In this document: positions 1-64,000 of the stretch, one piece after another
How the letters are laid out: each line of letters begins with the position of its first letter
How positions within the stretch are numbered: position 1 is the first letter of the stretch
From: Lota lota
Lineage: Eukaryota > Chordata > Actinopteri > Gadiformes > Lotidae
DNA: 64,000 nt
NCBI GenBank assembly: GCA_026745465.1
Contig: JACYXH010000189.1
Span: forward strand, 110,001-174,000
Direction: 5' to 3'
Translations under genes and position numbers: made by a program
Notes under the pieces: generated by a model
What the model saw: the letters and a program-made list of their open reading frames with translations, nothing else
The model's database searches: none
What the model was told of the DNA's origin: nothing

Positions 1-527
1 AAAGAATACTTTTATTTAGCTAAAATACAGTTTGGCATTTCTGTGTGGGTTCAAACCCCTCCTGTGTGGCCGTGTAGTTTGAAGCCTGCATGGGGACGTG
101 AGGTTGTGTATGTGTCTGTAAGACAGTGGCGGGCAATGATAACCCCATCCTGATTCATAGAGAGAGGAGGGGAGGAATATGAGGAACATGAGAACAGGAG
201 ATGAGGGCTGATCAATTCAGCCATGAAGGCTGAGCCAAACAGGAAGTCTAGAAGTGTGTGTGTGTGTGTGTCTTTCTGTTTAGTTGTTTGTGAATTTGTT
301 ATGATAGCGTCCTCGTGAACTGCAAATACAAAACATTACAAAACATTTCTTCCATTATAAATTCACCAGAGGCCACACATACACTCACAGCCGTACACAC
401 ACAAATACACACAGACACAGACAGACAGACACACACACGAGTTGGTCTGCTTGTTCTGTTGTAGCAGCCCTGAAAAAACATCGAAACAAGCACTTCCATA
501 TGTGGGCTAACACACACACCCCTCCCT

Positions 528-560
528 TCAACACACACACACACACACGTACACCCCTCC

Positions 561-597
<37 letters not shown>

Positions 598-632
598 ACA
601 TCCCTCCAACACACACACACACACACACACAC
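528..632. repeat. (CA)n microsatellite, interrupted
   Basis: Three CA tracts are separated by short CGTACACCCCTCCAA-like interruptions, themselves tandemly repeated. Both strands give meaningless open frames of Val-Cys or Thr-His. Confidence 0.95.
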
Positions 633-1127
633 TAGATTTAGACATTCAGCGAGGCACAAATTTGTGTATACAAATATAACCAGCCGCTTGGAAGTGTGTT
701 CCTGGCATTTTTTGTCATAAGAAACCACTATACATGAGAGCAGATGTACTGATATTTATTTCATTTAGTTAAATTGTGGAGAAGGGAGAATATTAAATGT
801 GCAATGTGCTCTAGAAGCATAAGGCCGATGTTATTCTATTTTTATGTATTTTATTATTGCTCACATACCTAATGAGAAAACTAAAGAGAAAAAAAAAGGA
901 TAAATCCTGCTTAAAGGTATTGTCTCCCTGGCTGACCGCTAGCAAGACAATACCTTTTTTTAATTTATATATACACGCAATATCTGCATTGTTGTCGAAC
1001 AGCACATTAAAACAGCTCACCATGCTGTCCTGGTGCTTTGGAATAATAATAGTAATAATCATTGTAGATATTACATCTGTAGTCAAACAACAAGTAGATA
1101 TGAACGTTTGGTCACAAAGACATGAAT

Positions 1128-1240
1128 CATGTTAAAATTATACTCATGAATAAGGAATTATTCATCTCAAAGAAATACATTCATCTTTCTCATGTTAAAA
1201 TGAAACTCATGAATAAGGAATTAATTCATCTCAAAGAAAG
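1128..1240. repeat. 63-bp imperfect direct repeat
   Basis: A segment beginning CATGTTAAAAT and containing ACTCATGAATAAGGAATTA is present at about 1,128-1,175 and again at 1,191-1,240. The copies are AT-rich and noncoding, and a CT/TC-rich tract follows. Confidence 0.8.
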
Positions 1241-1580
1241 AAAATAATTCTTTCTTTCATTCTTTCTTTCCTCCTTTATTCTCTATATTTCTTCATTCGT
1301 TCCTCATTTCTCGCTCCCTCTTTCCTTCCTTTCCATCTTTCCAAAAACAATCAAAAATGATTAACAATGAATCAATCAATTTTTTGTAGGGTTTTCTTTT
1401 GTACTTTTTAGCAATCACTTTAGAAATTAATTATTATTAATAGCGGACGAAAGAATGTCATGAAAAGCAATCAGGGTCATAAAAGCCAGACATGTGGAGT
1501 TAGCACCAGGAGGTTGTTCCAGCCAACCTCAGTAACATGCAGCGCTAAGGCCTGCATAAAAACTGTGGTTGCTTCAAGCC

Positions 1581-1587
1581 TGTGTGT

Positions 1588-1624
<37 letters not shown>

Positions 1625-1665
1625 AGCGCGTATGAATGTGTTTGTGTGTGTGTGTGTGTGTGTGT
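1581..1665. repeat. (GT)n microsatellite
   Basis: Two GT tracts flank a GCGCGAGCGCG interruption. No coding signal. Confidence 0.95.
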
Positions 1666-2041
1666 CCGGAAAGCCTTTATGGGGTTTGATACTTCAGAAA
1701 GACTTTTCTACCTATTAGGAACCATTACCAGTTCAACACAAGTCAGAAGAAAAGCTCGGACTGCAGTAAATGCACCAGAGAGGTGTATCACTGGACTACT
1801 GTATAGCCCCCATGTTCAGACCCAGCAAAGCTAATGGGCCAGAACAGACTGGAGGGCGTACTCACACACAGATCGGAGCGGATCCTTGCACACAAACACC
1901 CGTTTGCACAGACACAAGCACAAAGACCACATACACTCTCAATGCACTCTTGACCCGAGACCCTAACAAGGGGCTTTGCTGAAGTTGCACACAAACACAC
2001 ACACACAGGCATACAAGCAAACACATCCACACAGGCATACA

Positions 2042-2043
<2 letters not shown>

Positions 2044-2101
<58 letters not shown>
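2044..2101. repeat. (CA)n microsatellite
   Basis: Nearly pure CA run of about 58 bp following imperfect CA-rich sequence from about 1,988. Confidence 0.95.
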
Positions 2102-2103
<2 letters not shown>

Positions 2104-2213
2104 TAAAGGCCTATTTGTGGTTCATTGGTCACAATTACTGCTGTAATATCATAACTGCTGCACTTAAGTTATCCAGCAACATTAGGCAACGTCACTGCCC
2201 TTTCACTTACCAT

Positions 2214-2550
2214 CTCTCTCTCTCCCTCTTTCTTTCTCTCCCTCACTCTCTTTCTCCCTCTCTTTCTCTCTCTCCATCTCCTTACATTTCTCTGGCGCTC
2301 CATCTCTTTTTCAATATATTCATCTCCTCCTCTCTCTCCGTCTCCATCCCTTTCACATTCTCTCCATCTTCCTGACTTTCTCCATGCCTCTCCCTTTTAT
2401 CATACCGTCTCCCTCCCTTCCTCATTCTCTCGATATCCCTCCACCTTTTCCCAATCTCCATCTACATCACTTTCTCCCACTCTATCTCTCCATCTCCCTC
2501 TCGTATCACTCTCCCCTTCTCCATCTCCCTCCCTCTCTCTCTCTCTCCCT
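2214..2550. repeat. polypyrimidine (CT-rich) block
   Basis: About 340 bp of C/T-rich imperfect TCTC and CTCC repeats. No coding evidence; open frames here are low-complexity Ser/Leu/Pro. Confidence 0.85.
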
Positions 2551-2644
2551 TTGTGTCTTTGCCCACAGTGGGTCTATTATGGGTCTTTTAAAGCTCAACC
2601 GAGCAAAACCAATTTACTCTGGACTGGACAGGGCCCTGGTGCCA

Positions 2645-2646
<2 letters not shown>

Positions 2647-2694
<48 letters not shown>

Positions 2695-2729
2695 AGACAC
2701 ACAAACGCACACACACACACACACACACA
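2647..2729. repeat. (CA)n microsatellite
   Basis: Long CA tract with ACACAAACACACAGACACAC interruptions in its right half. Confidence 0.95.
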
Positions 2730-4020
2730 AACACATTCCAACTGTCCGGCCTACGTGGAAAAAAGCACACACTTGTTATAGGACGTGCACGGTCACAGAC
2801 ATACACACACAGATACACGCACACACATGCACACCGGCAGTTTGACAGTCGGAGCTGATAGCCCTGTTCCGATTGGGATCAGGGGAGTTAATGGAGCTGC
2901 CTCCTGCCCTTCTCCCTGAGCCAGGACATGCCTACTGGCCTGGCCTGGCCTGGTTCTCTGTCCCCCACGTCTCTAAGAGAACCAGGCGAGAAGGGCAGGG
3001 GTCAGACTGATGAGAGAATGATAGACAGAGTGGTAGAGAGACAGAGAGAGAGAGAGAGCGAGAGAGAGTGTGTGAAAGAGAGACAGAGAGAGAGATAGAG
3101 AGAGATATAATGGGACTCCCTAAATATAAAGAAAAGTATGATGCTGGCACATTTTGCTGAAATCATCAGGGAATCCAAAAATGTATTTCTGCTATTTCTG
3201 AATTCCTCTTGGACCTTCTGCATGTGGGTCTGCCCGCGGTGACCTACAAAGAAAACTGCACAAAGGTTCTATCCATGCAATATTAGGCAGAAATGTAGCA
3301 CTACATTACTACTATAAGATGTTACCACTATAGGATGATGTATGAGTATAGATTACATAAAAAACAAAAAATGGGCACACATTACCATCCGACCACCATC
3401 CTTCTCTTTCCCAAGGGAACTATATTAGAGGCCAGTGTTTACCCTAACTCAAATCCTCCACAGATATGTATACTCACACACACGCACGCACCCACGCACA
3501 CGCACTGCGTTTGACCCCAGCAGGATAAGTTGGCAGTGCACGTTACACTAGCTCTTATTCTATCCCACCAGCATGTCTTTATGTGTTAAGAGTGTGTCCA
3601 TTCACTGCCATTATGTGACCTTGTTAATAGTCTGGAGCCAACCGTGACTAGTGGAGATAATCCGATTGGCCGACACAATGGACAGTGCTCGGGACAAACA
3701 GACGGACGGACATCGCTGGGCAGCCAATGGGAAAAGAGAAGCCACGGAGGGGGGTGGGGGGTGGGGGGGGGGCTTCCATATTACCGGCGCTGATGGAGGA
3801 AGTGAGAAGTCATCATATTAGGGGATTTTTAAATGAGAGTCACATGCAGGCCTAAGGGGGACACACACTCTGGTGTGTGTGTCTGTGTCTGTTTAAGTGT
3901 GTGTGGCACAAACTAGAGCAAACAGTTTATGTTTAAGAAAAAACAATTACAATAAATTTTCAATTTCATTTGATAACAAATTATACATGTACACACATAC
4001 CCCAACACACACACACACAC

Positions 4021-4122
4021 ACTGAAAACACACAAGCACACACACCACAGCCATACACCCGAGAAAACACGCACACTGAAAACACACAAGCACACACACC
4101 ACAGCTATACACCCGAGAAAGC
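4021..4122. repeat. 54-bp tandem duplication
   Basis: A unit starting ACTGAAAACACACAAGCACA occurs at 4,021 and again at 4,075, with one transition near the end (CCATACACCC versus CTATACACCC). Noncoding. Confidence 0.85.
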
Positions 4123-4911
4123 AGGTCAGTGTGAGAACTAGTGGTGTCAACAGTTCACAGAAAGGGCAACCCATGAGAGAATCTCTGAGTCACCAGTAAG
4201 TTAAAGTGATTAAAGACATTACGGTGGGACTAAAGTCCTTTCACAGACGCACCGTCTGGTATCATGTAGCAATGCAACAATACACATTGTAAAGTCATTC
4301 AAAATTGATAGAAATGATGGCGGTGAATTGATCTGGTAAAGGGTTTTCACGTTATCTGTGTGAACGTGAGATAAGACAAGTCATGGTCAGTCATGAGGGC
4401 CTCTGTGTTTGAGTAAAGCGCTATTATGTGAAACCTTCATTGTGGCGTGACTCATCTCAGGGATATGAAATTGTATGATTGCTGTATACATGTATATATA
4501 TTTTTGCTGGTGCTATTTTTGCTGGTTTAGAGGTATAATGTGTACTGTAATGGGATACGTCTTCGCTGCGCATGCACACACACACAAACACAGACACGCA
4601 CACACACACAAGTACATATACACATGGACACACACACACACACACTCTCCCCAGAATTCTGCGGGCCTCTGCAGACATCTGATCGCCTTTTTTTTTTCAT
4701 CAACAATGTTTTTTTCCCTACACGCTAAACTCTCTCACACACCGACCGACTGGCGGTCTCTACATCCTTCTTTTCCCGCCTTGACTCTGTTCCCACAAAC
4801 GTCCATTTCTAGAACATAATGCAGAAACCACCCCGGAGGCTAATCACACACACACACACAGAGTTCTCCAGTGGCTCCTGAGGGCCCCAATAAGACCCCA
4901 GAGGAGAAGGA

Positions 4912-4912
<1 letters not shown>

Positions 4913-4942
<30 letters not shown>
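4913..4942 (+). repeat. poly-G run of 30
   Basis: Uninterrupted G from 4,913 to 4,942. Its exact length in the real genome is uncertain because such homopolymers are error prone in assembly. Confidence 0.9.
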
Positions 4943-4947
<5 letters not shown>

Positions 4948-5662
4948 TGGAGGGTAAAAAGGGAAGAAATCAACTGAAACAATTTATGACAAAGAATAGA
5001 GTACAGAAAAAAATAGTATAGAATATAATTGATTACAAATATGTGGCAATATGTTTTTTATTTGTTAACTATTCAATTGCAAAAATCCTAGACTAAGGTA
5101 AGTCTATGTTTGTTTCTGATAAAAAGAACTGATAGCAATCTTGCAACAAAAGAAATATATAAATGTATTTGAGCCATGCCTAAATTAGTGCATGGGGGCA
5201 CTGGGGCCACAACCTGCTGATGTCTCACACACACATAAAAGGTCTAGTCACATGGTAGTGATTGACAGATTGTTATCCTTTGACCCAGCCATTGCAAGCT
5301 GCTTCTTCAAATTTCTATATGTGTGTGTGTGTGTGTGTGGTTCTTTTCGTCTGCTAATTAACACGAGGAACCCCCAGACCTGGCCTGAACAAACACAACA
5401 CACAGCTCAGACAGGTGCTCCAATCAACATCTGAAGAAACACACACACACCCACACACACCCACACACACACACGCACAGTGCAGGAATAGAAAGGTCAA
5501 GGTCACCTCCCAAAAGACCTCCAAAAGACTGCTCTGGCTCACAGATGTTTTATAGTACACACACGCACACACACACACACACACACTCGGACCCACACAC
5601 ACTTCAGACTCTGGGTTGTGCTTATCAACGAAGAGGGAAGAAAACTATATCTCCTATGTGAG

Positions 5663-5663
<1 letters not shown>

Positions 5664-5715
<52 letters not shown>

Positions 5716-5754
5716 TGTGTGCGTGCAGGCGTGCGTGTGTGTGTGTGTGTGTGA
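5664..5754. repeat. (GT)n microsatellite
   Basis: About 50 bp of pure GT, then GT with GCGTGCAGGCGTGC interruptions. Confidence 0.95.
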
Positions 5755-6202
5755 GCATGATTGTGCAAGCAGCCATGTCCATGTTATGCTGCAGATGGAA
5801 ATGCATGCCAAAAGTATATAGAGGTGCCATTGTCATTTGTCCAATCACTGATGAAACAGCTTGTTCATGGACTACAATGGTGGTCGTCAGCCACAATAAT
5901 GTGTATGCTACGATCGGAACAGGGTGCTTTGCCAGATTGCTATGCTAACCCTAACCATGCCTACTGCTCTGAGAATCAGACACAGTATAGCATTTGCACA
6001 TCAGCTTGATTGAACCTTAACCTCAAATATGAGGACCTCTATTGAGGCATGTGTGTACAATGAAAATGTTGGCATTCATGCTTGGCAGAAATTAAGGAAA
6101 TTAAGGACTTTCTCCAGAATTCAATCTTCCCTGCATACAGTTTTTTACTACCTTGTAACGCACAATGAATCAATATATGTAGGAGCAAAGGGGTATAGGA
6201 AA

Positions 6203-6263
6203 GGTTGATAGAGCCTGGCATCAACACCACTTGGGTTAGGGGTTCAATTCCCACTGAATGATG
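6203..6263 (+). repeat. possible tRNA-derived SINE fragment
   Basis: A GATAGAGCCTGGCATCAACACC stretch is followed about 15 bases later by GGGTTCAATTCCCA, spaced like degenerate A and B boxes of a tRNA-derived SINE head. No cloverleaf can be folded, so it is not a tRNA gene. The assignment is tentative. Confidence 0.3.
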
Positions 6264-7564
6264 ATGATGCACTATTCAAGGTATCGTACAACACCTATTT
6301 TAAGGCTGGGCGATGTGAGATTCTTTCCGGGACTAACGGGCATGGAGGGTAGGGAAGGGGAGGAGTAGAGGCCACACCAGACTATGTATGATAATGACAG
6401 GAAACAGGAAGCACAGTCCCCTACGCAGCCCACCACCCCGACCCACTGCCCTGCGGCTGCCAGCTGGTCTGGACCAGCGGAAGGGACGGAGAAAACTGGA
6501 GCAGAGCGAAGACCTCTGTTTACTGTACTGTGTGTGTGTGTGTTTGTGTGTGTTTGTGTGTGTGCATTTGTGTGTGTCTGTGTGCGTTTGTGTGTGTACA
6601 GTACATGTATATGTGGGTTTGTAGGCCGTTTGTGAATATGTTTACAGGTGCTCGCTTGTATGTAGTGATGGGATGTGGCTGGTTGGGCACTATGCATGTA
6701 TATCCTCAGTCTCATTCACACACACACACACACACACACACGGTATTATCTTAAATAGCATGTGGTTCCGTTTATTGGAACAACGGTACGTTTCCAGTAA
6801 GTGTCACCCGTCCATGCACGGCCTCCGCCCCCGTCACAACCCCCCTGCTCACCCCCACCCCCGCCTCTTCCTCCAGCCGAACAAGGCCGATGGTAAACTG
6901 AAGCCGTTCTCCTTGGATCCCCCCACTGCCCCCCGCCCCTCCCACAGCTAACGCCACCGCCTCACCTCTCAGCATATGGATGCGTTTAGTCAGGAGAGCG
7001 ACCAAGCACACACACACACACACACAATTCCTCTCTTTTTAGGCCAGCCCCTCCCCCCATTGTACCGTTTGTAGCCCACCCCTGTGCAGAAGGCCATAAT
7101 AGAATTAGACTCGCTCTAAACTAATCTTTCAAATGTGGTGATACTTTTACTACCAAGTAATATGCGTTAAATTGAGATTTAAATGTGTTTGGCTTAAGAA
7201 CTAGAAAGCCAAGCGTTGTGTAGCTAGACTAATCAAGTCCTGCAAAGAAAGGATTTGAATTCTGCAGCTGGAAACGACATTAGCATCAGAAACTGAACCG
7301 AACGGGTGTACCGTTAAGCAGAGATAATACACTGGATTTTAGACACCCCATCAAACTTGATTTCATGATGTGGAGTCTCAAATCTTTTCTTCCTTTTCCT
7401 TTCTCGCTCCATCTCTCATTTACACACACACACGCACACAGACAAATACTTTTGTATTGTGTTAAACACATATCAACATGTGTGAATGCACACACACACA
7501 CCAGCATATACTTTTCTTTTTGCATCACCCACGGAATTATGTAAACACACACACACTCTCTCAC

Positions 7565-22134
<14,570 letters not shown>

Positions 22135-23715
22135 CAGGGACAAGCCAGGGCTGAATAAGTGCGGGAAAAACCATAGGAACCGTCATGGTTATGTCCTAGT
22201 ATGACTAGTATGCCCAGTATGCCCCAGCCAACGGTCCATTAAAGAACGGAGCTTCAAATGTATTTACGTTGACCATTGAGCCTGAGGTTCTAGGACAGCC
22301 AATAGGAGTACCTCATTTTCCCCTCACATGAAACACAACCAGCAGAAAGTATTTATTTTAGGATTTTATTAACAATTTGTTTGTAGGTTTTGATTGTTTT
22401 TGTATGTACCCTCCCTATACTAAATTATTATACATTTAAATCTAAATGATTTTAAACCATCTGTATTGGTGGTTGCAGGTTGCCCTGATAATAGTGGCAC
22501 GACCGGTTTTATAAGCTTTTAAAATGAATTCATTTGTATATTAATCCTGTTAAAAAAATCTATATTTGACTATAACATAATCATTATTTTGATTGATTAT
22601 AGGAGATCACAACCCGCAGTGTTGCACTGAGGCTCATAAATATTAATGTCTTTAAATGTGAAATATCAATGGTTCTAATGGTTAAAAGATAGCTTGAGCT
22701 GAACTCAAGCAGACCGATCCACAGACTTATGAATGTCATCGTTGTGTGAGAGCAAACGTAAACGATTCTCATGATTTTAGGTCTTTACATTTTTCATTAT
22801 TGGTCAAAATGATTCTCTCTTGGATAGTGGGCCCTGTGAACCATTTCTAGTGCCATAGCTGCCCCAGGCGCCCAACTCTTGCAAACTATGTATCGAACAG
22901 ATATTGTGCATGTGTGTGTGCGTGTATGTATATATTATAAGGGCTGGCCCTGACTATTCGGAAATGCCCTCAGCTGGATAGTATTTGGTCAGTATTCTGA
23001 TAATTCCCATTGTCACGTGCAAGACCAGGCACGGCTTATGTAATTGAAGCTTGATTGTACTCAATTTGATCCTACCTATTTTTGTACAATATATATTTTG
23101 GGATCTATAACAAACCAATAACATCTCTATTATCATATTTCCAAGCATGTCTGACCCTGTTGGATCAGATTGTTCTGAATATTATTGTGTCCCAGGAAGT
23201 TTGAACCCTCAAGAAAGTTGGACTGTCTTTGTGTGCTTTAAGAGTATAGTGTCTATAGTGTTGTTCATTATAATGTGTACTTAGTCTGTAGACATTATTG
23301 AAATAGTGAATGCAGAACCTGCTCATTGTACCCCATCACAGCGTACTAGGGAATATTATATTTTTCCATTACCATACTCCTAAAAAATGCCAGTATTATA
23401 TAAGATGGGAATAATAAATAATCATGTATCATGTTTTTTTTATTGAAATGGGACACATTGGAGTAGTCTGCGAAACAACTGTAAATATTCAGGACAGCTT
23501 TAGGAAAACTGTTAATTCTTAATGCTAATGTTGGTGCCTGACTGAAAGGCTCCTTGTGTTCTCCACTAAAATCTGTTTTAAAGTGCAGCACATGGTACAT
23601 TCAACACATTTCATCCACGCCATTGTTCAATGTTTGTACACCAGTTCACTGATCCAATATCCCTTTCAACGGTATCGTTGAATGTTCAACTGTAGAATAA
23701 AAGACTACACTACTG
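22135..23715 (+). other. pdk4: probable pdk4 3' UTR
   Basis: Sequence after the pdk4 stop has no further open frame of interest, and an AATAAA lies at 23,696-23,701. That is a plausible polyadenylation signal for a ~1.6-kb 3' UTR, but other sites could be used. Confidence 0.45.
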
Positions 23716-24524
23716 AAATATGCATCTTTGATCTACGTGTGTTGGAAGTTGTGTAGAAGTATCTGTATTGAATATGTGTTTGTAATTTGTTCCGCTATCC
23801 TGCACACTGGTCTATTCCTAGACAATAGAACATATTGTCTCTCCACCAGTACATGGTGTACTTGTTTGTGCTCTGTTCCATAAGAGGAACAGATTACACG
23901 TGGACACACCCAGTACATAGCTGCAAAAACACAACTGTAACCTGAGGAATACTTTAGGTTATTGTATGTACATACTCTTATACAGTTCATGAACAACTCA
24001 TCTCTTGGAGATTCATGGTAGCATGAGTGCAATTAAAAAAAAAATACTAAAGAACTAAAGAAACTAAAGAAACATTTAAAAGGAATCTGTGGGTGGGTTA
24101 CACTCATTGTCTTTGTACTTAGCATGTGTCTATACATGCACATGCACTGGATAGTCTCACAAATCAGACTTTAGATTAATATCGAAAGTTTGTTGGCAGA
24201 CAAGCTCAAATCAGGGTGAATGGGGCGTTTAATTTACTTTTGCTTCATATTTGTTTAGACCAATCATTTTGCTGGAGGCGAGGATCTGTAAGCCCATAAT
24301 TGGCTATTACCAGCATACACAAACTCGGCCAACAGTAGTAAACTGTAAAAAAGTGCCTGTAAAGCTTTGAAACAACGTGTAATTGGTCACTGCAGAAATA
24401 CACATAATGAAAGCTTCATCCACTCATGTGAATCAGTTTTCTTTGGTAGAATATCGGGACTGCTGGGTCCGAGATGAGATACTAGAAGAGTGCTGTCATA
24501 AGCAAATCCTTAATGTAGGCCAAC

Positions 24525-24555
24525 TAGTAGTAGTGGTAGTAGTAGTAGTAGTAGT
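24525..24555. repeat. (TAG)n trinucleotide repeat
   Basis: About ten TAG/GTA units with one GTGG interruption. Confidence 0.9.
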
Positions 24556-25351
24556 GTTTGTCTTTCAATACACAACACATTCATGTAACAGAAACAGGAT
24601 TGGTCCTGTCTTAGCCCATATCTTTGAGACCTTGGGATGAGGCAAATAAAACGGTTTACATATCTGTTGGCAGAGGCACAGATGCACCAACAAGCCCATT
24701 TGGGTTTAATACCCGTAGACTGCTGTGTGATAAGGACACACACACATACACACATTGAAAGCACAGATGAAACCACATTTCTAAGTCGTAGTAAATCCTT
24801 TGATATTACTCCGCTGTAAATTGCATGGATGACAGACGACGCCGGAGACAGAAGATACATTATGTTTGTTTACTGATCTCATTCAGGTAGCATTCAACAT
24901 TACAACTACAGCAAGGAGGAAGACAAATTTTGAAAAAGTGATAAAACAGCTTTACCAAAATCTATAAGAGATATCATTGGTCTTCCTACCTGCTGTAGTC
25001 GATTTTTCCGGTCTACCGAAGCAGTTTCCTTTGTCTTACTTCCTTTGAGCTGTGTCAGTTAACAGTCCCTGCAGTGAAAAAAAAATGAACATGACAAGAA
25101 GAACAAAGACAAGGAGGGTTTTTGACGAAGAATTTGACAAAGGTCTATCAGAAACATGTAACAGAAACAGATACCCCTCTATCAGAAGTCCCTGCCTATC
25201 TCGCCAATAGATGCCCATTTGAAGGACCCCGTCCCAGGCTTTCAGTCATGAGATGAGAGCTTCTGGGAACGAGGTTAGGTGAGAGCAGGGACATAGAGCT
25301 CCCTCTAGATGATCCATGATCAGGACACAACATAAACACATAAACAGAGAC

Positions 25352-25399
25352 TGTATGTATGTATGTATGTATGTATGTATGTATGTATGTATGTATGTG
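25352..25399. repeat. (ATGT)n tetranucleotide repeat
   Basis: About twelve TGTA units, followed by degenerate copies up to about 25,424. Confidence 0.93.
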
Positions 25400-26084
25400 A
25401 TGTTATGTATGTTTATGTATGTATCTTTCTTTCATTTTTGTTATTGAGGCTTGGATTCTTTTAATTAAAATCGTTACTAATTGTATTCCCAAAAATATTT
25501 TTGGTATCCAAAATGTTGATTTTGTTTTATTGAATACAACACAAAAACCACAGCAATATCACCATAGCCAGGGTCACAGCATGTGTTTACATTCGGTGTA
25601 CACAGGCAGTTACAGACAAACACTTCTGGTGTAGTGGCTTTTTTAAGGGTTTGTTCTGCAAATATTAGACCTTGAGGGGTTGGTTGCTGGGTTGATTTCC
25701 AAAGCCTTCACGTAATGAGTTGTTAGTGCATTGACAGGTCACGTTTTTAAATTGAAGGATAAATATAATCCGTACCGTGTTTTAATGTAAAGAGATGTAA
25801 TGGCATGTCAATCTGATCTAGAAGAGGTCTATTAGATTATTTGAATGTAGAAAGATTTAAAACACATTTCCATAGTCATACATTCTGCTTACTACATATA
25901 ACTACTATATGATGTTATGAATCAATGAATGATTGATATGCTGTCAGATTCAGCTTTCAGTGTGTGTATAAATAAATAATTGTCTATTTTTGTAGTGTAT
26001 TTCCACATTTATCTATATATTTCAACATTGACTGAGTCTGCAGTCACTAAATGTTATTTTCCTTTTTCCAAATGAAATACATGT

Positions 26085-26202
26085 CATTAGAGGTTAGGTA
26101 GAGTCTTGCTTAAGGATGCCTACAGGTAGACTGTGAATATAGGGATCAAACCCAGTAGGTTTTGGCTGGCATGTAAACACCCTAGCCACTACACTACCCT
26201 GA
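26085..26202 (+). repeat. dispersed teleost repeat, copy 3
   Basis: TTGCTTAAGGATGCCTACAG, TAGACTGTGAATATAGGGAT, CAAACCCAGTAGGTTTTGG and CACCCTAGCCACTACACTAC align with the copies at 7,891 and 10,208. Confidence 0.65.
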
Positions 26203-26216
26203 GACAGTCCATTACA

Positions 26217-26335
26217 GTGCAGGTAGGGGTTAAACATATTGCTAAAGGATGAGTACAGGTAGCCTGAGGACATCAGGGACTCAAGCCAAGAACCTTTCTG
26301 TCTTCAAAATCCAAAGTCTGACCATTCCAGTCTTC
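26217..26335 (+). repeat. dispersed teleost repeat, copy 4
   Basis: A second, more diverged copy follows copy 3 directly: TTGCTAAAGGATGAGTACAG, TAGCCTGAGGACATCAGGG, CCAAGAACCTTTCTG. The adjacency suggests a tandem insertion or local duplication. Confidence 0.55.
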
Positions 26336-26687
26336 CTCCTTAAAGGAAAACCAGGATCTGAATAAATGTTTTCCTTCCGGTTCAGGCACTATTTCAACCA
26401 CAAACAAATGTGCAGTTTAGTCTTGGTTCAGCACCATTGTTGCTCCATGAAGCTGCTTTGGTTATTCCACCAAACGTAATGTTTGATCACACGTCTATAA
26501 AGAGCCGATGGACCCACCGCTTCTCTCTTCCAACCGTCTTCCGTTGCTAGACAACGCAGAAAAAGATAACACACTCACGCACCGCTCTCTTGCCTGACCA
26601 GAAGGACACTCCGTCGGCATCGACTCAGTGTGAAGCCGCCTCAGTGGGCGGAGACCACGGGTGACTTGACACACACTCCCAGCCCCT

Positions 26688-29600
26688 TCAATAGAGTACT
26701 CCGCTTGGTTCCAGTAACACATATCTCTGGACGGACGGCGGCAGGGGAAGCTGCGGGACGGCGGCGAGACACATCCCCCCCAGTGCGGCGCGGACGCTAC
26801 ACCTGGCCAGGTGCATCAGAGAGCGAGGCCTGTCGGACCAGACGTCGAAGAGGGAGTCGTAGAACACCTGGTGCCTCTGGGAAGGCACGGACAAGGGCCT
26901 TCTATTAGTTAAGACTTGATCACGTTCAATTATAGGGTGGTTCAGGTTGGATTATTTCTTATTCATTTTAAATTAGAATTTAATTTAATTTAATATTTTT
27001 TCATGTATATATTGCTGATATACTGATATGAGACATATCATCTTCAATAAGAGACAAGGGCCAAGATTAGATTGACAACATGTATGTTGCATTTAAAAAA
27101 GCATACACATATACTTGTATATACATTATGTACATACATACATATGATTGGAACAAAGCCATTGAATACCTTATAGCTGTCGTCAGGAATGGACGTTCGC
27201 CATTTCCTTGTGGGCTTCAAGCGTTCGTAGGAGTTGGCCAGGATCTCCACTGCTTCAGGGAAGTCATGGCAGGCCTGCAACACCTGTACTGCACCAGACA
27301 CACCAACCATCCATCTAACGATTCACTAACACGAGGGAATGCACCCACTGCAGAAGACGGCTCCCCTGTTATTGCAGTGAGTGCAAGATGGTGAGTGCTG
27401 CAGGCTACATTATACCTCATGGGTCTCTACGGCAGTTCTTGCGTTTATGTTTCTTCTGTCCATACTTCTGAGCGTAAGAAGTCGCCAAAAGTCACTAATT
27501 CAGTGACATCTGTTCATCTTTTAAACGTGAAGATAATGTTGTAAGAATTTAAATTGATGTCAACTACTCTAGCATGAAGGAGTCTGCGAATTGTTTAAAG
27601 AAAAAAGCAGGAAAGGCCATTTGTCGCCCGGACAAAAAAAAAGTTTTTGGAGTGCATGTAAGTGCATGTACGTAACCTACAGTATGTAACCTTACAGTGT
27701 ACCTATGCCGTAGGAGTCAACTACGCAGGAGTGTCCTCCCAGCTTCATGTACCTTGTGGAACTGGGGAGGGTAAATGCGCGCGGCGTTGTGGTTGAGCAG
27801 CAGCTGGTAGCAGAGATGGGGGACGCCCGTGGCCCTGACGTCGGTGACCTTGAGGAGGTACTGGATGGGGGCGCAGCCGTTGATGTCCATGGCGCGGGCG
27901 TCCGCGCCGCCCTCCAGCAGCATCTGCATCAACACGTGGTCGCAGTTCCAGGCGGCCTTGTGGAGGGCCGTCTTGTTGTCCTCCTCCAGGATGTTAGGGT
28001 CTGAGGTCAGACGAAGGCGGTGAGAGGGTGTGGTCATGTTATCGCACGCTCAATTCAAACTTAAAGTCATCGATTTGCGGTATGTATGTACTCCACATAG
28101 ATATACCGGTATACAAATATAGAACATGCAATATATGTGTCCAATAAACATAGATTAACTTACATATATAAATTATATTCATGGTATAATGTAAATATTT
28201 TTGTATATTTCTATACAATTTTGATTTAGATATATGATATTGCAATACTTTTGATTGGCTTTTATGGTATCATCTTATGTCACAGTGACCATACAAACTA
28301 AATGGGTGACAAACCTGGTACTTGGCCAGTTGCAATACCCCCAGAACATTCTCAGATGGTTACAGTTCTAAATAATAATGGAACATTTATATGAACAACA
28401 CGGGAACATGGACCACCTGCATTGTGGTCCAGCAGAATGCGACAGACGAGGTGGTGGTCCTCGCTGTAGAGCTGCTCCTTGGGGTCGAAGGCCCAGAAGG
28501 CCGCAGTCAGCAGGGGAGTTTCCTGATGAGAGTTGACTGCGTTCACTGCAGCGCCGCTGGCCAGGTACAGCGCTGCCAGCTGTGGGATGCCGAACCTGGC
28601 GGCCGTGTGCAACGGAGTGTCCTCTTCGTTGTTATTACTGGCCATGTTCACCTTCCCACCTGCAGAGAGGACATACTGTTTCCTTCTTACAGATAGTTCT
28701 TAATCTGTCTACAGATTAATCGGTTTTCTCTGGGTATTTTTCTGCTTCATGCCATCATACGTCTCTGTATTTATGTATGCACACTTCTCCATCTTTACGT
28801 ATTGCCCAGAGTATACAAATTCCCTTTATTATATACTATATAAAAATACATTACCATCAAAGGCATAATGGCATATGCTATAGACTATAACTAAATTACA
28901 ATAAACTTATTTCGTTAAGCTAAATTGTTCATGATCAGTCCTCTTCACCCTTCCTTCAACCACATGACCCCATTGTTGACCTCTGACCTCTGAGAAGGAG
29001 CTGCTTGGCACAGTCCACTGACTCTCTGGTGATACAGTAGTGGAGCGCAGTGTGGCCGCTTAATGATTGGCTGTTGACCCGGGCCCCATGGTCCAATAGC
29101 AAGGCCACGCAGTCAGCCTGGGAGACCTCGCAGGCCACATGTAGCGGGGTCTTGCCGTTGGGTTTGCGGTTAACGGCCGCCCCCTTCTGGAGGAGCACCA
29201 GTAGTGACTCTAACGCGTTGTACATCACGCACACGTGGACGCCCATCGCCCATGACTTCTCCAGTTTATAGCCTGGCAACCAGTATCCTGTGAGAATAGA
29301 GACGGGGAATGTTTTTCTTTAATGAGAATAACAAAAATACGCTGTATCATGAGAAAAATACATCTTGGCTTTGGGTTCAATTTCATCCGTGGAGCTTTAG
29401 CGCCACCTAGGGGCTGATTTGAAATAATCTTCCTCCTAGCTTGGAACAACAAAAACAATGCATATAATATGACTTTTGTGATGTCTTAGTTCGAACACAT
29501 TCACTTTATGTAAACTCTATCCCGGCCAGTAAAAATTCCCCTACTGCCGTCGGGGAAGCGGTACTGAAGCCTCGGGGCCAAAACCCAGAGGATGACGGAA

Positions 29601-30190
29601 CAGTTTTTTCCCCCAAGCAGCCAGGCTCCTGGAGAAATCCATTACCCCCAAACCAACCCCACGCACACTACAACAACCCATTTAATTATCTGCACAGCAT
29701 TTTATTTATTTAAAGAAATTGCACTACCACCGTGGCTGGTACCACTACCACTTGAACACATTGTTGTATTGATGTTGGTACTTATTATTAATTTATTATT
29801 ACATACTTTGTTATTGATCTTGTATTGATGCTGCTATATGACTACAAATTTTACTCTTGCGTACTTGTACGTTAAGATGTAATAAAAGCAACTCTGATTC
29901 TGATTCAGATAAAAGTATTCAAATCCTGCCCTACCTTGCTTGTACGAAGCCAGGACCATGCTGCGGTCCTCCACCTCCAGCACCGTGTCTATATCGAGGT
30001 CGGTGGTGTACAGGATCTCCAACACCGCTCGTCCGTCGTTCCTCTGCAGGGCCTCCAGGAAGCGGGCCTTGAGCTCCTTGGCCGCCAACTGCCTGGGGCT
30101 CAGCTCCTCCATGAACACAGAGGGCGCCCCGCTACCTGCACCAGCACCCGAGTGCGGCACGGAGGGCGACCCGGCGGTTGACAGCGGCAT
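26688..30190 (-). CDS. asb4: ankyrin repeat and SOCS box protein 4 (complete, 6 exons)
   Basis: ASB proteins are substrate adaptors of Cullin5-ElonginB/C ubiquitin ligases; ASB4 is linked to vascular development. Minus-strand exons: 29,935-30,190; 28,988-29,287; 28,417-28,659; 27,753-28,000; 27,170-27,283; 26,688-26,876 (TGA). Joined they give 449 codons plus stop, in phase throughout. Residues 1-85 include [16 protein letters not shown] and [17 protein letters not shown]. Ankyrin repeats follow ([78 protein letters not shown], then [11 protein letters not shown]). The last exon carries a SOCS box ([17 protein letters not shown], then [15 protein letters not shown]). I chose the ATG at 30,190 (A at -3); a later in-frame ATG ([14 protein letters not shown]) would give a length closer to human ASB4 (426), and an earlier one also exists, so the first ~25 residues are uncertain. 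Confidence 0.93.
28001..28416 (-). other. asb4: asb4 intron 3
   Basis: AT-rich, with short ATATAC-like stretches. Nothing else seen. Confidence 0.85.
29288..29934 (-). other. asb4: asb4 intron 1
   Basis: About 650 bp with a T/A-rich centre around 29,690-29,830. No gene seen. Confidence 0.85.
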
Positions 30191-33100
30191 TATCGACCAC
30201 ACCACACCATTGAGGAGGCCTGAGATGAACTCGCAAAGTGCCCTGATAAAGGCGGTGAGCATAACCTGTTGCAAGGATCCCCTGTGAAGTGCATAACATG
30301 CACTACGATGATTGTAATCCAGAGGTGGCACATTTGATTCAAAACGTTCAGTGAAAGCAGAGTTGGGAGTACGTTTAACCGTAGCAGCACGAGGGAGTGA
30401 AATCTAATACGCCTGGAGTCCAGCTTGGTATTAATAGAATGGAGAGCGTGTTGTGGGCAGTGGGCGTTGGTGATTGTAGACCCTGAATGTATAATACGAT
30501 TAGAACTGTAGTCCTAAAAAGCGTTGTGGGAGCTAAAAAACATCCACCTTTGTCATGTGTTCCATTTTGTATGTACTGGATCAAACGTGAACTTTAAAGG
30601 TTTGACCCAAAAACAGCCATTTATATTTAGATGTTGTAATGGGATTGATGAGATTCCCAATGTCCATAATCTAGGTCTACCTGTAGGAATCATTGATCAG
30701 GGTCCATACCCCATAATAACCTCCTTAGTAACATTTATCAGAATTGTAAGCGGCTTTGGATAGTAGTAGTCATGGTAAAAATGAATAGCCATTACGGTAA
30801 ATAGGCTAGTAGTCATAGTAAAATAACGGTAAAGTAAACATGTCCATCATTAACTATTTTCGATCAGGATGTCTGCTTTGTGGGCATCGTTTGAAACATT
30901 GTAATTAAAAGCTCAAGGAAACATTGCCACTGAGCACACAAGCCAGCCATGGTAGAAGAAGGCAAGCCAAAGGAAACAACAGACAGAGCCTGCACATTTT
31001 ATTCAGTGTGACAAGTAGCTGCCAAATCCAACTTTTCATACTGCAAAAGAAAGAGGGAGAAAGAGCGAAGGGAAAAGAAGAACAGGATAGCAATAGGATG
31101 AAGCACGAAGAGCTTTGCTTTGTTCCAAAGCGTTAAAGCTCGGCGACAAGTTTGCGTGTGAGTGACCCTGGCTCTCTCTCTCTCTACCCGTGACTATGCA
31201 CAGGAAAGACGGATGCTCACTGCCATGTCCCAGGCATGGCACAAAAACAGCGTCCTTTATCTGGAGATCGCTATTCATCCCACCGGCGGCGCAGGCTAGT
31301 CAATCCACGAGAAGGAGAAAAGGAGCAAAACATGGATGGGATCCCCTTCTGCAGCAGCCCTAGCAAACTGTACACGGCCCACCGCCAGGTTAGAAAACAA
31401 GGCTTCTTTAGGGTTAATAATACCGTATATTGCTTTCGGCGTGTTTTACTGTACACAGAAAATGTTCAGTCGACGGCCTGGACCGGGTCTGTCGACTGCA
31501 GTGGCGGTGGGGGTCGTATTCACACAAAGGGTCATGGATCGCTTACGTTTTTGTTTAAGAGGAAGGAATAGGATTTTCTCTTCTTTTTTGTTGTTGCAAC
31601 TTTTAAAATGGGATGACATATTAACGTTGAATCATGATCTCAAATCACATTGTTGATGATTATCCATTGGAAAAAAAAACTATTTATTTTCTAGTGTAAA
31701 ATCTTTTTTGGCAAAAAAGAAAAAGAACGACAAAACCACAACTGCGCATAAATCATTAGGTGGTGTTAATAATACTCTATTCTTGCATAACTTACTGTAG
31801 CATAAACAATAGTCAGATGGTTAATAAAATACATAAATAATACATAATAACAGTTTCATTCCAGAATTGTACTGGAGCTACCTTTTGTTGCATTGAGTGA
31901 ATGTATATCTCCAGACTCTGTAAGTGTGTAACAAACACAAACACACACACTAGTCCTTATACAACAGCAGTAGTGCCTTATAGACAAGAACAGCATCACC
32001 CTACTCATCCTTACTTAGATAGTAAACACACGTATCAAACACACCAACTACAGAGCTCAAAAAATACTTTCAAACTTTCAAACCGACAAGTGTAAACGAT
32101 GAATGTGGAGCCATCACTAAAATATGTTCAAATGAAATGTCATCCTATTGTATCTCACTAGTGCAACTTCTATCACGTCCTTCATCTGTGATGAATTATT
32201 CAACATTACAGCTCCAGTCATCTTTTTCCAGAATATCATTTGTTTAAATATGTTAACAAGAAAAACAAAAAAACAAAAAGCATTAATATTAAAGTATATC
32301 ATTCTTGGATATTCATTCACATATTCTCAGGTTCACAGGTGTCAAATGAAAGGTAATCTGTAATCTGTGATTTGTATGCATGGTATTAGATTTGTCTTGT
32401 TTAAATTATATCAATAATAAATGTATTTCATATAATGATTCGGATGAGCCATCATCGGATTGAAACACGTATTTAGAAGTGAATGGAGATAAATACTCAT
32501 CTATGATTTTCCCAAAGGCAGCAGCTGGGTAGTAATCATTTCTTTAGCTCATATAAAAAGGAGGTCGAAAGCAGGTTACAGACGGTGTCAGAACGTTTTG
32601 CATATAAGTACGAGGTTTCACTTTGTAATCATGGTGGTATGACTAAATGGGTTTTTATGACTTGTTTTCTGTCGTACACAACCACACAGTCTCCATTTCC
32701 GTCTTGGACGTCCTGTTGAGTTCTGGAGGTTCTTTCCTGTCATTTTCATATTTTGTCGGGGAAATTGCTTTTATAACATTTTAAGAACAATATACATAGT
32801 CAGTTTCACACAAGTCAGTAGTCGACTTTCCAGTGTTGTGGACTCTCCAGTGTAGTCACAGATGGCGTCCATAGAGATTGGTTTTCTCTCAGTCAGGACC
32901 CACTTGCATGGTAAAGATTCCGATTCAGCAGCAATGAGAGGAAGCAGCACTGGCGACATCTAGTGGTCGATGTGTGTAATTGCCCATATGCTCTCAGTCC
33001 CCCAACATAGTTTGTGTGAGTGCTTGTGTTCTTCATCACAGCTGTCAGGTACTTCCCAATGAACGCATCTGAACAGGATATATTACTGTATATAATTCTG

Positions 33101-33734
33101 CCTGTCACACAATGGCACACTAGAGATATCTGCATGTATATTCATCGCTGTATATGTACAATGCCACTTGTAAGGGGCACTATCGTACACATCCATTAAT
33201 ATGGCTAACACAGATGGCTCTAAAGAAGAAAAAGCTAAAAGATATGTTCTTGGTTGATGTGGAGGTCATGTTTAACCATCTCGCAATCTAGCCATGAATA
33301 TGAATAAATACATGTACAGCAATAAATGTCTAAATAAATATAGATCTGAGCAGATGTTGAAACAGTAAAACAGAAATAGTGTTGGGGGTGGGGGGGGGGG
33401 GGGGGAGTTCAGTCGAGGTGAACATGGAGTGGTCGCTGGGTAGAAGGAAGGGTGGTTAGGTGGGCAGCAACCTATTAACAGTGTGAGCACCTTTTTTTGG
33501 TTTTCTACTCGGGTGAAAAAAAACGAAAACACATCACCCAACCTTCCAGCAGGTGGTCCCATCGTGGACCACCTCCACCCATCGTGGACCACCACCACCA
33601 CTTTAAGGGCACCCCACTGAGGACGCAGGGGTCCTTTGTGATGTCCCGGTGTCTCAAGGTGCTACTGGGTGCAGGGAGCGTGATAAGAACAACAGTAGGG
33701 GAGGTGCGGGGCCCCCTGGGTCCTAGGGCTCATC
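30191..33734. other. intergenic or ppp1r9a 3' UTR region
   Basis: It lies upstream of asb4 and downstream of the ppp1r9a stop codon. Both genes are on the minus strand, so the right part may be ppp1r9a 3' UTR; minus-strand AATAAA occurs at 31,683-31,688 and 30,994-30,999. In human, paraoxonase genes sit between these two genes, but I find no paraoxonase-like frame here. A G-rich tract lies at 33,383-33,406 and a dispersed repeat at 30,636-30,765. Confidence 0.5.
30636..30765 (-). repeat. dispersed teleost repeat, copy 5 (reverse)
   Basis: The reverse complement reads CTATCCAAAGCCGCTTACAA at its start and ATTCCTACAGGTAGAC further on, then TTATGGACATTGGGAAT, matching the plus-strand copies. 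Confidence 0.6.
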
Positions 33735-33893
33735 CTAGCTCTGTTTCTGCTGCTCCTGCTCTCTCTTGCGGAGCTTGTCCCGCTGCCTCTCCATCTTGTC
33801 CCGGTTCCTCCGGGTCTTGTCCTGCAGCACCTTCAGCTCCTTGATCTTCTTCTTCATCAGCCCGCGGTCCTGGGACGAGGAGATGCCCAGGGC

Positions 33894-33991
<98 letters not shown>

Positions 33992-36129
33992 GCACCCATT
34001 TTCACAATGGACTTAACCTTACTTCACCTTTGTTTCTACTTTGTTTTATGCTACATCTATATATCCGCCCATTCTGCAACTATCGCAGTTTGTGCTTGAC
34101 TTTTAGAGGGCTTAGGGTTGGTGGGTGTTGTATAATGTGGGCATGTGAAGCCATTTGAGGCTGAGTGTGATTAAGGGTTATTGTTGCTACACCAAAACAA
34201 TTTACTCAATAGACCCACCTCTGCAGTTACAGCTCGTCGATAAAAACGATATACTAGAAACCTTTACTGTTTCTCTTTTTGTAATTTAGCAGGTAGTTTT
34301 GTGGGAGAGGGTTACTCACCTTGAGCTCGTTGCTTTCCATCTGCAGTAGGCGTTCCCCATCCATGTTTTTGGCAGTGAATTCTGGGACAGGGAGTTCCAA
34401 GTTGAGTCCGACAAGCCAGCGGGCCACCTGCTGGGAGGTCCACTCTGTCACGCTGTGGGTCTGCCACTGGTGCTGCTTAGGGAACTGGCCCTCGTCTAGT
34501 ATCTACAGACAGAGAATACAATTATGATACCAACATATCTATGTAGATATATAGATGATAAAAGATAAGGCCTCACCATTACATGCTATAACTAAAAGGG
34601 GAAATGGATATTTACCTTACTAAATGGGAAATCACACAAGGGAAAACTATTCTGTGAAAACATGGATGCCGCAGACATTGTGCACCAGCCTTAACTCATC
34701 CTCTATCATATCCAAACTCTGAACATGGCAGCATGATGGACAACAAAATACAACTTTACTAACACCAAATGAAAAAGACACATCAAGAAATGGCGTCCGC
34801 ACCGCATTGCAGACGGTGTCCTCTGCAAAAGAACAAGCATGTCTCTGAACCCAGTAGAGACACCTCAGTGTTTAGTCACACGATGTCTCGTGATGTCAAA
34901 GAGAGGCTTATGTATATCAGAGAGCGACGTCTGTGGGCGCACCTCATCTGAAGAGATGGCCGGCGCGTGAGAGCGCTCCGACATCTTGACCTCATTCAAC
35001 AGGCTGCTGATCTCCACCGAGCTGCTGCTGCTGGTGCTCAGGGCCGGACCCTGGGGGACAAGAGAACCACAATACCCAAGGCTTGGGTTTACATTGCTTG
35101 GGTCTCGAATGAGCTCAGGCTGGGAGTTGTAGTTTTTTTTTACATTCACCCTCAGACCCTAAGGATTAGTTAATTAAGATGGATCAGTGAATATGCTTTT
35201 GAGTGATATAGCAGAGAAAATGAAGAAGAGCAATGCATGTGCTAGAATGATTGTGTACTAATGAAGACAAGCAGTATATATCTAAATAATTTCTGCTGGG
35301 GTAAGAAATTGGATTTTCACATTAGAAAAAAGAATACGTTAGTGACAGAATACTTCAAATATGTAACACCAAGATCAGCCCGGCGTTTGGTTAAACAAAT
35401 TACCAATTTCAAACTGATTTGATTTAAAGCTGTACAATCATTCATTGATTAATCAACTTGTGTCGGCTGATCAAATCTGACATCTGGTTTGCGCAGGTTT
35501 CTTGAGATTTGGCGATGTAATTTGTTTCAACCTTTATGATTAGGGAACATTTATTGGCGTAGCTATCCCTAATTGCCTGTTAAACCACCAATCGTTGGCC
35601 ATTTGGCCAAAAGAGATGTATGATTGGACGAAAGTAAGGGATACACAATATATACAATACCAAATAATATGAATAGGAGAAGAAGTGGGGCCAGGTTAAA
35701 AAGTTCTGTTGAACAAAAACAGTCGGGTTTATTTAAATGAATAACAATGGCAAATAAAAATACTTTAAGAAAATAAGATTGATTTCAAGGATAAAAAACA
35801 ACTGAAAACCCCCGAAAAAGGGTTGACCTATTTATAATTGGTTATCCACAATTTCGCTAAAATATTTACCTATGATTGAATACATGATTGGACTATTAGT
35901 TTTACTATTCAAGCATTTTTCCAACTGCCTCATTAAAGAACACTGTAATTTGTTGGTGTTTTTTATATGAACAGTTTCTGTCCTGGGATGGCGTACGCCT
36001 TGCGGCGCCATGGCAACATTCACCATAATACAACCATGATATCATCAACCCTCTGTGCTGTGTAGTTTGACCGCATATACCTTGGCCTTGAGTTTCTCTG
36101 GACTGTCCTCCACCAAGGGCTCCGTGGAA
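33735..36129 (-). CDS. ppp1r9a: neurabin-1 (ppp1r9a), C-terminal exons (partial)
   Basis: Neurabin-1 is an actin-binding scaffold that targets protein phosphatase 1 to dendritic spines; unlike spinophilin it ends in a SAM domain. Exons in gene order: 36,081-36,129 (STEPLVEDSPEKLKAK); 34,943-35,050 (SSSSSVEISSLLNEVKMSER); 34,320-34,502 (FPKQHQWQTHSVTEW, then QQVARWLVGLNLE and ERLLQMESNELK); 33,735-33,893 (ALGISSSQDRGLMKKKIKEL, then a basic coiled tail ending EQEQQKQS and TAG). Borders are AG/GT and phases fit. The SAM domain spans the last two exons, and SSVEISSLLNEVKMSE is typical of neurabin-1. The N-terminal actin-binding, PP1-binding and PDZ parts must lie further upstream, beyond the right edge, so the array from 36,241 would be in the intron before the 36,129 exon. 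Its acceptor pyrimidine tract is the minus strand of a GA repeat. Confidence 0.88.
33897..33990 (-). repeat. (GT)n serving as the acceptor tract of the last ppp1r9a intron
   Basis: Read on the minus strand, about 94 bp of GT run directly into the acceptor TGTGCAG of the terminal exon, leaving no ordinary pyrimidine tract. Confidence 0.95.
35051..36080 (-). other. ppp1r9a: ppp1r9a intron
   Basis: AT-rich, no repeat array or gene seen. A tRNA-like trace is absent here, so the array stops short of this intron. Confidence 0.75.
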
Positions 36130-36240
36130 CTGAGAGAGACACGGAGAGAGAGACAAAAGACAGAGAGAGAGAGAGCGAGACGGAGACAGACACAGAAAGA
36201 CAGATGGAGAGAGAGAGACACAGAGACAGAGCGACAGATA
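36130..36240. repeat. GA-rich simple repeat at the left border of the tRNA array
   Basis: Imperfect (GA)n with CAGA and CACAGA variants. It separates the ppp1r9a exon acceptor from the first, truncated tRNA copy and directly abuts it. Confidence 0.93.
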
Positions 36241-36311
36241 GAGCCAGCGAGCTAAGGATTTCAGGCTCTTTTCACTACAGTCCTCCTGTGTACCAACTGA
36301 GCTGTTGAAGG
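36241..36311 (-). pseudogene. truncated tRNA-Tyr copy at array edge
   Basis: Matches a class B copy from the T-stem region to the 5' end but lacks the T loop and 3' acceptor strand, and has CCTGTGTACC and GTTGAAGG changes in the D arm and acceptor. The broken side faces the GA repeat. Confidence 0.85.
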
Positions 36312-36435
36312 GTCGGTAAGAGGGGTTATTGGTAGGAATGTCTACCAATAATATTGGCAAACCCAGCATTATCCCATATAGGCAATTTCTTAACCAAATT
36401 ATAGCTGTCAAAGTCTTACAGCACTTTCAAAAAAT

Positions 36436-36521
36436 TCCTGCAAGCCAGAGATGAACCACCATCCTACGGATTTAAGACTTTTTAAAATAGTCCTCAGCTC
36501 CACCAACTGAGTTATTGTAGC
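36436..36521 (-). pseudogene. decayed tRNA-Tyr copy P0 (P86)
   Basis: P86 copies: 5' acceptor strand reads GCTACAA and cannot pair with the TCGAAGG-type 3' strand, the GTA anticodon is lost, and TTTT lies in the former anticodon loop. This copy also has 3' changes (CCTGCAAGCCAG). Confidence 0.85.
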
Positions 36522-36648
36522 TTGAGTTAGCATGGTTATTGCGAGGAATAGCCACAAAACCTCTCGGCCACATCCCACATTAATGCAACATCGACATTCC
36601 TTTCACCAAATGACAATCCCTCAAAGTTGTTCTCTACTTCCTAAAAAT

Positions 36649-36736
36649 TCCTTCGAGCAGGAGTTGAACCAGCGACCTAAGGATATCAGACTCTTTTTAC
36701 TACAGTCCTCCGCTCTACCAACTGAGCTATCGAAGG
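36649..36736 (-). tRNA. tRNA-Tyr(GTA) T1
   Basis: Consensus and class A intron, but G63>T gives a T51-T63 mismatch in the T stem. Confidence 0.8.
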
Positions 36737-36860
36737 GTCTGTATGAGCCTTTATTGGTAGGAATATCTACAAATAATATTGGCAAATCCAGCATTATGCC
36801 ATATTGGCAATTTCTTAACCAAAGGATAGCTATCAAAGTTGCACTGCACTTCCTAAAAAT

Positions 36861-36948
36861 TCCTTCAAGCCGGAGTTGAACCAGCGACCTAAGGATTTCA
36901 GGCTCTTTTCACTACAGTCCTCCGCTCTACCAACTGAGCTATCGAAGG
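36861..36948 (-). tRNA. tRNA-Tyr(GTA) T2
   Basis: Class B; G6-T67 is a wobble pair, so the acceptor stem still closes. Confidence 0.88.
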
Positions 36949-37072
36949 GTCGGTATGAGAGGTTATTGGTACGAAGGTCTACCAATAATATTAGCAAACT
37001 CAGCATTATGCCATATTGGCAATTTCCTAACCAAATTATAGCTGTCAAAGTCGTACAGCACTTCCAAAAAAT

Positions 37073-37160
37073 TCCTTTGAGCCGGAGATGAACCACCAAC
37101 CTACGGATTTAAGACTCTTTTTAAAGTAGTCCTCCGATCCACCAACTGAGTTATTGTAGC
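37073..37160 (-). pseudogene. decayed tRNA-Tyr copy P1 (P88)
   Basis: P88 copies keep full length and read GGACTACTTTAAAAAGAG where the anticodon loop was; the acceptor 5' strand is GCTACAA, and D-arm GGTGGATC replaces GGTAGAGC. Confidence 0.88.
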
Positions 37161-37287
37161 TTGAGTTAGCATGGTTACTACGAGGAATAGCCACAAAACC
37201 TCTCGGCCACATCCCACATTAATGCAACATTGACATTCCTTTCACCAAATGACAATCCCTCAAAGTTGTTCTCTATTTCCTAAAAAT

Positions 37288-37375
37288 TCCTTCGAGCCGG
37301 AGTTGAACCAGCGACCTAAGGATATCAGACTCTTTTTACTACAGTCCTCCGCTCTACCAACTGAGCTATCGAAGG
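37288..37375 (-). tRNA. tRNA-Tyr(GTA) T3
   Basis: Class A. Confidence 0.95.
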
Positions 37376-37499
37376 GTCTGTATGAGCTGTTATTGGTAGG
37401 AATATCTACAAATAATATTGGCAAATCCAGCATTATGCCATATTGGCAATTTCTTAACCAAAGGATAGCTATCAAAGTTGCACTGCACTTCCTAAAAAT

Positions 37500-37587
37500 T
37501 CCTTCAAGCCGGAGTTGAACCAGCGACCTAAGGATTTCAGGCTCTTTTCACTACAGTCCTCCGCTCTACCAACTGAGCTATCGAAGG
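37500..37587 (-). tRNA. tRNA-Tyr(GTA) T4
   Basis: Class B. Confidence 0.88.
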
Positions 37588-37711
37588 GTCGGTACGAGAG
37601 GTTATTGGTACGAAGGTCTACCAATAATATTAGCAAACTCAGCATTATGCCATATTGGCAATTTCCTAACCAAATTATAGCTGTCAAAGTCTTACAGCAC
37701 TTCCAAAAAAT

Positions 37712-37799
37712 TCCTTCGAGCCGGAGATGAACCACCAACCTACGGATTTAAGACTCTTTTTAAAGTAGTCCTCCGATCCACCAACTGAGTTATTGTAGC
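37712..37799 (-). pseudogene. decayed tRNA-Tyr copy P2 (P88)
   Basis: P88; closes the second ~639-bp trimer. Confidence 0.88.
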
Positions 37800-37927
37800 T
37801 TGAGTTAGCATGGTTACTGCGAGGAATAGCCACAAAACTTCTCGGCCACATCCCACATTAATGCAACATCGACATTCCTTTCACCAAATGACAATCCCTC
37901 AAAGTTGTTCTCTATTTCCCAAAAAAT

Positions 37928-38015
37928 TCCTTCGAGCCGGAGTTGAACCAGCGACCTAAGGATATCAGACTCTTTTCACTACAGTCCTCCGCTCTACCAA
38001 CAGAGCTATCGAAGG
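37928..38015 (-). tRNA. tRNA-Tyr(GTA) T5
   Basis: Class E intron with A14>T, which removes the conserved A14 of the A box and of the 8-14 tertiary pair. Confidence 0.7.
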
Positions 38016-38139
38016 GTCTGTATGAGCTGTTATTGGTAGGAATATCTACAAATAATATTGGCAAATCCAGCATTATGCCATATTCGCAATTTCTTAGCCA
38101 AAGGATAGCTATCAAATTTGCAATGAACTTCCAAAAAAT

Positions 38140-38227
38140 TCCTTCGAGCCGGAGTTGAACCAGCGACCTAAGGATATCAGACTCTTTTTACTACAGTCCT
38201 CCGCTCTACCAACTGAGCTATCGAAGG
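38140..38227 (-). tRNA. tRNA-Tyr(GTA) T6
   Basis: Class A. Confidence 0.95.
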
Positions 38228-38351
38228 GTCGGTAAGAGAGGTTATTGGTAGGAATGTCTACCAATATTATTGGCAAACCCAGCATTATGCCATATTGGCA
38301 ATTTCTTAACCAAATTATAGCTGTCAAAGTCGTACAGCACTTCTAAAAAAT

Positions 38352-38438
38352 TCCTTCGAGCCGGAGATGAACCACCAACCTACTGATTTAAGACTTTTTT
38401 AAAGTAGTCCTCCGATCCACCAACTGAGTTATTGTAGC
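38352..38438 (-). pseudogene. decayed tRNA-Tyr copy P3 (87 nt)
   Basis: Intermediate between P86 and P88 (TACTGATTTAAGAC joined to AAAGTAGTCCTCCGATCC), so probably a recombinant. Confidence 0.85.
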
Positions 38439-38565
38439 TTCAGTTAGCATTGTTACTGCGAGGAATAGCCACAAATCCTCTCGGCCACATCCCATATTAA
38501 TGCAACATCGACATTCCTTTCACCAAATGACAATCCCTTAAAGTTGTTCTGTATTTCCTAAAAAC

Positions 38566-38653
38566 TCCTTCGAGCAGGAGTTGAACCAGCGACCTAAGGA
38601 TATCAGACTCTTTTCACTACAGTCCTCCGCTCTACCAACTGAGCTATCGAAGT
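38566..38653 (-). tRNA. tRNA-Tyr(GTA) T7, probably impaired
   Basis: Class E intron, G63>T in the T stem and C1>A, which breaks the C1-G72 identity pair. Confidence 0.6.
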
Positions 38654-38777
38654 GTCTGTATGAGCTGTTATTGGTAGGAATACTTACAAATAATATTGGC
38701 AAACCCAGCATTATGGCATATTGGCAATTTCTTAGCCAAAGGATAGCTATCAAATTTGCAATGCACTTCCAAAAAAC

Positions 38778-38865
38778 TCCTTCGAGCCGGAGTTGAACCA
38801 GCGACCTAAGGATATCAGACTCTTTTTACTACAGTCCTCCGCTCTACCAACTGAGCTATCGAATG
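38778..38865 (-). tRNA. tRNA-Tyr(GTA) T8
   Basis: Class A with C2>A, giving an A2-G71 mismatch. Confidence 0.7.
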
Positions 38866-38989
38866 GTCGGTAAGAGAGGTTATTGGTAGGAATGTCTAAC
38901 AATATTATTGGCAAACCCAGCATTATGCCATATCGGAAATGTCTTAACCAAATTATAGCTGTCAAAGTCGTACAGCACTTCCAAAAAAT

Positions 38990-39075
38990 TCCTTCGAGCC
39001 GGAGATGAACCACCAACCTACTGATTTAAGACTTTTTAAAATAGTCCTCCGCTCCACCAACTGAGTTATTGTAGC
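38990..39075 (-). pseudogene. decayed tRNA-Tyr copy P4 (P86)
   Basis: P86. Confidence 0.88.
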
Positions 39076-39204
39076 TTCAGTTAGCATGGTAACTGAGAGG
39101 AATAGGCACAAAACATCTCGGCCACATCCCACAAAATAATGCAACATCGACATTCCTTTCACCAAATGACAATCCCTCAAAGTTGTTCTGTTTTTCCTAA
39201 AAAC

Positions 39205-39292
39205 TCCTTCGAGCCGGAGTTGAACCAGCGACCTAAGGATATCAGACTCTTTTTACTACAGTCCTCCGCTCTACCAACTGAGCTATCGAAGG
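39205..39292 (-). tRNA. tRNA-Tyr(GTA) T9
   Basis: Class A. Left end of the block repeated 2,974 bp further on. Confidence 0.95.
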
Positions 39293-39416
39293 GTCGGTAA
39301 GAGAGGTTATTGGTAGGAATGTCTACCAATATTATTGGCAAACCCAGCATTATGCCATATTGGCAATTTCTTAACCAAATTATAACTGTCAAAGTCGTAC
39401 AGCACTTCCAAAAAAT

Positions 39417-39502
39417 TCCTTCGAGCCGGAGATGAACCACCAACCTATTGATTTAAGACTTTTTAAAATAGTCCTCCGCTCCACCAACTGAGTTATTGTA
39501 GC
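39417..39502 (-). pseudogene. decayed tRNA-Tyr copy P5 (P86)
   Basis: P86 with CTATTGATTTAAG variant. Confidence 0.88.
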
Positions 39503-39627
39503 TTCAGTTAGCATGGTAACTGAGAGGAATAGCCACAAAACCTCTCGGCCACATCTTACAGTATTGCAATGTCGACATTCCTTTCATCAAAGGACTCCCT
39601 CAAAGTCGTTGTCTACTTCCTAAACAT

Positions 39628-39715
39628 TCCTTCAAGCCGGAGTTGAACCAGCGACCTAAGGATATCAGACTCTTTTTATTACAGTCCTCCGCTCTACCAA
39701 CTGAGCTATCGAATG
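39628..39715 (-). tRNA. tRNA-Tyr(GTA) T10, class F
   Basis: Class F plus C67>T. Only TTT follows the 3' end. Confidence 0.65.
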
Positions 39716-39839
39716 GTCGGTAAGAGAGGTTATTGGTAGGAATGTCTAACAATATTATTGGCAAACCCAGCATTATGCCATATTGGAAATTTCTTAACCA
39801 AATTATAGCTGTCAAAGTCGTACAGCACTTCCAAAAAAT

Positions 39840-39925
39840 TCCTTCGAGCCGGAGATTAACCACCAACCTACTGATTTAAGACTTTTTAAAATAGTCCTCC
39901 GCTCCACCAACTGAGTTATTGTAGC
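39840..39925 (-). pseudogene. decayed tRNA-Tyr copy P6 (P86x)
   Basis: P86x: C56>A additionally damages the B box. Confidence 0.88.
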
Positions 39926-40052
39926 TTCAGTTAGCATGGTAACTGAGAGGAATAGCCACAAAACCTCTCGGCCGCATCCCACATTAATGCAACATCGACA
40001 TTCCTTTCACCAAATGTCAATCCCTCAAAGTTGTTCTGTATTTCCTAAAAAT

Positions 40053-40140
40053 TCCTTCGATCCGGAGTTGAACCAGCGACTTAAGGATATCAGACTCTTT
40101 TTACTACAGTCCTCCGCTCTACCAACTGAGCTATCGAAGG
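40053..40140 (-). tRNA. tRNA-Tyr(GTA) T11
   Basis: Class C; G49-A65 mismatch at the base of the T stem. Confidence 0.75.
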
Positions 40141-40264
40141 GTATATATGAGATGTTATTGGTAAGAATATCTACAAATAATATTGGCAAACCCTGCATTA
40201 CGCCATATTGGCAATTTCTTAACCAAAGGATAGCTATCAAAGTTGCACTGCACTTCCTAAAAAT

Positions 40265-40352
40265 TCCTTCGAGCCGGAGTTGAACCAGCGACCTAAGGAT
40301 ATCAGACTCTTTTTACTACAGTCCTCCGCTCTACCAACTGAGCTATCGAAGG
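40265..40352 (-). tRNA. tRNA-Tyr(GTA) T12
   Basis: Class A. Confidence 0.95.
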
Positions 40353-40475
40353 GTCTGTATGAGCTGTTATTGGTAGGAAAACCTACAAATAATATTGGCA
40401 AACCCAGCATTATGCCATATTGGCAATTTCTTAGCCAAAGGATAGCTATCAAATTTGCCATGCACTTCCAAAAAT

Positions 40476-40563
40476 TCCTTCAAGCCAGAGTTGAACCAGC
40501 GACCTAAGGATATCAGACTCTTTTTACTACAGTCCTCCGCTCTACCAACTGAGCTATCGAAGG
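40476..40563 (-). tRNA. tRNA-Tyr(GTA) T13
   Basis: Class D plus C67>T; both changes leave wobble pairs. Confidence 0.82.
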
Positions 40564-40687
40564 GTCTGTACGAGCTGTTATTGGTAGGAATACTTACAAA
40601 TAATATTGGCAAACCCAGCATTATGCCATATTCGCAATTTCTTAGCCAAAGGATAGCTATCAAAGTTGCACTGCACTTCCTAAAAAT

Positions 40688-40775
40688 TCCTTCAAGCCGG
40701 AGTTGAACCAGCGACCTAAGGATTTCAGGCTCTTTTCACTACAGTCCTCCGCTCTACCAACTGAGCTATCGAAGG
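40688..40775 (-). tRNA. tRNA-Tyr(GTA) T14
   Basis: Class B. Confidence 0.88.
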
Positions 40776-40899
40776 GTCGGTACGAGAGGTTATTGGTACG
40801 AAGGTCTACCAATAATATTAGCAAACTCAGCATTATGCCATATTGGCAATTTCCTAACCAAATTATAGCTGTCAAAGTCTTACAGCACTTCCAAAAAAT

Positions 40900-40987
40900 T
40901 CCTTCGAGCCGGAGATGAACCACCAACCTACGGATTTAAGACTCTTTTTAAAGTAGTCCTCCGATCCACCAACTGAGTTATTGTAGC
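40900..40987 (-). pseudogene. decayed tRNA-Tyr copy P7 (P88)
   Basis: P88. Confidence 0.88.
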
Positions 40988-41114
40988 TTGAGTTAGCATG
41001 GTTACTGCGAGGAATAGCCACAAAACTTCTCGGCCACATCCCACATTAATGCAACATCGACATTCCTTTCACCAAATGACAATCCCTCAAAGTTGTTCTC
41101 TATTTCCTAAAAAT

Positions 41115-41202
41115 TCCTTCGAGCCGGAGTTGAACCAGCGACCTAAGGATATCAGACTCTTTTTACTACAGTCCTCCGCTCTACCAACTGAGCTATCGAA
41201 GG
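41115..41202 (-). tRNA. tRNA-Tyr(GTA) T15
   Basis: Class A. Confidence 0.95.
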
Positions 41203-41326
41203 GTCTGTATGAGCTGTTATTGGTAGGAATATCTACAAATAATATTGGCAAATCCAGCATTATGCCATATTCGCAATTTCTTAGCCAAAGGATAGCTATC
41301 AAATTTGCAATGAACTTCCAAAAAAT

Positions 41327-41414
41327 TCCTTCGAGCCGGAGTTGAACCAGCGACCTAAGGATATCAGACTCTTTTTACTACAGTCCTCCGCTCTACCAAC
41401 TGAGCTATCGAAGG
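41327..41414 (-). tRNA. tRNA-Tyr(GTA) T16
   Basis: Class A; 5' flank reads GTCTTTAAGAG rather than GTCGGTAAGAG. Confidence 0.95.
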
Positions 41415-41538
41415 GTCTTTAAGAGAGGTTATTGGTAGGAATGTCTACCAATATTATTGGCAAACCCAGCATTATGCCATATTGGCAATTTCTTAACCAA
41501 ATTATAGCTGTCAAAGTCGTACAGCACTTCTAAAAAAT

Positions 41539-41624
41539 TCCTTCGAGCCGGAGATGAACCACCAACATACTGATTTAAGACTTTTTAAAATAGTCCTCCG
41601 CTCCACCAACTGAGTTATTGTAGC
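41539..41624 (-). pseudogene. decayed tRNA-Tyr copy P8 (P86)
   Basis: P86 with CCAACATACTG variant. Confidence 0.88.
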
Positions 41625-41751
41625 TTCAGTTAGCATTGTTACTGCGAGGAATAGCCACAAATCCTCTCGGCCACATCCCATATTAATGCAACATCGACAT
41701 TCCTTTCACCAAATGACAATCCCTTAAAGTTGTTCTGTATTTCCTAAAAAC

Positions 41752-41839
41752 TCCTTCGAGCCGGAGTTGAACCAGCGACCTAAGGATATCAGACTCTTTT
41801 CACTACAGTCCTCCGCTCTACCAACTGAGCTATCGAAGG
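41752..41839 (-). tRNA. tRNA-Tyr(GTA) T17
   Basis: Class E. Confidence 0.93.
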
Positions 41840-41963
41840 GTCTGTATGAGCTGTTATTGGTAGGAATACTTACAAATAATATTGGCAAACCCAGCATTAT
41901 GGCATATTGGCAATTTCTTAGCCAAAGGATAGCTATCAAATTTGCAATGCACTTCCAAAAAAT

Positions 41964-42049
41964 TCCTTCGAGCCGGAGATGAACCACCAACCTACTGATT
42001 TAAGACTTTTTAAAATAGTCCTCCGCTCCACCAACTGAGTTATTGTAGC
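41964..42049 (-). pseudogene. decayed tRNA-Tyr copy P9 (P86)
   Basis: P86. Confidence 0.88.
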
Positions 42050-42178
42050 TTCAGTTAGCATGGTAACTGAGAGGAATAGGCACAAAACCTCTCGGCCACA
42101 TCCCACAAAATAATGCAACATCGACATTCCTTTCACCAAATGACAATCCCTCAAAGTTGTTCTGTTTTTCCTAAAAAC

Positions 42179-42266
42179 TCCTTCGAGCCGGAGTTGAACC
42201 AGCGACCTAAGGATATCAGACTCTTTTTACTACAGTCCTCCGCTCTACCAACTGAGCTATCGAAGG
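42179..42266 (-). tRNA. tRNA-Tyr(GTA) T18
   Basis: Class A. Confidence 0.95.
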
Positions 42267-42390
42267 GTCGGTAAGAGAGGTTATAGGTAGGAATGTCTAC
42301 CAATATTATTGGCAAACCCAGCATTATGCCATATTGGCAATTTCTTAACCAAATTATAACTGTCAAAGTCGTACAGCACTTCCAAAAAAT

Positions 42391-42476
42391 TCCTTCGAGC
42401 CGGAGATGAACCACCAACCTATTGATTTAAGACTTTTTAAAATAGTCCTCCGCTCCACCAACTGAGTTATTGTAGC
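42391..42476 (-). pseudogene. decayed tRNA-Tyr copy P10 (P86)
   Basis: P86, CTATTGATTTAAG variant as in P5. Confidence 0.88.
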
Positions 42477-42601
42477 TTCAGTTAGCATGGTAACTGAGAG
42501 GAATAGCCACAAAACCTCTCGGCCACATCTTACAGTATTGCAATGTCGACATTCCTTTCATCAAATGACTCCCTCAAAGTCGTTGTCTACTTCCTAAACA
42601 T

Positions 42602-42689
42602 TCCTTCGAGCCGGAGTTGAACCAGCGACCTAAGGATATCAGACTCTTTTTATTACAGTCCTCCGCTCTACCAACTGAGCTATCGAATG
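42602..42689 (-). tRNA. tRNA-Tyr(GTA) T19, class F
   Basis: Class F. Confidence 0.68.
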
Positions 42690-42813
42690 GTCGGTAAGAG
42701 AGGTTATTGGTAGGAATGTCTAACAATATTATTGGCAAACCCAGCATTATGCCATATTGGAAATTTCTTAACCAAATTATAGCTGTCAAAGTCGTACAGC
42801 ACTTCCAAAAAAT

Positions 42814-42899
42814 TCCTTCGAGCCGGAGATTAACCACCAACCTACTGATTTAAGACTTTTTAAAATAGTCCTCCGCTCCACCAACTGAGTTATTGTAGC
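42814..42899 (-). pseudogene. decayed tRNA-Tyr copy P11 (P86x)
   Basis: P86x. Confidence 0.88.
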
Positions 42900-43026
42900 T
42901 TCAGTTAGCATGGTAACTGAGAGGAATAGCCACAAAACCTCTCGGCCGCATCCCACATTAATGCAACATCGACATTCCTTTCACCAAATGTCAATCCCTC
43001 AAAGTTGTTCTGTATTTCCTAAAAAT

Positions 43027-43114
43027 TCCTTCGATCCGGAGTTGAACCAGCGACTTAAGGATATCAGACTCTTTTTACTACAGTCCTCCGCTCTACCAAC
43101 TGAGCTATCGAAGG
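43027..43114 (-). tRNA. tRNA-Tyr(GTA) T20
   Basis: Class C. Confidence 0.75.
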
Positions 43115-43238
43115 GTATGTATGAGATGTTATTGGTAAGAATATCTACAAATAATATTGGCAAACCCTGCATTACGCCATATTGGCAATTTCTTAACCAA
43201 AGGATAGCTATCAAAGTTGCACTGCACTTCCTAAAAAT

Positions 43239-43326
43239 TCCTTCGAGCCGGAGTTGAACCAGCGACCTAAGGATATCAGACTCTTTTTACTACAGTCCTC
43301 CGCTCTACCAACTGAGCTATCGAAGG
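43239..43326 (-). tRNA. tRNA-Tyr(GTA) T21
   Basis: Class A. Confidence 0.95.
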
Positions 43327-43449
43327 GTCTGTATGAGCTGTTATTGGTAGGAAAACCTACAAATAATATTGGCAAACCCAGCATTATGCCATATTGGCAA
43401 TTTCTTAGCCAAAGGATAGCTATCAAATTTGCAATGCACTTCCAAAAAT

Positions 43450-43537
43450 TCCTTCGAGCCAGAGTTGAACCAGCGACCTAAGGATATCAGACTCTTTTTA
43501 CTACAGTCCTCTGCTCTACCAACTGAGCTATCGAAGG
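43450..43537 (-). tRNA. tRNA-Tyr(GTA) T22
   Basis: Class D plus G26>A. Confidence 0.82.
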
Positions 43538-43661
43538 GTCTGTATGAGCTGTTATTGGTAGGAATACTTACAAATAATATTGGCAAACCCAGCATTATGC
43601 CATATTCGCAATTTCTTAGCCAAAGGATAGCTATCAAAGTTGCACTGCACTTCCTAAAAAT

Positions 43662-43749
43662 TCCTTCAAGCCGGAGTTGAACCAGCGACCTAAGGATTTC
43701 AGGCTCTTTTCACTACAGTCCTCCGCTCTACCAACTGAGCTATCGAAGG
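43662..43749 (-). tRNA. tRNA-Tyr(GTA) T23
   Basis: Class B. Confidence 0.88.
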
Positions 43750-43873
43750 GTCGGTACGAGAGGTTATTGGTACGAAGGTCTACCAATAATATTAGCAAAC
43801 TCAGCATTATGCCATATTGGCAATTTCCTAACCAAATTATAGCTGTCAAAGTCTTACAGCACTTCCAAAAAAT

Positions 43874-43961
43874 TCCTTCGAGCCGGAGATGAACCACCAA
43901 CCTACGGATTTAAGACTCTTTTTAAAGTAGTCCTCCGATCCACCAACTGAGTTATTGTAGC
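43874..43961 (-). pseudogene. decayed tRNA-Tyr copy P12 (P88)
   Basis: P88. Confidence 0.88.
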
Positions 43962-44088
43962 TTGAGTTAGCATGGTTACTGCGAGGAATAGCCACAAAAC
44001 TTCTCGGCCACATCCCACATTAATGCAACATCGACATTCCTTTCACCAAATGACAATCCCTCAAAGTTGTTCTCTATTTCCTAAAAAT

Positions 44089-44176
44089 TCCTTCGAGCCG
44101 GAGTTGAACCAGCGACCTAAGGATATCAGACTCTTTTTACTACAGTCCTCCGCTCTACCAACTGAGCTATCGAAGG
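44089..44176 (-). tRNA. tRNA-Tyr(GTA) T24
   Basis: Class A. Confidence 0.95.
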
Positions 44177-44300
44177 GTCTGTATGAGCTGTTATTGGTAG
44201 GAATATCTACAAATAATATTGGCAAATCCAGCATTATGCCATATTCGCAATTTCTTAGCCAAAGGATAGCTATCAAATTTGCAATGAACTTCCAAAAAAT

Positions 44301-44388
44301 TCCTTCGAGCCGGAGTTGAACCAGCGACCTAAGGATATCAGACTCTTTTTACTACAGTCCTCCGCTCTACCAACTGAGCTATCGAAGG
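44301..44388 (-). tRNA. tRNA-Tyr(GTA) T25
   Basis: Class A. Confidence 0.95.
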
Positions 44389-44512
44389 GTCGGTAAGAGA
44401 GGTTATTGGTAGGAATGTCTACCAATATTATTGGCAAACCCAGCATTATGCCATATTGGCAATTTCTTAACCAAATTATAGCTGTCAAAGTCGTACAGCA
44501 CTTCTAAAAAAT

Positions 44513-44598
44513 TCCTTCGAGCCGGAGATGAACCACCAACCTACTGATTTAAGACTTTTTAAAATAGTCCTCCGCTCCACCAACTGAGTTATTGTAGC
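44513..44598 (-). pseudogene. decayed tRNA-Tyr copy P13 (P86)
   Basis: P86. Confidence 0.88.
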
Positions 44599-44725
44599 TT
44601 CAGTTAGCATTGTTACTGCGAGGAATAGCCACAAATCCTCTCGGCCACATCCCATATTAATGCAACATCGACATTCCTTTCACCAAATGACAATCCCTTA
44701 AAGTTGTTCTGTATTTCCTAAAAAC

Positions 44726-44813
44726 TCCTTCGAGCCGGAGTTGAACCAGCGACCTAAGGATATCAGACTCTTTTCACTACAGTCCTCCGCTCTACCAACT
44801 GAGCTATCGAATG
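44726..44813 (-). tRNA. tRNA-Tyr(GTA) T26, recombinant
   Basis: Class E body and 3' flank joined to the C2>A 5' end and 5' flank of class F. Confidence 0.72.
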
Positions 44814-44937
44814 GTCGGTAAGAGAGGTTATTGGTAGGAATGTCTAACAATATTATTGGCAAACCCAGCATTATGCCATATTGGAAATTTCTTAACCAAA
44901 TTATAGCTGTCAAAGTCGTACAGCACTTCCAAAAAAT

Positions 44938-45023
44938 TCCTTCGAGCCGGAGATTAACCACCAACCTACTGATTTAAGACTTTTTAAAATAGTCCTCCGC
45001 TCCACCAACTGAGTTATTGTAGC
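44938..45023 (-). pseudogene. decayed tRNA-Tyr copy P14 (P86x)
   Basis: P86x. Confidence 0.88.
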
Positions 45024-45150
45024 TTCAGTTAGCATGGTAACTGAGAGGAATAGCCACAAAACCTCTCGGCCGCATCCCACATTAATGCAACATCGACATT
45101 CCTTTCACCAAATGTCAATCCCTCAAAGTTGTTCTGTATTTCCTAAAAAT

Positions 45151-45238
45151 TCCTTCGATCCGGAGTTGAACCAGCGACTTAAGGATATCAGACTCTTTTT
45201 ACTACAGTCCTCCGCTCTACCAACTGAGCTATCGAAGG
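45151..45238 (-). tRNA. tRNA-Tyr(GTA) T27
   Basis: Class C. Confidence 0.75.
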
Positions 45239-45362
45239 GTATGTATGAGATGTTATTGGTAAGAATATCTACAAATAATATTGGCAAACCCTGCATTACG
45301 CCATATTGGCAATTTCTTAACCAAAGGATAGCTATCAAAGTTGCACTGCACTTCCTAAAAAT

Positions 45363-45450
45363 TCCTTCGAGCCGGAGTTGAACCAGCGACCTAAGGATAT
45401 CAGACTCTTTTTACTACAGTCCTCCGCTCTACCAACTGAGCTATCGAAGG
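45363..45450 (-). tRNA. tRNA-Tyr(GTA) T28
   Basis: Class A. Confidence 0.95.
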
Positions 45451-45573
45451 GTCTGTATGAGCTGTTATTGGTAGGAAAACCTACAAATAATATTGGCAAA
45501 CCCAGCATTATGCCATATTGGCAATTTCTTAGCCAAAGGATAGCTATCAAATTTGCAATGCACTTCCAAAAAT

Positions 45574-45661
45574 TCCTTCGAGCCAGAGTTGAACCAGCGA
45601 CCTAAGGATATCAGACTCTTTTTACTACAGTCCTCCGCTCTACCAACTGAGCTATCGAAGG
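45574..45661 (-). tRNA. tRNA-Tyr(GTA) T29, recombinant
   Basis: Class D 3' half and 3' flank, followed on the 5' side by the flank normally next to class B (GTCGGTACGAG). Confidence 0.83.
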
Positions 45662-45785
45662 GTCGGTACGAGAGGTTATTGGTACGAAGGTCTACCAATA
45701 ATATTAGCAAACTCAGCATTATGCCATATTGGCAATTTCCTAACCAAATTATAGCTGTCAAAGTCTTACAGCACTTCCAAAAAAT

Positions 45786-45873
45786 TCCTTCGAGCCGGAG
45801 ATGAACCACCAACCTACGGATTTAAGACTCTTTTTAAAGTAGTCCTCCGATCCACCAACTGAGTTATTGTAGC
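45786..45873 (-). pseudogene. decayed tRNA-Tyr copy P15 (P88)
   Basis: P88. Confidence 0.88.
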
Positions 45874-46000
45874 TTGAGTTAGCATGGTTACTGCGAGGAA
45901 TAGCCACAAAACTTCTCGGCCACATCCCACATTAATGCAACATCGACATTCCTTTCACCAAATGACAATCCCTCAAAGTTGTTCTCTATTTCCTAAAAAT

Positions 46001-46088
46001 TCCTTCGAGCCGGAGTTGAACCAGCGACCTAAGGATATCAGACTCTTTTTACTACAGTCCTCCGCTCTACCAACTGAGCTATCGAAGG
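46001..46088 (-). tRNA. tRNA-Tyr(GTA) T30, recombinant flanks
   Basis: Class A gene whose 3' flank is that of T24 and whose 5' flank is that of T25. Confidence 0.95.
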
Positions 46089-46212
46089 GTCGGTAAGAGA
46101 GGTTATTGGTAGGAATGTCTACCAATATTATTGGCAAACCCAGCATTATGCCATATTGGCAATTTCTTAACCAAATTATAGCTGTCAAAGTCGTACAGCA
46201 CTTCTAAAAAAT

Positions 46213-46298
46213 TCCTTCGAGCCGGAGATGAACCACCAACCTACTGATTTAAGACTTTTTAAAATAGTCCTCCGCTCCACCAACTGAGTTATTGTAGC
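46213..46298 (-). pseudogene. decayed tRNA-Tyr copy P16 (P86)
   Basis: P86. Confidence 0.88.
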
Positions 46299-46425
46299 TT
46301 CAGTTAGCATTGTTACTGCGAGGAATAGCCACAAATCCTCTCGGCCACATCCCATATTAATGCAACATCGACATTCCTTTCACCAAATGACAATCCCTTA
46401 AAGTTGTTCTGTATTTCCTAAAAAC

Positions 46426-46513
46426 TCCTTCGAGCCGGAGTTGAACCAGCGACCTAAGGATATCAGACTCTTTTCACTACAGTCCTCCGCTCTACCAACT
46501 GAGCTATCGAAGG
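46426..46513 (-). tRNA. tRNA-Tyr(GTA) T31
   Basis: Class E. Confidence 0.93.
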
Positions 46514-46637
46514 GTCTGTATGAGCTGTTATTGGTAGGAATACTTACAAATAATATTGGCAAACCCAGCATTATGGCATATTGGCAATTTCTTAGCCAAA
46601 GGATAGCTATCAAATTTGCAATGCACTTCCAAAAAAT

Positions 46638-46723
46638 TCCTTCGAGCCGGAGATGAACCACCAACCTACTGATTTAAGACTTTTTAAAATAGTCCTCCGC
46701 TCCACCAACTGAGTTATTGTAGC
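46638..46723 (-). pseudogene. decayed tRNA-Tyr copy P17 (P86)
   Basis: P86. Confidence 0.88.
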
Positions 46724-46852
46724 TTCAGTTAGCATGGTAACTGAGAGGAATAGGCACAAAACCTCTCGGCCACATCCCACAAAATAATGCAACATCGACA
46801 TTCCTTTCACCAAATGACAATCCCTCAAAGTTGTTCTGTTTTTCCTAAAAAC

Positions 46853-46940
46853 TCCCTCGAGCCGGAGTTGAACCAGCGACCTAAGGATATCAGACTCTTT
46901 TTACTACAGTCCTCCGCTCTACCAACTGAGCTATCGAAGG
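46853..46940 (-). tRNA. tRNA-Tyr(GTA) T32
   Basis: Class A with A69>G (T4-G69 wobble). The 6.59-kb periodicity starts at about this unit. Confidence 0.88.
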
Positions 46941-47064
46941 GTCTGTATAAGCTGTTATTGGTAGGAATATCTACAAATAATATTGGCAAATCCAGCATTA
47001 TGCCATATTCGCAATTTCTTAGCCAAAGGATAGCTTTCAAATTTGCAATGAACTTCCAAAAAAT

Positions 47065-47152
47065 TCCTTCGAGCCGGAGTTGAACCAGCGACCTAAGGAT
47101 ATCAGACTCTTTTTACTACAGTCCTCCGCTCTACCAACTGAGCTATCGAAGG
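47065..47152 (-). tRNA. tRNA-Tyr(GTA) T33
   Basis: Class A. Confidence 0.95.
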
Positions 47153-47276
47153 GTCGGTAAGAGAGGTTATTGGTAGGAATGTCTACCAATATTATTGGCA
47201 AACCCAGCATTATGCCATATTGGCAATTTCTTAACCAAATTATAGCTGTCAAAGTCGTACAGCACTTCTAAAAAAT

Positions 47277-47362
47277 TCCTTCGAGCCGGAGATGAACCAC
47301 CAACCTACTGATTTAAGACTTTTTAAAATAGTCCTCCGCTCCACCAACTGAGTTATTGTAGC
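47277..47362 (-). pseudogene. decayed tRNA-Tyr copy P18 (P86)
   Basis: P86. Confidence 0.88.
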
Positions 47363-47489
47363 TTCAGTTAGCATTGTTACTGCGAGGAATAGCCACAAAT
47401 CCTCTCGGCCACATCCCATATTAATGCAACATCGACATTCCTTTCACCAAATGACAATCCCTTAAAGTTGTTCTGTATTTCCTAAAAAC

Positions 47490-47577
47490 TCCTTCGAGCC
47501 GGAGTTGAACCAGCGACCTAAGGATATCAGACTCTTTTCACTACAGTCCTCCGCTCTACCAACTGAGCTATCGAATG
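47490..47577 (-). tRNA. tRNA-Tyr(GTA) T34
   Basis: Class E with C2>A, same recombinant form as T26. Confidence 0.72.
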
Positions 47578-47701
47578 GTCGGTAAGAGAGGTTATTGGTA
47601 GGAATGTCTAACAATATTATTGGCAAACCCAGCATTATGCCATATTGGAAATTTCTTAACCAAATTATAGCTGTCAAAGTCGTACAGCACTTCCAAAAAA
47701 T

Positions 47702-47787
47702 TCCTTCGAGCCGGAGATTAACCACCAACCTACTGATTTAAGACTTTTTAAAATAGTCCTCCGCTCCACCAACTGAGTTATTGTAGC
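47702..47787 (-). pseudogene. decayed tRNA-Tyr copy P19 (P86x)
   Basis: P86x. Confidence 0.88.
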
Positions 47788-47914
47788 TTCAGTTAGCATG
47801 GTAACTGAGAGGAATAGCCACAAAACCTCTCGGCCGCATCCCACATTAATGCAACATCGACATTCCTTTCACCAAATGTCAATCCCTCAAAGTTGTTCTG
47901 TATTTCCTAAAAAT

Positions 47915-48002
47915 TCCTTCGATCCGGAGTTGAACCAGCGACTTAAGGATATCAGACTCTTTTTACTACAGTCCTCCGCTCTACCAACTGAGCTATCGAA
48001 GG
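47915..48002 (-). tRNA. tRNA-Tyr(GTA) T35
   Basis: Class C. Confidence 0.75.
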
Positions 48003-48126
48003 GTATGTATGAGATGTTATTGGTAAGAATATCTACAAATAATATTGGCAAACCCTGCATTACGCCATATTGGCAATTTCTTAACCAAAGGATAGCTATC
48101 AAAGTTGCACTGCACTTCCTAAAAAT

Positions 48127-48214
48127 TCCTTCGAGCCGGAGTTGAACCAGCGACCTAAGGATATCAGACTCTTTTTACTACAGTCCTCCGCTCTACCAAC
48201 TGAGCTATCGAAGG
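48127..48214 (-). tRNA. tRNA-Tyr(GTA) T36
   Basis: Class A. Confidence 0.95.
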
Positions 48215-48337
48215 GTCTGTATGAGCTGTTATTGGTAGGAAAACCTACAAATAATATTGGCAAACCCAGCATTATGCCATATTGGCAATTTCTTAGCCAA
48301 AGGATAGCTATCAAATTTGCAATGCACTTCCAAAAAT

Positions 48338-48425
48338 TCCTTCGAGCCAGAGTTGAACCAGCGACCTAAGGATATCAGACTCTTTTTACTACAGTCCTCC
48401 GCTCTACCAACTGAGCTATCGAAGG
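48338..48425 (-). tRNA. tRNA-Tyr(GTA) T37
   Basis: Class D, recombinant form as T29. Confidence 0.83.
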
Positions 48426-48549
48426 GTCGGTACGAGAGGTTATTGGTACGAAGGTCTACCAATAATATTAGCAAACTCAGCATTATGCCATATTGGCAAT
48501 TTCCTAACCAAATTATAGCTGTCAAAGTCTTACAGCACTTCCAAAAAAT

Positions 48550-48637
48550 TCCTTCGAGCCGGAGATGAACCACCAACCTACGGATTTAAGACTCTTTTTA
48601 AAGTAGTCCTCCGATCCACCAACTGAGTTATTGTAGC
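48550..48637 (-). pseudogene. decayed tRNA-Tyr copy P20 (P88)
   Basis: P88. Confidence 0.88.
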
Positions 48638-48764
48638 TTGAGTTAGCATGGTTACTGCGAGGAATAGCCACAAAACTTCTCGGCCACATCCCACATTAAT
48701 GCAACATCGACATTCCTTTCACCAAATGACAATCCCTCAAAGTTGTTCTCTATTTCCTAAAAAT

Positions 48765-48852
48765 TCCTTCGAGCCGGAGTTGAACCAGCGACCTAAGGAT
48801 ATCAGACTCTTTTTACTACAGTCCTCCGCTCTACCAACTGAGCTATCGAAGG
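48765..48852 (-). tRNA. tRNA-Tyr(GTA) T38
   Basis: Class A. Confidence 0.95.
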
Positions 48853-48976
48853 GTCGGTAAGAGAGGTTATTGGTAGGAATGTCTACCAATATTATTGGCA
48901 AACCCAGCATTATGCCATATTGGCAATTTCTTAACCAAATTATAGCTGTCAAAGTCGTACAGCACTTCTAAAAAAT

Positions 48977-49062
48977 TCCTTCGAGCCGGAGATGAACCAC
49001 CAACCTACTGATTTAAGACTTTTTAAAATAGTCCTCCGCTCCACCAACTGAGTTATTGTAGC
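48977..49062 (-). pseudogene. decayed tRNA-Tyr copy P21 (P86)
   Basis: P86. Confidence 0.88.
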
Positions 49063-49189
49063 TTCAGTTAGCATTGTTACTGCGAGGAATAGCCACAAAT
49101 CCTCTCGGCCACATCCCATATTAATGCAACATCGACATTCCTTTCACCAAATGACAATCCCTTAAAGTTGTTCTGTATTTCCTAAAAAC

Positions 49190-49277
49190 TCCTTCGAGCC
49201 GGAGTTGAACCAGCGACCTAAGGATATCAGACTCTTTTCACTACAGTCCTCCGCTCTACCAACTGAGCTATCGAAGG
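49190..49277 (-). tRNA. tRNA-Tyr(GTA) T39
   Basis: Class E. Confidence 0.93.
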
Positions 49278-49401
49278 GTCTGTATGAGCTGTTATTGGTA
49301 GGAATACTTACAAATAATATTGGCAAACCCAGCATTATGGCATATTGGCAATTTCTTAGCCAAAGGATAGCTATCAAATTTGCAATGCACTTCCAAAAAA
49401 T

Positions 49402-49487
49402 TCCTTCGAGCCGGAGATGAACCACCAACCTACTGATTTAAGACTTTTTAAAATAGTCCTCCGCTCCACCAACTGAGTTATTGTAGC
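49402..49487 (-). pseudogene. decayed tRNA-Tyr copy P22 (P86)
   Basis: P86. Confidence 0.88.
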
Positions 49488-49616
49488 TTCAGTTAGCATG
49501 GTAACTGAGAGGAATAGGCACAAAACCTCTCGGCCACATCCCACAAAATAATGCAACATCGACATTCCTTTCACCAAATGACAATCCCTCAAAGTTGTTC
49601 TGTTTTTCCTAAAAAC

Positions 49617-49704
49617 TCCTTCGAGCCGGAGTTGAACCAGCGACCTAAGGATATCAGACTCTTTTTACTACAGTCCTCCGCTCTACCAACTGAGCTATCG
49701 AAGG
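49617..49704 (-). tRNA. tRNA-Tyr(GTA) T40
   Basis: Class A. Confidence 0.95.
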
Positions 49705-49828
49705 GTCGGTAAGAGAGGTTATTGGTAGGAATGTCTACCAATATTATTGGCAAACCCAGCATTATGCCATATTGGCAATTTCTTAACCAAATTATAACTG
49801 TCAAAGTCGTACAGCACTTCCAAAAAAT

Positions 49829-49914
49829 TCCTTCGAGCCGGAGATGAACCACCAACCTATTGATTTAAGACTTTTTAAAATAGTCCTCCGCTCCACCAAC
49901 TGAGTTATTGTAGC
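49829..49914 (-). pseudogene. decayed tRNA-Tyr copy P23 (P86)
   Basis: P86, CTATTGATTTAAG variant. Confidence 0.88.
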
Positions 49915-50039
49915 TTCAGTTAGCATGGTAACTGAGAGGAATAGCCACAAAACCTCTCGGCCACATCTTACAGTATTGCAATGTCGACATTCCTTTCATC
50001 AAATGACTCCCTCAAAGTCGTTGTCTACTTCCTAAACAT

Positions 50040-50127
50040 TCCTTCGAGCCGGAGTTGAACCAGCGACCTAAGGATATCAGACTCTTTTTATTACAGTCCT
50101 CCGCTCTACCAACTGAGCTATCGAATG
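50040..50127 (-). tRNA. tRNA-Tyr(GTA) T41, class F
   Basis: Class F. Confidence 0.68.
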
Positions 50128-50251
50128 GTCGGTAAGAGAGGTTATTGGTAGGAATGTCTAACAATATTATTGGCAAACCCAGCATTATGCCATATTGGAA
50201 ATTTCTTAACCAAATTATAGCTGTCAAAGTCGTACAGCACTTCCAAAAAAT

Positions 50252-50337
50252 TCCTTCGAGCCGGAGATTAACCACCAACCTACTGATTTAAGACTTTTTA
50301 AAATAGTCCTCCGCTCCACCAACTGAGTTATTGTAGC
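50252..50337 (-). pseudogene. decayed tRNA-Tyr copy P24 (P86x)
   Basis: P86x. Confidence 0.88.
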
Positions 50338-50464
50338 TTCAGTTAGCATGGTAACTGAGAGGAATAGCCACAAAACCTCTCGGCCGCATCCCACATTAAT
50401 GCAACATCGACATTCCTTTCACCAAATGTCAATCCCTCAAAGTTGTTCTGTATTTCCTAAAAAT

Positions 50465-50552
50465 TCCTTCGATCCGGAGTTGAACCAGCGACTTAAGGAT
50501 ATCAGACTCTTTTTACTACAGTCCTCCGCTCTACCAACTGAGCTATCGAAGG
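50465..50552 (-). tRNA. tRNA-Tyr(GTA) T42
   Basis: Class C; 5' spacer has CTGCATTTCGCC, shared only with T62. Confidence 0.75.
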
Positions 50553-50676
50553 GTATGTATGAGATGTTATTGGTAAGAATATCTACAAATAATATTGGCA
50601 AACCCTGCATTTCGCCATATTGGCAATTTCTTAACCAAAGGATAGCTATCAAAGTTGCACTGCACTTCCTAAAAAT

Positions 50677-50764
50677 TCCTTCGAGCCGGAGTTGAACCAG
50701 CGACCTAAGGATATCAGACTCTTTTTACTACAGTCCTCCGCTCTACCAACTGAGCTATCGAAGG
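50677..50764 (-). tRNA. tRNA-Tyr(GTA) T43
   Basis: Class A. Confidence 0.95.
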
Positions 50765-50887
50765 GTCTGTATGAGCTGTTATTGGTAGGAAAACCTACAA
50801 ATAATATTGGCAAACCCAGCATTATGCCATATTGGCAATTTCTTAGCCAAAGGATAGCTATCAAATTTGCAATGCACTTCCAAAAAT

Positions 50888-50975
50888 TCCTTCGAGCCAG
50901 AGTTGAACCAGCGACCTAAGGATATCAGACTCTTTTTACTACAGTCCTCCGCTCTAGCAACTGAGCTATCGAAGG
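50888..50975 (-). tRNA. tRNA-Tyr(GTA) T44, probably impaired
   Basis: Class D plus G19>C, which hits the A box and the G19-C56 tertiary pair. The change is absent from T64, 6,586 bp away. Confidence 0.65.
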
Positions 50976-51099
50976 GTCTGTATGAGCTGTTATTGGTAGG
51001 AATACTTACAAATAATATTGGCAAACCCAGCATTATGCCATATTCGCAATTTCTTAGCCAAAGGATAGCTATCAAAGTTGCACTGCACTTCCTAAAAAT

Positions 51100-51187
51100 T
51101 CCTTCAAGCCGGAGTTGAACCAGCGACCTAAGGATTTCAGGCTCTTTTCACTACAGTCCTCCGCTCTACCAACTGAGCTATCGAAGG
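51100..51187 (-). tRNA. tRNA-Tyr(GTA) T45
   Basis: Class B. Confidence 0.88.
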
Positions 51188-51311
51188 GTCGGTACGAGAG
51201 GTTATTGGTACGAAGGTCTACCAATAATATTAGCAAACTCAGCATTATGCCATATTGGCAATTTCCTAACCAAATTATAGCTGTCAAAGTCTTACAGCAC
51301 TTCCAAAAAAT

Positions 51312-51399
51312 TCCTTCGAGCCGGAGATGAACCACCAACCTACGGATTTAAGACTCTTTTTAAAGTAGTCCTCCGATCCACCAACTGAGTTATTGTAGC
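51312..51399 (-). pseudogene. decayed tRNA-Tyr copy P25 (P88)
   Basis: P88. Confidence 0.88.
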
Positions 51400-51526
51400 T
51401 TGAGTTAGCATGGTTACTGCGAGGAATAGCCACAAAACTTCTCGGCCACATCCCACATTAATGCAACATCGACATTCCTTTCACCAAATGACAATCCCTC
51501 AAAGTTGTTCTCTATTTCCTAAAAAT

Positions 51527-51614
51527 TCCTTCGAGCCGGAGTTGAACCAGCGACCTAAGGATATCAGACTCTTTTTACTACAGTCCTCCGCTCTACCAAC
51601 TGAGCTATCGAAGG
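51527..51614 (-). tRNA. tRNA-Tyr(GTA) T46
   Basis: Class A. Confidence 0.95.
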
Positions 51615-51738
51615 GTCTGTATGAGCTGTTATTGGTAGGAATATCTACAAATAATATTGGCAAATCCAGCATTATGCCATATTCGCAATTTCTTAGCCAA
51701 AGGATAGCTATCAAATTTGCAATGAACTTCCAAAAAAT

Positions 51739-51826
51739 TCCTTCGAGCCGGAGTTGAACCAGCGACCTAAGGATATCAGACTCTTTTTACTACAGTCCTC
51801 CGCTCTACCAACTGAGCTATCGAAGG
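51739..51826 (-). tRNA. tRNA-Tyr(GTA) T47
   Basis: Class A. Confidence 0.95.
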
Positions 51827-51950
51827 GTCGGTAAGAGAGGTTATTGGTAGGAATGTCTACCAATATTATTGGCAAACCCAGCATTATGCCATATTGGCAA
51901 TTTCTTAACCAAATTATAGCTGTCAAAGTCGTACAGCACTTCTAAAAAAT

Positions 51951-52036
51951 TCCTTCGAGCCGGAGATGAACCACCAACCTACTGATTTAAGACTTTTTAA
52001 AATAGTCCTCCGCTCCACCAACTGAGTTATTGTAGC
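51951..52036 (-). pseudogene. decayed tRNA-Tyr copy P26 (P86)
   Basis: P86. Confidence 0.88.
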
Positions 52037-52163
52037 TTCAGTTAGCATTGTTACTGCGAGGAATAGCCACAAATCCTCTCGGCCACATCCCATATTAATG
52101 CAACATCGACATTCCTTTCACCAAATGACAATCCCTTAAAGTTGTTCTGTATTTCCTAAAAAC

Positions 52164-52251
52164 TCCTTCGAGCCGGAGTTGAACCAGCGACCTAAGGATA
52201 TCAGACTCTTTTCACTACAGTCCTCCGCTCTACCAACTGAGCTATCTAATG
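52164..52251 (-). tRNA. tRNA-Tyr(GTA) T48, probably impaired
   Basis: Class E with C2>A and C5>A: two mismatches in the acceptor stem. Same changes in T68. Confidence 0.58.
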
Positions 52252-52375
52252 GTCGGTAAGAGAGGTTATTGGTAGGAATGTCTAACAATATTATTGGCAA
52301 ACCCAGCATTATGCCATATTGGAAATTTCTTAACCAAATTATAGCTGTCAAAGTCGTACAGCACTTCCAAAAAAT

Positions 52376-52461
52376 TCCTTCGAGCCGGAGATTAACCACC
52401 AACCTACTGATTTAAGACTTTTTAAAATAGTCCTCCGCTCCACCAACTGAGTTATTGTAGC
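52376..52461 (-). pseudogene. decayed tRNA-Tyr copy P27 (P86x)
   Basis: P86x. Confidence 0.88.
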
Positions 52462-52588
52462 TTCAGTTAGCATGGTAACTGAGAGGAATAGCCACAAAAC
52501 CTCTCGGCCGCATCCCACATTAATGCAACATCGACATTCCTTTCACCAAATGTCAATCCCTCAAAGTTGTTCTGTATTTCCTAAAAAT

Positions 52589-52676
52589 TCCTTCGATCCG
52601 GAGTTGAACCAGCGACTTAAGGATATCAGACTCTTTTTACTACAGTCCTCCGCTCTACCAACTGAGCTATCGAAGG
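52589..52676 (-). tRNA. tRNA-Tyr(GTA) T49
   Basis: Class C. Confidence 0.75.
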
Positions 52677-52800
52677 GTATGTATGAGATGTTATTGGTAA
52701 GAATATCTACAAATAATATTGGCAAACCCTGCATTACGCCATATTGGCAATTTCTTAACCAAAGGATAGCTATCAAAGTTGCACTGCACTTCCTAAAAAT

Positions 52801-52888
52801 TCCTTCGAGCCGGAGTTGAACCAGCGACCTAAGGATATCAGACTCTTTTTACTACAGTCCTCCGCTCTACCAACTGAGCTATCGAGGG
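52801..52888 (-). tRNA. tRNA-Tyr(GTA) T50
   Basis: Class A with T3>C (C3-A70 mismatch), shared only with T70. Confidence 0.75.
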
Positions 52889-53012
52889 GTCTGTATGAGC
52901 TGTTATTGGTAGGAAAACCTACAAATAATATTGGCAAACCCAGCATTATGCCATATTGGCAATTTCTTAGCCAAAGGATAGCTATCAAAGTTGCACTGCA
53001 CTTCCTAAAAAT

Positions 53013-53100
53013 TCCTTCAAGCCGGAGTTGAACCAGCGACCTAAGGATTTCAGGCTCTTTTCACTACAGTCCTCCGCTCTACCAACTGAGCTATCGAAGG
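53013..53100 (-). tRNA. tRNA-Tyr(GTA) T51
   Basis: Class B; the class D unit expected before it is missing and the spacer is a hybrid. Confidence 0.88.
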
Positions 53101-53224
53101 GTCGGTACGAGAGGTTATTGGTACGAAGGTCTACCAATAATATTAGCAAACTCAGCATTATGCCATATTGGCAATTTCCTAACCAAATTATAGCTGTCAA
53201 AGTCTTACAGCACTTCCAAAAAAT

Positions 53225-53312
53225 TCCTTCGAGCCGGAGATGAACCACCAACCTACGGATTTAAGACTCTTTTTAAAGTAGTCCTCCGATCCACCAACTG
53301 AGTTATTGTAGC
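53225..53312 (-). pseudogene. decayed tRNA-Tyr copy P28 (P88)
   Basis: P88. Confidence 0.88.
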
Positions 53313-53439
53313 TTGAGTTAGCATGGTTACTGCGAGGAATAGCCACAAAACTTCTCGGCCACATCCCACATTAATGCAACATCGACATTCCTTTCACCAA
53401 ATGACAATCCCTCAAAGTTGTTCTCTATTTCCTAAAAAT

Positions 53440-53527
53440 TCCTTCGAGCCGGAGTTGAACCAGCGACCTAAGGATATCAGACTCTTTTTACTACAGTCCT
53501 CCGCTCTACCAACTGAGCTATCGAAGG
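53440..53527 (-). tRNA. tRNA-Tyr(GTA) T52
   Basis: Class A. Confidence 0.95.
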
Positions 53528-53651
53528 GTCTGTATGAGCTGTTATTGGTAGGAATATCTACAAATAATATTGGCAAATCCAGCATTATGCCATATTCGCA
53601 ATTTCTTAGCCAAAGGATAGCTATCAAATTTGCAATGAACTTCCAAAAAAT

Positions 53652-53739
53652 TCCTTCGAGCCGGAGTTGAACCAGCGACCTAAGGATATCAGACTCTTTT
53701 TACTACAGTCCTCCGCTCTACCAACTGAGCTATCGAAGG
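53652..53739 (-). tRNA. tRNA-Tyr(GTA) T53
   Basis: Class A. Confidence 0.95.
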
Positions 53740-53863
53740 GTCGGTAAGAGAGGTTATTGGTAGGAATGTCTACCAATATTATTGGCAAACCCAGCATTAT
53801 GCCATATTGGCAATTTCTTAACCAAATTATAGCTGTCAAAGTCGTACAGCACTTCTAAAAAAT

Positions 53864-53949
53864 TCCTTCGAGCCGGAGATGAACCACCAACCTACTGATT
53901 TAAGACTTTTTAAAATAGTCCTCCGCTCCACCAACTGAGTTATTGTAGC
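53864..53949 (-). pseudogene. decayed tRNA-Tyr copy P29 (P86)
   Basis: P86. Confidence 0.88.
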
Positions 53950-54076
53950 TTCAGTTAGCATTGTTACTGCGAGGAATAGCCACAAATCCTCTCGGCCACA
54001 TCCCATATTAATGCAACATCGACATTCCTTTCACCAAATGACAATCCCTTAAAGTTGTTCTGTATTTCCTAAAAAC

Positions 54077-54164
54077 TCCTTCGAGCCGGAGTTGAACCAG
54101 CGACCTAAGGATATCAGACTCTTTTCACTACAGTCCTCCGCTCTACCAACTGAGCTATCGAATG
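54077..54164 (-). tRNA. tRNA-Tyr(GTA) T54
   Basis: Class E with C2>A. Confidence 0.72.
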
Positions 54165-54288
54165 GTCGGTAAGAGAGGTTATTGGTAGGAATGTCTAACA
54201 ATATTATTGGCAAACCCAGCATTATGCCATATTGGAAATTTCTTAACCAAATTATAGCTGTCAAAGTCGTACAGCACTTCCAAAAAAT

Positions 54289-54374
54289 TCCTTCGAGCCG
54301 GAGATTAACCACCAACCTACTGATTTAAGACTTTTTAAAATAGTCCTCCGCTCCACCAACTGAGTTATTGTAGC
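54289..54374 (-). pseudogene. decayed tRNA-Tyr copy P30 (P86x)
   Basis: P86x. Confidence 0.88.
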
Positions 54375-54501
54375 TTCAGTTAGCATGGTAACTGAGAGGA
54401 ATAGCCACAAAACCTCTCGGCCGCATCCCACATTAATGCAACATCGACATTCCTTTCACCAAATGTCAATCCCTCAAAGTTGTTCTGTATTTCCTAAAAA
54501 T

Positions 54502-54589
54502 TCCTTCGATCCGGAGTTGAACCAGCGACTTAAGGATATCAGACTCTTTTTACTACAGTCCTCCGCTCTACCAACTGAGCTATCGAAGG
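54502..54589 (-). tRNA. tRNA-Tyr(GTA) T55
   Basis: Class C. Confidence 0.75.
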
Positions 54590-54713
54590 GTATGTATGAG
54601 ATGTTATTGGTAAGAATATCTACAAATAATATTGGCAAACCCTGCATTACGCCATATTGGCAATTTCTTAACCAAAGGATAGCTATCAAAGTTGCACTGC
54701 ACTTCCTAAAAAT

Positions 54714-54801
54714 TCCTTCGAGCCGGAGTTGAACCAGCGACCTAAGGATATCAGACTCTTTTTACTACAGTCCTCCGCTCTACCAACTGAGCTATCGAAG
54801 G
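54714..54801 (-). tRNA. tRNA-Tyr(GTA) T56
   Basis: Class A. Confidence 0.95.
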
Positions 54802-54924
54802 GTCTGTATGAGCTGTTATTGGTAGGAAAACCTACAAATAATATTGGCAAACCCAGCATTATGCCATATTGGCAATTTCTTAGCCAAAGGATAGCTATCA
54901 AATTTGCAATGCACTTCCAAAAAT

Positions 54925-55012
54925 TCCTTCGAGCCAGAGTTGAACCAGCGACCTAAGGATATCAGACTCTTTTTACTACAGTCCTCCGCTCTACCAACTG
55001 AGCTATCGAAGG
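54925..55012 (-). tRNA. tRNA-Tyr(GTA) T57
   Basis: Class D, recombinant form as T29. Confidence 0.83.
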
Positions 55013-55136
55013 GTCGGTACGAGAGGTTATTGGTACGAAGGTCTACCAATAATATTAGCAAACTCAGCATTATGCCATATTGGCAATTTCCTAACCAAAT
55101 TATAGCTGTCAAAGTCTTACAGCACTTCCAAAAAAT

Positions 55137-55224
55137 TCCTTCGAGCCGGAGATGAACCACCAACCTACGGATTTAAGACTCTTTTTAAAGTAGTCCTCCG
55201 ATCCACCAACTGAGTTATTGTAGC
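55137..55224 (-). pseudogene. decayed tRNA-Tyr copy P31 (P88)
   Basis: P88. Confidence 0.88.
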
Positions 55225-55351
55225 TTGAGTTAGCATGGTTACTGCGAGGAATAGCCACAAAACTTCTCGGCCACATCCCACATTAATGCAACATCGACAT
55301 TCCTTTCACCAAATGACAATCCCTCAAAGTTGTTCTCTATTTCCTAAAAAT

Positions 55352-55439
55352 TCCTTCGAGCCGGAGTTGAACCAGCGACCTAAGGATATCAGACTCTTTT
55401 TACTACAGTCCTCCGCTCTACCAACTGAGCTATCGAAGG
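55352..55439 (-). tRNA. tRNA-Tyr(GTA) T58
   Basis: Class A. Confidence 0.95.
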
Positions 55440-55563
55440 GTCGGTAAGAGAGGTTATTGGTAGGAATGTCTACCAATATTATTGGCAAACCCAGCATTAT
55501 GCCATATTGGCAATTTCTTAACCAAATTATAGCTGTCAAAGTCGTACAGCACTTCTAAAAAAT

Positions 55564-55649
55564 TCCTTCGAGCCGGAGATGAACCACCAACCTACTGATT
55601 TAAGACTTTTTAAAATAGTCCTCCGCTCCACCAACTGAGTTATTGTAGC
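55564..55649 (-). pseudogene. decayed tRNA-Tyr copy P32 (P86)
   Basis: P86. Confidence 0.88.
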
Positions 55650-55776
55650 TTCAGTTAGCATTGTTACTGCGAGGAATAGCCACAAATCCTCTCGGCCACA
55701 TCCCATATTAATGCAACATCGACATTCCTTTCACCAAATGACAATCCCTTAAAGTTGTTCTGTATTTCCTAAAAAC

Positions 55777-55864
55777 TCCTTCGAGCCGGAGTTGAACCAG
55801 CGACCTAAGGATATCAGACTCTTTTCACTACAGTCCTCCGCTCTACCAACTGAGCTATCGAAGG
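55777..55864 (-). tRNA. tRNA-Tyr(GTA) T59
   Basis: Class E. Confidence 0.93.
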
Positions 55865-55988
55865 GTCTGTATGAGCTGTTATTGGTAGGAATACTTACAA
55901 ATAATATTGGCAAACCCAGCATTATGGCATATTGGCAATTTCTTAGCCAAAGGATAGCTATCAAATTTGCAATGCACTTCCAAAAAAT

Positions 55989-56074
55989 TCCTTCGAGCCG
56001 GAGATGAACCACCAACCTACTGATTTAAGACTTTTTAAAATAGTCCTCCGCTCCACCAACTGAGTTATTGTAGC
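55989..56074 (-). pseudogene. decayed tRNA-Tyr copy P33 (P86)
   Basis: P86. Confidence 0.88.
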
Positions 56075-56203
56075 TTCAGTTAGCATGGTAACTGAGAGGA
56101 ATAGGCACAAAACCTCTCGGCCACATCCCACAAAATAATGCAACATCGACATTCCTTTCACCAAATGACAATCCCTCAAAGTTGTTCTGTTTTTCCTAAA
56201 AAC

Positions 56204-56291
56204 TCCTTCGAGCCGGAGTTGAACCAGCGACCTAAGGATATCAGACTCTTTTTACTACAGTCCTCCGCTCTACCAACTGAGCTATCGAAGG
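56204..56291 (-). tRNA. tRNA-Tyr(GTA) T60
   Basis: Class A. Confidence 0.95.
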
Positions 56292-56414
56292 GTCGGTAAG
56301 AGAGGTTATTGGTAGGAATGTCTACCAATATTATTGGCAAACCCAGCATTATGCCATATTGGCAATTTCTTAACCAAATTATAACTGTCAAAGTCGTACA
56401 GCACTTCCAAAAAT

Positions 56415-56500
56415 TCCTTCGAGCCGGAGATGAACCACCAACCTATTGATTTAAGACTTTTTAAAATAGTCCTCCGCTCCACCAACTGAGTTATTGTAGC
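56415..56500 (-). pseudogene. decayed tRNA-Tyr copy P34 (P86)
   Basis: P86; one A fewer in the 3' A/T run than P23, shared with P45. Confidence 0.88.
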
Positions 56501-56625
56501 TTCAGTTAGCATGGTAACTGAGAGGAATAGCCACAAAACCTCTCGGCCACATCTTACAGTATTGCAATGTCGACATTCCTTTCATCAAATGACTCCCTCA
56601 AAGTCGTTGTCTACTTCCTAAACAT

Positions 56626-56713
56626 TCCTTCGAGCCGGAGTTGAACCAGCGACCTAAGGATATCAGACTCTTTTTATTACAGTCCTCCGCTCTACCAACT
56701 GAGCTATCGAATG
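56626..56713 (-). tRNA. tRNA-Tyr(GTA) T61, class F
   Basis: Class F. Confidence 0.68.
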
Positions 56714-56837
56714 GTCGGTAAGAGAGGTTATTGGTAGGAATGTCTAACAATATTATTGGCAAACCCAGCATTATGCCATATTGGAAATTTCTTAACCAAA
56801 TTATAGCTGTCAAAGTCGTACAGCACTTCCAAAAAAT

Positions 56838-56923
56838 TCCTTCGAGCCGGAGATTAACCACCAACCTACTGATTTAAGACTTTTTAAAATAGTCCTCCGC
56901 TCCACCAACTGAGTTATTGTAGC
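56838..56923 (-). pseudogene. decayed tRNA-Tyr copy P35 (P86x)
   Basis: P86x. Confidence 0.88.
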
Positions 56924-57050
56924 TTCAGTTAGCATGGTAACTGAGAGGAATAGCCACAAAACCTCTCGGCCGCATCCCACATTAATGCAACATCGACATT
57001 CCTTTCACCAAATGTCAATCCCTCAAAGTTGTTCTGTATTTCCTAAAAAT

Positions 57051-57138
57051 TCCTTCGATCCGGAGTTGAACCAGCGACTTAAGGATATCAGACTCTTTTT
57101 ACTACAGTCCTCCGCTCTACCAACTGAGCTATCGAAGG
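57051..57138 (-). tRNA. tRNA-Tyr(GTA) T62
   Basis: Class C; spacer variant as T42. Confidence 0.75.
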
Positions 57139-57262
57139 GTATGTATGAGATGTTATTGGTAAGAATATCTACAAATAATATTGGCAAACCCTGCATTTCG
57201 CCATATTGGCAATTTCTTAACCAAAGGATAGCTATCAAAGTTGCACTGCACTTCCTAAAAAT

Positions 57263-57350
57263 TCCTTCGAGCCGGAGTTGAACCAGCGACCTAAGGATAT
57301 CAGACTCTTTTTACTACAGTCCTCCGCTCTACCAACTGAGCTATCGAAGG
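57263..57350 (-). tRNA. tRNA-Tyr(GTA) T63
   Basis: Class A. Confidence 0.95.
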
Positions 57351-57473
57351 GTCTGTATGAGCTGTTATTGGTAGGAAAACCTACAAATAATATTGGCAAA
57401 CCCAGCATTATGCCATATTGGCAATTTCTTAGCCAAAGGATAGCTATCAAATTTGCAATGCACTTCCAAAAAT

Positions 57474-57561
57474 TCCTTCGAGCCAGAGTTGAACCAGCGA
57501 CCTAAGGATATCAGACTCTTTTTACTACAGTCCTCCGCTCTACCAACTGAGCTATCGAAGG
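57474..57561 (-). tRNA. tRNA-Tyr(GTA) T64
   Basis: Class D. Confidence 0.85.
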
Positions 57562-57685
57562 GTCTGTATGAGCTGTTATTGGTAGGAATACTTACAAATA
57601 ATATTGGCAAACCCAGCATTATGCCATATTCGCAATTTCTTAGCCAAAGGATAGCTATCAAAGTTGCACTGCACTTCCTAAAAAT

Positions 57686-57773
57686 TCCTTCAAGCCGGAG
57701 TTGAACCAGCGACCTAAGGATTTCAGGCTCTTTTCACTACAGTCCTCCGCTCTACCAACTGAGCTATCGAAGG
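57686..57773 (-). tRNA. tRNA-Tyr(GTA) T65
   Basis: Class B. Confidence 0.88.
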
Positions 57774-57897
57774 GTCGGTACGAGAGGTTATTGGTACGAA
57801 GGTCTACCAATAATATTAGCAAACTCAGCATTATGCCATATTGGCAATTTCCTAACCAAATTATAGCTGTCAAAGTCTTACAGCACTTCCAAAAAAT

Positions 57898-57985
57898 TCC
57901 TTCGAGCCGGAGATGAACCACCAACCTACGGATTTAAGACTCTTTTTAAAGTAGTCCTCCGATCCACCAACTGAGTTATTGTAGC
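57898..57985 (-). pseudogene. decayed tRNA-Tyr copy P36 (P88)
   Basis: P88. Confidence 0.88.
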
Positions 57986-58112
57986 TTGAGTTAGCATGGT
58001 TACTGCGAGGAATAGCCACAAAACTTCTCGGCCACATCCCACATTAATGCAACATCGACATTCCTTTCACCAAATGACAATCCCTCAAAGTTGTTCTCTA
58101 TTTCCTAAAAAT

Positions 58113-58200
58113 TCCTTCGAGCCGGAGTTGAACCAGCGACCTAAGGATATCAGACTCTTTTTACTACAGTCCTCCGCTCTACCAACTGAGCTATCGAAGG
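58113..58200 (-). tRNA. tRNA-Tyr(GTA) T66
   Basis: Class A. Confidence 0.95.
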
Positions 58201-58324
58201 GTCTGTATGAGCTGTTATTGGTAGGAATATCTACAAATAATATTGGCAAATCCAGCATTATGCCATATTCGCAATTTCTTAGCCAAAGGATAGCTATCAA
58301 ATTTGCAATGAACTTCCAAAAAAT

Positions 58325-58412
58325 TCCTTCGAGCCGGAGTTGAACCAGCGACCTAAGGATATCAGACTCTTTTTACTACAGTCCTCCGCTCTACCAACTG
58401 AGCTATCGAAGG
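58325..58412 (-). tRNA. tRNA-Tyr(GTA) T67
   Basis: Class A. Confidence 0.95.
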
Positions 58413-58536
58413 GTCGGTAAGAGAGGTTATTGGTAGGAATGTCTACCAATATTATTGGCAAACCCAGCATTATGCCATATTGGCAATTTCTTAACCAAAT
58501 TATAGCTGTCAAAGTCGTACAGCACTTCTAAAAAAT

Positions 58537-58622
58537 TCCTTCGAGCCGGAGATGAACCACCAACCTACTGATTTAAGACTTTTTAAAATAGTCCTCCGCT
58601 CCACCAACTGAGTTATTGTAGC
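58537..58622 (-). pseudogene. decayed tRNA-Tyr copy P37 (P86)
   Basis: P86. Confidence 0.88.
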
Positions 58623-58749
58623 TTCAGTTAGCATTGTTACTGCGAGGAATAGCCACAAATCCTCTCGGCCACATCCCATATTAATGCAACATCGACATTC
58701 CTTTCACCAAATGACAATCCCTTAAAGTTGTTCTGTATTTCCTAAAAAC

Positions 58750-58837
58750 TCCTTCGAGCCGGAGTTGAACCAGCGACCTAAGGATATCAGACTCTTTTCA
58801 CTACAGTCCTCCGCTCTACCAACTGAGCTATCTAATG
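58750..58837 (-). tRNA. tRNA-Tyr(GTA) T68, probably impaired
   Basis: Class E with C2>A and C5>A, as T48. Confidence 0.58.
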
Positions 58838-58961
58838 GTCGGTAAGAGAGGTTATTGGTAGGAATGTCTAACAATATTATTGGCAAACCCAGCATTATGC
58901 CATATTGGAAATTTCTTAACCAAATTATAGCTGTCAAAGTCGTACAGCACTTCCAAAAAAT

Positions 58962-59047
58962 TCCTTCGAGCCGGAGATTAACCACCAACCTACTGATTTA
59001 AGACTTTTTAAAATAGTCCTCCGCTCCACCAACTGAGTTATTGTAGC
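58962..59047 (-). pseudogene. decayed tRNA-Tyr copy P38 (P86x)
   Basis: P86x. Confidence 0.88.
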
Positions 59048-59174
59048 TTCAGTTAGCATGGTAACTGAGAGGAATAGCCACAAAACCTCTCGGCCGCATC
59101 CCACATTAATGCAACATCGACATTCCTTTCACCAAATGTCAATCCCTCAAAGTTGTTCTGTATTTCCTAAAAAT

Positions 59175-59262
59175 TCCTTCGATCCGGAGTTGAACCAGCG
59201 ACTTAAGGATATCAGACTCTTTTTACTACAGTCCTCCGCTCTACCAACTGAGCTATCGAAGG
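59175..59262 (-). tRNA. tRNA-Tyr(GTA) T69
   Basis: Class C. Confidence 0.75.
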
Positions 59263-59386
59263 GTATGTATGAGATGTTATTGGTAAGAATATCTACAAAT
59301 AATATTGGCAAACCCTGCATTACGCCATATTGGCAATTTCTTAACCAAAGGATAGCTATCAAAGTTGCACTGCACTTCCTAAAAAT

Positions 59387-59474
59387 TCCTTCGAGCCGGA
59401 GTTGAACCAGCGACCTAAGGATATCAGACTCTTTTTACTACAGTCCTCCGCTCTACCAACTGAGCTATCGAGGG
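59387..59474 (-). tRNA. tRNA-Tyr(GTA) T70
   Basis: Class A with T3>C, as T50. Confidence 0.75.
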
Positions 59475-59598
59475 GTCTGTATGAGCTGTTATTGGTAGGA
59501 AAACCTACAAATAATATTGGCAAACCCAGCATTATGCCATATTGGCAATTTCTTAGCCAAAGGATAGCTATCAAAGTTGCACTGCACTTCCTAAAAAT

Positions 59599-59686
59599 TC
59601 CTTCAAGCCGGAGTTGAACCAGCGACCTAAGGATTTCAGGCTCTTTTCACTACAGTCCTCCGCTCTACCAACTGAGCTATCGAAGG
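59599..59686 (-). tRNA. tRNA-Tyr(GTA) T71
   Basis: Class B. Confidence 0.88.
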
Positions 59687-59810
59687 GTCGGTACGAGAGG
59701 TTATTGGTACGAAGGTCTACCAATAATATTAGCAAACTCAGCATTATGCCATATTGGCAATTTCCTAACCAAATTATAGCTGTCAAAGTCTTACAGCACT
59801 TCCAAAAAAT

Positions 59811-59898
59811 TCCTTCGAGCCGGAGATGAACCACCAACCTACGGATTTAAGACTCTTTTTAAAGTAGTCCTCCGATCCACCAACTGAGTTATTGTAGC
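59811..59898 (-). pseudogene. decayed tRNA-Tyr copy P39 (P88)
   Basis: P88. Confidence 0.88.
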
Positions 59899-60025
59899 TT
59901 GAGTTAGCATGGTTACTGCGAGGAATAGCCACAAAACTTCTCGGCCACATCCCACATTAATGCAACATCGACATTCCTTTCACCAAATGACAATCCCTCA
60001 AAGTTGTTCTCTATTTCCTAAAAAT

Positions 60026-60113
60026 TCCTTCGAGCCGGAGTTGAACCAGCGACCTAAGGATATCAGACTCTTTTTACTACAGTCCTCCGCTCTACCAACT
60101 GAGCTATCGAAGG
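60026..60113 (-). tRNA. tRNA-Tyr(GTA) T72
   Basis: Class A. Confidence 0.95.
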
Positions 60114-60237
60114 GTCTGTATGAGCTGTTATTGGTAGGAATATCTACAAATAATATTGGCAAATCCAGCATTATGCCATATTCGCAATTTCTTAGCCAAA
60201 GGATAGCTATCAAATTTGCAATGAACTTCCAAAAAAT

Positions 60238-60325
60238 TCCTTCGAGCCGGAGTTGAACCAGCGACCTAAGGATATCAGACTCTTTTTACTACAGTCCTCC
60301 GCTCTACCAACTGAGCTATCGAAGG
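60238..60325 (-). tRNA. tRNA-Tyr(GTA) T73
   Basis: Class A. Confidence 0.95.
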
Positions 60326-60449
60326 GTCGGTAAGAGAGGTTATTGGTAGGAATGTCTACCAATATTATTGGCAAACCCAGCATTATGCCATATTGGCAAT
60401 TTCTTAACCAAATTATAGCTGTCAAAGTCGTACAGCACTTCTAAAAAAT

Positions 60450-60535
60450 TCCTTCGAGCCGGAGATGAACCACCAACCTACTGATTTAAGACTTTTTAAA
60501 ATAGTCCTCCGCTCCACCAACTGAGTTATTGTAGC
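60450..60535 (-). pseudogene. decayed tRNA-Tyr copy P40 (P86)
   Basis: P86. Confidence 0.88.
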
Positions 60536-60662
60536 TTCAGTTAGCATTGTTACTGCGAGGAATAGCCACAAATCCTCTCGGCCACATCCCATATTAATGC
60601 AACATCGACATTCCTTTCACCAAATGACAATCCCTTAAAGTTGTTCTGTATTTCCTAAAAAC

Positions 60663-60750
60663 TCCTTCGAGCCGGAGTTGAACCAGCGACCTAAGGATAT
60701 CAGACTCTTTTCACTACAGTCCTCCGCTCTACCAACTGAGCTATCGAATG
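60663..60750 (-). tRNA. tRNA-Tyr(GTA) T74
   Basis: Class E with C2>A. Confidence 0.72.
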
Positions 60751-60874
60751 GTCGGTAAGAGAGGTTATTGGTAGGAATGTCTAACAATATTATTGGCAAA
60801 CCCAGCATTATGCCATATTGGAAATTTCTTAACCAAATTATAGCTGTCAAAGTCGTACAGCACTTCCAAAAAAT

Positions 60875-60960
60875 TCCTTCGAGCCGGAGATTAACCACCA
60901 ACCTACTGATTTAAGACTTTTTAAAATAGTCCTCCGCTCCACCAACTGAGTTATTGTAGC
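60875..60960 (-). pseudogene. decayed tRNA-Tyr copy P41 (P86x)
   Basis: P86x. Confidence 0.88.
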
Positions 60961-61087
60961 TTCAGTTAGCATGGTAACTGAGAGGAATAGCCACAAAACC
61001 TCTCGGCCGCATCCCACATTAATGCAACATCGACATTCCTTTCACCAAATGTCAATCCCTCAAAGTTGTTCTGTATTTCCTAAAAAT

Positions 61088-61175
61088 TCCTTCGATCCGG
61101 AGTTGAACCAGCGACTTAAGGATATCAGACTCTTTTTACTACAGTCCTCCGCTCTACCAACTGAGCTATCGAAGG
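61088..61175 (-). tRNA. tRNA-Tyr(GTA) T75
   Basis: Class C. Confidence 0.75.
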
Positions 61176-61299
61176 GTATGTATGAGATGTTATTGGTAAG
61201 AATATCTACAAATAATATTGGCAAACCCTGCATTACGCCATATTGGCAATTTCTTAACCAAAGGATAGCTATCAAAGTTGCACTGCACTTCCTAAAAAT

Positions 61300-61387
61300 T
61301 CCTTCGAGCCGGAGTTGAACCAGCGACCTAAGGATATCAGACTCTTTTTACTACAGTCCTCCGCTCTACCAACTGAGCTATCGAAGG
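61300..61387 (-). tRNA. tRNA-Tyr(GTA) T76
   Basis: Class A. Confidence 0.95.
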
Positions 61388-61510
61388 GTCTGTATGAGCT
61401 GTTATTGGTAGGAAAACCTACAAATAATATTGGCAAACCCAGCATTATGCCATATTGGCAATTTCTTAGCCAAAGGATAGCTATCAAATTTGCAATGCAC
61501 TTCCAAAAAT

Positions 61511-61598
61511 TCCTTCGAACCAGAGTTGAACCAGCGACCTAAGGATATCAGACTCTTTTTACTACAGTCCTCCGCTCTACCAACTGAGCTATCGAAGG
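61511..61598 (-). tRNA. tRNA-Tyr(GTA) T77
   Basis: Class D recombinant form plus a private C65>T (G49-T65 wobble). Confidence 0.8.
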
Positions 61599-61722
61599 GT
61601 CGGTACGAGAGGTTATTGGTACGAAGGTCTACCAATAATATTAGCAAACTCAGCATTATGCCATATTGGCAATTTCCTAACCAAATTATAGCTGTCAAAG
61701 TCTTACAGCACTTCCAAAAAAT

Positions 61723-61810
61723 TCCTTCGAGCCGGAGATGAACCACCAACCTACGGATTTAAGACTCTTTTTAAAGTAGTCCTCCGATCCACCAACTGAG
61801 TTATTGTAGC
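61723..61810 (-). pseudogene. decayed tRNA-Tyr copy P42 (P88)
   Basis: P88. Confidence 0.88.
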
Positions 61811-61937
61811 TTGAGTTAGCATGGTTACTGCGAGGAATAGCCACAAAACTTCTCGGCCACATCCCACATTAATGCAACATCGACATTCCTTTCACCAAAT
61901 GACAATCCCTCAAAGTTGTTCTCTATTTCCTAAAAAT

Positions 61938-62025
61938 TCCTTCGAGCCGGAGTTGAACCAGCGACCTAAGGATATCAGACTCTTTTTACTACAGTCCTCC
62001 GCTCTACCAACTGAGCTATCGAAGG
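61938..62025 (-). tRNA. tRNA-Tyr(GTA) T78
   Basis: Class A. Confidence 0.95.
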
Positions 62026-62149
62026 GTCGGTAAGAGAGGTTATTGGTAGGAATGTCTACCAATATTATTGGCAAACCCAGCATTATGCCATATTGGCAAT
62101 TTCTTAACCAAATTATAGCTGTCAAAGTCGTACAGCACTTCTAAAAAAT

Positions 62150-62235
62150 TCCTTCGAGCCGGAGATGAACCACCAACCTACTGATTTAAGACTTTTTAAA
62201 ATAGTCCTCCGCTCCACCAACTGAGTTATTGTAGC
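62150..62235 (-). pseudogene. decayed tRNA-Tyr copy P43 (P86)
   Basis: P86. Confidence 0.88.
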
Positions 62236-62362
62236 TTCAGTTAGCATTGTTACTGCGAGGAATAGCCACAAATCCTCTCGGCCACATCCCATATTAATGC
62301 AACATCGACATTCCTTTCACCAAATGACAATCCCTTAAAGTTGTTCTGTATTTCCTAAAAAC

Positions 62363-62450
62363 TCCTTCGAGCCGGAGTTGAACCAGCGACCTAAGGATAT
62401 CAGACTCTTTTCACTACAGTCCTCCGCTCTACCAACTGAGCTATCGAAGG
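62363..62450 (-). tRNA. tRNA-Tyr(GTA) T79
   Basis: Class E. Confidence 0.93.
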
Positions 62451-62574
62451 GTCTGTATGAGCTGTTATTGGTAGGAATACTTACAAATAATATTGGCAAA
62501 CCCAGCATTATGGCATATTGGCAATTTCTTAGCCAAAGGATAGCTATCAAATTTGCAATGCACTTCCAAAAAAT

Positions 62575-62660
62575 TCCTTCGAGCCGGAGATGAACCACCA
62601 ACCTACTGATTTAAGACTTTTTAAAATAGTCCTCCGCTCCACCAACTGAGTTATTGTAGC
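62575..62660 (-). pseudogene. decayed tRNA-Tyr copy P44 (P86)
   Basis: P86. Confidence 0.88.
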
Positions 62661-62789
62661 TTCAGTTAGCATGGTAACTGAGAGGAATAGGCACAAAACC
62701 TCTCGGCCACATCCCACAAAATAATGCAACATCGACATTCCTTTCACCAAATGACAATCCCTCAAAGTTGTTCTGTTTTTCCTAAAAAC

Positions 62790-62876
62790 TCCTTCGAGCC
62801 GGAGTTGAACCAGCGACCTAAGGATATCAGACTCTTTTACTACAGTCCTCCGCTCTACCAACTGAGCTATCGAAGG
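62790..62876 (-). tRNA. tRNA-Tyr(GTA) T80, 14-nt intron
   Basis: Mature sequence as class A, but the intron has lost one A (four instead of five in its A run), the only intron-length change in the array. Confidence 0.9.
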
Positions 62877-62999
62877 GTCGGTAAGAGAGGTTATTGGTAG
62901 GAATGTCTACCAATATTATTGGCAAACCCAGCATTATGCCATATTGGCAATTTCTTAACCAAATTATAACTGTCAAAGTCGTACAGCACTTCCAAAAAT

Positions 63000-63085
63000 T
63001 CCTTCGAGCCGGAGATGAACCACCAACCTATTGATTTAAGACTTTTTAAAATAGTCCTCCGCTCCACCAACTGAGTTATTGTAGC
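63000..63085 (-). pseudogene. decayed tRNA-Tyr copy P45 (P86)
   Basis: P86; same one-base deletion as P34. Confidence 0.88.
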
Positions 63086-63210
63086 TTCAGTTAGCATGGT
63101 AACTGAGAGGAATAGCCACAAAACCTCTCGGCCACATCTTACAGTATTGCAATGTCGACATTCCTTTCATCAAATGACTCCCTCAAAGTCGTTGTCTACT
63201 TCCTAAACAT

Positions 63211-63298
63211 TCCTTCGAGCCGGAGTTGAACCAGCGACCTAAGGATATCAGACTCTTTTTATTACAGTCCTCCGCTCTACCAACTGAGCTATCGAATG
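63211..63298 (-). tRNA. tRNA-Tyr(GTA) T81, class F
   Basis: Class F. Confidence 0.68.
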
Positions 63299-63422
63299 GT
63301 CGGTAAGAGAGGTTATTGGTAGGAATGTCTAACAATATTATTGGCAAACCCAGCATTATGCCATATTGGAAATTTCTTAACCAAATTATAGCTGTCAAAG
63401 TCGTACAGCACTTCCAAAAAAT

Positions 63423-63508
63423 TCCTTCGAGCCGGAGATTAACCACCAACCTACTGATTTAAGACTTTTTAAAATAGTCCTCCGCTCCACCAACTGAGTT
63501 ATTGTAGC
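63423..63508 (-). pseudogene. decayed tRNA-Tyr copy P46 (P86x)
   Basis: P86x. Confidence 0.88.
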
Positions 63509-63635
63509 TTCAGTTAGCATGGTAACTGAGAGGAATAGCCACAAAACCTCTCGGCCGCATCCCACATTAATGCAACATCGACATTCCTTTCACCAAATGT
63601 CAATCCCTCAAAGTTGTTCTGTATTTCCTAAAAAT

Positions 63636-63723
63636 TCCTTCGATCCGGAGTTGAACCAGCGACTTAAGGATATCAGACTCTTTTTACTACAGTCCTCCGC
63701 TCTACCAACTGAGCTATCGAAGG
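63636..63723 (-). tRNA. tRNA-Tyr(GTA) T82
   Basis: Class C. Confidence 0.75.
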
Positions 63724-63847
63724 GTATGTATGAGATGTTATTGGTAAGAATATCTACAAATAATATTGGCAAACCCTGCATTACGCCATATTGGCAATTT
63801 CTTAACCAAAGGATAGCTATCAAAGTTGCACTGCACTTCCTAAAAAT

Positions 63848-63935
63848 TCCTTCGAGCCGGAGTTGAACCAGCGACCTAAGGATATCAGACTCTTTTTACT
63901 ACAGTCCTCCGCTCTACCAACTGAGCTATCGAAGG
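63848..63935 (-). tRNA. tRNA-Tyr(GTA) T83
   Basis: Class A; the last copy before the window ends inside its 5' spacer. Confidence 0.95.
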
Positions 63936-64000
63936 GTCTGTATGAGCTGTTATTGGTAGGAAAACCTACAAATAATATTGGCAAACCCAGCATTATGCCA

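Follow-up and report, generated by a model that had tools for sequence, protein, structure and literature searches.

Long runs of near-identical tRNA genes raise the question of whether they supply tRNA to the egg or are largely silent DNA. In print it is still debated, according to the available text of two papers, whether clustered tRNA genes in fish work as maternal genes or lie silent as repeats (PMC11075544, PMC11417395). A sequence-only reading of a stretch of the Lota lota genome had raised both possibilities for a large array of tRNA-Tyr genes, and at this locus they can be asked about directly, as one isotype lies in one block and a diagnostic base is present in every array gene. The window analysed is 64,000 nucleotides long (contig JACYXH010000189.1, positions 110,001 to 174,000, forward strand), and 40 kb more of the contig was examined.

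Extent of the tRNA-Tyr array

The array occupies window-equivalent positions 36,244-75,912 (39,669 bp, 39.7 kb; positions 146,244-185,912 of the contig), all on one contig, and adjoins a gene-bearing region in which PDK-type and ankyrin-repeat genes lie. It consists of 187 tandem units of ~212 bp, every one on the minus strand: 119 complete tRNA-Tyr(GTA) genes and one truncated gene (T units), and 67 units of a pseudogene type (P units). The right end, at 75,912 (position 185,912 of the contig), lies beyond the window edge, which the sequence-only reading had the array crossing. That reading's ~131 minus-strand units at ~212-bp spacing and 83 full-length GTA copies also agree with the census inside the window, where 131 units comprise 84 T, of which 83 are complete and the one at the left edge is truncated, together with 47 P.

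36244..64000, minus strand: in-window part of the array (131 of 187 units), from TRF, Rfam and unit count; it runs on along the contig to 75,912.
36244..36311, minus strand: truncated T unit at the array's left end; its exon 2 breaks off at a GA-rich simple repeat.

Within the window, TRF reports a single array (36,244-64,000) with a period of 212 (130.6 copies) or 425 (65.3 copies), and the Rfam tRNA model yields 83 matches above the gathering score (45.0-58.4 bits), all on the minus strand and all within the array. ARAGORN finds at least 83 tRNA genes in the array when introns are limited to 200 nt. At its default intron limit it finds at least 60, because neighbouring copies are joined, and without the intron option it returns 0 tRNA genes, because the array genes have introns.

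Near-identical blocks of 6.6 kb are hard to assemble, and an assembly artefact could have inflated or deflated the copy number. This is highly improbable given that the array lies wholly inside a contig of 1,163,817 bases, with no N in the array and non-array sequence bordering both its ends, that the order of unit types along the array is irregular and that copies bear differing private changes. That the array exists is beyond question, though its exact length may be less certain.

Gene units, relics and higher-order structure

By model and motif the T units are predicted to be nuclear tRNA-Tyr(GTA) genes. The GTA anticodon is present in 119/119 complete T genes, a downstream run of at least four T in 108/119, and the A box and B box in 117/119 each, scored with consensus motifs. 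An intron of 14-15 nt lies one base 3' of the anticodon, a position that marks the tRNA-Tyr family, in 120/120 T units (the truncated unit counted). Over all integrity criteria, 71/119 complete T genes pass and 48/119 fail at least one. The consensus mature sequence is carried by 38 of the 83 complete T genes in the window, exactly the number earlier counted by hand.

37288..37375, minus strand: example T gene with the consensus mature sequence (unit 125); exon 1 of 37 nt, intron of 15 nt, exon 2 of 36 nt, anticodon GTA, C59, Rfam 58.4 bits.
36949..37160, minus strand: example P unit (unit 126), a degenerate tRNA-Tyr relic plus spacer, lacking the A box, the B box and the GTA anticodon.
57139..63723, minus strand: units 1 to 31, ~6,585 bp, forming a single higher-order block of 31 monomers; it was set against the following block by unit lag.

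P is an old pseudogene type in which 0/67 units pass the integrity criteria and 0/67 have intact A and B boxes; it is a dead unit that has been co-amplified with the T genes (67 of 187 units). RNA folding is not counted as evidence: the minimum-energy form of the T consensus is not the cloverleaf, either mature or with its intron (z = -1.49 and -1.62, respectively), and shuffled versions of the P example fold at least as well as the example itself (z = 0.65).

The loss of both boxes in a third of the units (67/187) speaks against a role for TFIIIC sites of the array as a chromatin boundary or insulator. The human 1q23.3 tRNA repeat has been proposed to have such a role, and this precedent, together with dense Pol III type promoters beside a gene-bearing region, gives the idea some footing, but it is very unlikely here (PMC4041453). 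Both loci are vertebrate tandem repeats carrying tRNA genes; as described in the available text, the human one is a variable, CTCF-binding repeat with a 7.3-kb unit and 9-43 units per allele (PMC4041453), whereas the units here are 212 bp long and hold one gene or relic apiece.

Merging of sequence clusters gives three monomer classes, T1, T2 and P; two units, a stray T unit of class D and the truncated one, are excluded from the class comparisons and from the T consensus. T1 is followed by P in 66/66 cases, with T2 units between, and among lags of 1-49 monomers the mean identity is highest at 31 (0.902), giving a higher-order repeat of 31 monomers or ~6.6 kb. Both the T1-then-P pattern and the 31-monomer periodicity go beyond the earlier description. 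Changed copies are commoner at both ends of the array. Head-to-tail monomers arranged in higher-order blocks are a feature that the array shares with satellite DNA. Alpha satellite likewise has monomer classes, higher-order blocks and more divergent edges; unlike alpha satellite, the monomer here is a tRNA gene and its consensus appears constrained over the long term. A tRNA-derived SINE was considered and rejected, as a 23-base spacer word has 64 exact occurrences, 64/64 of them at this single locus, indicating no dispersal through the genome.

The C59 isodecoder

Position 59 of the T loop is C in 119/119 complete T genes and 67/67 P units. Across the array and the flanking sequence analysed, the exon 2 word with C59 has 72 exact copies. 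Seven other tRNA-Tyr genes were found in the genome (Rfam 54.9-60.5 bits), of which five have A59 and two T59, with C59 in 0/7. The array therefore encodes an isodecoder that a single nucleotide distinguishes and that, as predicted from the gene sequences, differs from the products of those seven genes, which is a new finding. Introns provide a second tag separating the array genes from the seven others. An amplified tandem class (119 genes, C59) thus coexists with a small dispersed class (seven genes, A59/T59) whose product sequences differ, a layout expected of a dual oocyte/somatic Pol III gene system. The B-box consensus allows any base at position 59, so C59 need not be functional.

Clusters of tandem tRNA genes occur commonly in this genome; 20 stretches sampled from them gave 153 tRNA calls and 0 Tyr genes, so the sampled mixed clusters do not supply Tyr. 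Searches for the Tyr exon 2 gave 0 matches in prokaryotic genomes and 0 in viral contigs. The lack of Tyr genes in the sampled clusters would suit an array that is active in all tissues and supplies much of the tRNA-Tyr, as would the internal promoters and terminators that are intact in most T units. Such constitutive dosage is nevertheless unlikely, since C59 sets the array apart as a separate class and, in the available text of a zebrafish study, tRNA levels in embryos cannot be predicted from the number of genes (PMC11574265).

Maternal supply or silent repeat

Constraint is indicated by a relative-rate test with the seven other tRNA-Tyr genes as outgroup, in which the T consensus has 0 private changes and P has 13 (p = 2.4e-4): P has decayed, whereas T has been kept unchanged. 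The P unit offers an internal reference for the way in which redundant arrays of genes maintain a consensus. Between the T1 and T2 consensuses there are 0/73 differences in the mature part, 43/124 in the spacer and 0/15 in the intron, and because the identity extends to the intron, gene-body exchange may contribute. From T2 to P the mature part has diverged more than the spacer (13/73 vs 15/124 differences; not significant, p = 0.29), so the spacers are no clean clock. Purging of recent mutations is not seen within the T classes, as variable sites seen only as singletons reach at least the same density in the mature part as in the spacer in T1, T2 and P; the claim of constraint therefore rests on the outgroup comparison.

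We give a probability of about 0.5 to the reading that these are amplified, genuine tRNA-Tyr(GTA) Pol III genes giving the C59 isodecoder, most likely a germline or maternal battery repressed in the soma. More tentative is its fuller form, a dedicated maternal battery with an egg-specific C59 isodecoder one T-loop base away from somatic tRNA-Tyr and with selection acting on the array as a gene population. With internal A and B boxes and a downstream T-run of its own, each T unit would be transcribed separately, which would make the array ~70-119 transcription units working in parallel. The array would be kept homogeneous and the consensus fixed by unequal exchange among monomers, which would also drag the dead P unit along and leave single copies free to decay. 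As for transcription, timing and role, we infer that oocytes would be loaded with tRNA-Tyr from the array, which would be repressed in the soma, where the dispersed genes would serve. According to the available text of the respective papers, the isodecoders that zebrafish eggs already contain are encoded in repetitive regions, and scattered genes encode those that appear late (PMC11417395); a dual oocyte/somatic organisation is described for the tRNA genes of Xenopus (PMC3565088).

Counting against a maternal battery are the scant recent purging, the 48 failing T genes, the zebrafish gene-number data and signs of methylation. CpG transitions are enriched (6/10 vs 11/63), which suggests germline methylation, and large tRNA clusters are near-completely methylated in early zebrafish embryos (PMC11574265, available text). 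The serious rival, possible though less likely, is a largely silent tRNA-derived satellite, spread by unequal exchange, methylated and repressed, while the dispersed genes do the work. It would account for the higher-order repeats, the end-enriched changed copies, the co-amplified dead unit, the CpG-transition enrichment and the scant recent purging; seven other Tyr genes are available, and clusters are mostly silenced or methylated in zebrafish (PMC11574265) and in Arabidopsis, where the Ser-Tyr-Tyr (SYY) cluster is silent in most tissues (PMC12308677), as far as the available parts of these papers go. It sits poorly with the unchanged T consensus and the 71 intact genes, and the CpG observed/expected ratio, at 0.69 in the array and 0.49 and 0.44 in the flanks, is a poor fit to long, complete methylation. 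Of the two readings first suggested, a burst of supply is backed by the genuine genes, the fixed consensus and the separate isodecoder, and the silent satellite by the repeat structure, the changed copies at both ends, the co-amplified dead unit, the failing T copies and the CpG mutations.

A dual maternal/somatic arrangement of the kind favoured here is reported for Xenopus tRNA genes and has been put forward for the clusters of zebrafish. Xenopus tRNA-Tyr genes lie in a multi-tRNA repeat. A pure vertebrate tRNA-Tyr array, which the sequence-only reading did not know to be described, is likewise absent among the matches listed in our literature searches, which covered few subscription journals, and the available part of a study of Asian seabass holds nothing on this array (PMC4833346). 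As here, tRNA-Tyr in Xenopus falls into two gene classes (PMC3565088, available text), but oocyte/somatic expression is stated for Xenopus tRNA genes, whereas the array here is known from sequence alone. The zebrafish genome, teleost-like as is this one, has clustered and scattered genes encoding different isodecoders per isotype, and in the available text its chromosome 4 region holds most tRNA genes of the genome together with 5S and snRNA genes (PMC11417395, PMC11574265, PMC11075544); unlike that region, the locus here has a single isotype, one 39.7-kb array of 212-bp units and a built-in pseudogene unit. The Arabidopsis SYY cluster, in the portion of the account available, is also a tandem array with intron-bearing tRNA-Tyr genes, with clustered and dispersed genes that differ in sequence and introns, and with a major-type core and a higher frequency of variants and pseudogenes at the flanks (PMC12308677). 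It belongs to a plant, however, its units mix Ser and Tyr and it has 54 clustered Tyr genes (PMC12308677), whereas the array here is Tyr only, with 119 complete genes and higher-order repeats.

Extent and organization of the array

The tRNA-Tyr array on contig C189 (1,163,817 bases, from an assembly of 575 Mb in 867 contigs; the window is C189:110,001-174,000) is a real, large, single-isotype array with its own tagged isodecoder. Genome size, microsatellite density and vertebrate-type exons suggest a teleost source. It spans 39,669 bp without N and is bordered at both ends by non-array sequence; the sequence-only reading had it continue past the right window edge, and it does so up to window-equivalent position 75,912 (the window numbering extended past 64,000). 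The genes beside it may correspond to the PDK4-ASB4 neighbourhood known from other vertebrates. The features are:

18,329-18,760 (18.5-18.7 kb), left of the array: exon sequence closest to pyruvate dehydrogenase kinase, PDK (Pfam BCDHK_Adom3, E = 2.4e-22; top PDB hits to PDK isozyme 1, E = 1.8e-29)
27,720-29,318 (27.7-29.3 kb), left of the array: ankyrin-repeat exons, from domain search
36,244 to window-equivalent 75,912, minus strand: tRNA-Tyr array

Perfect GT/CA runs of 94-151 bp also occur in the window, at 17,814-17,922, 20,230-20,357, 21,809-21,959 and 33,897-33,990.

The array consists of 187 head-to-tail units, all on the minus strand: 120 tRNA-Tyr(GTA) gene units (T; 119 complete, one truncated) and 67 degenerate relics (P). 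T units comprise a 37-nt exon 1, a 14-15-nt intron and a 36-nt exon 2, and 51 of the 119 complete copies carry the consensus mature sequence. Within the window, recounting returned the earlier figures of about 131 minus-strand units (131) and 38 consensus-identical copies (38/83). Using stem pairs and box motifs that we set ourselves after the general consensus, gene integrity was scored on five criteria: unbroken stem pairs (78/119), A box (117/119), B box (117/119), GTA anticodon (119/119) and four or more T in a run downstream (108/119). All five are passed by 71 of the 119, 48 of them with the consensus sequence, and by 55/83 in the window. P units have five to eight broken stem pairs each, an A box in 0/67 and a B box in 0/67, and ATT (50) or ACT (17) at the anticodon site; none is among the 83 Rfam tRNA matches in the window, and all 67 retain T-runs of at least 5.

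Clustering of 186 units, with clusters merged by us, gave the classes T1 (66), T2 (52), P (67) and one stray T. Each of the 66 T1 units has a P unit next to it in the series; after P comes T1 (35), T2 (31) or the truncated unit (1), and after T2 comes T1 (30), T2 (21) or the stray T (1). Among the 131 window units, identity peaks at a lag of 31 monomers (lags 1-49; mean 0.902, median 0.976). The mean number of mature changes per T copy is 1.07 and 1.67 for the two end bins versus 0.67-0.87 for the six inner ones, as unequal exchange predicts.

A separate isodecoder

Other tRNA-Tyr genes were sought genome-wide with an exact 30-base exon 1 word, which genes with an altered exon 1 would escape. 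The word occurs 112 times, 105 times in the array and seven times elsewhere:

C142 (two, 6 kb apart), C249, C300, C555, C681 and C685: other tRNA-Tyr genes

Each of these seven has its own intron and flanks, and their mature sequence equals the array consensus except at T-loop base 59 (our own numbering) and at one additional exon-2 change in the C300 gene. Base 59 is A in five and T in two (C249, C300); in the array it is C in 119/119 T and 67/67 P units, so the C59 change is older than the T/P split. All 64 genomic copies of a 23-base spacer word lie inside this array, so no second array was found with it.

The lone C300 gene (positions 172-257 of the retrieved stretch L040), with T59 and its additional change, scores lowest of the seven (54.9 bits) and has no T-run directly downstream; judged by its sequence, it may be weak or dead.

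Constraint on the gene body

Compared with the other tRNA-Tyr genes, used as outgroup, the T consensus has a single change, C59, which it shares with P, while the P consensus has 13 further changes (0 T-private versus 13 P-private, p = 2.4e-4). The T1 and T2 consensuses are identical at 73/73 mature and 15/15 intron sites and different at 43/124 spacer sites. Exchange within the gene body could also produce this agreement; the outgroup test is independent of it. T1 and P differ at 13/73 mature and 44/124 spacer sites (JC 0.20 and 0.48), a ratio near the 1:2 expected when one lineage alone is free to change. T2 and P differ at 13/73 and 15/124 (JC 0.20 and 0.13), a departure that points to spacer exchange.

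Present-day variation among array units shows little purging, and mature sequence has smaller mean pairwise differences than spacer in T1, T2 and also P. Our reading is that the consensus was kept over the long term, with single copies expendable.

Variation within unit classes (mature/spacer)
Class Variable sites Singleton-only sites Mean pairwise differences
T1 0.205/0.268 0.123/0.055 0.023/0.066
T2 0.219/0.266 0.151/0.129 0.018/0.057
P 0.205/0.331 0.096/0.089 0.029/0.065

Working battery or silent array

The array may be a working battery, most likely maternal, to which we give a probability of roughly one half; a mostly silent array is less likely but a serious alternative. Among the 119 T copies, 6 of 10 possible kinds of CpG transition are seen in mature sequence versus 11 of 63 at other sites (counted by hand; p = 0.008), an excess that suggests germline methylation at least part of the time. 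The CpG observed/expected ratio, however, is 0.69 in the array versus 0.49 and 0.44 for its two flanks, which argues against methylation that was both long and complete.

Large tRNA clusters are near-completely methylated in early zebrafish embryos, where the number of genes is no predictor of tRNA level (PMC11574265). Most Arabidopsis tissues keep the SYY cluster silent, but it becomes active again in root caps (PMC12308677). Zebrafish isodecoders present in the egg come from repetitive regions and late ones from scattered genes (PMC11417395), and a maternal role for zebrafish Chr4 tRNA genes has been put forward as a hypothesis (PMC11075544). For tRNA genes of Xenopus, dual oocyte/somatic systems are described with reference to Stutz et al. 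1989 (PMC3565088). The clustered share of tRNA genes and pseudogenes is 65% in zebrafish and 87% in stickleback (PMC2888827). The array is known in kind and new in form; the literature matches listed include no pure vertebrate tRNA-Tyr array.

Twenty 10-kb stretches around high-scoring tRNAs, chosen from the 63 candidates scored out of 35,586 initial ones, yielded 153 ARAGORN tRNA calls, none of them Tyr; the calls fall into tandem pairs (Ala-Lys or Thr-Lys) and clusters of mixed isotypes. The stretches are no census, because the candidate list lacked even this array. Tandem pairs of tRNA-Ala(AGC) and tRNA-Lys(TTT) in opposite orientation, several spaced about 1.86 kb, occupy L014-L018 (C637:886,001-936,000), and tRNA-Thr(AGT) alternates in tandem with tRNA-Lys(CTT/TTT) in the three stretches L022-L024 (C704:600,001-646,000). 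Dense multi-isotype clusters (Gly, Asp, Ser, Leu, Thr, Lys, Ala, Met and others) fill L020, L025, L026, L028-L030 and L033 (C125, C5, C856, C480, C209, C110); some lie on short contigs, and gene order is alike in L025 and L029.
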